This document shows positions 1-50,350 of a DNA stretch of 50,350 nucleotides, one piece after another (within the stretch, counting starts at the first letter, position 1; each line of letters begins with the position of its first letter). The position numbers and the translations under genes are program-made. Source of the DNA: Bacteroidaceae bacterium (GTDB lineage: Bacteria > Bacteroidota > Bacteroidia > Bacteroidales > Bacteroidaceae); NCBI GenBank assembly GCA_017453465.1, contig JAFTEV010000056.1:1-50350 (forward strand). The letters run 5' to 3'. A model generated the notes under the pieces. It saw only the letters and a program-made list of their open reading frames with translations, had not been told where the DNA came from and did no database searches.

Positions 1-136
1 ATCAATTGCCCAACAGGTCAGTCTGCACTTGCCCACCAGTGAGTGCTCTCTCTTCTCTTGTCTCACGGCTCAAAAGAAACATAAAAATAAGTAAAACCCG
101 CTGTTCTACGCAGTAGACAGCATAATTAATTTTCGT

Positions 137-1765
137 ATGAACATATACGAGACATTCAACAATCTGCGCTATCATTACGAGGATGAGGTGGTGGAGTTCA
201 AGAAGGCAGAGAACAACTTTGACTTCGACGATTTGGGTAAGTACTTCTCGGCACTGAGCAATGAGGCTAACCTAAGGGATAAGGACTTTGGCTGGTTAGT
301 ATTCGGTGTGCAGGACAAAACACGGGAAATTCTGGGTACAACGTACAAGAACGGAATGAAGAGTCTGCAAAAGTTGAAGTATGACCTGTCGCAACATACC
401 ACTGACCGTAATACTTTTAGGGACATATTCGAACTGAAGGTTGAGGGCAAGCGTGTGCTGATGTTCCAGATTCCGGCTGCGCCTCGTGGTATTCCGATGG
501 CTTGGCAGGGGCATTTCTATGCCCGTCGCGGTGAGAGTCTGGTGGCACTCGACATGAGCAAGTATGAGGAAATACGCAGGCAGACATCAGATTTCGACTG
601 GTCGAAGCAGATTGTTGATGGTGCTACAATTGCCGACTTGGATGAGAAAGCCATCAAGGAGGCTCGCGGGGGATATAAAGAGCACTATCCGAACCAAAAG
701 AAAGAGGTGGATGCGTGGAGCGACGAGGTGTTCCTGAACAAGGCGAAGCTGACTATTGATGGTAGGATAACCAATACGGCGATACTGCTATTAGGAAAGC
801 CGGAGTCGCTGCACTATATCAATCATATCGGGGAGATTGTGTGGCGGTTGGCCGGAAAGGACAATGTGGGCCAAGTGTTCACCATCCCATTCCTGTTGAC
901 CACAACGGAGGTGATGCATAAAATCCGGAACTACCCGTTCAAGATTTTCCCCAACAACAGTTTCTTGCCAGGTGAGGGTATGAAGTACGACAATGAGGTG
1001 ATACTCGAAGCCCTTCATAACTGTATAGCCCACCAAAATTATGCCGAGAACGCTCGCATCATTGTGATAGAACGTGAGAACGAGTTAGAATTTAGAAATA
1101 GCGGTGGCTTCTATGATGGAACCTACGAGGACTACATCACTGGTGAACGCATCCCCAAGAAGTATCGCAACCCGTTTTTGGCCCAGGCAATGGCGAATAT
1201 CAAGATGATTGACACGGAGGGATTTGGTATTCATAAGATGTTCGTATCGCAGAAGGATCGCTATCTGCCAATGCCCGACTACGACAAGAGCGACAATGAT
1301 ACCGTGGTGCTGACGCTCCCGGGTACCGTCATCGACGAGAACTACAGCTTGTTGTTGTTGGAGAATTCAGATATTGACCTCGCAACGACGGTGCTGCTTG
1401 ATAAGGTTCAGAAAGGTAAGGCAATTAGCGACGATGCTATTAAGATGTTGAGAAAGAAAGGACTGATTGAAGGTCGTAAGCCTCATCTGTATGTTTCAAA
1501 GCAGATTGCTAAGGTCACCAATAAGCAAATTGAATACACCCTAAGGAAGGGTTTCAACGATGAAGAATGCAAGGAGTGGATATTAAAAGCCCTGAATGAC
1601 CATAAGATACTAAGTCGTAAACAGATTAATGAGTTACTATGGAATAAACTGCCTATTGATTTCACAGATACTCAGCGTATCAATAAGATTGGGAATTTGT
1701 TAATGAGAATGAAACGAGACGGAACTATTAAGGTAGACGAAAAGCGTATGTGGCACCCTGTATAA
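137..1765 (+). CDS. AlbA_2 (Schlafen-type) / RecG-like ATP-binding protein
   Basis: A 542-residue protein of the family often labelled 'putative DNA-binding / ATP-dependent helicase RecG-like'. Residues about 15-135 match an AlbA_2 (Schlafen AlbA) domain, with the EFKKAE opening and the FARRG-like segment (YARRGES) near its end. Residues about 285-335 carry a GHKL-type ATP-binding fold signature: an N-box with EALHNCIAHQNY and a following NSGG. The C-terminal third looks like winged-helix segments. The family is a presumed regulator or defence-associated protein and is often found beside type I restriction genes; its real activity is not established. The gene starts just inside the window edge. 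A small hairpin at 101-120 lies in front of it, perhaps ending an upstream gene. No good promoter is visible. The 3' side is followed at once by an array of 11-bp repeats. Family call is firm, function is not. Confidence 0.85.
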   Translation: MNIYETFNNLRYHYEDEVVEFKKAENNFDFDDLGKYFSALSNEANLRDKDFGWLVFGVQDKTREILGTTYKNGMKSLQKLKYDLSQHTTDRNTFRDIFELKVEGKRVLMFQIPAAPRGIPMAWQGHFYARRGESLVALDMSKYEEIRRQTSDFDWSKQIVDGATIADLDEKAIKEARGGYKEHYPNQKKEVDAWSDEVFLNKAKLTIDGRITNTAILLLGKPESLHYINHIGEIVWRLAGKDNVGQVFTIPFLLTTTEVMHKIRNYPFKIFPNNSFLPGEGMKYDNEVILEALHNCIAHQNYAENARIIVIERENELEFRNSGGFYDGTYEDYITGERIPKKYRNPFLAQAMANIKMIDTEGFGIHKMFVSQKDRYLPMPDYDKSDNDTVVLTLPGTVIDENYSLLLLENSDIDLATTVLLDKVQKGKAISDDAIKMLRKKGLIEGRKPHLYVSKQIAKVTNKQIEYTLRKGFNDEECKEWILKALNDHKILSRKQINELLWNKLPIDFTDTQRINKIGNLLMRMKRDGTIKVDEKRMWHPV

Positions 1766-1768
1766 TTT

Positions 1769-1906
1769 ACGCGAGATGAACGTGAGTTTTACGTGGGATT
1801 TTATGTGAGATTTTAAGCAGAGATTATGGAAAAGCCCTTTGTTTAGGGCATTTGGGCTTGGAAAATTTACGCGACCTTACGTGAGATTTACGTGACTTGA
1901 ACGCGA
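1769..1906. repeat. Two clusters of degenerate 11-bp repeats (core ACGYGA)
   Basis: Directly after the stop codon the motif A(C/T)G(C/T)G(A/G) recurs at 1769, 1780, 1791 and 1803, then again at 1869, 1879, 1890 and 1901. Spacing within each cluster is 10-12 bp, close to one turn of the double helix. The clusters are separated by a hairpin-prone stretch (AAGCCC...GGGCTT with an inner GCCCT/AGGGC). The rest of the 533-bp gap to 2299 holds the promoter-hairpin unit listed next, and otherwise nothing recognised. Confidence 0.6.
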
Positions 1907-1945
1907 CTTGAATATAGACGAAGAGAGAATAAAGTTACCTGAACA

Positions 1946-1977
1946 TTTGGATATTTGAAATATAATGCCTACCTTTG
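1946..1977 (+). promoter_or_regulatory. Bacteroidetes-type promoter
   Basis: TTTG at 1946-1949, a 20-bp spacer, and TACCTTTG at 1970-1977: an exact fit to the primary sigma factor promoter of Bacteroidetes. It points away from the upstream gene into a non-coding stretch that begins with a strong hairpin. Confidence 0.6.
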
Positions 1978-2030
1978 CACCCGATGATGGGCCACGAAAC
2001 AGGCGGTGGCTCCGAGTCGGGTGCTCTTTT
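1977..2030 (+). ncRNA. Candidate short structured RNA or hairpin element
   Basis: An outer stem GCACCCGA (1977-1984) pairs with TCGGGTGC (2017-2024), and an inner stem GGGCCAC (1989-1995) pairs with GTGGCTC (2006-2012) with one G-U pair. A short T run follows (2027-2030). It lies immediately behind a consensus promoter, so a transcript of only about 45 nt would result; part of the outer arm may lie upstream of the transcription start. It could be a small RNA, an early-termination device, or the end of a repeat element read from the other strand. A minus-strand ORF through the hairpin (1935-2192, 85 codons) has its own TAACTTTG box near 2145, but I cannot assign it. Confidence 0.3.
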
Positions 2031-2298
2031 AGGCAATTTATAGCAGAACATTGAGTCCAGAACGGTCTCCAAATCGTAACCTCGATTTTTCTCAATCCTC
2101 TGCATCGCCTTTATATAAAGAAATCCTGCAAATTCTTCCAAAGTTACGAAAAAAGGTTGTAACAAACGAGCAATTTGTGAGAAATAACGCAAATATGTCT
2201 AAAATAAGAGCATAGCCACACGTTAAGCGTCACAGCCGGGGCGAGTTTCCGCAGAGAATCCGGACAATGTGTCATCAACAAATGGCTGGCTGGTGGCA

Positions 2299-4200
2299 TT
2301 ACTTCTGCAAGTACATTTCTATCAGCTGTGTGATGTCGTCAATGGTGAGCTGGCCGTCGCCGTCGAGGTCGGCCTCCGTCTCGGAAGAGAGATAGGCTGC
2401 TATCATCCATGTGATGTCTTCTATGTCGAACTTGCCGTCTTTGTTCATGTCGCCAGGAACGGCAACATCGAAGTGCAGCAGTATGCTCTTGTATTCATTG
2501 AGAGATTTAGCAAGTTCATTATCTATTTCCTTTAATTTCTCACGGTCGGCATCGGTGATGGTGTAGTTGATGTCGTCGTCAGATGTTACTCCTGGCGCAA
2601 TGCTGATAATATTATTTTTAAGAACGAATAAGACCTTGTTCTCTTTGGACACAAAAGTTATTTCTTCTTCAGTTTCTTCCATCTTTAGCTGTTCAAGCAG
2701 ACAGAGCGAATAAACTGGGATTTCAAAGTCTTCCATGTATTTTATATCCATTCCATCTTTTATTGTAAACACTAAGTTCTCTTTGTTGTCAACGTCGAAG
2801 TGCAGCTGCAGAGTCTTGTATCCGTAAAGGTGTGCTGTAAATTCATCATCTATGCTATTCAGTTTTTTATAGTCTTCATTGGTAAGGGTGTAGCAAATGT
2901 CATCTTCGGATGTGACACCAGGCGCAATGGTGATGCCATCATTATTTATATAGAACAGCACTTTGCCCTCCTTGGATGAAATTGTAGTTCCGTTTTCCGC
3001 CTCTTCCATTTTCAGCTGTTCGAGCATACATAACGAATAAACAGACAATTCAAAGTCTTTTCCTAAATATTCCAAATCCATTCCGTCTTTTATTGTGCAC
3101 ACTAAGTCCTCCTTGTTTTCTTGGCTGGTCTCGAAGTGCAGTGTCACGGTCCTGAATCCCATATACCCAATAAATGCAGCAGCGTTTGCCTCCGTTTTAT
3201 ACAATTTCTCCAGGTCTTCATCCGTAATGGTATAGCTGAAGTCATCGTCAGATGTAACTCCGGGCGCAATGGTGATACTATCATCATTTATAATGAATAG
3301 CTCTTTGTCATCTTTCGATGAAATAATCATTCCTACATTCATTTCTTCCACCTTCAGTTGTTCGAGCATAATGAGTGCATAAAGATAGAGAACACCAGGG
3401 TCGTTTTCAGGATCAAATTCCATTCCATCCTTTATGGTGATTACATAATCCTCCATGATTTCTTGATTGCTCTCAAAGTGCAGCGTCACCGTGTTGTATG
3501 GCAGGAAGTACACATAATATTCATAGCTTATGTCTTTCAGTTTTTCCAAGTCTGCCTCTGTGATGGTATGACTGATGTCGTCTGCCTCCGTGACGTTAGG
3601 GTAGATATGGTAGCCTTTGGCTTCTGTAATGGTAAACAATGGCTTACCGTCCATGGATGTATATGCCAATACGTCTTTGTCGAACAGCAATTGATCGCAA
3701 AGATTCATCAAGCCAAGGGCAAAGAATACTTCATCTTCATCGTCGTATGGCATTCCTTCCCGAATCGTAGCAATCAGGTCGATTTTATCTTCTACGAAGT
3801 GTAGGGTCACCGTCTTGTAAGGCTGAAAGAACGCATGGAACTTGTCACCCATTCCTTTCAGCATTTCGCGGTCGTCCTCCGTAATGGTATAGGTGATGTC
3901 ATCGTCTTCCGTGACATTGGGACAGACAATCATCATGTTCTTGGAGTTAATGATAAACAAGTCTTTGCCTTCCTTCGATGCAAATCCCTGAATGCTGTTG
4001 TTGTAGTCGCTGAACTTCAACTGGTCGCTAAGAATCAGCAAGGTGATAGCCATGCCAATTTCGCTGTCTTCGCTTGCTTCGTAGGTAAGACCTGTTTTCA
4101 CAGTCATCACCAAGTCCTCTGTTGGTTCTGCATAAACTTTCTGTGCGCCCGCAGCCATTGCCATCAGCGCAATCATCAGTGTAAGGATAGTCTGTTTCAT
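2299..4200 (-). CDS. Secreted five-repeat protein with dockerin-like C-terminus
   Basis: 633 residues beginning with a clear signal peptide (MKQTILTLMIALMAMAAGAQ). The body is five tandem units of roughly 105-118 residues. Each unit opens with a segment like EDLVxTIKDGM, has a central 'SKEGKxLFxI' strand, a 'PGVTSDDDxxYTITxxDxEKL' segment, and closes with a 'YKTVTLHF' strand. The last 50 residues carry two Asp-rich EF-hand-like dockerin halves (DMNKDGKFDIEDITWMIAAY and DLDGDGQLTIDDITQLIEMY). Such tails are common on secreted Prevotella proteins, and their partner is unclear. It is probably surface-exposed or exported. I do not recognise the repeat family. It is transcribed alone from the promoter at 4247-4277. 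The repeats are alike enough in DNA to allow repeat-number change. Confidence 0.8.
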   Translation of the reverse strand: MKQTILTLMIALMAMAAGAQKVYAEPTEDLVMTVKTGLTYEASEDSEIGMAITLLILSDQLKFSDYNNSIQGFASKEGKDLFIINSKNMMIVCPNVTEDDDITYTITEDDREMLKGMGDKFHAFFQPYKTVTLHFVEDKIDLIATIREGMPYDDEDEVFFALGLMNLCDQLLFDKDVLAYTSMDGKPLFTITEAKGYHIYPNVTEADDISHTITEADLEKLKDISYEYYVYFLPYNTVTLHFESNQEIMEDYVITIKDGMEFDPENDPGVLYLYALIMLEQLKVEEMNVGMIISSKDDKELFIINDDSITIAPGVTSDDDFSYTITDEDLEKLYKTEANAAAFIGYMGFRTVTLHFETSQENKEDLVCTIKDGMDLEYLGKDFELSVYSLCMLEQLKMEEAENGTTISSKEGKVLFYINNDGITIAPGVTSEDDICYTLTNEDYKKLNSIDDEFTAHLYGYKTLQLHFDVDNKENLVFTIKDGMDIKYMEDFEIPVYSLCLLEQLKMEETEEEITFVSKENKVLFVLKNNIISIAPGVTSDDDINYTITDADREKLKEIDNELAKSLNEYKSILLHFDVAVPGDMNKDGKFDIEDITWMIAAYLSSETEADLDGDGQLTIDDITQLIEMYLQK

Positions 4201-4246
4201 AGTTGTTCTTTTTTGTTTTTATAGATTAGATTTATAATTCTCCGTG

Positions 4247-4277
4247 CAAAAATACTCCGTTTTTCTTAAATATCAAA
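4247..4277 (-). promoter_or_regulatory. Promoter of the five-repeat protein gene
   Basis: Read on the minus strand: TTTG (4277-4274), 19-bp spacer, TATTTTTG (4254-4247). It leaves a leader of about 40 nt that is A-rich before the ATG and has no Shine-Dalgarno sequence. Confidence 0.7.
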
Positions 4278-4335
4278 ATAATAATTGATTTTTTGTTCTA
4301 TTGAAATAAAAATGCAAGGGTTCCCCATAAACAAA

Positions 4336-4440
4336 TTACACTTGACAAGGAGAAGCTCCTGTCAAGTGTAAAAAAATTGGTTATCATCACGACAACCAAT
4401 CTTTACTAACCTTAAAATAAATCTAATACCATGAAAAACA
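4336..4440 (-). ncRNA. Candidate short leader-like RNA with mini-ORF and two hairpins
   Basis: Starting from the promoter at 4476-4446, a minus-strand transcript would contain a six-codon ORF (MVLDLF, 4432-4412), then a hairpin ATTGGTTxTC/GAxAACCAAT (4400-4376) followed by seven T (terminator form), then a second 16-bp hairpin with one bulge (4371-4336) followed by TTTGTTT. No gene lies close behind; the next one (end of the promoter region at 4277) has its own promoter. It may be a small RNA of about 70 nt, an attenuator remnant, or a repeated intergenic element. Confidence 0.35.
4370..4400 (-). terminator. Intrinsic terminator, minus strand
   Basis: Stem ATTGGTT with two further pairs after one mismatch, five-base loop, and a run of seven T on the minus strand (4376-4370). 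It ends the short transcript from 4446-4476 and would also stop read-through from the rlmI operon. Confidence 0.55.
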
Positions 4441-4445
4441 CGTTG

Positions 4446-4476
4446 CAAAGGTACGGGTTTTTCTGGAGGCTGCAAG
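4446..4476 (-). promoter_or_regulatory. Bacteroidetes-type promoter of the short transcript
   Basis: Minus strand: CTTG (4476-4473), 19-bp spacer, TACCTTTG (4453-4446). Downstream there is only a six-codon ORF and hairpins. Confidence 0.55.
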
Positions 4477-4578
4477 GGAAATACTGAAAAAAACGCACAC
4501 AATAAATGTTTTTTAACTTTGCTGTGGTGTTTTTGGTGAGTTTTGTGGCGTTTGTGGAAGAATTGAAGATTGAAGATT

Positions 4579-4745
4579 GAAGATTGAAAATTTTACAATT
4601 GGACAATTTGGGAGGAAGTTAAAGGAAGAGAGAGGGAGATAAAAGGAGATAGAAGGCGATACTAAATTTTGTAACGTCCTTTATCTCCTTTTATCTCCCT
4701 CTAACTCCTTCTATCTACCATTTCTATTTTCAATTTTCAATCTTC
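4579..4745. repeat. Nested intergenic inverted repeats
   Basis: An outer pair of perfect 14-bp arms (4579-4592 and 4732-4745) encloses a perfect 20-bp pair (4632-4651 and 4682-4701). The inner arms are themselves built of three 10-bp units with the core GGAGATA, and the left outer arm lies in a TGAAGAT tandem (4564-4587). It sits at the 3' end of the rlmI operon and may act as a processing or termination structure. Confidence 0.7.
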
Positions 4746-4752
4746 CCCCCCC

Positions 4753-5955
4753 CTATTCCACATAGAGCACCAAGCCTTTCAGGTATTCTCCTTCTGGGTG
4801 ATAAATGTTGACGGGATGGTCGGCGGGTTGGTGAAGCTGGTGCAGGATGCGTACCTTGCGCCCTGCGGCGGCAGCGGCAGTGAAGACGGCAGTGCGGAAC
4901 TGGTCTTTGTTGACAGCTTGCGAACAGCTGAAGGTGAAGAGAATGCCGCCTGGCTGAATCTTTTCAAAGGCTTTGCGGTTCAGGCGGATATAGCCCTTCA
5001 GTGCGTTGTGCAGGGCATCCTTGTGCTTGGCAAAGGCCGGCGGGTCGAGAATGATGAGGTCGTAGGGAGTTTCTATATGGTCGAGGAAGCGGAAGGCATC
5101 CTCTGCAAAAGCCTCGTGACGCGGGTCGGCGGGGAAGTTGAGCTGTACGTTGGCGTTGGTCAGGTCAATGGCCTTCTGGCTGGAATCCACAGAGTGTACC
5201 AGCTGGGCACCGCCGCGCATGGCATAGAATGAGAAGCCGCCCGTGTAGCAGAACATATTGAGCACCTTGCGCCCCTTGGAGTAGTGCTCCAGCAGACTGC
5301 GGTTTTCGCGCTGATCCACAAAGAATCCCGTCTTTTGGCCGCGCAGCCAATCTACATGAAAGCGCAGTCCGTTCTCCATGGCAATGTCATCCGTGGAGCC
5401 GCCAAGGAGAAATGCGTTTTCCTGCCCAAGCTCAGCCTTGTAGGGCAGGGTAGTCTCCGACTTGTAGAAGATGTTCTCCACTGCGCCGTCCATGACTTTT
5501 TGCAGGGCGGCAGCAATGAGGTGGCGGTCGGTGTGCATACCGACGGAATGGGCCTGCATGACGGCGGTCTTGCCATAGATGTCGATGACCAGTCCGGGCA
5601 GGTTGTCGCCTTCGCCATGAACCAGTCGGAAGGCGTTGGTCATTCGACCATCGGTCGGCTGGCCATTGGGCCGTGGAGCCAGGCCAATGGAGCGGCGCAC
5701 GTCGAGCGCGGTGGCCAGCTTGCGCTCATAGAACTGCTGGTCGATAGGCTCGTGGTCGAAGGTGAGCACGCGCACCATGATGGAGCCAATCTGGTAGTGC
5801 CCTGTGGCAATGTATTCGTTCTCTGCCGTATAGACCTCTACAGTCTCGCCCTCTTCGGGCTGGGCTGACGTGTGGTGGATGGCACCAGAGAAAATCCAGG
5901 GATGGAAGCGGCGGAGCGAATCATCTTTGCCGCGTTTCAGGAATATCTTGTTCAT
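4753..5955 (-). CDS. rlmI: 23S rRNA (cytosine-C5) methyltransferase, RlmI-type
   Basis: 400 residues. The N-terminus (about 1-75) is a PUA RNA-binding domain ([20 protein letters not shown]). A Rossmann-fold methyltransferase follows, with the AdoMet-binding segment VLNMFCYTGGFS (231-242), the motif IV LDPPAF (303-308), and the TFSCS segment near residue 352 that holds the catalytic cysteine in this family. Known members methylate C1962 of 23S rRNA; specificity here is by homology only. The start lies inside the 3' end of the upstream exonuclease gene (35-bp overlap), so the two are translated from one message with pepT. Confidence 0.88.
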   Translation of the reverse strand: MNKIFLKRGKDDSLRRFHPWIFSGAIHHTSAQPEEGETVEVYTAENEYIATGHYQIGSIMVRVLTFDHEPIDQQFYERKLATALDVRRSIGLAPRPNGQPTDGRMTNAFRLVHGEGDNLPGLVIDIYGKTAVMQAHSVGMHTDRHLIAAALQKVMDGAVENIFYKSETTLPYKAELGQENAFLLGGSTDDIAMENGLRFHVDWLRGQKTGFFVDQRENRSLLEHYSKGRKVLNMFCYTGGFSFYAMRGGAQLVHSVDSSQKAIDLTNANVQLNFPADPRHEAFAEDAFRFLDHIETPYDLIILDPPAFAKHKDALHNALKGYIRLNRKAFEKIQPGGILFTFSCSQAVNKDQFRTAVFTAAAAAGRKVRILHQLHQPADHPVNIYHPEGEYLKGLVLYVE

Positions 5956-6565
5956 TGATTTCTATTTTGTAGTCTTGGGTAAGAATCAGACGGGTAATCT
6001 CTTCGTGAATGCGAATGCAGGCCCAGGCATCAGTGGCTGCGTAGAGCTGCTGGCCCGGCGAGAGGACATCGGCCTCCCAGTTGGACAGCTGCTGGTTCTT
6101 GGCAATCTTCTCGCCAAACAGGTTGGCGTAGATTTTCTGTAGGCTCATGTCCTTGATACCAATGCGTTTCACCTCGTTTTGCAGTTCGATGAATGTGCCG
6201 GGCTTGAACTTTGCTCGCCGGCTGAGGCAGTGGAAATCGTCGTGCAGCGAAAGGCCCACCTTCGTGACGCTGTTGTCTTGCAGGAGTCTGACGATGGGGG
6301 CGGGTAGTCCCTCCATCAGGTTGAGGCGGAACAGGAAACAGGCTTCGTGGCAAGCCACTTGCAGCAGGGCCGTGCTGTGAGGGTGTCCCTTCCTGAACGA
6401 AGGCCGTGTCTCGGTGTCGAATCCCAAGATGCTCTGACTGAGCAAGTAGTTCACGGCTCGCTCGGCCTCCTGTGCAGTCTGGATGATGTAGATGCGTCCA
6501 GGGAAGACGGCCCGTGGCAGGGTGCTAAGTTTGTTTTTGTCGTATAGGTCTGTAAGAATCTTCAT
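5921..6565 (-). CDS. DEDDy 3'-5' exonuclease domain protein (RNase D-like)
   Basis: 214 residues forming a single DnaQ-fold exonuclease domain. Exo I is [10 protein letters not shown] (D50, E52), Exo II is GLSLHDDF (D109/D110), and Exo III is YAATDAW (Y175, D179), which makes it a DEDDy member with all metal ligands present. There is no HRDC domain, so it is shorter than RNase D; Bacteroidetes have many such stand-alone proteins. Substrate (RNA or DNA) cannot be told from sequence. The start codon overlaps the pepT stop by 4 bp (6562-6565) and the 3' end overlaps rlmI by 35 bp. Confidence 0.85.
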
Positions 6566-7788
6566 TTTCCTAATGTTTCAGCAGTGATGCGGCAGATGTT
6601 CACTACGGTCTGCATGGCCTTCTCCATCGAGGGGATGGGCAGGAACTCGTAGGGGCCGTGGAAGTTGATGCCGCCGGCAAAGATGTTGGGGCAGGGCAGT
6701 CCACGGAAGGAGAGCTGTGCTCCGTCGGTGCCTCCACGGATGGGCTGCACCCTGGGTGTCGCGCCAGCCTCGCTGATGGCTTGGCGGGCTATGTCTATGA
6801 TGTACATCTTGTCGGCCAGTTGTTCGCGCATGTTGTAATACTGGTCGTGCAGTTGCAGCGTCACGGTGTCCTCGCCGTAGCGCAGGTTGAGCTGCTCCAC
6901 AATGTTTTGCAGCTGGGCCTTGCGCAGTTCAAAGATGTCGCGGTCGTGGTCGCGCACGATGAGGCTGAGCTGGGCTTCCGCGCAGCTGCCATTTATATTA
7001 ATAATGTGGAAGAACCCTTCGTAGCCCTCCGTGGTTTCGGGTGTCTCGTCCTGCGGAAGCATCTGTGCCAGTTCGGTGGCGATGCGTGCGGCGTTCACCA
7101 TTTTGCCCTTGGCGTAGCCCGGATGCACCGAGCGGCCACGGATGCTTATCTTCGCACTGGCTGCATTAAAGTTCTCAAACTCCAGTTCGCCCACTTCCGA
7201 GCCGTCCATGGTGTAGGCAAACTGGCAGCCGAACCGCTCCACGTCGAAGTGGTGTGCGCCCAGTCCTATCTCTTCGTCGGGGTTGAAGCCGATGCGCACC
7301 GTGCCGTGCTCCACTTCGGGATGTTCCTTCAGATAGACCATGGCTTGCACAATCTCGGCTATGCCAGCCTTGTCGTCAGCTCCCAGCAGGGTGGTGCCGT
7401 CGGTCACAATGAGGCCCTCGCCCCGGTGGGCCAGGAGTTCTGGAAACTGCTGCGGACTGCTGACTATGCCTTCGCCCAGCACGATGTCGCCGCCGTCGTA
7501 GTTCCGCACGATGCGCGGCTTAACGTCCTTTCCGCTGGCATCGGGCGAGGTGTCCATGTGGGCAATGAATCCGATGGTGGGCACCGCCTTCTGTGTGTTG
7601 GCTGGCAGGGTGGCGTAGAGGTAGCCCTGGCTGTCCAGCTCCACGTCACTGAGTCCCTCGTCGATGAGTTCTTGTTTCAGCACCTGGGCAAAAGCCATCT
7701 GCTTCTCGGTGGAAGGCGTTGTGCCCGCGTCTTCAGCCGACTGTGTGTCGTAGGAGACGTATTTTAGAAATCTTTCGGTAAGCGTCAT
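6562..7788 (-). CDS. pepT: Peptidase T (tripeptide aminopeptidase, M20B)
   Basis: 408 residues, the usual length. Zinc-ligand and catalytic motifs are all visible: AHMDTSPD (H77, D79), LLGADDKAG (D139), and NPDEEIG (catalytic E172, ligand E173), plus a late RGGTDGA segment. PepT removes the N-terminal residue of tripeptides in the cytoplasm; no signal peptide is present. First gene of the pepT-exonuclease-rlmI operon; the junctions overlap, so the three are probably co-translated. No consensus promoter was found in the short-repeat-rich stretch upstream. Confidence 0.93.
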
Positions 7789-7795
7789 GGTTTAT

Positions 7796-7872
7796 TTGAC
7801 AATTGGACAATTTACAATTTGACAATTGGACAATTTACGATTGGACAATTTTACAATTTACAATTTGACAAT
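7796..7872. repeat. A/T-rich direct repeats (GACAATT/ACAATTT)
   Basis: Iterated GACAATTGGACAATTTACAA-like units of about 23 bp, degenerating to the right. They lie in the 5' flank of pepT. The same ACAATTGGACAATTT wording occurs at about 4594-4609. Confidence 0.55.
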
Positions 7873-7891
7873 GATTGCCGCAGTCGCGGCC

Positions 7892-8009
7892 TTTCAAAAA
7901 ACAAGAAAAAACAAGTAAAAACAAAATAAAACCATTTTGTCAGTCTGTCAAAGAAGGTGTCGTCGTGTGTTTTTTCTTGTTTTCTTTTGTTTTTTCTTGT
8001 TTTTTGAAA
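7892..8009. repeat. Perfect 23-bp inverted repeat
   Basis: Arms at 7892-7914 and 7987-8009 are perfect complements, made of AAAAAACAAG-type words. It lies between the 3' end of the aminopeptidase C gene and the 5' side of pepT and may end transcription of the former. Confidence 0.7.
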
Positions 8010-8043
8010 GATGCCGCAGACATATCTGTTTTATTTTGAGAAT

Positions 8044-9423
8044 TTATTCTTCCGAGGCAAACATTGGGTCCCAGCAGGGCAGCAATGTGGGCTTCTGCTG
8101 GGCGGCCTTTACTATCTTGTCGGTAGCATACTTCTTGTTGACAACCAGGCGAAACATGTACTGGTCGAACCACTCGTCTGTCATGATGATGTGGCCTTTG
8201 TGCCCGCTTGTCGAGCCCCAAGAGTTCTCCACCTCCCACTTCACGGGCTGTCCTTTCTCATCGAGGTCAACGGCCTTCAGCGTCATGGCGTGGGTCGAGC
8301 CAGAGTCGTAGCTGCGGATGCGCTGTGCCTTGTCCATGCCGAAGTGCACACCGAAGATGTCGTCATAGTTGTAGTTCTTCAGGTCGGCAATGCCACGGCT
8401 GCGGTCGAGGTACTTTGCTACGTCGCACGAGAAGTACATCATCGTCGAGTCCTTGATGCTGGCTATGGCGCACTGCTTGATTTCGTCCATCGGCAGGTTT
8501 AGGTACAGCCAGTTGTGGCCGTCGTAGGTGTGGCGGTCATACTGTATTTCGTAGGTCTTCCAGTAGGGGCGCGTGGGGTCGTTCATCAGCATGATGAAGT
8601 CCCGCTGCAGGTCTGCGGTGAAGTATTTCTTGTAGAACTCCTGCGGTGTAAACTCTTCGGGGTCATAGACGTAGCGGCCATCGCTGTCCTTGGGTGCCCA
8701 CTTGAATGTCTTCATGGGCTGGCCCAGTCCCATCACGAGCATCTTGTATATCTCGCCCAACTGCTTCTCCTTCAGCTCTTGCAGTTGCTTGTCCGACTGC
8801 TTGCCCTCCCTGAGCTGCAGGCCGTCTTCGCGCAGTTTGCGCTTCAGGAAGGTGGTAAATTGCGCCGTGTTCTTGGCCGTGTAGTTGTCGGGCATCACCC
8901 CTACGGGCACCAGGCCGTACTTGCTCACCAGGTCGGCAACGCCCGTGAAGGTGCCGCCGTCGCTCAGCGGATTCTGGAAGAGCCAGAGCACCGTCTGGTC
9001 GTCCATCGGCTTCTCGCGTGTGTCGATGACGGCTTGCAGGAAGAGGTTAGCCTTTTCCAGCTGGTCGTAAAAGAAGATGTAGCTCTGCGAGAACTCCATC
9101 TCTCTGAGGCTCTGCTTGTTTATCATCTCGGCACGGAGTACGTTCATGCCCGTGAAGAGCCAGCAACGGCCCGACGACTTCTGGTCCGTGATTCCCTTCG
9201 AGGGCACCGAATGGCTGAAGTATGTGTTCTGCTCCGTCTGGTTGGCTTGGTTCAGAGCCAGCCCCGACACAGGCCCCGCTGCCAGCGCATTGCTGATGGC
9301 GCGTTCCGGCGCACTGAGCCGCTGGGCCGATTCAAACTTCCTGAGCAAGTCAGGCGTGATATTTCCCTGCGCCATGCCACTGATTGACAGTGACAGGAGC
9401 GAAATGGTAAGGAGGTTTTTCAT
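8044..9423 (-). CDS. pepC: Secreted aminopeptidase C / bleomycin hydrolase (C1B)
   Basis: 459 residues. The papain-like triad of peptidase family C1B is intact: SSGRCWLF (Cys87), STHAMTLKAVD (His near 377) and VENSWGS (Asn near 399). Unlike cytoplasmic PepC of lactic acid bacteria it begins with a signal peptide (MKNLLTISLLSLSISGMAQG), so it acts in the periplasm or outside; this is common in Bacteroidetes. C1B enzymes form hexamers with an internal active site and trim peptides from the N-terminus. Transcribed alone; no clear promoter box. A long palindrome follows its 3' end. Confidence 0.92.
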   Translation of the reverse strand: MKNLLTISLLSLSISGMAQGNITPDLLRKFESAQRLSAPERAISNALAAGPVSGLALNQANQTEQNTYFSHSVPSKGITDQKSSGRCWLFTGMNVLRAEMINKQSLREMEFSQSYIFFYDQLEKANLFLQAVIDTREKPMDDQTVLWLFQNPLSDGGTFTGVADLVSKYGLVPVGVMPDNYTAKNTAQFTTFLKRKLREDGLQLREGKQSDKQLQELKEKQLGEIYKMLVMGLGQPMKTFKWAPKDSDGRYVYDPEEFTPQEFYKKYFTADLQRDFIMLMNDPTRPYWKTYEIQYDRHTYDGHNWLYLNLPMDEIKQCAIASIKDSTMMYFSCDVAKYLDRSRGIADLKNYNYDDIFGVHFGMDKAQRIRSYDSGSTHAMTLKAVDLDEKGQPVKWEVENSWGSTSGHKGHIIMTDEWFDQYMFRLVVNKKYATDKIVKAAQQKPTLLPCWDPMFASEE

Positions 9424-9464
9424 AAGTGTATTTTAAACGTTAATGAAGCATTCATAAATAGAAA

Positions 9465-9956
9465 TCACAATATTTCCACCCATTTTTCATCATAATGTAT
9501 TTGTTTCAGAGTTTCTTCCACGTCAAGCATAGGAGGCTGTTTAATTCTGAATTTGATGGTTTGGGGCGGTATTTTGGTGTGAATGGTGAATTATGACCCA
9601 TGAGGTTGCCATGTGAACTTTTGTTCTCCGGTTTCAACATCCATGCCAATGAGGTTCCCATTGGTGTTTTCTTCCCAGCGGTACAAATTAGCCGTGTAAC
9701 GATGGTTTTCTTCTTCAAATAAATTATAGGTGAGTAAGTCATTACTTCTTATCAATACAGAAGTTCGCACTGGATTATAGTAGTCGTATGCAATATTCAC
9801 GCGCTCATTCCATATATTTAGCACGGCTCTGCCTGTTTTCTGAATGTTTTCGTGGGGGTCAGTAATGCCATAGGAATAATCTGGTGAACAGCGCCCACTG
9901 ATAAGTCTGATAACAGCCTCTTCACGGTGTGGATTGGCCAACTTTACGGTTTTCAT
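9465..9956 (-). pseudogene. Remnant of a type II restriction endonuclease gene
   Basis: The first 121 codons (9956-9594) are open and end in a TAA at 9593-9591 right after WQPHGS. Reading on in the same frame gives 41 more protein-like codons (FTIHTKIPPQTIKFRIKQPP ... KWVEIL) to a TGA at 9467-9465. A single C-to-T change (CAA to TAA) would explain this. The segments ITDPHENIQ, GRAVLNIWNERVNIAYDYY and FTWQPHGS look to me like the C-terminal half of small Bacteroidetes type II endonucleases, from memory only. Its start overlaps the truncated methyltransferase by ATGA. The N-terminal half appears lost, so it should be inactive. Visibly A/T-richer than its neighbours. Confidence 0.6.
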
Positions 9957-10573
9957 AGACCAAGTATTTTGTCGCTTGCAAACAAAGATGGGTCAACGTC
10001 TTCATCCCTTTCAAGCACTGTTGACAAATCGTAGTTCTTTTTCTGGAAATCAAAATTGAATTGGAAAAAGTCAATTTCATTCAGGAAGCCTACAATAATA
10101 ACTCGCTCTCGTTTTTGAGGAAGTCCAAAATCAAGTGCATTTAGGATTTTCCATTTCACATAGTATCCCAAATTGGAAAGTCTTTGAAGTATCGTTTGGA
10201 ATGTACGCCCTTTGTCATGTGAAACCAGTTGCTTGACATTCTCTAACAGAATCACAGCGGGATGATGATAGTTCAAAATACGCTCTATTTCAAAAAACAT
10301 TGTACCGCGTGTATCAGCAAAACCTTGCATTTTCCCCATGATGCTGAATGCTTGACAAGGAAATCCTGCCAAGAGCAAGTCATGTGGGGGTATCATCTCT
10401 ACAGGGATTTTGGTGATGTCACCAGCAGGCGTTTCTCCGAAATTGGCTGCGTATGTCGTAGCAGCCGCTTTATCCCATTCGGAAGAAAACACACACTGAT
10501 AGCCGAGTTCATCAAAAGGAAGCCGTATGCCGCCTATTCCTGCAAATAAATCTATGAATCGGATGTTGCTCAT
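9953..10573 (-). pseudogene. Truncated DNA (cytosine-5-) methyltransferase
   Basis: 206 residues against more than 300 for the family. The catalytic half is present: motif I DLFAGIGG (8-15), motif IV GFPCQAFS (nucleophile Cys73), motif VI LLENVKQ (110-115) and motif VIII QKRERV (153-158). After ASDKILGL the reading frame stops, so the target-recognition domain and motifs IX and X (RLQGFP, GNAV-type) are missing, and nothing like them occurs in the next ORF. Not a split enzyme of the M.AquI type, since the second half is absent. It probably lost its 3' part in a deletion that also removed the front of the endonuclease gene. Without a recognition domain it should not methylate specifically. Confidence 0.75.
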
Positions 10574-10690
10574 GGTGCTTATCTCGGTCTCTTCATGTAG
10601 TAAGACACTGCAAAGGTAGCACTTTTATTTCAATGGTGCAAGTTTTTCGCCGTGGGAATAATGTTATTCTGTTTCGGGGGGAATGGGAAC

Positions 10691-10941
10691 GGAAAGTAGG
10701 GAGGTAGGCAGGGAAAGTAGTGGTGTAGGCAATGAAAGTTGACGCAACGGCGTTGTTTGTAAAAACAATGAGCGATGTTTATAAAAACAACGGCGTTGTT
10801 TTCAAAAACAACGCCGTTGCGTCAACTTTTCTTTTCACACTGGAAAAGTTTGAACTTTAGAGGGGAAAAGTTTGTGCTTCACTGTGGAGCAGCTGGGACT
10901 TCACTGTGAATGACTTTTGCCCTCATTGTGAATGACTTCAG
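10691..10941. repeat. Degenerate 21-22 bp tandem array A
   Basis: About 11 units without spacers fill most of the 385-bp gap. Landmarks repeat at fixed distances: GAAAG at 10692, 10713, 10734; AAAAACAA at 10761, 10783, 10804; GGAAAAGTTTG at 10842 and 10864; CACTGTG (or CATTGTG) at 10880, 10902, 10924. Unit sequence drifts strongly from left to right while the period holds. The period is not a multiple of three, so it is not a protein repeat. The remaining bases up to 10690 hold nothing recognised. Confidence 0.7.
10735..10829. repeat. Perfect 24-bp inverted repeat inside array A
   Basis: Arms at 10735-10758 and 10806-10829 are perfect complements (core GACGCAACGGCGTTG). The 47-bp interior holds a further small palindrome around AACGGCGTT (10787-10797). 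On RNA this would form a very stable hairpin behind the TonB-receptor gene, a possible terminator though no T run follows at once. Confidence 0.65.
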
Positions 10942-10958
10942 AATGTAGTGTGGTGGGG

Positions 10959-13079
10959 TCAGAGCTTCAGCCGCACGCCGCCCATGAACCAGAATCCCGG
11001 TTGCAGGACATTGCCGAAATCGACGTAGCGGTGGTTGGTCAGGTTGTTCAGCTGGGCATAGAGTTCGTAGTGACGTTCAGTCCACTGCAGGCGGAGGTCC
11101 AGCAGGGAGAACGGCTTGTAGCTGCTCTTCTGCATGAAGGTGTAGGTCTGCCAGCCCAGGGCATTCGGCGTGGTGTGGCTGGTGTCGTACTCGTAGTAGG
11201 TGCCCATGCGGTCCTGCAGGCGGTAGCTCAGGGTAGCCGTGAGTCGGCGGATGGGGCGCACGGTGAGCGAGGCCACAAGCTTGTGGCGCAGGTAGTTCAG
11301 TCCGTAGTAGCTGTCGTCGAGGTCCACGTCGTCGTGGCGCGACTGGTGGATGAAGCTGTACTGCACCGTGAGGTCGCGCAGGACGCTCCGCTCGCCCAGC
11401 AGCTCCGGGAACTTCACGTTGGCCGAGGCCGATACGCCCATGTTGTTGATGCGCAGGTTGGTGGCGTGGTATGTGGTGTATTGTCCGCGTCCGTACTTCA
11501 CGACCGAGTCGGTGGGGATTACCCAGTCAATCATGCTCGTTTCGTGGCGGTGGTAGGCACGCAGTGTGGCCTCCAGTCCCGTGATGCGCCACTTGGCCGA
11601 GAGGCTAAATTCGCTGCTGCGCTCTGGGCTGAGGTCGGCGTAGCCCACCTGCGTGGGACTTTTATAATAGAGGTCGGTGAAGGTCGGCATACGTTGCGCC
11701 ATGTTCCAGGCAGCAAAGAGCGTGAGCCTGGGTGTGGGGCGGTAGCTGATATCGACACCGGGGTAGAGGCGGAAGCGATGGTCCAGGCCCGTGTTCATAT
11801 TGGCCATGAGGCCGAAGCTGAAGGTGAACTGGCGGAGCAGCACATCGTGCTCCAGGTAGTAGCACACGTTGGTGCGGTTGTCCTTCTTGGTGTACTGGCG
11901 GTCGCTGCCTGGGATGTCCACCAGCTTGCTCTCCGTCAGGGGCTGTCCGAGAGCCGTCGAGAGGATGCCCTCATTGCGGAACTCTGCGCCCAGGGCTGTG
12001 ATGCCCCCCTGCCAGCGGGTCTGTGCGTGGAGGTTGGCTCCATAGACATTCGTCTGGTGGTAGTTTTCCTGTGTGGGCGAAAGGCCGCGTATGAGCTGGT
12101 AGTGGTCGAGGCTGCGCTGCCAATAGACTGTGGGCTGCAACTGGATGCGCCCCTTGGTGCGGGCCGAGAGGCTGAGGATGTAGTGGCGGTTCTCTTCATA
12201 CTGGTCGGGAAACTTGCCGCTGTAGAAGGTGTTGGCACCATACTGCTGGCTGCTCAGGCCCAGTTGCCAGCGGAAGTCAGCTCCCTGTGTGGCGGTGCCG
12301 CCACCCCAGTAGGCATTGAGGCGCGAAAAGTCGCTGTTGTCTGTAGCCCCGTCGCTGCGGCGGTAGCCAGCCGAGAGATTGCTGAAGAAGGAGTTCTTCT
12401 TTGCGCGGAAAGCTCCCTCTGCGCCTGCCGTGCCGAAGGAGCCGCCATGCAGTGCGACCGTGCCGCCGAGGGGCTTGGCAGGTTGCTGGCGGGTGACGAT
12501 GTTGATGGCTCCGGAGAAGGCACTGGTGCCATAGACACGGCTGGCTGCGCCTTCGAGAATCTCGATGCGTTCAATGTCGTCGATGTTAAAGGGGAAATCT
12601 GCTGCGAGGTGCCCGGTGTGGGGCGAAGAAAAATTCACACCGTTGATGAGCAGAAGGATTTGGTCGTGCGTGCCGCCATTGATGCTGATGTCCGTTTGAA
12701 TGCCGAAACCGCCGCGCTGTCGGACATCTACTCCAGCTGCGTACTTCAGAAGGTCGTTCACCGACTGCGCAGGGCAGTCCTTGATTTGTTCTCTCGTCAT
12801 GACGCTGACGATGCGTGCGGTCTGCTCCATTGTGAGCGGGACGCGCTGGGCGGTAATCTCCACGTCGCTGAGCCTTATGCCCTCGCCGTTCTGCTCCTGT
12901 GCGGGAGCCATGGCAGTCTGTGCTGTGGCACTCTGCGGAGTGGCATAGGCAAGCGTGGCAACCGAGAGCACGCCGATGCGGATTTCCTTGCCGAGGCTGC
13001 GGAAGATGGCATCGTGGCGACGGCTGAATTGGTGCCAGCAGATGGTGTCCGCCTTTAACTTTAGTTTTCTTTTAAACAT
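10959..13079 (-). CDS. TonB-dependent outer-membrane receptor, BtuB-like
   Basis: 706 residues. It begins with the long, basic N-terminal extension seen on one class of Bacteroidetes receptors (MFKRKLKLKADTICWHQFSR, then FRSLGKEIRIGVLSVATLAY as the hydrophobic core). A TonB-box-like segment (LSDVEITAQRV), a plug domain (about 85-200, with NDLLKYAAGVDVRQRGGFG and RIEILEGAASRVYGTSAFSGA) and a 22-strand-type barrel ending in an aromatic/hydrophobic C-terminus (GGVRLKL) follow. BtuB-like members import cobalamin, but related receptors take up siderophores or heme and there are no transporter genes beside it to decide. Monocistronic with its own promoter. The leader is only about 45 nt, so there is no room for a cobalamin riboswitch. 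Confidence 0.85.
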   Translation of the reverse strand: MFKRKLKLKADTICWHQFSRRHDAIFRSLGKEIRIGVLSVATLAYATPQSATAQTAMAPAQEQNGEGIRLSDVEITAQRVPLTMEQTARIVSVMTREQIKDCPAQSVNDLLKYAAGVDVRQRGGFGIQTDISINGGTHDQILLLINGVNFSSPHTGHLAADFPFNIDDIERIEILEGAASRVYGTSAFSGAINIVTRQQPAKPLGGTVALHGGSFGTAGAEGAFRAKKNSFFSNLSAGYRRSDGATDNSDFSRLNAYWGGGTATQGADFRWQLGLSSQQYGANTFYSGKFPDQYEENRHYILSLSARTKGRIQLQPTVYWQRSLDHYQLIRGLSPTQENYHQTNVYGANLHAQTRWQGGITALGAEFRNEGILSTALGQPLTESKLVDIPGSDRQYTKKDNRTNVCYYLEHDVLLRQFTFSFGLMANMNTGLDHRFRLYPGVDISYRPTPRLTLFAAWNMAQRMPTFTDLYYKSPTQVGYADLSPERSSEFSLSAKWRITGLEATLRAYHRHETSMIDWVIPTDSVVKYGRGQYTTYHATNLRINNMGVSASANVKFPELLGERSVLRDLTVQYSFIHQSRHDDVDLDDSYYGLNYLRHKLVASLTVRPIRRLTATLSYRLQDRMGTYYEYDTSHTTPNALGWQTYTFMQKSSYKPFSLLDLRLQWTERHYELYAQLNNLTNHRYVDFGNVLQPGFWFMGGVRLKL

Positions 13080-13128
13080 AAAGCGTTTTTTTAAGGGTTA
13101 ATAAATGATGTTTGTTGAAAAACGGCTG

Positions 13129-13160
13129 CAAAGGTACGCTTTCGCCCCGATTTCTGCAAT
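13129..13160 (-). promoter_or_regulatory. Promoter of the TonB-dependent receptor gene
   Basis: Minus strand: ATTG (13160-13157), 20-bp spacer, TACCTTTG (13136-13129). About 50 bp before the ATG at 13079. Confidence 0.65.
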
Positions 13161-13241
13161 GAAAGGCTGTTGTTTTTTTAAAACTCTACTCAAAAAACAT
13201 AATAAAACTTAATGCCTTGTGGTGGTTCGGGAAAAATGACA

Positions 13242-13249
13242 TAAATTTG
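13242..13249 (+). promoter_or_regulatory. Probable -7 box for the MORN gene
   Basis: TAAATTTG fits TAnnTTTG; a CTTG at 13216-13219 stands 22 bp upstream, a slightly long spacer. About 25 bp before the ATG at 13275. Confidence 0.45.
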
Positions 13250-13274
13250 TGGTCGAATCAAAACAAGACTGCGT

Positions 13275-14396
13275 ATGAAACTCTACAGATATATTTTGTT
13301 CGGTTGCCTCGCCTTTGCTTCTACCGCCATGGCGCAGAAGGTGTCGATAGGCAACTATGTTTTCCCCAAGGACAAGGCTACATACTACGGCGACCTGGAG
13401 GGCGGCAAGCCCAACGGGAAGGGTAAGACAACCTTCCAGAACGGCGACAGCTACGAGGGCGAGTATGTGAAGGGCAAGCGTCAGGGCTACGGTGTGTATG
13501 TGTTTGCCGACGGTGAACGCTACGAGGGCGATTGGCACCAGGACCACCAGCACGGCAGGGGTACCTACTACTTCTCGAACAACAACAAGTATGAGGGCCT
13601 GTGGTACACCGACTACCAAGAAGGCGAAGGCACGATGTACTACTTCAACGGCGACAAGTATGTGGGCACCTGGAAGCAGGACAAGCGTGACGGCGAAGGC
13701 ACCTACACGTGGGCCAACGGCGTATATTATAAAGGTGGCTGGAAGGACGATAAGAAGTCAGGCAAGGGCATCTACGATTGGCGCGACGGCAGCAGCTATA
13801 GCGGCGACATGCTCTACGACCTGCGCAACGGACAGGGCACCTTCATCTATGCCAACGGAGACAAGTATGTGGGCGGCTGGAAGGACGACCTCATGCACGG
13901 CAAAGGCATCTACATCTTCAACAACGGTGACAAGTATGAGGGTGAATACCTCAACGGCGAGCGCACAGGCCAGGGCATCTTCACCTATACCGATAAGCGC
14001 AAGTACATAGGCCAGTTTAAGGACGGGCTGATGGAGGGCGTGGGCACCTACACGTGGCCTGACGGCTCGAAATATGAAGGCAGCTGGATTGCCGACAAAG
14101 AGAGCGGCAGAGGCAAGTACGTTGGTGCCAACGGCGATGTGTATGACGGTGAGTGGCACGACGGAATGATGCACGGCGACGGTGTGCTCCGTATGTCGGA
14201 CGGCTCCAAGTTCAAGGGGCACTTCAAGAATGGCATGAAAGACGGCAAGTGCGTAGAAGAGACAGCCGACGGAGTGCGCTTTGAGGGCACTTACGTCAAC
14301 GACCTCAAGGACGGCTACTTTGTGGAGAAGAACCACAACGGGACGGTTCTGCGCAAGGGATATTACAGCAAAGGCAAACTGCAAATTGTACAATAG
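13275..14396 (+). CDS. Exported protein of 14 MORN repeats
   Basis: 373 residues: signal peptide (MKLYRYILFGCLAFASTAMA), a short linker, then 14 consecutive MORN repeats of exactly 23 residues (pattern YxGxWxxxxxxGxGxxxxxxGxx) from about residue 37 to 358, and a short basic tail. MORN repeats form an elongated beta-sheet and in other systems bind lipid heads or proteins; bacterial exported forms have no settled role. The regular period and lack of any enzymatic domain suggest a structural or binding protein in the envelope. The suhB start follows the stop by only 3 bp, so the genes are co-transcribed. Confidence 0.9.
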   Translation: MKLYRYILFGCLAFASTAMAQKVSIGNYVFPKDKATYYGDLEGGKPNGKGKTTFQNGDSYEGEYVKGKRQGYGVYVFADGERYEGDWHQDHQHGRGTYYFSNNNKYEGLWYTDYQEGEGTMYYFNGDKYVGTWKQDKRDGEGTYTWANGVYYKGGWKDDKKSGKGIYDWRDGSSYSGDMLYDLRNGQGTFIYANGDKYVGGWKDDLMHGKGIYIFNNGDKYEGEYLNGERTGQGIFTYTDKRKYIGQFKDGLMEGVGTYTWPDGSKYEGSWIADKESGRGKYVGANGDVYDGEWHDGMMHGDGVLRMSDGSKFKGHFKNGMKDGKCVEETADGVRFEGTYVNDLKDGYFVEKNHNGTVLRKGYYSKGKLQIVQ

Positions 14397-14399
14397 ACC

Positions 14400-15200
14400 G
14401 TGGAAGGAACTGACCTACAGCAAATCCTTCAGCAAGTGAAGGAGGTGGCACAGCTGGCTGGCGGCTACATTCGTGAGCAGCGGCAGAGTTTCGACTCCAA
14501 GCGGATTGAAACGAAGGGCACGCACGACTACGTCAGCTATGTGGACCGACAGACGGAAGAACTGATTGTTGCCCGTCTGAAGGACATCCTGCCACAGGCG
14601 GGATTCCTCACGGAAGAGAAGACCACTGCCAACAACTCGACACATGAATACACTTGGGTGATTGACCCGCTGGACGGCACCACCAATTTTCTGCATGGAC
14701 TGGCTCCCTATTGCGTAGCGATTGCGCTGCGGCAGGGCAGCCAGCTTTTGCTTGGTGTGGTCTATGAGGTGGTGGCCGACGAACTCTTCTGGGCCTGTCA
14801 GGGCAGTGCGGCCTACCTGAACGGCAAGGAAATCCGCGTCAGCGCTGTGACGAGAGTGACCGACGCACTGGTCTGCTTCGGCTACCCCTACAATGTCAAC
14901 GAGTGGTCGCCCGTGATGCAGCGGCTCGTGCGTGAATACTATGGCTCGTGTGCCAGCATTCGCAACCTGGGTTCAGCCGAGGCCGAACTCTGCTACATCG
15001 CCTGCGGACGCTTCGATGCCTATGTGGAATCGTACCTGAAGCCCTGGGACGTCTCTGCCGGAGCCATCATCCTGCAGCAGGCGGGTGGACATATCTCCGA
15101 CTACGGCGGCGGTGACGGCTGGACGGAAGGCCGTGAGGTACTGGCCACCAACGGACGGGTGCACGCCGAAATGCTGGACATGCTGAAGACTGTACTTTAA
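14400..15200 (+). CDS. suhB: Inositol monophosphatase family protein
   Basis: 266 residues, normal length. Metal-binding motif 1 IDPLDGTTNF (88-97) and motif 2 WDVSAGAIILQQAGG (near 217) are complete, and TEE (71-73) gives a further metal ligand. The family hydrolyses inositol-1-phosphate and related phosphates with Mg; some members act on 3'-phosphoadenosine phosphate, which cannot be excluded. The start is GTG at 14400: it follows the MORN stop by 3 bp and no upstream ATG is available in frame. Confidence 0.9.
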   Translation: MEGTDLQQILQQVKEVAQLAGGYIREQRQSFDSKRIETKGTHDYVSYVDRQTEELIVARLKDILPQAGFLTEEKTTANNSTHEYTWVIDPLDGTTNFLHGLAPYCVAIALRQGSQLLLGVVYEVVADELFWACQGSAAYLNGKEIRVSAVTRVTDALVCFGYPYNVNEWSPVMQRLVREYYGSCASIRNLGSAEAELCYIACGRFDAYVESYLKPWDVSAGAIILQQAGGHISDYGGGDGWTEGREVLATNGRVHAEMLDMLKTVL

Positions 15201-15235
15201 TAAAACCTTATTATCAATATTACCCCCATCAAGCT

Positions 15236-15691
15236 ATGATTATTGACACACTTGACAATCTCGGCAAATATGCCGCACTGAATCCACTCTTCCCCAAGGT
15301 AGTGGCCTACATTCAGCAGAACGACCTCAATGCCCATGAGCCAGGAAAGGTTCAGATTGAGGGCGCAGACCTCTTTGTGAACTACAACGTCTCGAAGGGC
15401 AAGACCAAGGAACAGGCCCGCATCGAGAGTCACAACAGGATGATTGACATCCAGATTCCGCTCAACGTGCCCGAAACCATGGGCTACACGGCTCGCACGG
15501 CATTGCCGGAGGCCGAGTACAACGCCGAAAAGGACATCACGTTCTATCCCGGACTGGCCGAAACTTACGTCACCGTGCAGCCAGGCCAGTTTGCCATCTT
15601 CTTCCCGCAGGATGGCCATGCGCCTTGCGTCAGTGACGCACCGGAAATCAAGAAAGTAATCTTTAAAGTAAAAGCGAATCAAGAAGAGTGA
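15236..15691 (+). CDS. YhcH/YjgK/YiaL family protein (DUF386)
   Basis: 151 residues, a single small cupin-like domain. Family features visible: the E-(S)-HxxxIDIQ segment (ESHNRMIDIQIPL, about 63-75) and a C-terminal FAIFFPQDGHAPC with a conserved His, both probable metal ligands. Homologues include EbgC and YiaL and bind sugars or sugar acids, with anomerase-type roles proposed. It follows suhB by 35 bp on the same strand and probably shares its transcript. Confidence 0.87.
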   Translation: MIIDTLDNLGKYAALNPLFPKVVAYIQQNDLNAHEPGKVQIEGADLFVNYNVSKGKTKEQARIESHNRMIDIQIPLNVPETMGYTARTALPEAEYNAEKDITFYPGLAETYVTVQPGQFAIFFPQDGHAPCVSDAPEIKKVIFKVKANQEE

Positions 15692-15700
15692 AAAGTGAAG

Positions 15701-15785
15701 AGTGAAAAGTGAAAAATCTAAGTTTGAGCTTAGTTAGCATAAGGTTGCGTTTAGTCCCCGTAACTCGGATTTTTCACTTTTCACT
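15701..15785. repeat. 18-bp perfect inverted repeat of GTGAAAA words
   Basis: Arms 15701-15718 and 15768-15785. The left arm continues a tandem of GTGAAAAGTGAAGA words starting at 15688, the right arm ends in TTTCACT words. It separates the yhcH stop from glgB and may be a terminator. Confidence 0.65.
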
Positions 15786-15838
15786 TTTCACTATTCACTT
15801 AACCTTAAACATAACGTCACATTTTAATAAAATATACT

Positions 15839-17887
15839 ATGGCAACAAAGAAGAACACCAAGGCTCCGGCTGTGAAGCACATCGGACTGGTCAAGAACGA
15901 CGGCTGGCTGGAACCCTATGAAGAGGCAATCCGTGGCCGTCACGACCACGCGCAGTGGAAACTCAACGACCTCACTCAGAACGGCAAGATGACGCTGAGC
16001 GACTTTGCCGACGGCTATCTCTATTTTGGTCTGCACAAGCAGGACAAGGGCTGGGTGCTGCGCGAGTGGGCTCCCAACGCAACCGAAATTTATGTTGTGG
16101 GCGACTTCAACGACTGGCAGGAGAACCCGAAGTACAAGATGAAGGCCCTGAAGAACGGCAACTGGGAGCTGAAGCTCACAGACAAGCAGATGAAGCACGG
16201 CGACCTGTTCAAGCTCCGTGTGAAGTGGAACGGTGGCGAGGGTGAACGCATTCCGGCCTGGATTAACCGTGTGGTACAGGACGAACAGACCAAGATTTTC
16301 TCGGCACAGGCTTGGGCACCCGCCGAGCCTTATCAGTGGAAGAAGAAGAACTTCAAGCCCAACACGGCCCCGCTGCTCATCTATGAATGTCACATCGGCA
16401 TGGCGCAGGACGCAGAAAAGGTGGGCACCTACACGGAATTTAAGGACAACATCTTGCCGCGCATTAAGAAAGAGGGTTACAATGCCATCCAGATTATGGC
16501 CATAGCCGAGCATCCCTACTACGGCTCTTTTGGCTACCACGTGAGCAATTTCTTTGCGGCCAGCAGTCGATTTGGCACACCCGAAGAGCTGAAGGCTCTC
16601 ATCGACGAGGCACACAGCATGGGCATTGCCGTCATCATGGACATCGTGCACAGCCACGCTGTGAAGAACGAACTGGAAGGCTTGGGTAATTTCGCCGGCG
16701 ATGGCAGCCAGTACTTCCACAGCGGTCCACGCCGCGAGCACAACCAGTGGGATTCGCTCTGCTTCGACTACGGCAAGAATGAGGTGCTGCACTTCCTGCT
16801 CTCCAACTGCAAATACTGGCTGGACGAGTACCACTTCGATGGTTACCGCTTCGACGGCGTGACCTCCATGCTCTACTACAATCACGGACTGGGCCAAGCC
16901 TTCGGTGGCTACGGCGATTATTATAATGGTGCCGAGGACGACGATGCTATCTGCTACCTGACACTGGCCAATGTGCTTATCCACGAGGTGAACCCACGCG
17001 CCATCACCATTGCAGAGGAAGTCAGCGGAATGCCTGGCTTGGCTGCGCCGTTCAAGGATGGCGGCTTCGGATTTGACTATCGTATGCAGATGAATGTGCC
17101 TGACTACTGGATTAAGACCATGAAGGAGCGCAAGGACGAAGATTGGAAACCGTCGAGCATCTTCTGGGAACTGACCAACCGAAGGGCTGACGAGAAGACT
17201 GTCACCTATGCCGAGAGCCACGACCAAGCCCTTGTGGGTGACAAGACGGTTATCTTCCAGCTCATCGACGCTGATATGTACTGGCACTTCAAGAAGGGTG
17301 ACGAGAACTTCATGGCGAACCGTGGCATTGCCCTGCACAAGATGATTCGCCTCGTTACAGCCAGTACGCTCAACGGCGCATACCTCAACTTCATGGGCAA
17401 TGAGTGGGGACATCCCGAATGGATTGACTTCCCACGCGAGGGCAATGGATGGAGCTACAAGTATGCACGCCGTCAGTGGAACCTGGTGGATAATCACGAA
17501 CTCTGCTACCACTATCTGGGCGACTTCGATGAGGCCATGCTCGCCGTGCTGAAGTCGGAGAAGAACATCCAGAAGACACCTGTGCAGGAAGTCTGGCACA
17601 ACGATGGCGACCAGATTTTGGCCTATACCCGTGGCGACTTGCTGTTTGTCTTCAACTTCAACCCAAGTCAGTCGTTCACGGACTACGGTTTCATTGTGTC
17701 CCAGGGAGCCTACGATGTGGTGCTCAACACTGATAGCAAAGCCTTTGGCGGCAATGACCTGGCCGATGACTCGGTGCGCCATTTCACCAACTACGACCCC
17801 ATCTACGAGAAAGACCACAAGGGCTGGCTCAAGCTCTACATTCCTGCTCGCTCGGCTGTGGTACTTAGAAAGGCCAAGGACGAATGA
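15839..17887 (+). CDS. glgB: 1,4-alpha-glucan branching enzyme
   Basis: 682 residues: N-terminal CBM48 (about 55-160, VLREWAPNATEIYVVGDFND), a GH13 barrel, and a C-terminal all-beta domain. Catalytic residues can be placed: nucleophile Asp in FDGYRFDGVTSM (near 337), acid Glu in TIAEEVSGMPG (near 392), and the third Asp in AESHDQALVGD (near 461). The sequence is closer to the eukaryote-like GH13_8 type than to the E. coli type. It forms alpha-1,6 branches in glycogen in the cytoplasm. No other glycogen gene is in the window. The next gene overlaps its stop by 4 bp (ATGA). Confidence 0.95.
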   Translation: MATKKNTKAPAVKHIGLVKNDGWLEPYEEAIRGRHDHAQWKLNDLTQNGKMTLSDFADGYLYFGLHKQDKGWVLREWAPNATEIYVVGDFNDWQENPKYKMKALKNGNWELKLTDKQMKHGDLFKLRVKWNGGEGERIPAWINRVVQDEQTKIFSAQAWAPAEPYQWKKKNFKPNTAPLLIYECHIGMAQDAEKVGTYTEFKDNILPRIKKEGYNAIQIMAIAEHPYYGSFGYHVSNFFAASSRFGTPEELKALIDEAHSMGIAVIMDIVHSHAVKNELEGLGNFAGDGSQYFHSGPRREHNQWDSLCFDYGKNEVLHFLLSNCKYWLDEYHFDGYRFDGVTSMLYYNHGLGQAFGGYGDYYNGAEDDDAICYLTLANVLIHEVNPRAITIAEEVSGMPGLAAPFKDGGFGFDYRMQMNVPDYWIKTMKERKDEDWKPSSIFWELTNRRADEKTVTYAESHDQALVGDKTVIFQLIDADMYWHFKKGDENFMANRGIALHKMIRLVTASTLNGAYLNFMGNEWGHPEWIDFPREGNGWSYKYARRQWNLVDNHELCYHYLGDFDEAMLAVLKSEKNIQKTPVQEVWHNDGDQILAYTRGDLLFVFNFNPSQSFTDYGFIVSQGAYDVVLNTDSKAFGGNDLADDSVRHFTNYDPIYEKDHKGWLKLYIPARSAVVLRKAKDE

Positions 17888-19035
17888 ACTATAACAAGAA
17901 CATAGTAAAGCAGACTTCAGGAATCATCCGTTATTCCTGTGGTCTGCTTTTCATGCTATTCTCCTTCTGCTACCTCTATTTCCTGGAGGGAGATATGTTG
18001 GCCGAGGCGCAGTTTGTGTTTTCCCACGGACTGACCACCTATTCTATACTGATAGGCTCCATCGTCGTGACCATCGTGCTACAGATTTTGCAGTGGCTTG
18101 TCTGTCGCATTCTGAGGTTCAACTGGCGTTACTATTCCTTCAGCTACTTTCCGTCGATGCTCGGACTGGCCATGCTTACCGACCTCAGCCGAGACTCGAT
18201 GCTGCACTTTACATTGGGACACTGGCTGTGGCTCTGCCCAGTCTTGCTGCTGCTGTATGTGCTGCTGGTCGTGTTCCTGAAAAACCTGCGCTATGGTGAT
18301 GAAAACAACGAGGTGCAAGGGTTGCTCTGGCAGAATTATCTGATTCTTTTTGTGATGATAGTTTGTTGTGGAGCCACTTCCAAGACTAAGGAAGTTTATC
18401 ACTACGAACTGAAGACCGAGCGGCTCATCATGGAGCATGACTATGAAGCGGCTTCACAGGTGGCATACACTTCGCTCAAGACCTCGCGCCGCCTCACGGA
18501 ACTTCGTATGTATGCCCTTGCCAAACAGGGTCTCTTAGCAGAATGTATTTTTGATTATCCCCAATACGACGGGGCCGACGGCCTGTTGAGTATCTACGAC
18601 ACCGATTCCGTCTATCGCTATCCAGCCCTTCGCATTTGTTACGGACTGGGTGGCATTCCCGATGGAAAGTCTATTCGCTCTACTCGTCAGTATCTTCAGG
18701 CCATGAATGATAAGGACAGTCTTCGCACCACCACCACGCAAGACTACCTCCTGTGTTATCTGCTGTTGCAAAAAGACCTCAAGGCGTTTGCAAAGAATCT
18801 GCGCAGATTCTATCCCGACACTGCGCCACTGCCCCGTGCCTACCGTGAAGCTGTCCTATATATAAATAATGTGTATGGCAAAAAGCTACCATACACCATC
18901 GACAGCGAGACGGCTGCACGCTATGACCAATACCTTCAGCGTAAGGCGGAACTACAGGATGAGCGTGAGCGCATTAACTACACACGCCGCGAGTTTGGCA
19001 ACACATTCTGGTGGTACTATGAATATCAGAAGTGA
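17884..19035 (+). CDS. Uncharacterised membrane protein, DUF6057-like
   Basis: 383 residues. Four hydrophobic segments in the first 160 residues (about 17-35, 51-72, 112-130, 148-162) are followed by a 220-residue soluble, helical C-terminal part that looks repeat-like (AASQVAYTSLKTSRRLTELRM resembles TPR packing). I recognise it only as a Bacteroidetes family of unknown function, sometimes longer than here. Translationally coupled to glgB (ATGA at 17884-17887), which is unusual for a glycogen gene. Its stop codon abuts the stop of convergent rnz with no base between (19035/19036). Confidence 0.75.
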   Translation: MNYNKNIVKQTSGIIRYSCGLLFMLFSFCYLYFLEGDMLAEAQFVFSHGLTTYSILIGSIVVTIVLQILQWLVCRILRFNWRYYSFSYFPSMLGLAMLTDLSRDSMLHFTLGHWLWLCPVLLLLYVLLVVFLKNLRYGDENNEVQGLLWQNYLILFVMIVCCGATSKTKEVYHYELKTERLIMEHDYEAASQVAYTSLKTSRRLTELRMYALAKQGLLAECIFDYPQYDGADGLLSIYDTDSVYRYPALRICYGLGGIPDGKSIRSTRQYLQAMNDKDSLRTTTTQDYLLCYLLLQKDLKAFAKNLRRFYPDTAPLPRAYREAVLYINNVYGKKLPYTIDSETAARYDQYLQRKAELQDERERINYTRREFGNTFWWYYEYQK

Positions 19036-19947
19036 TTAGATGCTGATGCAAAGCCCTTCCTTTGCCGCAATCGTATTGGCAAAGACTGACTGGGCTTCGG
19101 CCAAAACATCGGCATCTTCGTAACGTGAAGAAAAGTGGCCAATCAATAACTTTTTAGCATGGCAAAGCTGGGCGAATGTCGCAGCCTGCTGTGCTGTGGA
19201 GTGAAACGTCTTGCGGGCAAGCAGTTCGTGCGCTTGCAGGAAGGTTGCTTCATGGTAGAGCAGGTCAACGCCCTCCAGCAGTTCCGCATTGCGGGGCGAA
19301 AACATCGTGTCGGAACAGTAGGCGTAGCTGCGGATGGGGTCGGGTGGAGTAGTGAGCAGGTGGTTAGGGATGATGTCTCCGTCGGGAGTCTGCCAGTCCA
19401 TGCCGGCCTTGATGTTGTTGATTTGTGAGATAGGTATGCCAAAAGCGTCGATGGCATCGCGGCGGATGTGCCGCATGACTTCTTTTTCCTTGAACAGATA
19501 GCCAATGCAGGGCACACGGTGCTTCAGCGGAAAGCTGTACACCGTGACAGAGCGGTCGTCGTAGATGGCCTCACTCTGTTTGTGGTCCAGTTCGTGAAGT
19601 TCCACAGTGTAGTCCATGCCTTGGCAGAAAAAGTCAATCTGCGGTTGGAAAATTTCGCGCAGTCCCTGTGGGCCATAAACGTGGAGGGTGGCCGTGCGTC
19701 CCAGCAGCGCAAAAGTGGAGATGACACCCATCAGACCAAAGCAGTGGTCGCCGTGGAGATGGGTGATGAAGATGTGGTTGAGGTGTGAAAACTTCAGCCG
19801 ACTGCGTCGCAGCTGCATCTGTATGCCTTCCGAGCAGTCAACCATAAAGAGTTTTTCGCGGATGTTCAGCACCTGCGAAGAACAAAAATGATGCGGAGTG
19901 GGCAGTGCCGCTCCGCATCCTAATATGTGTAGTTCAAACTTTTCCAT
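19036..19947 (-). CDS. rnz: Ribonuclease Z (tRNA 3' endonuclease)
   Basis: 303 residues, metallo-beta-lactamase fold. The metal-binding motif is ITHLHGDHCFG (H63, H65, D67, H68); further His ligands appear in the LKHRVPC, YHEATF and IGHFSSRY segments. It cuts the 3' trailer from tRNA precursors in the cytoplasm. It lies 101 bp behind rpsA on the same strand with no promoter of its own visible, so it may be read from the rpsA promoter. Its 3' end meets the convergent membrane-protein gene without a spacer, so there is no room for an ordinary terminator between them. Confidence 0.93.
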   Translation of the reverse strand: MEKFELHILGCGAALPTPHHFCSSQVLNIREKLFMVDCSEGIQMQLRRSRLKFSHLNHIFITHLHGDHCFGLMGVISTFALLGRTATLHVYGPQGLREIFQPQIDFFCQGMDYTVELHELDHKQSEAIYDDRSVTVYSFPLKHRVPCIGYLFKEKEVMRHIRRDAIDAFGIPISQINNIKAGMDWQTPDGDIIPNHLLTTPPDPIRSYAYCSDTMFSPRNAELLEGVDLLYHEATFLQAHELLARKTFHSTAQQAATFAQLCHAKKLLIGHFSSRYEDADVLAEAQSVFANTIAAKEGLCISI

Positions 19948-20048
19948 TCAGCATTTAGCAATGAGCGTTTTGTGTTTCCGAAACATCATTCATGTAAAGA
20001 AAGTGTCTCTTTCAACTCTCACCACTCTGTCGCTCTCAGCGTTTTGGA

Positions 20049-21833
20049 TTATTCCTCCATTGATGCCTTAAGTGCTGCAAGTGCTTCGTTGTCTCCGAGG
20101 CTTGTTGTAGCAGCAATGTTCTTGATCTGTGGAGTAGCTTCCTTGGCTGGACGAGCGCTCTTCTTGCTGCCTGCGGCTTCTGCCTTCTTAGCCTTGGCCT
20201 CAGCGCGAGCAACATCTTCAAAGATGCGGCTGTGAGAGAGAATGATGCGCTTTGCGTCCTTGTTGAACTCAATTACCTTGAACTCCAGTGTCTCGCCCAG
20301 CTGTGCCTGGCTGCCGTCTTCCTTCACGAGGTGCTTAGGAGTGGCAAAGCCTTCAACACCGCCTTCGAGGGCTACAACTGCGCCCTTGTCGAGCACTTCG
20401 ATAATCTTGCCTTCGTGAACGCTGTCCTGAGCAAAGATGGTTTCGAAGTTGTCCCAAGGATTGTCCTCAAGCTGCTTGTGGCCGAGTGAGAGACGACGGT
20501 TTTCCTTGTCAATGTCGAGTACCTGAACTTCGATTTCTGCGCCAATCTGAGTGAACTCTGATGGGTGCTTAACCTTCTTGGTCCAAGAGAGGTCTGAGAT
20601 GTGGATGAGACCGTCAACTCCTTCTTCTACTTCTACGAATACGCCGAAGTTAGTGAAGTTGCGCACTCTGGCTGTGTGCTTGCTGCCAACGGGATACTTC
20701 TCTTCAATCTTCTCCCATGGGTCTTCCTTGAGCTGCTTAACGCCGAGTGACATCTTGCGCTCTTCGCGGTCGAGTGTGAGGATGACTGCCTCTACTTCGT
20801 CGCCAACCTTCATGAAGTCCTGAGCAGAGTGGAGGTGTGCGCTCCAAGACATTTCGGAAACGTGAATCAGACCTTCTACGCCCGGAGCAATCTCGATGAA
20901 TGCACCGTAGTCTGCCATCACAACAACCTTGCCCTTCACCTTGTCGCCCACCTTCAAGTCTGCAGAGAGAGCATCCCATGGGTGTGGAGTGAGCTGCTTG
21001 AGGCCCAGTGCAATGCGCTTCTTCTCGTCGTCGAAGTCGAGGATGACAACGTTGAGCTTCTGGTCGAGCTGAACGACTTCCTTCGGGTCGGTTACGCGGC
21101 CCCAAGAGAGGTCTGTGATGTGGATGAGACCGTCAACACCACCGAGGTCGATGAATACGCCGTAAGGAGTGATGTTCTTAACAGTACCTTCCAGAATCTG
21201 GCCCTTTTCGAGCTTCGAGATAATGGCTTTCTTCTGCTCTTCGAGTTCAGCCTCGATGAGAGCCTTGTGGCTGACAACCACGTTGCGGAATTCCTGGTTA
21301 ATCTTGACGATTTTGAATTCCATGGTCTTGCCCACAAATGTATCGTAGTCGCGGATAGGCTTCACGTCAATCTGACTGCCTGGCAGGAATGCCTCAGTGC
21401 CAAATACGTCAACAATCATACCACCCTTGGTGCGGCACTTCACGAAGCCCTGTACGATTTCGTCGTTTTCGAGTGCTGCGTTCACACGGTCCCATGAGCG
21501 GCTCTGACGTGCCTTCTTGTGTGAGAGTACGAGTTGTCCTTTCTTGTCCTCCTGGTTTTCGATGTAAACCTCTACTTTGTCGCCGACCTTGAGGTCTGGA
21601 GCATAGCGGAATTCGCTACGTGCGATGACGCCATCGCTCTTGTAGCCGATGTTTACAACAACTTCGCGCTCGTTGATGGAAGTAACTGTTCCGTCAACCA
21701 CTTCGTTGTCGTTCACATTGTTCAGTGTGCCTTCGTAGGCTGCCTTCTCAGCAGCCTTGTCAGCTGCCTTACCGCCGTTCTCAAATTCATCCCAATCGAA
21801 ATTTTCCAGCGGAGTAATGTTTTTAATTGCCAT
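20049..21833 (-). CDS. rpsA: 30S ribosomal protein S1
   Basis: 594 residues with six S1 (OB-fold) domains from about residue 40 to 540; the RNA-binding core pattern GVFIDL-GGVDGLIHITDLSW recurs as GAFIEIAPGVEGLIHVSEMS and GVFVEVEEGVDGLIHISDLS. The C-terminus is an Ala/Lys-rich tail and a short acidic end (LAALKASMEE). S1 recruits mRNA to the ribosome; it is of special weight in Bacteroidetes, where Shine-Dalgarno sequences are rarely used. Promoter at about 21908-21915, leader about 65 nt and A/T-rich. Confidence 0.96.
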   Translation of the reverse strand: MAIKNITPLENFDWDEFENGGKAADKAAEKAAYEGTLNNVNDNEVVDGTVTSINEREVVVNIGYKSDGVIARSEFRYAPDLKVGDKVEVYIENQEDKKGQLVLSHKKARQSRSWDRVNAALENDEIVQGFVKCRTKGGMIVDVFGTEAFLPGSQIDVKPIRDYDTFVGKTMEFKIVKINQEFRNVVVSHKALIEAELEEQKKAIISKLEKGQILEGTVKNITPYGVFIDLGGVDGLIHITDLSWGRVTDPKEVVQLDQKLNVVILDFDDEKKRIALGLKQLTPHPWDALSADLKVGDKVKGKVVVMADYGAFIEIAPGVEGLIHVSEMSWSAHLHSAQDFMKVGDEVEAVILTLDREERKMSLGVKQLKEDPWEKIEEKYPVGSKHTARVRNFTNFGVFVEVEEGVDGLIHISDLSWTKKVKHPSEFTQIGAEIEVQVLDIDKENRRLSLGHKQLEDNPWDNFETIFAQDSVHEGKIIEVLDKGAVVALEGGVEGFATPKHLVKEDGSQAQLGETLEFKVIEFNKDAKRIILSHSRIFEDVARAEAKAKKAEAAGSKKSARPAKEATPQIKNIAATTSLGDNEALAALKASMEE

Positions 21834-21907
21834 AAAGTTTTTAAAAATGTTTTTAATTAATACGGTTAGACATTATATTGACATATAAATGTGTCGCAAA
21901 TCGGCTG

Positions 21908-21915
21908 CAAAGGTA
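21908..21915 (-). promoter_or_regulatory. -7 box of the rpsA promoter
   Basis: Minus-strand TACCTTTG at 21915-21908. The -33 position has no clean TTTG, so it is a strong -7 box with a weak upstream element. Confidence 0.5.
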
Positions 21916-21993
21916 CGGCTATTTTGCGGTTTTTCAGTGATTAAGGGCTGTGTTTTTGTCCTGAAGCCTATGTTTTTAATTAAAATTAACCTT

Positions 21994-24048
21994 TTAATCG
22001 TAGAAATTCCAGCTCAATCCGAAGTGCAGACCTGTGGGGCTGGCCGGATAGCCTGGTGCCCAGAAGTAGCGGTTCGTGCCGGCATTGAAGTGGTAGTATT
22101 GAATGTAGAAGCGCACCTTTTTCAGGTCGAAGTTGGCATAGGCACTGAGGATGGGGAAGCCGCCAATCTCCACGATGTTGTTGGGGTTCTGGTTGCAGAA
22201 CTGCCCTATGGTGGGTGCGTAGCCTGGTGCGTCGTACTTGGTGAAGAACTTCATGTCAACGCCAATTTCGGTGTGGAGCACTTTGGCAATGCGGAAGTCC
22301 AGGTAGAGATTGTGGTAGAGCGACAGTGTGGGCAGTGGCAGCACAGACTTGTGGGTCGTGGCCTGAAAGGTGATGTCGTTGTCCAGGTGCAGGATGCCCA
22401 GTCTGAAGTTTTGCAGCAGGTTCACGCTGAAGACCTGTATCATGTTGCTCTCCTGCATGGGGGTCACATCGAAGGTGTAGGCCCCTTGGGTTGTGGTCGA
22501 GGGCAGACCGTTGTTCTGGAAGTAGCAGTAGTTCTTGATGTTCTCGATGGCTCCCTTCAGCGTGGTCTTGGTCTTCTTGCTGCTCACGACGGCCTCGATG
22601 CGGGTCTTCCATTCCTTCGAAGCCTCGATGTCCCACCACGTGTATCGGCTGTGGTAGTGCTTGAAGTAGTAGCTGGGGTCGATGTTTTTGATAAACGCAT
22701 TCAGAGCCACCTGCGCCGAGTCCTTCAAGAAGGGAAAGTTGAACTCGGCATGGCCGTTGATGTCAAGACTGCCGACCTTTGCTCCCGCAAAGACGAAGTT
22801 GGCGTTCAGGTTGAAGTGCAGTTTCTCGCCCTGTTCCCTGATGAGCTGTCCGCCCAAAAAGAGGTCGTGCTCCTTGTGGTCCTGTCGCTGGAAGATGTAC
22901 TCCCCTTCTTCCAGCAGAGAGTCCACCATGTTATAGTTGCGAAATTCGTGTCCCACATAGGCATTGATGCCAAAAGCCGCCCATTTGTTGAAGCCCTCGC
23001 AGAGCGAGAGTCCCACAATGTTCTTGATGGCAAAGAACTTGGTGCGGTCTTGGGTTGTGTCGGCGGGGAAGTAGGTGTGTGAATAGTAGTCCGTCGGCTT
23101 GGAGTACTGACGGTAGTTCTTCATGTGTTTGTCCAGCTTCAGTGTGTGGAAGATTTTGGTCACAGGCACAAAGACGGGTGCTTCGGTCGAGTCTTTGCCC
23201 GCCCGATAGAAGCCGATGTTGTAGTGGTGATTATAGAAGAGGATGTCATTCTCCTGTCGGTTCCAGGTGTTGCTCAGGTAAACGGGGATGTCGTTTGAGG
23301 CGTTGGTGGTCGAGCGGTGGGTTTCGGGCGCGGTGATGTAGGTCTCGTCCGTGATGCCGCCGTTCTCGGCCATCTTCATGAAGTTGTGCTGGTAGTAGAG
23401 GTGAAAGTTATACTTGTTGCCCAGATAGGAGGCCCAGGCCGAAGCATTCATCAGGGCGGTCGATTGACTGTCGTAGTAGCCCTGTCCGTACATATAGTCA
23501 AACAGGCCGCCAAAGTTCATGCGCTTGTTGGCATTGTTGGTGTAGAGGGCGCGTATGTGGTCGTAGCCCGTCTCCTTTGAACCGCAGAAGTTGTAAGCGA
23601 CGTTCATGAAGGGCGACTTCGTGTTGTAGAAGGCGCAGCGGTCCACTGTGCGGAAAAACTGGTCGAGCGGTGTGAGGAATATAAATTCCAGTGCATCGGG
23701 CCGCTCCATGTAGATGCGCGACATGCGGGGCGAACCCAGGTTGCCCAGCGTGTTGTAGTGGCCATTCACGCCTTCGGGCAGCTGCGAGTTCTGGTACTGG
23801 TGGTGCAGCGTATCGACTGGAACCTCTGTCATGTTTCCATACACCTCGTCCACCACCCAGGACTTTACCTCATTGGGCACAATCTTCTTGTCCTTGCCTT
23901 TCTTCTCACTCTCTCCACCCAGTCCCACGGTGTCGTTGGGAGCCATCAGGTTGTCGGTGTTGGCCTCCAGCTCACGAATAATGCGTTGTGCCTTCAGTGG
24001 AGCCGAAAGCACAACCATGCAGAATAGTATAAATAGGTGATTCTTCAC
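21994..24048 (-). CDS. Bacteroidetes putative porin
   Basis: 684 residues with a signal peptide (MKNHLFILFCMVVLSAPLKA), a short linker rich in charged residues (GGESEKKGKDKKI) and then a long run of alternating aromatic/polar beta-strands ending in the outer-membrane signature GLHFGLSWNFYD. The fold and length fit the 'putative porin' family of Bacteroidetes (PF14121). Substrate is unknown. It is the last gene of a three-gene operon, 10 bp behind the small membrane-protein gene. Confidence 0.85.
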   Translation of the reverse strand: MKNHLFILFCMVVLSAPLKAQRIIRELEANTDNLMAPNDTVGLGGESEKKGKDKKIVPNEVKSWVVDEVYGNMTEVPVDTLHHQYQNSQLPEGVNGHYNTLGNLGSPRMSRIYMERPDALEFIFLTPLDQFFRTVDRCAFYNTKSPFMNVAYNFCGSKETGYDHIRALYTNNANKRMNFGGLFDYMYGQGYYDSQSTALMNASAWASYLGNKYNFHLYYQHNFMKMAENGGITDETYITAPETHRSTTNASNDIPVYLSNTWNRQENDILFYNHHYNIGFYRAGKDSTEAPVFVPVTKIFHTLKLDKHMKNYRQYSKPTDYYSHTYFPADTTQDRTKFFAIKNIVGLSLCEGFNKWAAFGINAYVGHEFRNYNMVDSLLEEGEYIFQRQDHKEHDLFLGGQLIREQGEKLHFNLNANFVFAGAKVGSLDINGHAEFNFPFLKDSAQVALNAFIKNIDPSYYFKHYHSRYTWWDIEASKEWKTRIEAVVSSKKTKTTLKGAIENIKNYCYFQNNGLPSTTTQGAYTFDVTPMQESNMIQVFSVNLLQNFRLGILHLDNDITFQATTHKSVLPLPTLSLYHNLYLDFRIAKVLHTEIGVDMKFFTKYDAPGYAPTIGQFCNQNPNNIVEIGGFPILSAYANFDLKKVRFYIQYYHFNAGTNRYFWAPGYPASPTGLHFGLSWNFYD

Positions 24049-24058
24049 TCGGTTATCC

Positions 24059-24322
24059 TTAGAACATGAATCGCAGGTAGAACTCCACCAGCTTCAGGAC
24101 GATGGCTCCGAAGCCGATGCTGAAGAACAGCAGCCGATGTTCGGGAAAGACGAAATAGACAACCACAGCGGCTATAAACCCCACCACATGCAAGGCATTC
24201 AGCACATTGCGTACTGTCTGGATGCTGGTCGAGCGGCCTCGGCTGGGCCTGTGCCACTTGCTTTGCCGCTTGCTGTCGTTGACAGCCTCGGCTATGATTT
24301 TGTCGATGTCTTCTGATTTCAC
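24059..24322 (-). CDS. Small two-helix membrane protein
   Basis: 87 residues. The first 40 are polar and basic (SDKIIAEAVNDS-like helix and RPSRGRSTS); two hydrophobic segments follow (about 46-62 and 65-82). I do not recognise a family. It is 20 bp behind the DUF4468 gene and 10 bp ahead of the porin gene on the same strand, which supports it as a real gene. Confidence 0.65.
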   Translation of the reverse strand: MKSEDIDKIIAEAVNDSKRQSKWHRPSRGRSTSIQTVRNVLNALHVVGFIAAVVVYFVFPEHRLLFFSIGFGAIVLKLVEFYLRFMF

Positions 24323-24342
24323 GGGCTTGGGCGGGGTGGGGA

Positions 24343-24993
24343 TTACTTCTTGTTGGCCAGTTCAGTAATTTCGTCCACGATTTCGTTGAACAAATCGACG
24401 GTCTTCACACGGAACTTACCGCTGATTCTGCTCAGTTTCCCCTTCTTGTTGATGGCCTCCTTGTCGGTAATCCAGTCTTCGGCAGGGATGCGCTCCGTTT
24501 CCTGACTGCCCACATAGACGTAGGCAATGTTGTCAACCGTCACGCGAATCTTGCCCTGACTGGCCTCCGCCGTGAAGCGGTAGAAAGCGTGGGTGTAGTC
24601 CTTGGCCAGTGCCTTGTTCGAGAAAATCATTTCCTCTGCGCCCTGCGCCACAATGCGACCTGCCTGCTTGTCGGCTTCCTTCACCTGTGCAAAGTCTATA
24701 TTCCTGAAGAAGTTAGGTTCGCGCCAGTCGCCCCTCTGGGCATTGGCCTCGAAGCGCAACGATGCAAACGACGAGAGCACCCTGAAGAGTTCGTCCTTCG
24801 ACTGTCCTTCGGCGGCAATCTCCTTGGTGAAAACCACCTTGCCGTCCACTACGGGCACCACGCCCGGCACGAGGTATTCGCTCATGTCAGCCTTTTTTGT
24901 GTAGAGTTTCTTTGTGCTAATCAGCCCGCTCTGTGCCGATACCATGCACAGCGGAGCGACCATGAGCATCATGGTGAATACAAATTTTTTCAT
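24343..24993 (-). CDS. Exported DUF4468-type protein
   Basis: 216 residues with a signal peptide (MKKFVFTMMLMVAPLCMVSA). The body matches the pattern of DUF4468 proteins of Bacteroidetes: a strand VVPVVDGKVVFTKEI near 45-60, then KDELFRVLSSFASL, YTHAFYRFTAEASQGKIRVT and a C-terminal helix that ends the domain. No enzymatic motif is visible. The family is exported and its role is unknown. First gene of the operon with the small membrane protein and the putative porin, which hints at an envelope function. Confidence 0.75.
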   Translation of the reverse strand: MKKFVFTMMLMVAPLCMVSAQSGLISTKKLYTKKADMSEYLVPGVVPVVDGKVVFTKEIAAEGQSKDELFRVLSSFASLRFEANAQRGDWREPNFFRNIDFAQVKEADKQAGRIVAQGAEEMIFSNKALAKDYTHAFYRFTAEASQGKIRVTVDNIAYVYVGSQETERIPAEDWITDKEAINKKGKLSRISGKFRVKTVDLFNEIVDEITELANKK

Positions 24994-25033
24994 ACTTCTT
25001 AGTCTTTTTCTTCGTAGAGTGAATCTTTGGCGG

Positions 25034-25041
25034 CAAAGTTA
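25034..25041 (-). promoter_or_regulatory. -7 box for the DUF4468-porin operon
   Basis: Minus-strand TAACTTTG at 25041-25034, about 40 bp before the ATG at 24993. No clean TTTG at -33. Confidence 0.5.
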
Positions 25042-25127
25042 CGAACAATTATCGAATCATCCACCATTTTGCAACAAAAAAACACGCTTTTTAAGAGAAA
25101 ACAGCATTTTACGACTGCCAGCGCACC

Positions 25128-25303
25128 CCCATTGCAGTGGCAGAGCCGTGGCACTGCACTCCCGCCGCAGTCCCATCGCAGTGCCACCTGTCCCGCACTG
25201 CGGTGTCACCGCATTCCCACTGCGGTGGTAATCTTTTACCACTGTGATGGTAATCTTTTACCACTGCGATGGTACTCCAGTGACAATGCAGTGCCACTTC
25301 GCT
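25128..25303. repeat. Degenerate 22-bp tandem array B
   Basis: Eight units of exactly 22 bp without spacers. CACTG (A/G)-type cores recur at 25218, 25240 and 25262 with the shared downstream words GATGGTAATCTTTTAC; left units carry TTGCAGTGGCA and GCACTGC. It fills the gap between two divergent genes and ends 50 bp before the promoter of the plus-strand gene. The rest of this 427-bp gap holds only the two promoters listed. Confidence 0.75.
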
Positions 25304-25354
25304 GCAGAAGCATCGCCGCTTTTGCGGCACTTTTATCCTTTTTCTTTCCGTCTG

Positions 25355-25386
25355 TTTGGTGGTTTATAAAAAAAGGGCTACATTTG
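25355..25386 (+). promoter_or_regulatory. Promoter of the 1256-residue secreted protein gene
   Basis: TTTG (25355-25358), 20-bp spacer, TACATTTG (25379-25386). About 35 bp before the ATG at 25421. Full consensus fit. Confidence 0.7.
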
Positions 25387-25420
25387 TGCACAGAAAACTT
25401 AACTAACTACACGATAGACT

Positions 25421-28400
25421 ATGAAATCAAGAATGCTATTCCTTTGTGCGGCCATGTGTTCAATGACTGCATGGGCACAAGAAGATGTGACAAACCAGTA
25501 TCTGAAGAATCCCTCGTTTGAATTGGACGACATTTCCCTGCTGTCTGTTGATGCTACACGTGCGGCAGATAATGCGCGTGGAGCCTATCTTGCACCCTCG
25601 GTGGTGGGATGGACGCAGAGCGGCAGCGTCATGGTTCGCGACATTATGACGGCAGAGGCTGCTGCTACCGACAACAATTTTGGCGCACCGGGCAATCCGT
25701 CCGACGGCACGCAGATGTACTACATTCGCAATGCTTGGAGTGCTGTTCAAGCCAGCCTCCTGCAAACCGTGACGCTGCCCGCAGGCAAGTGGCGCATTGC
25801 GGTGGACAACCGCTGTGTCACTCAGTCGAGCCATGCTGCCAACCTCGTGGCTGGGAGCGAGAGCCTGAGCCTCACGTTTACGAACTACTTGCCAGCCAAC
25901 TGGACGACCAGTACGCTTGATTTCGAGCTTTCGGAAGAGACCTCCTTGCAGGTGGGACTGAAGATTTCCTTCGGCAGTGGCTCTGGTGCTTCGGTGCTCA
26001 TCGACAACTTCCGTCTGTACCGCTTGCCCAATGACTACGTGGAGCCGGAAGACCCCACAGAGGAGGCAGTGCAGTCTTACACCGAAGGTTTAATTAACTC
26101 AGACTTTGTTGCTGAACCTCAGATGAAGAGCGACCTCTTGCAGATGCTGGCCGATTTCAGCAAGTACATGGTGAACGACTGGTATCAGTGTGCCGCCCCC
26201 AACAGTATCGGCGAGTCGTGCGGATTCTTCAACGGCGAAAATTCTGGCGGCAGCAACGAGCAGGGCGTGCGTCCCAATGCCGACCTCTCGATGATTTGTG
26301 CCTTCCTCGTGAAGTACGGCAAACCAGCCGGGGTCACACTGCCACAGGGCGTGACTTGGGCTAAAATTGAAGAAATGGCCATGAAGTCGCTCATCTTTGC
26401 CTACAGCACCCACAAGGCCAACAAGCTGAAGGTCTGCTCCGGCAATGGCTACTGGGGTTCAACCCGTTCTGGCGATTCCGTGTGGGAGTCCAGCCTCTGG
26501 GCTATGTCTGTGGCCTACTCAGCCTACTTCCAGTGGGACAAACTCAGCGACGCACAGAAGAACTACATCTACAAACTGCTTGTAGCCGAGTGTAACTATG
26601 AACTACAGCGCAGCATACCTACCGCCTACAAGGGCGACACCAAGGCCGAAGAGAACGGATGGGAGGCCGACATCCTGGCTGCCACGCTGGGACTCTTCCC
26701 CAACGACGAGCTGGCTCCCCGATGGTTCGAGCGGCTGCGCGAATTTGCCATCAACAGCTACTCGCACCCCATGGATGCCACCAACACGACTGTTCTTGAC
26801 CCTTGGTATGACCAAAAGACCGTGGCCGACCTCTACCTTGGCCAGAACCTCTACGATGACTTTTCGCTGCAAAACCACAATCTCTTCCACACCTCTTACC
26901 AGAATGTCGTCATGCAGGAACTGGGCGAAGCTGCCTTGGCACTGAAGATGTTCCAGCAGGGCATTTATGGCACGGAGAAGTGGCAGACCAACGCCCTCAT
27001 GCACAACAACCAGCAGGTGCAGGACAGCATCCTCAACTGGCTGGCCCTGGCCGATGGCGAACTGGCCATGCCCAATGGTAACGACTGGAGCCTGTTCCTC
27101 TACGACCAGATTACCAGCTATACCACGCAGGCTTGCTTCCAGCGTGATGCCAACGCCCTGATGCTGGAAAACATGGCTTACAAGTACATCAAGGCTCGCC
27201 AGAAGACCACCACCGACGGCTCGTGGCTCTTGCGCGCCGATGTGGGTGCCCGTCGCATGGGTGTGGAAGCCCATCGCGTGATGATGACCTACCTCATGCA
27301 CGACGTGCTCTCCACAGCCGACCTGCAGCCAAAGACGTGGGCCGACTTCAACCGCGAGTTTGCCCAGGCCAAGATGATTCCCTGCCAGAACATCGTGCGT
27401 GCAGCCACCGACAGCCGCTTCACCTGCTTCAGCTGGTCCACAGGACTGAAGAGCTACACGGGCTACTTTGCCAGCAACTCGCCCGACAAGAACAAGATTG
27501 TGGTGCCCTACCGTGCCAACAACACGGGCAACCTCTTGGGCTGGTATGAAGTCAGTGGCAAGGGCAACAATGCCTCGCCCGTCGTCAGCGGCATCTATCA
27601 GCTGAAGGGCAACGGCTATGTGATGAACGGCGAACTGAACACCAACGACCAGACGCTCAACCACCGCTTTGCCATCTACTCCACACCGCAGAACGCCATC
27701 ATCTACCTTGACTACGTTACGGCCAATGCCGCTGCCACCATTACGGCAGAGAAGGGCGGACTGCTGGCCATCTCGACCGACGAACTGATGAAGACCTCGC
27801 GTACATTATATTATAATAAGACCGACAGCACCATTGGCCATCGTCAGCTCGACGGCACCGTCTTCACCACCTTGCAGAGCGACTGGGTCAACATCGACAA
27901 CGAGCTGGGCGTGGTCGGACAGAACGGCAAGCGCATCGCCTTTGGCGACCGCAGTGCCAACAACTCCATCTACACCTCGAAGCTCTATCCCATGTACGAA
28001 AACCAGAACCGCATCGTGGCAAAGGACGGTGTGGTCGATGCCCGCAACTTGGTTTACTATAGCTTGATCGATGCACCAGAGACACAGCAGTTTGCCCAGC
28101 AGCTCACCCCTCTGCGCTCCCTGTTGCCCGAAGGTTGGAACGGCGTGATTGCCTCCGATGCCGACTGTGCCTACCTGCTCATCAGCAACTTCCGTGGAGC
28201 TGACAACCAAGCCTCCGTCAGCGGCATACAGTTCCAGGGCTGGGCACCAGTATTCTATCAGCCCACCACCATCACAGCCAATGCTGCCGCTGTCACACTC
28301 TCTGTCCAGCAGAACAGTTCTCTGGCACAGCCCATACGCCTGATGGTGAAGGGCACCGACGTGGAAGCCCGGCTGGAGAACGACACCACAGCCTATATCA

Positions 28401-29191
28401 CTGCTTTGCAGGATGCCACTGTTAGCATTGGCATTGCCCTGCCAGGCCAGGAGGAACCAGCCTATAAAGACAATCTGGAAATCAAGAAAGGGAAGACCGT
28501 CAAGGTTTACTTGGCTAACGGAGAGGTGCGCGTTCAGAGCGTGTCCTCCTTTCCCGAAGAGCAGACGAAAGACTACACGGGCTACATCATAAATCCGTCC
28601 TTCGACGCATCCCAGTCCTTCGGCTGGTCGGGTTCTCCCACCGTCGATTACGAATGTGCCGAAAAGTGGAACACCAATTTCAACGTCTATCAGACCATCA
28701 AGGGACTGCCCGCAGGCACCTATCTGCTTACCTGCCAGGGCTTTTACCGTGATGGCGGAGCTGACACAGCCGCCAGTCACCGCACTGCCGGCACAGAGGC
28801 ACTGAACGCCTATCTTTATGCCAATGACTCCATCGTGGCTCTCCAGTCCATTTTCACCGAAGCCGGAAAGAAGGGAGCCATCGGTATCAACCAGCAGCCC
28901 TACGGCTACATACCCAACTCCATGGAGCAGACAGCCGACTACTTCCGTGCCGGCCTTTATCCCAACAGCCTTCTCTGCACCGTCGCCGAGGACGGCCAAC
29001 TCACCATCGGTGTGAAGAAAACCGTCTCCAACAGTAGCGACTGGACCATCTTCGACAACTTCACCCTCACCCGCATCATTGAAGAACCCGAAGACCCCCA
29101 CACTCCCAACCCCTACGACATTGACGGCGACGGCTCCGTCACCGTCTCCGACATCACCCGCCTCATTGAAATCTACTTGGAAACGAAGTAA
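25421..29191 (+). CDS. Large secreted multidomain protein, possible polysaccharide-degrading enzyme
   Basis: 1256 residues. In order: signal peptide (MKSRMLFLCAAMCSMTAWAQ); a galactose-binding-like domain (about 20-205, NPSFELDD opening, VLIDNFRLYR close); a mostly helical segment rich in Trp and Asn/His (about 220-620) of the kind seen in alpha/alpha-toroid lyases and hydrolases; a long all-beta part (about 680-1040); a second galactose-binding-like domain (about 1060-1220, IINPSFDASQSFGWSG ... FDNFTLTRI); and one dockerin-like half repeat at the very end (DIDGDGSVTVSDITRLIEIY). This layout fits a carbohydrate lyase or hydrolase, but I cannot name the family or catalytic residues with certainty. 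It stands alone, not in a SusC/SusD locus. Confidence 0.7.
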   Translation: MKSRMLFLCAAMCSMTAWAQEDVTNQYLKNPSFELDDISLLSVDATRAADNARGAYLAPSVVGWTQSGSVMVRDIMTAEAAATDNNFGAPGNPSDGTQMYYIRNAWSAVQASLLQTVTLPAGKWRIAVDNRCVTQSSHAANLVAGSESLSLTFTNYLPANWTTSTLDFELSEETSLQVGLKISFGSGSGASVLIDNFRLYRLPNDYVEPEDPTEEAVQSYTEGLINSDFVAEPQMKSDLLQMLADFSKYMVNDWYQCAAPNSIGESCGFFNGENSGGSNEQGVRPNADLSMICAFLVKYGKPAGVTLPQGVTWAKIEEMAMKSLIFAYSTHKANKLKVCSGNGYWGSTRSGDSVWESSLWAMSVAYSAYFQWDKLSDAQKNYIYKLLVAECNYELQRSIPTAYKGDTKAEENGWEADILAATLGLFPNDELAPRWFERLREFAINSYSHPMDATNTTVLDPWYDQKTVADLYLGQNLYDDFSLQNHNLFHTSYQNVVMQELGEAALALKMFQQGIYGTEKWQTNALMHNNQQVQDSILNWLALADGELAMPNGNDWSLFLYDQITSYTTQACFQRDANALMLENMAYKYIKARQKTTTDGSWLLRADVGARRMGVEAHRVMMTYLMHDVLSTADLQPKTWADFNREFAQAKMIPCQNIVRAATDSRFTCFSWSTGLKSYTGYFASNSPDKNKIVVPYRANNTGNLLGWYEVSGKGNNASPVVSGIYQLKGNGYVMNGELNTNDQTLNHRFAIYSTPQNAIIYLDYVTANAAATITAEKGGLLAISTDELMKTSRTLYYNKTDSTIGHRQLDGTVFTTLQSDWVNIDNELGVVGQNGKRIAFGDRSANNSIYTSKLYPMYENQNRIVAKDGVVDARNLVYYSLIDAPETQQFAQQLTPLRSLLPEGWNGVIASDADCAYLLISNFRGADNQASVSGIQFQGWAPVFYQPTTITANAAAVTLSVQQNSSLAQPIRLMVKGTDVEARLENDTTAYITALQDATVSIGIALPGQEEPAYKDNLEIKKGKTVKVYLANGEVRVQSVSSFPEEQTKDYTGYIINPSFDASQSFGWSGSPTVDYECAEKWNTNFNVYQTIKGLPAGTYLLTCQGFYRDGGADTAASHRTAGTEALNAYLYANDSIVALQSIFTEAGKKGAIGINQQPYGYIPNSMEQTADYFRAGLYPNSLLCTVAEDGQLTIGVKKTVSNSSDWTIFDNFTLTRIIEEPEDPHTPNPYDIDGDGSVTVSDITRLIEIYLETK

Positions 29192-29197
29192 AGCATT

Positions 29198-29259
29198 GTT
29201 AAGAGTTGAGCGTTTAGCGTTTAGAGACGTTTCTCTTCTCTTGACGTTCAACTCTCAAC
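29198..29259. repeat. Imperfect 17-bp inverted repeat behind the secreted-protein gene
   Basis: GTTAAGAGTTGAGCGTT (29198-29214) against the complement of GACGTTCAACTCTCAAC (29243-29259), 14 of 17 paired. Interior holds a GTTTAGCGTTTAGAG tandem. Probably a termination or end-protecting structure. Confidence 0.5.
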
Positions 29260-29283
29260 GGAAATAGCATTTGAAAAAGAACC

Positions 29284-32253
29284 ATGCGTAAACAATCGGA
29301 AATTAGAAGAGGAGCAAAGACTTTTGTCGAAAAATGGGCAGGCAAGGGAAAGGAAAGCCAAGATGATCAGACTTTTTGGGAAGATTTGCTTGAAGATGTT
29401 TTTGGTATTCCAAGATCCAGAAATGAAATAGAGGTGCAACGCCCTGTAAAGTTCGAAGGTACAACTAAGGCGATAGATGTTTATGTGAAAACATCAAAAG
29501 TCGTCATTGAACAGAAAAGCCATAACATCAACCTTGACCTAAAAGATAGGCAGAGTGATGGTGAAATACTTACTCCGATGGAGCAAGGTGTTCGCTATTT
29601 TGAGAAAATGGACAAGCCCGATACGGGACGTTATGTGATTGCTTGTAATTTTCAGGAGTTCCGTATATGGGATAGTTACAACAAGAATGCTCCACAACGA
29701 CGCATTCCGCTAAAGGATCTTCCCAAGCGTTGGAAAGAAATTCTTTTTTTGATAGAACCATACAATGAAGAACCAAAGCAGAAAGATGAAAAGCATGAAA
29801 AAAGAGTTTCGATCACGGCAAGTGAGTATGTGAGAGATTTGTACAAAGCACTGCTTGCTGTCAATAAGAACGACTCCACAGAGGTACTTCAATCGCTGAA
29901 TGTCTTTTGTGTTCGGGTGGTGTTCTGCCTTTACGCCGAAGATGCTGGGGTATTTGACGACGCACAATTCAGCACTTTTTTAGAAAAGTCCTCTTCCGAT
30001 GATTTGGGCGAGAGGTTTACTGCTTTGTTTCAATGGCTTGACACAGACGAAAAGGAAAGGGAAAAGTCAGCAACATTGGTGGAAAAGACCATTCGGCAGT
30101 TCCCCTACGTGAATGGAGGGCTGTTCAAAAACAAGAAAGAGTATAAAACCCCTGTCATTGATAAGAATGTTCGTAATCATCTTCTTCGTGCATGGAATCT
30201 TGTGGTCAAGGAAACCAAAGAGAAATTCACATGGGATGAAATTTCTCCAACAAATTTTGGCTGTATTTTTGAAAGTACGGTGGCAAAAGATGTCCGCGAT
30301 TCGGGCGGTATGCATTACACCACACCAACCAATATCCACAGGGTCATTGATCCACTCTTCTTGGATGACTTGACCGCAGAACTGGAAGAAATACTGCAAC
30401 TGCCAACAGAAACAAAAAAGGAATGCGATACCCAATATGGGAAGTTGGAAGCCTACCGCAAGAAACTGGCAAGTCTTCGCTTTCTCGACCCTGCATGTGG
30501 TAGTGGAAACTTTCTTACGGAGATTTACAAGTCATTGCATGAGTTGGAACTAAAGGCGATTGTGCAAGAATTTGGGCGTAATTATTTCATACGGACAGAA
30601 ACGACAGACCCTTGTAAAGTGAGTATCAACCAGTTCTTCGGAATAGAGATAGACCATTTTGCAGCGTCTGTGGCACGTACCTCTCTGTGGATTGCTGCCT
30701 GCCAATTGTTGCAGGAGGCAGAAAAAGTTCTGCATAGCTCGTTAGACCCTTTGCCTCTTGAAAAGAATGACAACATTTTGTGTGCCGATGCTTTGAGAAC
30801 GGATTGGGGAAATTTGGTGAAGCGCAGGGCCACATATCCCACATATATCATCAGCAATCCACCTTTCCAGGGGTATAGCAAAATGACAAGAGGACAGAGA
30901 GCTTCCATTCAAGTCGCAATGCCAAATAAAATTGGAAAGGACAAGGTTTGGGATAACCAAGGAAAGATGGACTTTGTGAGTGGATGGTATGCCAAAGCAG
31001 CCGAATACATGCAAGGAAAATCGAATGTGAAGTGTGCTTTGGTTTCTACTAATAGTATCACCCAAGGTGAGCAAGTAGCTCTCTTGTGGAAACCTTTGGT
31101 GAAGTATTATAAACTTCACATTTCCTTTGCGTGGCGTACCTTCCGCTGGAACAATGAGGCTGACGACATGGCGCATGTGCATTGTGTGATTATTGGTTTT
31201 GACAAACAAAAGAAATCTGCGAAGTGCCGCATCTACCAAGAGAATGCTCCTACTGTGGAAGCAGGGCATATCAATGGATATCTGATGGATGCGGAAGATA
31301 TCTTCATTGAAAGTCGTACCAAGCCATTGGGGAACGTATCTGAGATGATGAAGGGAAGCATTCCTGTGGATGGAGGAAATTTAATTATAGAAAAAGATGA
31401 TTATTTGGACTTTATCAAGCAGGAACCTTCTGCCGAAAAATATGTGAGGAGATTGATGGGTGCAAGAGAATTTTTACATAATGAAGACCGTTTTTGTTTA
31501 TGGATTCCTGATAACGTCTCTGCGGATGAGTTGGAAGAAATGCCGTTGGTGAAGAAGCGCATAAAGGCAACCAAAGATTTTAGATTGAACAGCAAAAAGG
31601 AGGCAACAGTAGAGTTTGCGGATTATGCTTATAAGTTTATGGAAATAAGGCAACCAAATATTGAATACATCCTTGTGCCGAGGCATTCATCAGAAAATCG
31701 TAAGTATATTCCAATGGGATTTATTGAGCCTTCTGTCATTTGTTCTGACGCAAACCTAATCATTCCAACCTCATCCAAATGGCTGTTTGGCATCATGCAA
31801 TCGCGCATTCACATGATATGGGTGAAATATGTATGTGGAAGACTTGAATTGCGATTCCGTTATTCTGCCAATATCGTCTATAACAATTTCCCTTGGAAAG
31901 AGTTAGACGAAGAACAAAAGAGTGCCATAGAAGAAACTGCAACAGAAATACTTGAAGCAAGAAGGGAGGATGCATCCTGTCTTGCCAGTCAATACGACCT
32001 TTTGAAAGGTCGGCTTGCTAAAGCACACAAGGCGAATGATAAGGTTGTGGCAAAAGCGTATGGCATAGACTTAAATATGAGCGATGAGGAAATAGCCCTT
32101 GAGTTGATGCGGAGAAGTGTAAAGATGGCAATGCTTAAAACAAAAAGGAAGAAAAAGAGAAGAGTATTCCCCAAAAAAGAAATGAAAAGGGCCGAAAAAG
32201 AAACAGGAATGGAGAATCTTCCTTTTAGGGAACAAGAGAAGGATTTCACGTAG
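29284..32253 (+). CDS. MmeI-like type IIL restriction-modification enzyme
   Basis: 989 residues in one polypeptide that should cut and methylate. The N-terminus holds a PD-(D/E)xK-type nuclease site: Asp65 in KAIDVYV and E76-x-K78 in VVIEQKS, the same arrangement as in MmeI. A helical linker follows (about 160-380), then an N6-adenine methyltransferase of gamma type with motif I DPACGSGNF (402-410) and motif IV NPPF (525-528), then the target-recognition part (about 640-850) and a helical, Lys-rich C-terminus. All key residues are present, so it is probably active. The gene is clearly A/T-richer than its flanks, and there is no separate methyltransferase or specificity gene. These features point to horizontal acquisition. 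Confidence 0.88.
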   Translation: MRKQSEIRRGAKTFVEKWAGKGKESQDDQTFWEDLLEDVFGIPRSRNEIEVQRPVKFEGTTKAIDVYVKTSKVVIEQKSHNINLDLKDRQSDGEILTPMEQGVRYFEKMDKPDTGRYVIACNFQEFRIWDSYNKNAPQRRIPLKDLPKRWKEILFLIEPYNEEPKQKDEKHEKRVSITASEYVRDLYKALLAVNKNDSTEVLQSLNVFCVRVVFCLYAEDAGVFDDAQFSTFLEKSSSDDLGERFTALFQWLDTDEKEREKSATLVEKTIRQFPYVNGGLFKNKKEYKTPVIDKNVRNHLLRAWNLVVKETKEKFTWDEISPTNFGCIFESTVAKDVRDSGGMHYTTPTNIHRVIDPLFLDDLTAELEEILQLPTETKKECDTQYGKLEAYRKKLASLRFLDPACGSGNFLTEIYKSLHELELKAIVQEFGRNYFIRTETTDPCKVSINQFFGIEIDHFAASVARTSLWIAACQLLQEAEKVLHSSLDPLPLEKNDNILCADALRTDWGNLVKRRATYPTYIISNPPFQGYSKMTRGQRASIQVAMPNKIGKDKVWDNQGKMDFVSGWYAKAAEYMQGKSNVKCALVSTNSITQGEQVALLWKPLVKYYKLHISFAWRTFRWNNEADDMAHVHCVIIGFDKQKKSAKCRIYQENAPTVEAGHINGYLMDAEDIFIESRTKPLGNVSEMMKGSIPVDGGNLIIEKDDYLDFIKQEPSAEKYVRRLMGAREFLHNEDRFCLWIPDNVSADELEEMPLVKKRIKATKDFRLNSKKEATVEFADYAYKFMEIRQPNIEYILVPRHSSENRKYIPMGFIEPSVICSDANLIIPTSSKWLFGIMQSRIHMIWVKYVCGRLELRFRYSANIVYNNFPWKELDEEQKSAIEETATEILEARREDASCLASQYDLLKGRLAKAHKANDKVVAKAYGIDLNMSDEEIALELMRRSVKMAMLKTKRKKKRRVFPKKEMKRAEKETGMENLPFREQEKDFT

Positions 32254-32299
32254 GTATAGAATGGATTGTTTAGTATACTAACCAACTCTTATTAATATG

Positions 32300-32329
32300 A
32301 GATTCGGCACACACGTGTGTGCCGAATCT
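32300..32329. terminator. 30-bp perfect palindrome between convergent genes
   Basis: A perfect palindrome with centre ACGT (core GGCACACACGTGTGTGCC), located between the convergent restriction enzyme gene and panD. It is a strong stem for both strands but is not followed by a T run on either, so it may be a rho-independent-like stop or a 3' end stabiliser. Confidence 0.5.
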
Positions 32330-32359
32330 TCAAGTAGTTTATGAATAAAGGGAATAGAA

Positions 32360-32710
32360 TCATTTTACCACCTTGTTGTTGGTGTCGGGGAAGACGACCG
32401 TGGGTTTCCAGTGCTTGGCTTCTTCAAAGTCCATCTGGGCGTAGGACATAATGATGACGATGTCGCCCACCTGGACTTTGCGGGCTGCGGCTCCGTTGAG
32501 GCAGATGCAGCCTGAGCCGCGCTCGCCACGGATGATGTAGGTGTCAAAGCGTTCTCCGTTGTTGTTGTTGACAATATAGACTCGTTCACCGGCAATCAGA
32601 TTGGCTGCGTCCATGAGGTCTTCGTCAATGGTGATGCTGCCCATGTAGTTGAGGTTGGCTTCGGTGACGTGTGCACAGTGTATCTTCGACTTCAATACTT
32701 CTATCTGCAT
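32360..32710 (-). CDS. panD: Aspartate 1-decarboxylase
   Basis: 116 residues. The self-cleavage site is NYMGSITID with Gly24-Ser25; cleavage makes the pyruvoyl cofactor from Ser25. Lys9 and Tyr22 of the active site are also present. It makes beta-alanine for pantothenate in the cytoplasm. Lies 7 bp behind panC on the same strand. Confidence 0.96.
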
Positions 32711-32717
32711 TCCTCTG

Positions 32718-33566
32718 CTATTTGTAGTTGATATTGTCTATGAGCCGGATGGGGGTGTGACCGCAGAATACGGTGATGCAGCCCTGCACGTGTTCGGCCT
32801 GGTTCCAGTCTGTAATGCTGACGAGCGTTTCGGCATCTACGATTTCGTAGTATTGTACTTCCAGCCCTTCTACGGCATTGATTTCGTTGATGACGGCCTG
32901 TTTGGTTTCTTCTACTGTGTGGGTCTGCTGAAGGTTCACACTTCTGCGCAGTGCCTTGTAGATGGCAGGGGCAATCTGACGTTCCTGGGCTGTCAGCAAG
33001 GTGTTGCGGCTGGACATGGCAAGTCCATCGGCTTCGCGCACAATGGGGCAGGGGACTATCTGCAAGTGGAATTTCAGGTCTTTCACCATGGCACGGATGA
33101 CAGCTATCTGCTGGAAGTCTTTCTCGCCGAAGTAGCCTCGGTCTGGTTCTACGAACATAAAGAGCTTGCTCACAATCTGGCATACGCCGTTGAAGTGACC
33201 TGGGCGGAATGCGCCTTCCATGACGGTGTCGGTTGGTGGGTAGCTGAACTGGCGTGTGTCGGGTTCGGGGTAAATTTCTTCTGCGGTGGGGGCGAATACC
33301 ATGGTTGCGCCCAGCGACTCAAGCAACTGGCAGTCTGCCTCCAGTGTGCGGGGGTAGTTGGCCAGGTCGTTCTTGTCGTTAAACTGTGTGGGGTTTACAA
33401 ACACGCTCACTACTGTCACGTCGTTTTCCTTTACTGAGCGTGACACCAGTGAGGCGTGTCCCTGATGGAGTGCGCCCATGGTGGGCACAAGTCCTATAGT
33501 TTTGTTTTGCTGCTTGAAGGCGGCAATGCTGGCCTTCAATTCCGCTACTGTATTGACTATTTTCAT
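32718..33566 (-). CDS. panC: Pantothenate synthetase
   Basis: 282 residues from [10 protein letters not shown]. It joins beta-alanine and pantoate using ATP. Motifs: [10 protein letters not shown] (28-37) and the later GLAMSSRN segment that corresponds to the KMSKS loop. The frame is open for 53 more codons upstream (to 33725), but these are unlike the family and overlap the next gene, so the start at 33566 is preferred. panC and panD are adjacent, so two steps of the pathway are co-transcribed. Confidence 0.94.
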
Positions 33567-33666
33567 GCTTTGTCTGTTTGAAAAATTGTGCAAAGTAACG
33601 GATAAATATTGATATAAGAAAATTTTTGGCGGAAAATCGCCGTTTTGAGCCACTGTGTGACCTGTT

Positions 33667-34290
33667 TTAGCGTATAAAGTGCATGGGAGTCCATGGTTCG
33701 TAGGCGGGATAGTCGGGTGTTCCACCCTGGTGAATCTTCTTCAGCAGCCAGGCCATGTTTTGTGCCATGGTGCGCATGGTCTGCATTCCTTCCACGTCGA
33801 GTTTGGCCTGACCTTCTTCACGGCCATAGACAATGTTCCAGTACTGTGAGGTGACGACGGGCATGTTCATCATCTGGAACGGCATGTTCAGAGTCTGGAA
33901 GGCAGCTGTGGCTCCTCCGCGTCGGCATACGGCTACGGCTGCTGCGGGTTTGCCTGTGAAGTGCTGGCCAGCGGAGAAGAACATGCGCTGGATGAGGGAG
34001 AGAACGCCGCCGTTGGGCTGGCCGTAATAGACGGGCGAACCCACAATGAGTGCATCGGCTGTGGCCATTTTCTGGGAGAACTGGTTGCAGATGTCGTCGT
34101 CGAATGCGCAACGTCCGGGGTGTTTGGTCTTGCACAGTCCACAGGCAATGCAACTGCGGACGGGCTTCATGCCGAGTTGAAGGATTTCGGTTTCAATGCC
34201 GAGGTTCTGGAGTGTCTGGGCTGCCTCGCTCAGTGCGAGGAATGTGTTGGCCTGTTTGCGGGGGCTACCGTTGATGAGCAGTACTTTCAT
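33667..34290 (-). CDS. Flavodoxin-fold NAD(P)H-dependent FMN reductase
   Basis: 207 residues. The FMN phosphate loop is [11 protein letters not shown] at the N-terminus; [11 protein letters not shown] near 85-95 holds the isoalloxazine-binding turn. A CxxCxxC-like segment ([16 protein letters not shown], about 45-62) resembles the cysteine cluster of iron-sulfur flavoproteins, so an FeS site is possible. Cytoplasmic oxidoreductase of unknown partner. It has its own promoter and leads panC by about 100 bp. Confidence 0.85.
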
Positions 34291-34337
34291 GGTGTGTTGT
34301 TTTGTAAACGAATATAAAATGTGTAGAAAAATCGTTG

Positions 34338-34368
34338 CAAAGCTACAAAAAAATGGCCATACGACAAG
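34338..34368 (-). promoter_or_regulatory. Promoter of the flavodoxin-like reductase gene
   Basis: Minus strand: CTTG (34368-34365), 19-bp spacer, TAGCTTTG (34345-34338). About 48 bp before the ATG at 34290; divergent from the rplY promoter. Confidence 0.6.
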
Positions 34369-34427
34369 GGGTGACTGACAATATTGTTGTTATTTCAGTC
34401 TTTGCGGGGCGGTTTTTCGTTGTAATG

Positions 34428-34459
34428 TTTGTTTTGTCGGGAAAGTTTTCGTACCTTTG
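34428..34459 (+). promoter_or_regulatory. Promoter of the rplY-pth-S4 operon
   Basis: TTTG (34428-34431), 20-bp spacer, TACCTTTG (34452-34459): full consensus. The leader to the ATG at 34544 is about 78 nt and ends in an A-rich stretch. Confidence 0.72.
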
Positions 34460-34543
34460 CAGCCGCTTTTTACGGGCATCCGTGTGATGGCGAATTAAGC
34501 GCAGTAACTTAATTTATAGTAACACATTTATTTAAAAAAAGAA

Positions 34544-35146
34544 ATGAAGGAAATTACAATCAACGCTCAGCTTCGCAAGGAGTTTGGCAAGAAGGCCAGC
34601 CGCGATATGCGTCGTGCCGGCAATGTACCCGCTGTGGTTTATGGTGTAGAGAAGGACGAGAAGGGACTTCCCGTTTCAACTTCTTTGGTTGTTACCGAGA
34701 AGGAGTTGGCCAAGTTGCTCTATACGCCGAATGTTTACATCGTGAACCTCAACATTGAGGGCAAGACAGTGAAGGCTATCCTGAAGGACCTTCAGTGTGA
34801 CTTCGTGACCGACCATCCTGTACACGTTGACTTCTATCAGATTACCGAGGACAAGCCTGTTGTGATGGAGATTCCAGTGAAGCTGAATGGTCTGGCCGAA
34901 GGTGTGAAGGCTGGTGGTAAGCTGACGCTGAATGTTCGCAAGCTGGCTGTGAAGGCACTCTACACTCAGTTCCCCGACACGCTGGACATTGATGTAACAG
35001 GACTGGGTCTTGGCAAGTCGATGAAGGTTGCAGCTCTGTCATACGAAGGACTGGAAATCATCACATCGAAGGAAGTTGTGGTTTGCGCTGTCCGCATGAC
35101 TCGTGCCGCTCGTGCCGCTGCTTCTGAGTCGGAGGCTGAAGCTTAA
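34544..35146 (+). CDS. rplY: 50S ribosomal protein L25/general stress protein Ctc
   Basis: 200 residues, the long (CTC/TL5) form: an N-terminal L25 domain (1-90) and a C-terminal beta-domain (about 95-185), ending in an Ala/Glu tail ([13 protein letters not shown]). It binds 5S rRNA. First gene of a tight operon with pth (14 bp downstream) and the S4 protein. Confidence 0.94.
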
Positions 35147-35160
35147 TCCGACCCCTGCGT

Positions 35161-35724
35161 ATGAAGTATCTGATTGTTGGCTTGGGCAATATCGGCGATG
35201 AGTACGTCGGTACGCGCCACAACATAGGGTTTAGGACATTGGATGCCTTTGCAAAGGCATCCAATGTTGCTTTTGAGGACAAGCGTTATGGCTTTGTGGC
35301 TCACTGCCGTGTGAAGAATGCGGAGCTGACGCTGCTGAAGCCTTCCACCTACATGAACCTGTCGGGCACGGCTGTGCGCTATTGGCTACAGAAGGAGAAC
35401 ATCTCTGTGGAGCAGTTGCTGGTCATCGTGGATGACTTGTCGTTGCCTGTTGGCAAAATTAGAATGCGCGGAGCGGGTTCGGCAGGTGGACACAATGGGC
35501 TGCGAAACATCGAGTCGTGCCTGATGACCCAGCAGTATGCCCGCATCAAGTTTGGCATTGGCAACGATTTCCCACGTGGTATGCAGATTGACTTTGTGCT
35601 GGGGCAATTCTCCGAGGAAGAGAACCAGCTCGTGGACGAGCGTGTGGAATATGTTGGCGAGATGATTAAGTCCTTTTGCTTGCAAGGGCTTGACCGCACA
35701 ATGAACCAGTATAATAAGAAGTAG
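35161..35724 (+). CDS. pth: Peptidyl-tRNA hydrolase
   Basis: 187 residues. Catalytic His20 lies in GTRHNIGF, with Asn21 next to it; Asp in VIVDDLSLP (near 93) and the [10 protein letters not shown] and GSAGGHNGL segments complete the active-site cleft. It frees tRNA from peptidyl-tRNA dropped by the ribosome. The codons for residues 25-36 form a 32-bp perfect DNA palindrome (35236-35267), odd for a coding region. The S4 gene follows by 6 bp. Confidence 0.96.
35236..35267. repeat. 32-bp perfect palindrome inside pth
   Basis: Sixteen bases and their exact complement with no loop, centre TTTGCAAA (35248-35255), entirely in coding sequence. It would make a very stable hairpin in the mRNA about 75 nt after the start codon. 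Confidence 0.8.
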
Positions 35725-35730
35725 CGTTTT

Positions 35731-36174
35731 ATGGAAGCAAGACTTGACAAATGGCTCTGGGCTGCCCGCATCTTCAAGACACGCAGCATTGCGGCTGATG
35801 CCTGCAAGAATGGACGTGTCACCATGAAGGGGGTGAAGCAGAAGCCGTCGAAAATGATAAAGGAGGGCGAGGTGATTGAGGTGAGGAAACCGCCCATCAC
35901 CTATTCCTTCCGTGTGCTGAAAGCCATACAAAACCGTGTGGGAGCAAAGCTTGTGCCCGAAGTGCTGGAGAATGTGACCACGCCCGACCAGTTGGAACTG
36001 CTCGAAATGCACCGCATCTCTGGCTTCGTAGGCCGTGCTCGCGGCACGGGACGACCCACCAAGAAGGAACGCCGCGACCTGGACGAGTTCACCCAGCCCG
36101 CATTCTTTGCCGACTTTGATTTTGACTGGGATGATGAGGAGGACGATGAGGATGATTTTGAAGAGAAGTTTTGA
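35731..36174 (+). CDS. S4-domain RNA-binding protein (Hsp15-like)
   Basis: 147 residues. S4 domain at 1-60 (RLDKWLWAARIFKTRSIAAD ... NGRVTMKG), a middle part with the GRPTKKERRDLDEF helix, and an extremely acidic tail (DDEEDDEDDFEE). Hsp15 (HslR) members bind stalled 50S subunits carrying peptidyl-tRNA; placement next to pth, which rescues peptidyl-tRNA, fits that role. Third gene of the rplY operon. Confidence 0.87.
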   Translation: MEARLDKWLWAARIFKTRSIAADACKNGRVTMKGVKQKPSKMIKEGEVIEVRKPPITYSFRVLKAIQNRVGAKLVPEVLENVTTPDQLELLEMHRISGFVGRARGTGRPTKKERRDLDEFTQPAFFADFDFDWDDEEDDEDDFEEKF

Positions 36175-36225
36175 TGAATCTTTATAAAAGTGTACGCCGA
36201 GCGTCATCATTGTCAGGCGTTTTTC

Positions 36226-36291
36226 ATCAACTAAAGAGAAGCAGGAAAAAACAAGTGGAACCGTGTTTTTTCCTGCTTCTCTTTAGTTGAT
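36226..36291. terminator. 28-bp perfect inverted repeat between convergent genes
   Basis: Arms 36226-36253 and 36264-36291, loop of 10. The arms end with AAAAAACA/TGTTTTTT at the loop. It lies between the rplY operon and nhaA, whose 3' ends face each other, and should act as a shared stop or transcript end for both. Confidence 0.65.
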
Positions 36292-36355
36292 AAAAGAACC
36301 GCGACGTCGGTAAAGACTTTTTTTGATACCAGCCCCCTTGGGGAGGCGCGTCGTG

Positions 36356-37795
36356 TTATTCCTTGCGCTCCATTTTATTGACAAGCATGATGAGCACGCT
36401 GCCCAGGATGCCGGAGGAGAGGGAACCAAGCAGGACGGCAATCTTGCCGCTGCTGCGGAGGGTGTCGGTGGCTTCGTGCAGTCCGCCGAAAGAAAGGGTG
36501 TCCACAAAGATGCTCATGGTAAAACCGATGCCACCGAGACAGGCCACGGCGAAAAGCATTTTCCAGCTGGCACGCTCTGGCATGGCTCCCACTTTCATCT
36601 TGATGGCAATCCAGCTGGCGAGTGTGATGCCGATGGGCTTACCCAGCAGGAGGCCGAAGAAGATGCCCATGCCTACGTAGCCCGCATCGGGTATGCCTGG
36701 CAGTAGCTGGAAGATGTTGAAGAAGCTGGCGTCGGGGATGACGACTCCTGCATTGGCCAGCGCGAAGATGGGCATGATGAGGAAGTTGACCCAGGGGCCG
36801 AGTGCGTGTTCCAGACGGTAGCTCATGCCGATGGAGTTGTCTGAAATGTACCCCAGGCGGCGCAGGCAGTGGCGTTGCGGACCGTTGGGGAAGGGGAGTT
36901 CTTCTTCACCTTTTGCATTTTGGCAGTCAATGAGCCGCTTTTGGTATTTCTTCAGGTTGCGCTCGAAATATGCTTTGTTGAAGCGTGCGTCCATCGGCAC
37001 AAGGAAGGCCATGACTACGCCCGACATGGTGGCGTGGATGCCTGAGTAGTAGAAAAGGAACCAGATGCACACAGCTGGGACAAGGTAGTAAATCATGCGT
37101 TTTTCCTTCATGGTGTTCATCATGAGCACAATGGCGATGAAGACGAGGGCAATGAGCAGTAGCAGCATGTCTATCTTGCCGCCGTAGAACAGGGCTACGA
37201 CAAGGATGGCACCGAGGTCGTCGGCTATGGCCAGTGCGGTGAGGAATATCTTGAGCGAAATGGGCACACGGTTGCCCAAGATGGACATGATGCCAATGGC
37301 AAAGGCGATGTCGGTGGCTGTGGGGATTCCCCAGCCGCCAGCCGTGATGGTGCCCTGATTGAAGAGGGTGTAGATGATGGCTGGCATGGCCATTCCTCCT
37401 GCTGCGGCAATGACGGGGAGCATGGCTTTCTGCACGCTGGAGAGTTCGCCGCAAACGACTTCACGCTTGATTTCCAGTCCGACAGTGAAAAAGAAGATGA
37501 CCATGAGGATGTCGTTGATGAACTTCTCCACGGTCATTTCCTTTGGGAACACCCAGTCGATGGCTCTCAGTCCTGTTTCGGGGTCGATGGGACTCTGGAT
37601 GGTTATGCTCATGTCTGTTTCCAGGATGGCATGATAGATGTCGCGTGTGAAGGGCAAGTTGGCCAGAAGCATGGCCACGATGACGCAGGCAAGCAATGTG
37701 ACTCCGCCAGCCCAGGGCTGGTTCATGAAGCTGACGCTTGACAGCTTGAGGTGGTGCATACTTTTGTTCCAGGAGTAGATGGGAATGAGTCTCAT
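36356..37795 (-). CDS. nhaA: Na+/H+ antiporter NhaA
   Basis: 479 residues from MRLIPIYSW; about 12 membrane segments. The transport-site Asp pair of NhaA is in LTALAIADDLGAILVVALFY; the GWGIPTATDIAFAIG segment (TM4 unwound region) and the C-terminal GGIGFTMSIFVDTLSF segment are also typical. It exchanges Na+ for H+ across the inner membrane. It is longer than E. coli NhaA (388 residues) because of an insert after residue 280 (a basic loop QKRLIDCQNAKGEEE). An in-frame start 33 bp further up (37828) exists, but it is unlike the family. Confidence 0.93.
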   Translation of the reverse strand: MRLIPIYSWNKSMHHLKLSSVSFMNQPWAGGVTLLACVIVAMLLANLPFTRDIYHAILETDMSITIQSPIDPETGLRAIDWVFPKEMTVEKFINDILMVIFFFTVGLEIKREVVCGELSSVQKAMLPVIAAAGGMAMPAIIYTLFNQGTITAGGWGIPTATDIAFAIGIMSILGNRVPISLKIFLTALAIADDLGAILVVALFYGGKIDMLLLLIALVFIAIVLMMNTMKEKRMIYYLVPAVCIWFLFYYSGIHATMSGVVMAFLVPMDARFNKAYFERNLKKYQKRLIDCQNAKGEEELPFPNGPQRHCLRRLGYISDNSIGMSYRLEHALGPWVNFLIMPIFALANAGVVIPDASFFNIFQLLPGIPDAGYVGMGIFFGLLLGKPIGITLASWIAIKMKVGAMPERASWKMLFAVACLGGIGFTMSIFVDTLSFGGLHEATDTLRSSGKIAVLLGSLSSGILGSVLIMLVNKMERKE

Positions 37796-37847
37796 TGTCT
37801 GTTTTGTTTTTGTGTGGCAAATGTGCATTTAATAGTTGGTGATATAT

Positions 37848-38747
37848 TTATCTCATTGAACGTATGAATTCTTTGGGTGACAGTCCGGTTACTCGTTTGA
37901 AGAAACGGCAGAAGCTGTTCTTTGTGGGGAAGTTGAGCTGGCGTGCGGTTTCTTCGGTGCTGAGGTGTTGTGTACAGAGCATGGTCTTGGCGTGGTGTGC
38001 CACATATTCCGAAATCCACTGCGATGCGTTTTTGTTGCTGTATTGCATGGTGACGTAGGAGAGGTATTTGGGGGATATGTGCAGCTGGCCGGCATAGAAC
38101 TGTACGGTTCGCTCATTTTTGGCGTGCAGGTTCAGCTGATCCATGAAGTTCTGATAGACATCGTACTGGCGTGAGTGTAGTCCTCGGTCGTTAATCTTGG
38201 ATATTTTGTAGAGTGTAAGTCCATTGATGATGAGTGCGTTGAGGTAACTCCTGACTGCAATCATTTGAAATTCGTAGTTGTCGCGGTGGCATTCTTTCTT
38301 CAGCTCTGCATAGAGAATCTGATAGAGCGACATTTCTTCCTCGTTGCAACTGGCTACGAGGTAGCCTTTATCGAAGGTTGTCTTGTCGTAGTTCAAGTTG
38401 ATGTCGCCATAGACTTTGGAGAGCAGTTCGGGGTAGATAACGAAGAGCAGGTATTTATTGTTATACGATGCGAAGCGATAGCGCACCTCGGTGTCGGGCA
38501 TTGTGGTGAGCACTTGTCCGCCAGTCACTTTCACTTCTTCGCCGTTTATTCTGAACTCTACTTTTCCTTGCATTAGGAAGAAGATGGTCATGTGGCGCAA
38601 TTTCCAGCCCTCATTGGTGGACATGGGCTGTAGTGGATTGCTCTGTCCGTAGTTGTCAAATAGGAGTATTTCGTTGGGAATGGCGCATGAGGGGGTGATT
38701 TTTTCGGGGGAGAATGCGTCGTTGATGATGTTGCTATATTTATACAT
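37848..38747 (-). CDS. AraC-family transcriptional regulator
   Basis: 299 residues from MYKYSNIIND. The N-terminal part is a cupin-like ligand or dimerisation domain (about 40-140, FFLMQGKVEFRINGEEV); the C-terminal 100 residues hold two helix-turn-helix motifs ending in SFCRFFKRVTGLSPKEFIRS, the AraC signature. The frame is open upstream to 38951, but that extension overlaps the end of the next regulator gene and is low-complexity. It lies 32 bp behind a second AraC gene and 52 bp ahead of nhaA. Confidence 0.9.
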   Translation of the reverse strand: MYKYSNIINDAFSPEKITPSCAIPNEILLFDNYGQSNPLQPMSTNEGWKLRHMTIFFLMQGKVEFRINGEEVKVTGGQVLTTMPDTEVRYRFASYNNKYLLFVIYPELLSKVYGDINLNYDKTTFDKGYLVASCNEEEMSLYQILYAELKKECHRDNYEFQMIAVRSYLNALIINGLTLYKISKINDRGLHSRQYDVYQNFMDQLNLHAKNERTVQFYAGQLHISPKYLSYVTMQYSNKNASQWISEYVAHHAKTMLCTQHLSTEETARQLNFPTKNSFCRFFKRVTGLSPKEFIRSMR

Positions 38748-38779
38748 GGAATCGTTTTCGTCAGTGTGGTGGGTGGTGG

Positions 38780-39685
38780 TTATAGGTTGCTGGCCTGCTT
38801 GCGGTTGTTCTTTTTCAGGTAGTCGTAGGGCGACATGCCGGTGATGCGCTTGAAGTAGCGGCCAAAGAAACTCTGGTTGGGAAAGTTGTACTGGCTGCTG
38901 ATGGTCTTGATGTTGGCGTTGTTGGCGTAGAGCACTTGCTTGATGCGGCAAACGACATAGCGGTCGATGACGACAGAAGCCGAGCAGCCCGTAAAGATGT
39001 TTACGATGCTGGAGAGGTATTTAGGGGTGATGTTGATTTTGTCGGCATAGAACTGCACGGTGCGGTTCTTCATGTAGTACAAGCTCACGAGGTTGAGAAA
39101 CTTGTCGAAGATAGCTTGCTGCCTGGTGTTGCTTTTGTGGGGAATTTCGTCGGTTTCTTTCCTGAAGGAATAGAGGTGTGCCAGAAAAGCAGTGAGGAAT
39201 GAGCGGAGTGTTATTTCCTGCATGGGGTAGCTCTGGCGGTCTTGTTCTATGCGCAGTAGGCTATAGTCGTTGAGCAGCAGTTCGATGTGGAATTTCTCGA
39301 AGTGGTAGTGGTGGAAGCAGAAATATCTTACACCCACGTTGCGCCCGATGCCGCTGTTTTCGTAGATGTCGTTGGCAATTTCGTTCTGGATGGCCATGCC
39401 GAAGAAAATGCAGCGCGATTCCAGAATCTCAAGTCGCATGAATGGCATGACAATGAGATAGTCATTCGACTTGATTTCGATAAATTTGTCGTTGATGATT
39501 GTGTGCATTGTCCCGCGCAGCACAACGATTACGATCGTGTAGCGTGTGTTGTGGATTTCATCGACTGCATGGACAACTGGTTCTTCTTTTGTTTCAATGT
39601 TGTCAAGAATAATGTATTTATCCTTGAAGGACTTAAAGTTTGCGTTCTTAAAATGAGTCTCCTTTAATATGTCTTCTTCAGTCAT
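38780..39685 (-). CDS. AraC-family transcriptional regulator
   Basis: 301 residues with a cupin-like N-terminal half (about 45-150) and a C-terminal AraC domain (about 200-295) closing with SFFGRYFKRITGMSPYDYLK. Related to its downstream neighbour, with the same length and the same FYADKINITPKYLS core before the first helix-turn-helix, so the two probably arose by tandem duplication. Ligand and targets are unknown. Confidence 0.9.
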   Translation of the reverse strand: MTEEDILKETHFKNANFKSFKDKYIILDNIETKEEPVVHAVDEIHNTRYTIVIVVLRGTMHTIINDKFIEIKSNDYLIVMPFMRLEILESRCIFFGMAIQNEIANDIYENSGIGRNVGVRYFCFHHYHFEKFHIELLLNDYSLLRIEQDRQSYPMQEITLRSFLTAFLAHLYSFRKETDEIPHKSNTRQQAIFDKFLNLVSLYYMKNRTVQFYADKINITPKYLSSIVNIFTGCSASVVIDRYVVCRIKQVLYANNANIKTISSQYNFPNQSFFGRYFKRITGMSPYDYLKKNNRKQASNL

Positions 39686-39721
39686 AGTACGGATATGTAT
39701 TTTTTCAATCTTAACCTGTTT

Positions 39722-40243
39722 TCAATCTTTCGCCCTTACAATCAGCGTGGTTGCGCCTATTGTAATAATATCACCATCATGTAGGTTTATTCGATCGCAA
39801 TCTTTCAGTATTTCATTCATATAGAATGTGCCAGTGTCGCTTGGCGCATCCCGCAGAATGTATTGCAATTTTCCTGCTTTGCTGCGTTTCACGGTTATGG
39901 CACAATGAAAGGTGTCTATACTGGGGTCTCTTGTTTCAATGGGTTTGTTTATGTTGGTTCCTTTTACGTATCGGCCAAATTCGTTCTCGCCCAGAGATAG
40001 GGGTATGACTTGCTTGTAGGCAAAGACATTTTCCACCACAACGATACTGCCGTAGTCTTCATTGAAGGCTTCTTCGTCGAGGTTTTTCTCTTGGTGTCGG
40101 TCGTTGAGTTTCGATTTTCCGATGCGGATGCCAAATTCCTTTTTGCAGTTTCGACATACAAATACAAGTGACTGTCCGTCAGTGTATTTCGTTTCGTCGA
40201 ACACAGTGTAAGTGTCGCATTTAGGGCATCGCACTCGTTTCAT
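39722..40243 (-). CDS. FHA-domain protein with N-terminal zinc ribbon
   Basis: 173 residues from MKRVRCPKCD. A zinc ribbon of the form CPKC ... CRNC lies at the front (residues about 6-34), a linker, then an FHA fold (about 75-170) with the FGRYVKG phosphate-loop equivalent, a DPSIDTFHCAI segment (the usual S-x-x-H is here D-T-F-H) and GDIITIGATTLIV. FHA domains bind phosphothreonine peptides. An ATG ten codons upstream (40273) exists; I prefer 40243 because it makes a 4-bp ATGA overlap with the upstream gene and starts at the ribbon. Confidence 0.82.
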   Translation of the reverse strand: MKRVRCPKCDTYTVFDETKYTDGQSLVFVCRNCKKEFGIRIGKSKLNDRHQEKNLDEEAFNEDYGSIVVVENVFAYKQVIPLSLGENEFGRYVKGTNINKPIETRDPSIDTFHCAITVKRSKAGKLQYILRDAPSDTGTFYMNEILKDCDRINLHDGDIITIGATTLIVRAKD

Positions 40244-41274
40244 ACTTTGCGGCTTTTGTTTTCCATTACCCATGCCTGGGAAAAGTTAGCATTCTCCTTG
40301 CGCAGTTGTCGTAGGCTGCTGGCGGCTTCTTCCTCGGTGGCATACTGGCCGTAGAGGATTCGGGTCACTTTGCCGTCCACAAATTCTGCGTCCTTGTAGC
40401 CTGCCTCTGACAGGTGGCTGATGAAGAGGCGTGCATTTTTCTCACTGACGTAGCAAGCCAGAACCAGTGTGTAGTTGCCAGCAGGGTGCTGTGGAGCAGC
40501 GTTCTCGCTTTGGGCGTTGTCGGTCTGCTGCTGGGCTTCCTGCTGTGCAGCTGGTGCCTCGGTCGTCTGTGCCAGGGCACTTTGGGCGGCGTGACTGGGC
40601 GGTGTTGTCATCAGGGTGCCGGCAATGCAGTAGTCTTCAGCCACGCGGGGTGAGTGGAGGGTGGGGGCCGAGAAGAGCAGGAAAATGAGGGCTGCTACGG
40701 CTGCGGCAATGCCGAAGTCCATGAGCATGGGCCGTTTCTTGGCAGGCATCCCTTCCGTGCCAGTCGGCAGGAGAGTCTGCTCGTTGGCCTGCTGTTCTGG
40801 CTCTTCCTGACGGATGGGCACAATCCGAGCCTTTTCAGCCTCTGTTTCCAGTTGTGCCACAGGCTTGATGCTGAGGGGAGTAAGTCCGTAGTACCAGGGA
40901 GTAAGTATGCTGGCTTCCTGCGGTTCAAGCCAGATTCGACCCGACAGGTCTTTCTTGAGGGTGCCGAGGTTGCCTATCTGCACTTCGCCATTGGTGTCGA
41001 GGTTCTGGCAGAGTTGGTCAACATCCTTCTCCAACTGGCACAGGGCTTCGGGGTAGGCAGCGTCGAAGGTCTGCATATAGGACTGGGTGAGCAGTCCGTC
41101 GCTTTCTTGGAGTTGCTGATTGAACATGACGGCTCGGTAGGGCGGCGCAAACATGTTCTCGGTTGCGTTGTAGTGTGCAGGTTTTTGGTTGGCAATGAAG
41201 CCGCCAAGTCCCTGTACAATGACGCAATCATGTTCCAGCATGAGTGTTTCGATGTGTCGGGTTAGTATTTTCAT
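40240..41274 (-). CDS. HU-like (CCDC81-type) / SPOR-domain membrane protein
   Basis: 344 residues. Residues 1-130 match the bacterial HU-CCDC81 type double domain (LEHDCVIVQGLGGFIANQ, then IGNLGTLKKDLSGRIWLE), a relative of DNA-binding HU. After a polar linker comes one transmembrane helix (about 186-204) preceded by KKRP, which places the HU part in the cytoplasm. The periplasmic part has a Gln/Ala/Thr-rich stretch and a SPOR domain (about 267-340), which in known cases binds denuded peptidoglycan at division sites. Overlaps the FHA gene by ATGA. Architecture suggests a link between DNA (or another partner) and the septal wall; this is inference. Confidence 0.82.
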   Translation of the reverse strand: MKILTRHIETLMLEHDCVIVQGLGGFIANQKPAHYNATENMFAPPYRAVMFNQQLQESDGLLTQSYMQTFDAAYPEALCQLEKDVDQLCQNLDTNGEVQIGNLGTLKKDLSGRIWLEPQEASILTPWYYGLTPLSIKPVAQLETEAEKARIVPIRQEEPEQQANEQTLLPTGTEGMPAKKRPMLMDFGIAAAVAALIFLLFSAPTLHSPRVAEDYCIAGTLMTTPPSHAAQSALAQTTEAPAAQQEAQQQTDNAQSENAAPQHPAGNYTLVLACYVSEKNARLFISHLSEAGYKDAEFVDGKVTRILYGQYATEEEAASSLRQLRKENANFSQAWVMENKSRKV

Positions 41275-41278
41275 GTTG

Positions 41279-41286
41279 CAAAGATA
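41279..41286 (-). promoter_or_regulatory. -7-like box very close to the HU/SPOR gene start
   Basis: TATCTTTG (41286-41279) is an exact -7 match, but it ends only 4 bp before the ATG at 41274, so a transcript from it would be leaderless or nearly so. No TTTG at -33. Confidence 0.3.
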
Positions 41287-41393
41287 AAAAAAATCTTTGA
41301 TATGGCGGTTTTTCTTTGGACTGAAAAATAGGTTTTGTAAAAAAAATTATAAAAGCTTAACGCAGTTTCCCTGTGTTGGCGGTCAAAACAGAA

Positions 41394-41432
41394 AAAGGAG
41401 AGTGCATTCTCGAAAGCGAAGCACCCTCCTTT
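41394..41432 (-). terminator. Terminator behind rpmE2
   Basis: Minus strand: AAAGGAGGGTGC pairs with GCACTCTCCTTT except one position, followed by further T. It stands 34 bp behind the L31 stop; the opposite strand has TTTTTGTTTTG too, so it may act both ways. Confidence 0.6.
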
Positions 41433-41465
41433 GTGGTTTTTGTTTTGTCGTGTGGAAGTCGTTTT

Positions 41466-41720
41466 TTACTTCTTCTTCATTGCAGCATAACGGTTCATGA
41501 ACTTATCTACGCGACCTGCAGTGTCGACGAGCTTAGCCTTGCCGGTGTAGAATGGGTGGGAAGTTGACGAGATTTCCAATTTGACTACTGGATATTCCTG
41601 ACCTTCGAAGATTTCGGTGTCAGTAGATTTCGCTGTGGAGCGAGAGAGGAACATGTCGCCGTTTGACATATCCTTGAAGATAACGGGACGATAGTTCTCT
41701 GGGTGAATACCTTTTTTCAT
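41466..41720 (-). CDS. rpmE2: 50S ribosomal protein L31 type B
   Basis: 84 residues; [19 protein letters not shown] and the C-terminal [18 protein letters not shown] are typical. It has no cysteine, so it is the zinc-free form. It has its own promoter with a full consensus. Confidence 0.95.
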
Positions 41721-41812
41721 TGTGTTTTTAAACGTTTAAAAAATTTATACTATTACGGGCTGGGACGGTTTGTATGCGTCTCGCACTGTGTAATGGGTTA
41801 TTTTCCGGGCGG

Positions 41813-41843
41813 CAAAGGTACGGCTTTTTCCTGAAACGGCAAA
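41813..41843 (-). promoter_or_regulatory. Promoter of rpmE2
   Basis: Minus strand: TTTG (41843-41840), 19-bp spacer, TACCTTTG (41820-41813). It leaves a leader of about 90 nt. Confidence 0.7.
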
Positions 41844-41935
41844 GTGTTTGGGGAGAAAAAGTGAAAAGAAAGGGGCGAAAATGTGAAATCTCCGCCCCTT
41901 TCCGTCGTGTTTTATGTTGTCAGCGTACCTATGGC

Positions 41936-43225
41936 TCAGATTTTTGCCAGTGCCTGCTCCAGATCGGCAATGATGTCGTCGATGTGTTCCACACCGATGG
42001 AGAGGCGCACCGTGGTCGGTGTAATGTGCTGGGCAGCCAGCTCTTCGGGGCTGAGCTGTGAGTGCGTGGTGGTGTAGGGATGGATGACGAGCGACTTCAC
42101 GTCGGCTACGTTGGCCAGCAGAGAGAAGATTTCGAGCGAGTCGATGAACTTCCACGCATCTTCCTGTGTGCCGTCGATTTCAAAGGTGAAGATGCTGCCT
42201 GCGCCCTTGGGGAAGTACTGCTGGTAGAGGGCATGGCTGGGGTGGGAAGGCTGTGCAGGGTGGCTCACGCTCTTCACCTTCGGGTGGTTGGCCAGGAAGT
42301 TGACAACCTTCAGCGCGTTCTCAACGTGACGTTCAATGCGCAGGGGCAAAGACTCCACGCCTTGCAGCAGAACCCAGGCGTTGAAGGGGCTGATGGTGGC
42401 TCCCGTGTCGCGCAGGAGGACGGCGCGGATGCGTGTGACGTAGGCGGCAGCCCCTGCTACGTCGGCAAACACAGCTCCGTGGTACGACGGGTCTGGCTTG
42501 GCAATGGTGGGATACTTGTCAGCGTTGGCTTTCCAGTCGAACTTGCCGCTGTCAACGATTACTCCGCCGAGCGAGGAGCCGTGGCCTCCGATGAACTTTG
42601 TGGCCGAGTGCACCACGATGTCGGCTCCATGCTCGATGGGGCGGAAGACGATGGGGGCAAACGTGTTATCCACGATGACCACCGTGTGGTGCTTGTGGGC
42701 AATGGCGGCAATGCCGTCCAGGTTGGTCACGTCCGAATTGGGGTTGCCGAAGGTCTCCACATATACGGCTTTCGTGTTGGGCTGGATGGCGGCCTCCAGT
42801 GCCTCCAGGTCGTTCACGTTTACGATGGTGTAGCCTACGCCCTGGGTCGAGAGCGTGTGGGTAATGAGGTTGTAGCTGCCGCCGTAAAGGTTGTCGGCTG
42901 CCACGATGTGGTCTCCCTGCTGGGCGATGTTCTGGAGCGCGTAGGTCACGGCTGCTGCGCCGCTGGCCACGGCCAGGCCTGCCACACCGCCTTCGAGGGC
43001 TGCCACGCGGTCTTCAAACACGCCCTGGGTCGAGTTGGTCAGTCGTCCGTAGATGTTGCCAGCATCGCGCAGGCCAAAGCGGTCGGCTGCGTGCTGCGAG
43101 TTACGGAACACATACGACGTTGTCTGATAGATGGGCACGGCGCGAGCGTCGGTTGCGGGGTCTGGACTTTCTTGTCCCACATGGAGTGCGAGGGTCTCTA
43201 CATGAAAATTCTTACTTGTTGCCAT
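41936..43225 (-). CDS. metY: O-acetylhomoserine sulfhydrylase
   Basis: 429 residues, a PLP enzyme of the Cys/Met-metabolism fold. The PLP lysine is in SATKFIGGHG (Lys210); the phosphate-binding ASGAAAVTYAL and DNTFAP segments are present. The length and the ERFGLRDAGNIYGRLTNST-type opening fit MetY rather than cystathionine synthase. It makes homocysteine from O-acetylhomoserine and sulfide. Monocistronic with its own promoter. Confidence 0.93.
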   Translation of the reverse strand: MATSKNFHVETLALHVGQESPDPATDARAVPIYQTTSYVFRNSQHAADRFGLRDAGNIYGRLTNSTQGVFEDRVAALEGGVAGLAVASGAAAVTYALQNIAQQGDHIVAADNLYGGSYNLITHTLSTQGVGYTIVNVNDLEALEAAIQPNTKAVYVETFGNPNSDVTNLDGIAAIAHKHHTVVIVDNTFAPIVFRPIEHGADIVVHSATKFIGGHGSSLGGVIVDSGKFDWKANADKYPTIAKPDPSYHGAVFADVAGAAAYVTRIRAVLLRDTGATISPFNAWVLLQGVESLPLRIERHVENALKVVNFLANHPKVKSVSHPAQPSHPSHALYQQYFPKGAGSIFTFEIDGTQEDAWKFIDSLEIFSLLANVADVKSLVIHPYTTTHSQLSPEELAAQHITPTTVRLSIGVEHIDDIIADLEQALAKI

Positions 43226-43280
43226 AGTCTTTTACAGTTTTTTTATGTGTTAATAATTTGTTGTTTTCTGATTTCCGCTG

Positions 43281-43312
43281 CAAAGTTATGGCGATTATGA
43301 AGAACTACCAAG
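43281..43312 (-). promoter_or_regulatory. Promoter of metY
   Basis: Minus strand: CTTG (43312-43309), 20-bp spacer, TAACTTTG (43288-43281), about 55 bp before the ATG. No S-box or SAM-riboswitch-like fold was seen in this short leader. Confidence 0.6.
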
Positions 43313-43459
43313 AAAACGACTTAACTAAAGGAAATGTTTCCGATTTCTGCATTTTTGCAAGATAAATATTTTGCTGGATTCTGATTTGTTAAAATTTTCT
43401 TCCTTCCCGCTTCGTTCCCGTCTGGCTGGCACTGCGCTCTATATATAAATAATGTGTAG

Positions 43460-43635
43460 TCCTGTTGCGGTGGCAAAGTTCTCCCGTTGCAGTGGTAAAG
43501 TACTCCTGCTTCGGTCTGAGAGTTCTCTCACTTCGGTGGCAGAGTTCTCTCACTTCGGTCTGAAAGTTCTCTCGCTGCAACGGCAAAGCAGTGCTACCGC
43601 AACAGGAGAGTTGTCCCGTTGCAGTAGCACTGCTT
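43460..43635. repeat. Degenerate 22-bp tandem array C
   Basis: Eight units of exactly 22 bp without spacers. Most units read TC(C/T)C-x-(G/T)TTGCxGTGGCAAAG-TTC-like; adjacent copies share TCTCACTTCGGT. The seventh unit reads mostly as the complement of the others, so an inner inverted stretch (about 43566-43635) arises, e.g. GCAGTGCTACCGCAACAGG against the complement of the last unit. The remaining part of the 436-bp gap holds only the metY promoter. Confidence 0.75.
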
Positions 43636-43661
43636 TGTGGCTTGATAGTTATAGGATTGAG

Positions 43662-44660
43662 CTATTTCACTTCATTCACCAGTTCAAGTCCCTCCTCGAA
43701 GTCCTTGATGTTTTGCAATGTGGTCTGTGCGATGTTCTGCACGGCTTCCTGCGTGAAGAAAGCCTGGTGGGAGGTGACGATAACGTTGGGCATCATCAGC
43801 AGCAGAGCCAGCTTGTCGTCGTCAATCATCTTGTCGGAGCGGTCCTCATAGAAGTAGTTGGCCTCTTCCTCATAGACATCGAGGCCCGCCGAACCAATCT
43901 GGTGGGAGCGCAGTCCGTCGATGAGGTCTTCGGTCTTGATGAGTTTGCCGCGTCCCGTGTTGATGATCATCACGCCGTACTTCATCTTCGTGATGCTGTC
44001 GTTGTTGATGAGGAACTTCGTCTCTTCGGTCAGCGGGCAGTGGAGCGAAATGATGTCCGACTGCTCATACAGTTCGTCCAGCGTCACCAGCCTTACGCCG
44101 TACTGCGCGGCAAACTCCTTGTCGGGATAGAGGTCGTAGGCCAGGATGTTCATGCCGAAGCCATGCAGAATCTTCACCAGCTCCTTGGCGATGCGTCCCA
44201 GGCCCACCAGCCCTGCTGTCTTGCCGTACATGTCGTATCCCAGCAGTCCGTTGAGCTTGAAGTTTCCCTCTCTGGTGCGATAGACAGAGCGATAGACCTT
44301 GCGGTTGAGTGCCATCATCAGCGTGACGGCATATTCTGCCACGGCATGGGGAGAGTAGGCCGGCACGCGCACCACCCGTATGCCCTCCTTCTGTGCAGCC
44401 CTCACATCGACATTGTTGAAGCCAGCGCAGCGCAGTGCAATCAGTTTCACGCCGTTGCGGGCCAGCTCTGCAATCACCCTGCTGTCACATTCTGCGTTCA
44501 CGAAGATGCAGACCACGTCCACGCCTTGCGTCAGCGACACCGTGTTCATGCTGAGTCGTTCCTTGTAGTACAGAATTTCATAGCCGAAGGTTTTGTTCAC
44601 TCGGTCGAAAGTTTCGCGGTCATAACTTTTCGCGTCGAAAAAGGCAATTTTTGTTGTCAT
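43662..44660 (-). CDS. D-lactate dehydrogenase-like 2-hydroxyacid dehydrogenase
   Basis: 332 residues. NAD-binding GLVGLGRIAKEL (about 150-161), substrate Arg in LRCAGFNNVD-type context, catalytic Glu and His in the usual places (His in TSHQAFFTQEA near 297). Length and the YSPHAVAEYAV segment fit the fermentative D-LDH group (LdhA). It reduces pyruvate to D-lactate in the cytoplasm. Own promoter; divergent from a small ORF. Confidence 0.9.
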   Translation of the reverse strand: MTTKIAFFDAKSYDRETFDRVNKTFGYEILYYKERLSMNTVSLTQGVDVVCIFVNAECDSRVIAELARNGVKLIALRCAGFNNVDVRAAQKEGIRVVRVPAYSPHAVAEYAVTLMMALNRKVYRSVYRTREGNFKLNGLLGYDMYGKTAGLVGLGRIAKELVKILHGFGMNILAYDLYPDKEFAAQYGVRLVTLDELYEQSDIISLHCPLTEETKFLINNDSITKMKYGVMIINTGRGKLIKTEDLIDGLRSHQIGSAGLDVYEEEANYFYEDRSDKMIDDDKLALLLMMPNVIVTSHQAFFTQEAVQNIAQTTLQNIKDFEEGLELVNEVK

Positions 44661-44700
44661 AGCATTCTCAAATAAAGATGGGTTAGCAATTGTCTGGCTG

Positions 44701-44732
44701 CAAAAGTACTCAAACTTTGGCGACTATCCAAA
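44701..44732 (-). promoter_or_regulatory. Promoter of the D-lactate dehydrogenase gene
   Basis: Minus strand: TTTG (44732-44729), 20-bp spacer, TACTTTTG (44708-44701). About 40 bp before the ATG at 44660. Confidence 0.7.
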
Positions 44733-44771
44733 AACTTTCCGCCTAAATTTCGCTGTGTTCAGATTTCTTTG

Positions 44772-44779
44772 TATCTTTG
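44772..44779 (+). promoter_or_regulatory. -7 box for the small ORF
   Basis: TATCTTTG at 44772-44779, 23 bp before the ATG at 44803; the -33 position reads TTCG, a weak match. Confidence 0.5.
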
Positions 44780-44802
44780 TCGCCGTATTTGTAAATAAAG
44801 AT

Positions 44803-44952
44803 ATGTTAGCAAATAATAGTGAGGTGCCAGACAATGGCGATTTGGATAACCTCGATGAAGAAATACGTCTGTCCTTGAAAAGCGGAGATGCAACAGTAGA
44901 TGAGGTAAGAGCCGTTTTCAGTCGATGGGGTATTGAAAATACAAATTCATAA
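44803..44952 (+). CDS. Small acidic protein, 49 residues
   Basis: MLANNSEVPDNGDLDNLDEE opens a short acidic protein with a likely helix (EEIRLSLKSGDATVDEVRAV) and a closing FSRWGIENTNS. An ATG further up (44755) would lie before the -7 box, so I start at 44803. I know no family. It is preceded by a good -7 box and followed by a structured non-coding stretch. Confidence 0.45.
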   Translation: MLANNSEVPDNGDLDNLDEEIRLSLKSGDATVDEVRAVFSRWGIENTNS

Positions 44953-45009
44953 ATTTCTTTAACCTATAAAATATGATTTTGCCAATGAACTAAACAACAA
45001 ACAAAAGAC

Positions 45010-45208
45010 ATAAGGAAAATAGAAGCGTCCGCTTTTTGTTCTTGTTCTTGAAATTCTCCCAAAAAAGTAAAGAATCTACGAGAGTAAAAGATGTGATGCC
45101 TATGCCAATGGCGTGGGCTTTTACTCGTTAAAGTAGATTAGGTGTTTGGGAGATACCTCAAGAACATAGACGAAGTTAAATAGTCCGCGCTTTTGATTTC
45201 TGTCTTAT
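45010..45208 (+). ncRNA. Rod-like structured RNA candidate, possibly 6S RNA
   Basis: A 199-nt segment folds end to end into one interrupted hairpin by visible pairing: ATAAG 45010-45014 with CTTAT 45204-45208; AGAAGCG 45021-45027 with CGCTTTT 45188-45194; GTTCTTGA 45044-45051 with TCAAGAAC 45158-45165; TCTCCCAAA 45055-45063 with TTTGGGAGA 45145-45153; AATCTAC 45073-45079 with GTAGATT 45133-45139; GAGTAAAAG 45082-45090 with CTTTTACTC 45118-45126; ATGCC 45096-45100 with GGCGT 45110-45114. Length, paired ends, and a large internal bubble resemble 6S RNA (ssrS). No coding potential. It lies in the 302-bp gap between the small ORF and a lipoprotein gene on the same strand, so it could also be a leader. 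No promoter box directly in front and no T-run at its end. Confidence 0.45.
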
Positions 45209-45254
45209 CCCAAAGAAGGATTATATTGTTTAATTTATAAAAAGAAAAGGAAAA

Positions 45255-45671
45255 ATGAAAAGAACATTTCTTAATTTGAAAATGGTTGGCTGTATGCTTG
45301 CCGTTGTCTTTGTAGTCTTAACTATGGCTGCTTGTGGGAGTGATGAAAAAGAAGATACCTCTACAATCAATCTGAATGAGGCAGTAGGAACATGGATGTG
45401 TATTTCCAGCACAGATACTTATCAGGGTGTGAGCTACACAGGTTTGCTTACAGGTGCAGAAATAACAATTAAAAATGATGGCTCTTACACTTCAACGGCC
45501 AGTAGTTTTGGAAAACAGGGAAGTTTTACAATAAATGGAAACACAATAACTGCTAAAAATAGTTCTGGCGATACATTTGTTGTAACTGTTTCTATTAAGG
45601 ACAACACCATGACATGGCAGGGAACATCCAGTACAGGAGTTTCTTTCCGTTATGTTTTTACAAGAGAATAA
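45255..45671 (+). CDS. Lipoprotein with a lipocalin-like domain
   Basis: 138 residues. The signal sequence ends in the lipobox LTMAAC with Cys27, followed by a Glu/Asp-rich spacer (GSDEKEDTS). The body is eight or so short beta-strands (GTWMCISSTDT, EITIKNDGSYTST, TFVVTVSIKDNTMTWQG) and resembles the small lipocalin-like lipoproteins that are common in Bacteroidales. Function unknown. Confidence 0.8.
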   Translation: MKRTFLNLKMVGCMLAVVFVVLTMAACGSDEKEDTSTINLNEAVGTWMCISSTDTYQGVSYTGLLTGAEITIKNDGSYTSTASSFGKQGSFTINGNTITAKNSSGDTFVVTVSIKDNTMTWQGTSSTGVSFRYVFTRE

Positions 45672-45690
45672 TGCAGTCTTAATATGAATT

Positions 45691-45721
45691 ATGGGTTCCT
45701 GCCACTACAGCGGGAACCCAT
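45691..45721 (+). terminator. Hairpin behind the lipoprotein gene
   Basis: ATGGGTTCC (45691-45699) pairs with GGAACCCAT (45713-45721), loop 13, followed by TATTCATTC. Located between convergent genes. T content after the stem is modest. Confidence 0.55.
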
Positions 45722-45749
45722 TATTCATTCTATGCAGCGTGTGCTGCTC

Positions 45750-47216
45750 TTATTTTGTGATGGGCTTGTACTTCGGCACGAGCATCTTCATGAGTGCCCA
45801 GGCAATGAGGTAGGCCACAGCGCAGTAGCAGAAGACAATCATGTAGCCGGCGGGCTTGCCAGTTACGCCGAAGAACTGGAAGGCTTCGCCCTGCTGTTCG
45901 GCATGGGTGAAGAGCAGACCGCTGCCCCAGTTGATGGCGAAGGAACACAGTCCGCCGAACATGGTGCCTATGCCGGTGATGGAGGCGATGGCACTCTTGG
46001 GGAACATATCGCCAATGGTGCTGTAGAGGTTAGCTGACCAGGACTGGTGACCAGCACCTGCCAGGCCGATGATGATGCAGGGGAACCACACCGAAGAGGC
46101 TGCCAGCGGCTGGGCAAACATGGCGAAGATGGGGAAGAAGGCGAAGATGAGCATGGCGAGCATACGGCCCGAATAGGGTTCCATGCTTTTCTTTTCTACA
46201 AAATACTTGGGCAGGTAGCCGCCGCCAATGCTCACTACGGTCACGATGAGGTAGAGCACGAAGATGAGGGCTTGTCCCATGGGGTCGGACGACTTGTAGC
46301 CCAGCTCAGAGAAGTAGGCTGGTGCCCAGAAGAGGAAGAACCACCACACGCCGTCGGTGAGCAGTTTGCCCACGATGAAAGCCCATGTCTGGCGGTAGGT
46401 GAAGCACTTCATGAACGGAATCTGCAGGTTGTCGTTGGCCTGCTGTCGGGTGGGGGCAGCTGTGGCTGCAGCTTCCTCGGCTGGCGCATTGCTGTCCTGC
46501 TGAATGTAAGCCAATTCCGCGCTGTTCACGTGTGCACTCTCGTTGGGCTTGTTGTAAAGCACGGCCCAGAGGATGGCCCAGATGAATCCGATTCCACCAA
46601 TGATGATGAAGGCCATTTCCCAGCCCATGGCTTCGGCCAAGACGGGGATGGTGAGCGGAGCGGCCAGTGCACCCACGCTGGCACCTGCGTTGAAGACAGA
46701 TGTGGCCAGTGCACGGTCTTTCTTGGGGAAGTATTCGGCTGTCACCTTGATGGCTGCGGGGAAGTTGCCAGCCTCGCCCGTGGCCAGCACAATGCGGCAA
46801 GCCAGGAAGAGCCATACGGAGACGGTGGAGATGGCCAGTGCCAGGTCTGTGCCAGCCTTCACTGCGCGGAGGGTTTCAATGTCGGCAATGTCGGTGAGCG
46901 ACATGGTGACGATGCCGCAGCCTGCGTGCAGACAGGCGCCGAGGCTCCAGATGACGATAGCCCAGATGTAGCCTTTCTTGGTGCCCATCCAGTCGATGAA
47001 TTTTCCGGCAAAGAGCGAAATGATGGCGTAGAAGATGGAGAAGATGGCCGTGATTTTGCCGTAGTCGGCATCGGTCCAGTGGAAATCGACGGCGATAAAG
47101 TCTTTCCATGTGAGCGAAAGTACCTGGCGGTCCATGTAGTTCACGGTGGTTGCCAGGAAGAGCATGGCGCAAATTACCCAGCGGTAATTGGTCATTTTTT
47201 GAAATGATTGTGACAT
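45750..47216 (-). CDS. MFS transporter, hexuronate (ExuT)-type
   Basis: 488 residues, about 12 membrane segments. The opening RWVICAMLFLATTVNYMDRQVLSL and the loop AGKFIDWMGTKKGY with the ATGEAGNFPAAIK segment match anion:cation symporters of the ExuT/GudP group, which take up hexuronates and aldarates with protons. The central loop is longer than usual and Ala/Gln-rich (about 242-260). No uronate catabolic gene is nearby, so the substrate is a guess. Same strand and 45 bp behind folB. Confidence 0.85.
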   Translation of the reverse strand: MSQSFQKMTNYRWVICAMLFLATTVNYMDRQVLSLTWKDFIAVDFHWTDADYGKITAIFSIFYAIISLFAGKFIDWMGTKKGYIWAIVIWSLGACLHAGCGIVTMSLTDIADIETLRAVKAGTDLALAISTVSVWLFLACRIVLATGEAGNFPAAIKVTAEYFPKKDRALATSVFNAGASVGALAAPLTIPVLAEAMGWEMAFIIIGGIGFIWAILWAVLYNKPNESAHVNSAELAYIQQDSNAPAEEAAATAAPTRQQANDNLQIPFMKCFTYRQTWAFIVGKLLTDGVWWFFLFWAPAYFSELGYKSSDPMGQALIFVLYLIVTVVSIGGGYLPKYFVEKKSMEPYSGRMLAMLIFAFFPIFAMFAQPLAASSVWFPCIIIGLAGAGHQSWSANLYSTIGDMFPKSAIASITGIGTMFGGLCSFAINWGSGLLFTHAEQQGEAFQFFGVTGKPAGYMIVFCYCAVAYLIAWALMKMLVPKYKPITK

Positions 47217-47261
47217 GATGTTGTTAAGGTTTTTAAGTGATAAGGTTATATGGTTTTTAGG

Positions 47262-47627
47262 TTAGTTAAAGGTCTGTTCTATCTCGATGCCAGCCCCTTG
47301 CAGGTCGGCTCCCATGGGCGGATTGTCCTTGATGAGCCGCAGTTTGATGGCTGTCACTGTGGGGAATTGCTGCCGCAGCGCGTGGATGATTCTGCCGCCC
47401 ACGTGTTCGAGCAGCTGGCTGGGTGTGGCCATTTCGCGGCGCACCACATCGCAAACCTCGGCGTAGCTCACAGTGCCGCAGAGCTGGTCGGTCTCCATGG
47501 CCTGCGTGAAGTCGGTCTCCAGTCGCAGGTCGATGGTGAAGTAGGCTCCCACGGTGCGTTCCTGTGGCAGCACGCCATGGTGGGCGTAGATGCGTAGGCC
47601 GTTGATGAGGATGGAGTGGTGGGGCAT
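47262..47627 (-). CDS. folB: Dihydroneopterin aldolase
   Basis: 121 residues. The family opening is ILINGLRIYAHHGVLPQER; the conserved SYAEV and the catalytic Lys in KLRLIKDNPPMG are present. It cleaves dihydroneopterin in folate synthesis. Lies 97 bp behind the RNR-like gene; the gap between them is filled by 9-bp repeats. Confidence 0.93.
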   Translation of the reverse strand: MPHHSILINGLRIYAHHGVLPQERTVGAYFTIDLRLETDFTQAMETDQLCGTVSYAEVCDVVRREMATPSQLLEHVGGRIIHALRQQFPTVTAIKLRLIKDNPPMGADLQGAGIEIEQTFN

Positions 47628-47653
47628 GGGCGGTGGGGCTTTGGGTGGTGGGG

Positions 47654-47725
47654 CCGGTTTTGCCGGGTATTCTGGCTTTTCCGGAAAAGCCGGACTTTCC
47701 GGAAAGACCGGGCGTTCTGGCTGCT
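47654..47725. repeat. Eight 9-bp repeats of form CCGGnnnnn
   Basis: C(C/T)GG recurs exactly every 9 bp from 47654 to 47717. Units include CCGGTTTTG, CCGGAAAAG, CCGGACTTT and CCGGAAAGA, so neighbouring units form local palindromes around TCCGGA. It fills the space between the RNR-like gene and folB and runs into the former's stop codon. In one plus-strand frame it reads as Gly-x-x triplets, but this ORF is antisense and not supported. Confidence 0.7.
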
Positions 47726-48240
47726 TAGCTTATCTCGGCGTTGTCAAGTTCCTCTGGGCTTTCCGTGTTCTGCAGGTAGCGTTTCAGTGCGCGTGCCACG
47801 CCGTCTTTCCATGAGTTGATGTTGTCGCTGTCGGCCTCCAGCGAACTGACCACTTTGATGGCGTGTTCGAGGGGCATACGGTAGCGCAACATCCCAGAGA
47901 TAAGCTTGGCGTAGTTCCAGTATTCCTTGTTGAATCGCTCGCTAAGTCCTTCAATGGTAGTCTTGTAGCCTCGGCGGTTGATAAACTGGAAGTCGTAACG
48001 CTTCTGCCCTTTTTCCTCGTCCATGCTTTTGATGATGTAGCCCTTGGTCACAGTCTTGGGCAAGGCGATTCCGTCTTCATCGTCGAGCACACCCGTGAAA
48101 ATTTCGTATGGGTTGCCATCAAGGAGTCCCACGAAAGCAACCCATTTTTCTTTGTTGTTCTGGAAACGTACCACGTCGCATTCGAGCACCTTGGGGCGCA
48201 CTTCAGTGACTTCTGGCCAGTTGATTTGCTTGTTTTCCAT
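47725..48240 (-). CDS. Stand-alone protein resembling the C-terminal part of class II ribonucleotide reductase
   Basis: 171 residues. The segments RPKVLECDVVRFQNNKEKWV and AFVGLLDGNPYEIFTG followed by a helical EYWNYAKLISGMLRYRMPLE region look, from memory, like the end of adenosylcobalamin-dependent ribonucleotide reductases (NrdJ) of Bacteroidales, where they lie between the barrel and the cysteine tail. The C-terminal cysteines and the barrel are missing. It may be a regulatory or substrate-binding paralogue, or the resemblance may be partial. It follows aspS by 5 bp and precedes folB. Confidence 0.55.
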   Translation of the reverse strand: MENKQINWPEVTEVRPKVLECDVVRFQNNKEKWVAFVGLLDGNPYEIFTGVLDDEDGIALPKTVTKGYIIKSMDEEKGQKRYDFQFINRRGYKTTIEGLSERFNKEYWNYAKLISGMLRYRMPLEHAIKVVSSLEADSDNINSWKDGVARALKRYLQNTESPEELDNAEIS

Positions 48241-48245
48241 TGTTT

Positions 48246-50006
48246 TTATTCCTTGGGTAAGTTGAGTGCAATGAAGTCTTCGTCCAGCTGCTTCTGGTCA
48301 ACGCAGCTGGGCGCATCGAGCATCACGTCGCGTCCGCTGTTGTTCTTCGGGAAGGCAATGCAGTCGCGGATGCTGTCGAGTCCAGCGAAGATGCTGACCC
48401 AGCGGTCCAGGCCGTAGGCGAGTCCGCCATGTGGGGGTGCGCCATACTTGAAGGCGTTCATCAGGAAGCCAAACTGCTCTTCGGCCTTTTCGGGTGTGAA
48501 GCCCAGAATCTCGAACATCTTGGCTTGCAGCTTGGGGTCGTGGATGCGGATGGAGCCACCGCCCACCTCGATTCCGTTGCACACCATGTCGTAGGCATCG
48601 GCACGCACGGCAGCCGGGTCGGTGTCGAGCATCGGGATGTCTTCGTCCATCGGGTGTGTGAAGGGGTGGTGCATGGCCATGAGTCGGCCTTCCTCCTCGC
48701 TCCATTCAAACATGGGGAACTCGGTGACCCAGAGCAGGGCAAACTTGTTTTTGTCGCGCAGTCCGAGACGCTCGCCCATCTCCAGACGCAGTTCGCACAG
48801 CTGCTTGCGTGTTTTCATAGCGTCGTCGCCGCTGAGGATAAGGATGAGGTCGCCGGGCTGGGCTTGCATCTTTGCCTTCAGTGCTTGCAGGTCGTCCTGG
48901 GTATAGAACTTGTCGATGCTCGACTTCACGCTGCCGTCTTCCTGCACACGGGCATAGACCAGTCCCTTGGCACCAATCTGCGGACGCTTCACCCATTCGG
49001 TCAGCTTGTCGATGTCTTTCCGGGTGTAGGAAGCACAGCCGGGGGCGCAGATGCCACCGATGTATGCCGCGCTGTCGAACACGGCAAATGTGCCTTTCTT
49101 CAGTGTGTCGTCCAGTTCGACGAACTCCATGCCGAAGCGCATATCTGGCTTGTCGGAGCCAAAGCGTTTCATGCACTCAATCCAGGGCAGACGCAGGAAT
49201 GGTTCGCCCAGTTCCACGCCACGCAGCTCCTTGAACAGGTGCTTGGCCATGCCCTCGAAGGTCTGGATGATGTCCTCTTGTGTGACGAATGACATTTCGC
49301 AGTCAATCTGTGTAAATTCGGGCTGACGGTCGGCACGCAGGTCTTCGTCGCGGAAGCACTTCACAATCTGGAAGTAGCGGTCGAATCCGGCCACCATGAG
49401 CAATTGCTTCAGTGTCTGCGGGCTTTGTGGCAGAGCGTAGAATTGGCCTGGGTTCATGCGCGAGGGCACGATGAAGTCGCGTGCGCCTTCGGGTGTGGAA
49501 CCGATGAGCATGGGTGTTTCCACTTCGAGGAACCCCTGCTGGCTGAGGTAGTTGCGCACGGCAATGCAGAATTTGTGGCGCAATTCCAGGTTTTTGCGGA
49601 CTGCCGTGCGGCGCAGGTCGAGGTAGCGGTACTTCATGCGCAGGTCGTCGCCGCCGTCGGTATTGTCCTCGATGGTGAACGGAGGCAGCAGCGACTGGTT
49701 GAGCACCCTCAGCTCGTCCACTTCAATCTCGATGTCGCCCGTGGGCAGGTTCTTGTTCTTGTTGTAACGCTCGGCCACGGTGCCCGTAGCCTGAATCACG
49801 TATTCACGTCCCAGCTTGTTGGCCTCGGCGCACAGGTCGGCATTGGTCTCTTCATTAAACACCAGCTGCGTGATGCCGTAGCGGTCACGCAGGTCCACAA
49901 AAGTCAACGCCCCCATCTTGCGTGAGCGTTGCACCCATCCGGCAAGGGTTACCCGCTTGCCGGCATCGGAGAGACGCAGCTCTCCAGCTGTATGCGTTCT
50001 GTACAT
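48246..50006 (-). CDS. aspS: Aspartyl-tRNA synthetase
   Basis: 586 residues, bacterial type: an N-terminal OB-fold anticodon-binding domain (1-105), a class II catalytic core with motif 2 ([20 protein letters not shown] near 215) and motif 3 ([16 protein letters not shown] near 540), and a GAD insertion domain (about 295-420). It attaches Asp to tRNA-Asp. First of a minus-strand run with the RNR-like gene, folB and perhaps the transporter. The end ([14 protein letters not shown]) is complete. Confidence 0.97.
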
Positions 50007-50045
50007 CTTTTATTTTATAGTTTTATAGTTGATGTTTTTCATCTG

Positions 50046-50053
50046 CAAAGTTA
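50046..50053 (-). promoter_or_regulatory. -7 box of aspS
   Basis: Minus-strand TAACTTTG (50053-50046), about 40 bp before the ATG at 50006. The -33 element is weak. Confidence 0.5.
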
Positions 50054-50120
50054 ATGCAAAAAATTGACTATGCGAACAAAATGCCGTTTTTTTTAGTCTT
50101 TAGCCTGTTTTTCTCACACT

Positions 50121-50208
50121 GTAGTGCGGTTCGGGTGGCAATGCAGTGCGGTTTTGGTGGCAATGCAGTGCCCTTGCGGTAGCAATGCAGTGTGGTTCGG
50201 GTAGCAAT
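50121..50208. repeat. 22-bp tandem array D, four units
   Basis: Four contiguous 22-bp units, each opening with G(C/T)AGTG and ending with GG(T/C)... GCAAT, plus a partial fifth (GCTGCC). These are the best-conserved copies of the family. Located between the aspS promoter region and the 3' end of the next gene. The rest of this gap holds nothing else recognised. Confidence 0.85.
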
Positions 50209-50247
50209 GCTGCCTTTTCCTGATTTCACTTGACAGATTTCACCGGG

Positions 50248-50350
50248 TTAAACTGAATTGCTTGTCAACATCGTTAGCATCGTACTGAAAACCTTGTCAC
50301 GCTCTGCCGTTGCTTCCTGAAAGACTTGACTGTTTGGAAAATATCGGACA
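50248..50350 (-). CDS. C-terminal end of a gene cut by the window edge
   Basis: A minus-strand frame is open from the window edge to a TAA at 50250-50248 and encodes 33 residues (VRYFPNSQVFQEATAERDKV, then FSTMLTMLTSNSV). It reads like protein, with an amphipathic helix, and lies in the same direction as aspS. Too short to identify. Confidence 0.45.
   Translation of the reverse strand, partial: VRYFPNSQVFQEATAERDKVFSTMLTMLTSNSV

Follow-up and report, generated by a model that had tools for sequence, protein, structure and literature searches.

The intergenic tandem arrays of this Prevotella-like genome and its relatives form one larger class, made up of several families that have no sequence relation to one another and the same architecture. 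In most arrays a mirror-symmetric, family-specific core, P, alternates with an intervening word, W, of around 2–12 bp, some words recurring between loci, and within a family the step from one P to the next is nearly constant at 21, 22, 23 or 24 bp. A fixed step combined with free intervening sequence, the signature expected of arrayed protein sites, is present in three families of relatives, which suggests that fixed-spacing palindrome arrays are docking sites of a putative protein whose assembly on DNA advances by roughly two helical turns at a time.

The window, that is the whole stretch of DNA analysed, comprises 50,350 nt of contig JAFTEV010000056.1 (GCA_017453465.1) from a Bacteroidaceae bacterium. 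Its own genome (G000) is a draft, 85% complete, and G004 is a sister species; the scans for array density and intergenic periodicity covered random stretches of genomes. A sequence-only reading had described four intergenic tandem arrays with a period of 21–22 bp, and these proved to be real. TRF gave periods of 21 bp for array A (three rows), 22 bp and a short 11 bp for B, 22/44 bp for C and 22 bp for D, and the match fraction at lag 22 (0.48, 0.62, 0.61 and 0.81 for A–D) lay above the ceiling reached at any lag by 300 dinucleotide shuffles (0.40, 0.42, 0.41 and 0.65, respectively). All four are located between long ORFs, with no strand assigned. Array A consists of a left part (10691–10739) with about 2.3 degenerate 21-bp units (GGAAAGTAGGGAGGTAGGCAA; TRF and sequence), a core (10735–10829) and a right part (10826–10941) of degenerate 22-bp units, with a lag-22 signal at 10809–10970. 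Array B (25128–25303), whose flanking genes are divergent, contains 22-bp units of the CCACYGCRGTGG kind and two in-phase units of the TTACCA/TGGTAA kind; its part 25214–25274 matches places of the TTACCA family in G004. Array C (43450–43637) has eight 22-bp units in register, with words such as GCAAAGTTCTCC, and array D (50121–50210) has four (AGTGCGGTTCGGGTAGCAATGC). Mirror symmetry was significant in array B (P=0.005, column-permutation test) and weak in array D (P=0.10). The earlier reading had described neither this symmetry nor the discrete element within array A.

Local alignment bore out the claim that B, C and D have a core in common: their scores were reached by 0 (B–D), 1 (C–D) and 8 (B–C) of 300 shuffles, rarely enough for the core to be considered genuinely common. 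The scores of array A against B, C and D were reached by 118, 266 and 279 of 300 shuffles, so often that A is not regarded as a relative. The idea of a fast-diverging repeat family is thus sound for B–D but does not extend to A, and what is found is several unrelated families with one architecture. A search of the own genome with array C retrieved 22 places at E<=1e-3, including two within C and some that lie on duplicate contigs, but neither B nor D.

A discrete element of 95 bp forms the core of array A. Its ends are inverted (AAAGTTGACG...CGTCAACTTT), and it contains four sites with mirror symmetry, whose half-sites resemble AAACANCG and which follow at steps of both 21 and 22 bp because one of them has an extra base. 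At least 20 distinct copies occur in the own genome at 89–97% identity, the C81 copy being left out as a duplicate of that on C106. G004 carries a family member at the orthologous position and 15 distinct copies of 96 bp with a mean identity of 0.79. Short, non-coding, with inverted ends and multiple copies, this element alone among the arrays has the characteristics of a MITE. Target-site duplications were not seen in 12 own copies (abutting repeats of 3–9 bp in 0/12, of 2 bp in one, with 1.15 expected), nor was an autonomous partner in the 85% complete draft, where the own matches listed were near-full-length (21 of 41 candidates scored). One array-free orthologous site looks like the product of expansion or contraction and not of clean insertion, and no target-site duplication was seen there.

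We then considered how strictly spacing is kept. The pattern TCACACCN{3,17}GGTGTGA had 218 forward matches in 41 genomes of the genus, compared with 0–3 per genome for the reversed control pattern. Among the 75 matches listed, which are not all independent because some adjoin within one element, the gap was 9 in 70, 8 in four (all G007) and 16 in one, and its letters vary. All eight multi-site elements of this family, seven from 300 kb of G010 stretches and one from a G055 locus, have exactly three sites at 24 and 24 bp, and all 24 sites match the degenerate core with no mismatch while W is variable; the scan also returned two isolated, weak single sites, and a count with gaps of 0–30 allowed gave 9 in 14/14. 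In nine rows from eight distinct loci of the TTACCA family of G004, the distance between successive half-sites switches between 12 and 10 bp, with free-gap counts of 6 in 14/17 and 4 in 11/12. Selection on spacing, as had been proposed from the window, is supported in three sister families, which combine a fixed step with free letters, but for the B–D family the same count, made on stretches of the own genome, produced only isolated values with no common gap. Across arrays, reverse-complement symmetry exceeded plain mirror symmetry in 35/43 of those with a period of 20–24 bp, symmetry being lacking in the other eight, versus 13/62 of those with a period of 7–16 bp; this second test was added because the column-permutation test also gave high z values for some coding arrays. 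The best lag between adjacent units differed from the array period in 9 of 113 comparisons.

Intergenic arrays with a period of 20–24 bp were found at 2–6 per 100 kb in random stretches of all seven genus genomes tabulated, and outside the genus the same scan gave one in 362 kb of other members of the order and none in 486 kb from 61 other loci. With loose TRF settings (rows of 20–24 or 43–46 bp), there were 33 in 450 kb of the own genome, whereas outside the genus the 362-kb set had 4 and the larger, 486-kb set had 12, with more indels in the rows of the larger set. Arrays of the own genome and of G004 have a period of 21–22 bp, those of G002 and G017 mostly one of 23 bp, and those of G010 periods of 23 and 24 bp; with steps of 23 and 24 bp common in relatives, binding on one DNA face does not hold as a general description. 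Intergenic autocorrelation, summed over random stretches, peaked at lag 22 in the own genome and likewise in G004. In G002 and G010 the top lag was not among 22–24, and lag 21 also led in one non-genus control set.

We propose that the arrays are rows of mirror-symmetric putative protein sites with an almost exact centre-to-centre step of 21–24 bp, in which W would set the spacing of P and its length would count more than its letters. Each P would be occupied by one protein dimer in contact with its neighbours; three or more sites in a row would then form a cooperative nucleoprotein array, and selection would act against indels in W. The families, as short, dispersed, non-coding intergenic elements, would spread by MITE-like copying, presumably transposition, and turn over, whereas intergenic slots would last some time; the host may benefit, and B–D may function in the manner of the spacing-tested families. 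We give this account of the elements, their mechanism and their spread, taken as a whole, an even chance of being right.

Neutral minisatellites, whose growth would come from slippage and from template switching at inverted repeats and whose period would be inherited from ancestral arrays, are an unlikely alternative. Whole units do amplify, one array having five perfect copies in G004 versus one in G000 between flanks that are 97–98% identical, unit number is variable in the B–D family, and words occur in both orientations at the same phase. Word content also differs between the sister species at conserved slots: the slot of array C in G004 holds an array of like kind with a different word order, and that of array D an array with the word mostly in the opposite orientation. 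Against this, the letters of W change while its length is constant and P stays, and the number of sites is always three or four in the two families counted. Moreover, the 15 G004 copies of the array-A family have no alignment gap against 210 differences from the majority; these rows were chosen by their 21-bp spacing, a selection that only one of 16 G004 loci (L309) failed, through a substitution, its steps still reading 21, 21 and 21.

Host chromosome-organising or regulatory sites, bound by a nucleoid, partition or insulator protein and not mobile, are distinctly unlikely. In their favour, 8 of the 11 own arrays for which a G004 site was found have an array there, versus none of 13 array-free control gaps, a count compiled by hand because two automated slot comparisons performed poorly (one caught few array gaps, the other placed 1/31 arrays but 13/78 control gaps). 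Nor is there any gene-orientation bias: of the 32 arrays for which both flanking genes were called, 10 lie between divergent, 15 between co-directional and 7 between convergent genes, shares near those of intergenic bases (28.4, 47.4 and 12.3 kb, respectively; crude ORF calls). However, the slots of C and D are mostly empty across the genus, with arrays within 900 bp at 6/30 and 8/30 loci, own and G004 included; the TCACACCN...GGTGTGA family ranges from 0 to 40 matches per genome; and the G004 array at L153:14109 has an array-free own counterpart. Synteny breaks were found at 6/7 array gaps versus 6/19 other gaps, a weak difference given that one 'array' counted was of the 7-bp kind and that one of the breaks elsewhere is a stretch left unsearched.

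RNA-level elements, with hairpins in tandem serving to terminate transcription or to stabilise mRNA, are very unlikely: a unit can pair with itself, some arrays begin around 15 bases or less from a stop codon and array C terminates in a large inverted repeat, but RNA needs no fixed hairpin-to-hairpin step, the orientation shares speak against a terminator or 3'-UTR role, and an Rfam scan of the whole window at gathering thresholds gave no array match, its sole match being FopS at 4367–4441. In the G004 array-A family (17 rows given, with L309 unfitted and L159 and L330 being one element), the arms of P did not covary (183/256 cells paired versus 186.8 expected), which speaks against a hairpin constraint in that family, and half-sites facing across W were identical in 0/45 versus 8.4 expected, the opposite of pairing. 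The 13 own rows gave no pattern fit because of the extra base, and by eye they break the never-identical rule.

Sites for an oligomeric protein on MITE-like elements are favoured over RNA hairpins and neutral minisatellites because gaps are fixed while letters vary, length is kept through so many substitutions, and orientation bias and, in one family, arm covariation are lacking. More tentatively, the arrays may represent a Prevotella genus-wide intergenic class set by geometry, in which at least three dyad sites follow one another at an exact interval of around two turns and many unrelated families write this plan in different letters, with a family- or species-specific step. They would then be the DNA side of an undescribed protein–DNA system that evolves fast and is either mobile or chromosome-organising. 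If so, very roughly 50–190 arrays per genome (from 2–6 per 100 kb and genomes of 2.6–3.2 Mb) would be read by a spacing-measuring protein in a genus abundant in gut and rumen, opening a way to study how Bacteroidota organise their chromosomes, or a class of mobile elements, and accounting for repeats that escape similarity searches, the letters changing under a constant ruler.

Several known systems are comparable. CRISPR arrays likewise combine palindromic repeats with intervening words of constant length; here, however, there are many loci per genome and W, at 2–12 bp and partly recurring between loci, is far from unique spacers of about 30 bp, which fits the earlier view that these spacer-free arrays are not CRISPR. 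The ends of Mu and Tn7 carry several transposase sites of about 22 bp and resemble the rows of putative protein sites, but the sites of the arrays are mirror-symmetric and evenly spaced, and neither a transposase gene nor an attached element was seen. REP/BIME sequences are also dispersed intergenic palindromes, and REPs accompany RAYT transposases, whereas the present families have a step, not a sequence, in common. RAYT-driven REPs were rejected, as Y1_Tnp had no match in the draft G000; among 26 draft genomes of the genus it had any match in 11 and one over the cut-off in seven, and it was absent from the array-bearing drafts G002, G010, G016 and G024. The closest known system, and the only relative returned by the literature searches, is the BrickBuilt MITE of Porphyromonas gingivalis, which consists of tandem, spacer-free 23-nt units, always intergenic, with 19 copies in one genome, and whose units have conserved and non-conserved positions, a mention of dyad symmetry and a strain-variable number (PMC4596501). 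The Bacteroidales host, the tandem, spacer-free intergenic units and their variable number are common to both, the period being 23 nt there and 21–24 bp here according to genome. BrickBuilt has a leader and tail of up to 285 and 318 nt, IS-like terminal inverted repeats and up to 22.8 units (PMC4596501); the array-A element has short inverted ends and no long leader or tail, and no such ends were apparent by eye in B–D-type arrays. In the parts consulted, that account (PMC4596501), in which BrickBuilt is one repeat sequence, describes neither free letters at fixed spacing nor, as found here, several unrelated families with one geometry.

Direct reading of the sequence confirmed the positions of the four arrays picked out in the sequence-only reading: array A (10691-10941) is flanked by genes for a cytosine methylase and a TonB receptor, array B (25128-25303) separates a DUF4468 gene from a divergently oriented long ORF, array C (43450-43637) is flanked by genes for a Cys/Met PLP enzyme and a 2-hydroxyacid dehydrogenase, and array D (50121-50210) lies upstream of the gene for a class II tRNA synthetase. 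TRF found a 21-bp period in A and a 22-bp period in the other three, and the lag-22 match of each array was higher than anything seen, whatever the lag tested, in 300 dinucleotide-preserving shuffles. Local alignment showed that arrays B, C and D are mutually related (score reached by 0/300 shuffles for B-D, 1/300 for C-D and 8/300 for B-C) and that array A is unrelated to B, C or D (118, 266 and 279 of 300, respectively). Searched with array C, its own genome (G000) had 22 matching places, of which two fall within the array, and the sister species G004 had 24; the other 39 of the 41 genomes searched had none at the sensitivity used.

The intergenic arrays are a class of several families, not a single family. 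We scanned random 20-kb stretches for intergenic arrays of period 20-24, with harmonics of 44 and 33 bp and arrays of 11 bp counted in. The scan retrieved 14 arrays in 400 kb of the own genome (including an incomplete duplicate and an 11-bp array, with ~32 kb of the 400 kb duplicate sequence), 8 in 160 kb of G004, 3 in 120 kb of G016, 3 in 55 kb of G017, 2 in 100 kb of G002, 5 in 100 kb of G010, 3 in 49 kb of G024 and 4 in 158 kb of Prevotella loci from the dehydrogenase search; G003 had none in 20 kb of short contigs only, and G011, with just 11 kb, was left out. Outside the genus, one array was found in 100 kb of G026 and none in G031 and G032 (100 kb each) or G039 and G027 (62 kb together); 61 other loci (486 kb) and E. 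coli (50 kb) also had none. A further sample of 200 kb each yielded 14 candidates from G010, one of them an array of 11 bp, and 6 from G002. Loose TRF gave the same peaks, 21-22 in own sequence and 23 in the pooled other genus members, and rows of 20-24 or 43-46 bp numbered 33 in 450 kb of own sequence (mean indel 3.5%) and, in two non-genus sets, 4 in 362 kb (3.5%) and 12 in 486 kb (9.1%). The step differs by species and by family: G000 and G004 have 21-22, G002 and G017 mostly 23, G016 and G024 both 23 and 22, and G010 has 23, plus 24 for one family. A 22-bp peak in summed intergenic autocorrelation, proposed earlier as the mark of a repeat family, was recovered as the top lag in G000 and G004, but no 23-24 peak emerged in G002 or G010; lag 21 was also top in the non-genus set L071-L132.

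Each unit pairs a core of mirror symmetry (P) with a word (W) that connects neighbouring cores. By eye, one form is CCACYGCRGTGG with words like GCAAAGTTCTCC, or the reverse complement of the word with the phase unchanged; further forms are CAACGGCGTTG, GATTCTTAAGAATC, TTACCA/TGGTAA, GTACCCGAGGGGTAC, GGTGTGAGTCACACC and GAACATATGTTC, the last followed by differing 10-base words. Reverse-complement symmetry exceeded plain mirror symmetry in 35/43 arrays of period 20-24, in 13/62 of period 7-16 and in 2/9 of longer period, and a column-permutation test of symmetry returned P values of 0.005 (A and B), 0.045 (C) and 0.10 (D). Between adjacent units (40 arrays), the best lag departed from the array's period in 9/113 comparisons, a count that leans towards regularity because arrays were picked by constant period, and 958 of 3061 base comparisons were mismatches.

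Spacing is held and letters are not, as observed in families of the relatives, not in the B-D family, whose half-sites, as tried, gave scattered single or double gap counts in own stretches. With the P-P gap left open from 3 to 17 bases, the pattern of the GGTGTGA family, named by its half-site, matched 20 of 41 genus genomes, with at least 218 forward matches (40 each in G014 and G055, possibly lower bounds) and 0 in the own genome; a reversed control gave 0-3 matches per genome. Among the 75 matches listed, the gap was 9 in 70, 8 in four (all of those from G007) and 16 in one, and in 300 kb of G010, with gaps of 0-30 allowed, it was 9 in 14/14. Multi-site elements of this family had three sites at 24, 24 in 8/8 cases (seven in G010, one in G055). 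In the TTACCA family of G004, the gap from TTACCA to TGGTAA was 6 in 14/17 and that from TGGTAA to TTACCA 4 in 11/12. Nine rows (eight loci) hold the 12/10 alternation, apart from a single interval of 22 at a missing half-site. In 7/9 rows (loci L154/L339, L334, L336, L337, L157 and L160) one end or both are capped by half-sites in direct orientation, spaced 11 bp, and the interior alternates.

Within array A lies a discrete 95-bp element (10735-10829) with inverted ends and four mirror-symmetric sites; the own genome has at least 20 distinct copies of it, this one included, at 89-97% identity. G004 has 16 loci of it, 76-86% identical to the window copy, and four other genomes gave weak matches only. 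The site pattern fitted 16/17 G004 rows (a substitution keeps L309 from fitting; L159 and L330 represent a single element), with all 48 steps at 21 bp, and the 15 distinct G004 cores were gapless over 96 bp, with a mean identity of 0.79 and 210 substitutions relative to the majority. Own copies have in common an extra base in the second site, so one indel became fixed there. The arms of P in the G004 copies were paired at 183/256 positions vs 186.8 expected, and such independent variation fits protein half-sites, not a maintained hairpin. Same-type half-sites faced each other across W in 0/45 cases vs 8.4 expected (G004 copies L225, L234 and L296-L333), as if a perfect inverted repeat across W were avoided there; own copies violate this rule. 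No target-site duplication abutted 12 own copies.

An array stood at the G004 site of 8/11 own arrays vs 0/13 array-free control gaps, a count hand-compiled from unlike comparisons and excluding slot pairs L018/L142 and L029/L138, whose G004 side was fetched for its array. The G004 slots of A, C and D carry arrays (the word order is altered at C, and at D the word is mostly reversed), as do those of L036, L038, L023 and L041:19467 (the last two placed by one flank each) and L045:4963, where the G004 array is of a different family and adjoins a 5-kb gene-content difference. The flanks of array B are far apart in G004, without a clear array by eye; the counterpart of L030:197 is array-free, and L030:7499 meets a synteny break with no such array within 2 kb either side. 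Conversely, the own counterpart of L153:14109, an array of G004, is array-free. At the L036 slot, with flanks 97-98% identical, a unit is perfect five times in G004 vs once in G000. Of 30 genus loci per slot, 8 had an array at D and 6 at C; these counts take in the own and G004 loci, arrays lying as much as 900 bp off and a single array of 11 bp. Three of the four window arrays adjoin differences from the sister species in gene content or order (methylase genes, 9428-10573; a dehydrogenase gene, 43640-45750; a synteny break, 25094-25382), with weak statistics.

The arrays are best read as rows of dimer sites: a putative dimer would sit on each site, adjacent dimers would touch, and the families may have been copied around as MITE-like elements. 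A step of 23-24 bp would take sites off one face of straight B-DNA, so neighbours would touch through protein-protein contacts along the DNA. A role as terminators is disfavoured by the unbiased orientation of neighbouring genes, which, on crude ORF calls for 32 arrays, were divergent in 10, co-directional in 15 and convergent in 7, with intergenic bases of 28.4, 47.4 and 12.3 kb, respectively. A RAYT search of the own genome returned no match, and an Rfam scan of the window gave none on its arrays. FopS, a small RNA of Bacteroidetes (RF04319, 69.1 bits), was found at 4367-4441 (-).

Other repeats were also present. A second intergenic tandem class, of period 7 (and 14) bp and mostly without mirror symmetry, occurs 15 times in 400 kb of own stretches (L029-L048) and in the window at 15683-15800 and 4557-4745. 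An array of period 8/15/23 at 7794-7872 (ATTTGACAATTGGACAATTTACA), adjoining a gene at 6562-7788, is not obviously of the described families. The window makes up the entire contig C40 of a draft genome of 3.16 Mb and 85% completeness. Where compared, its contigs C106/C81 and C92/C12 are 100% identical over stretches of up to 12 kb, so the draft contains redundant sequence.

The closest records to the window dehydrogenase are from Prevotella and Prevotellaceae (81-84%), from which we infer a 'Prevotella-like' host. A literature search, covering few subscription journals, found no paper on such arrays in Prevotella. The nearest described element is BrickBuilt of P. gingivalis, which comprises intergenic, spacer-free repeats of 23 nt in 19 copies, with leader and tail ends (PMC4596501).
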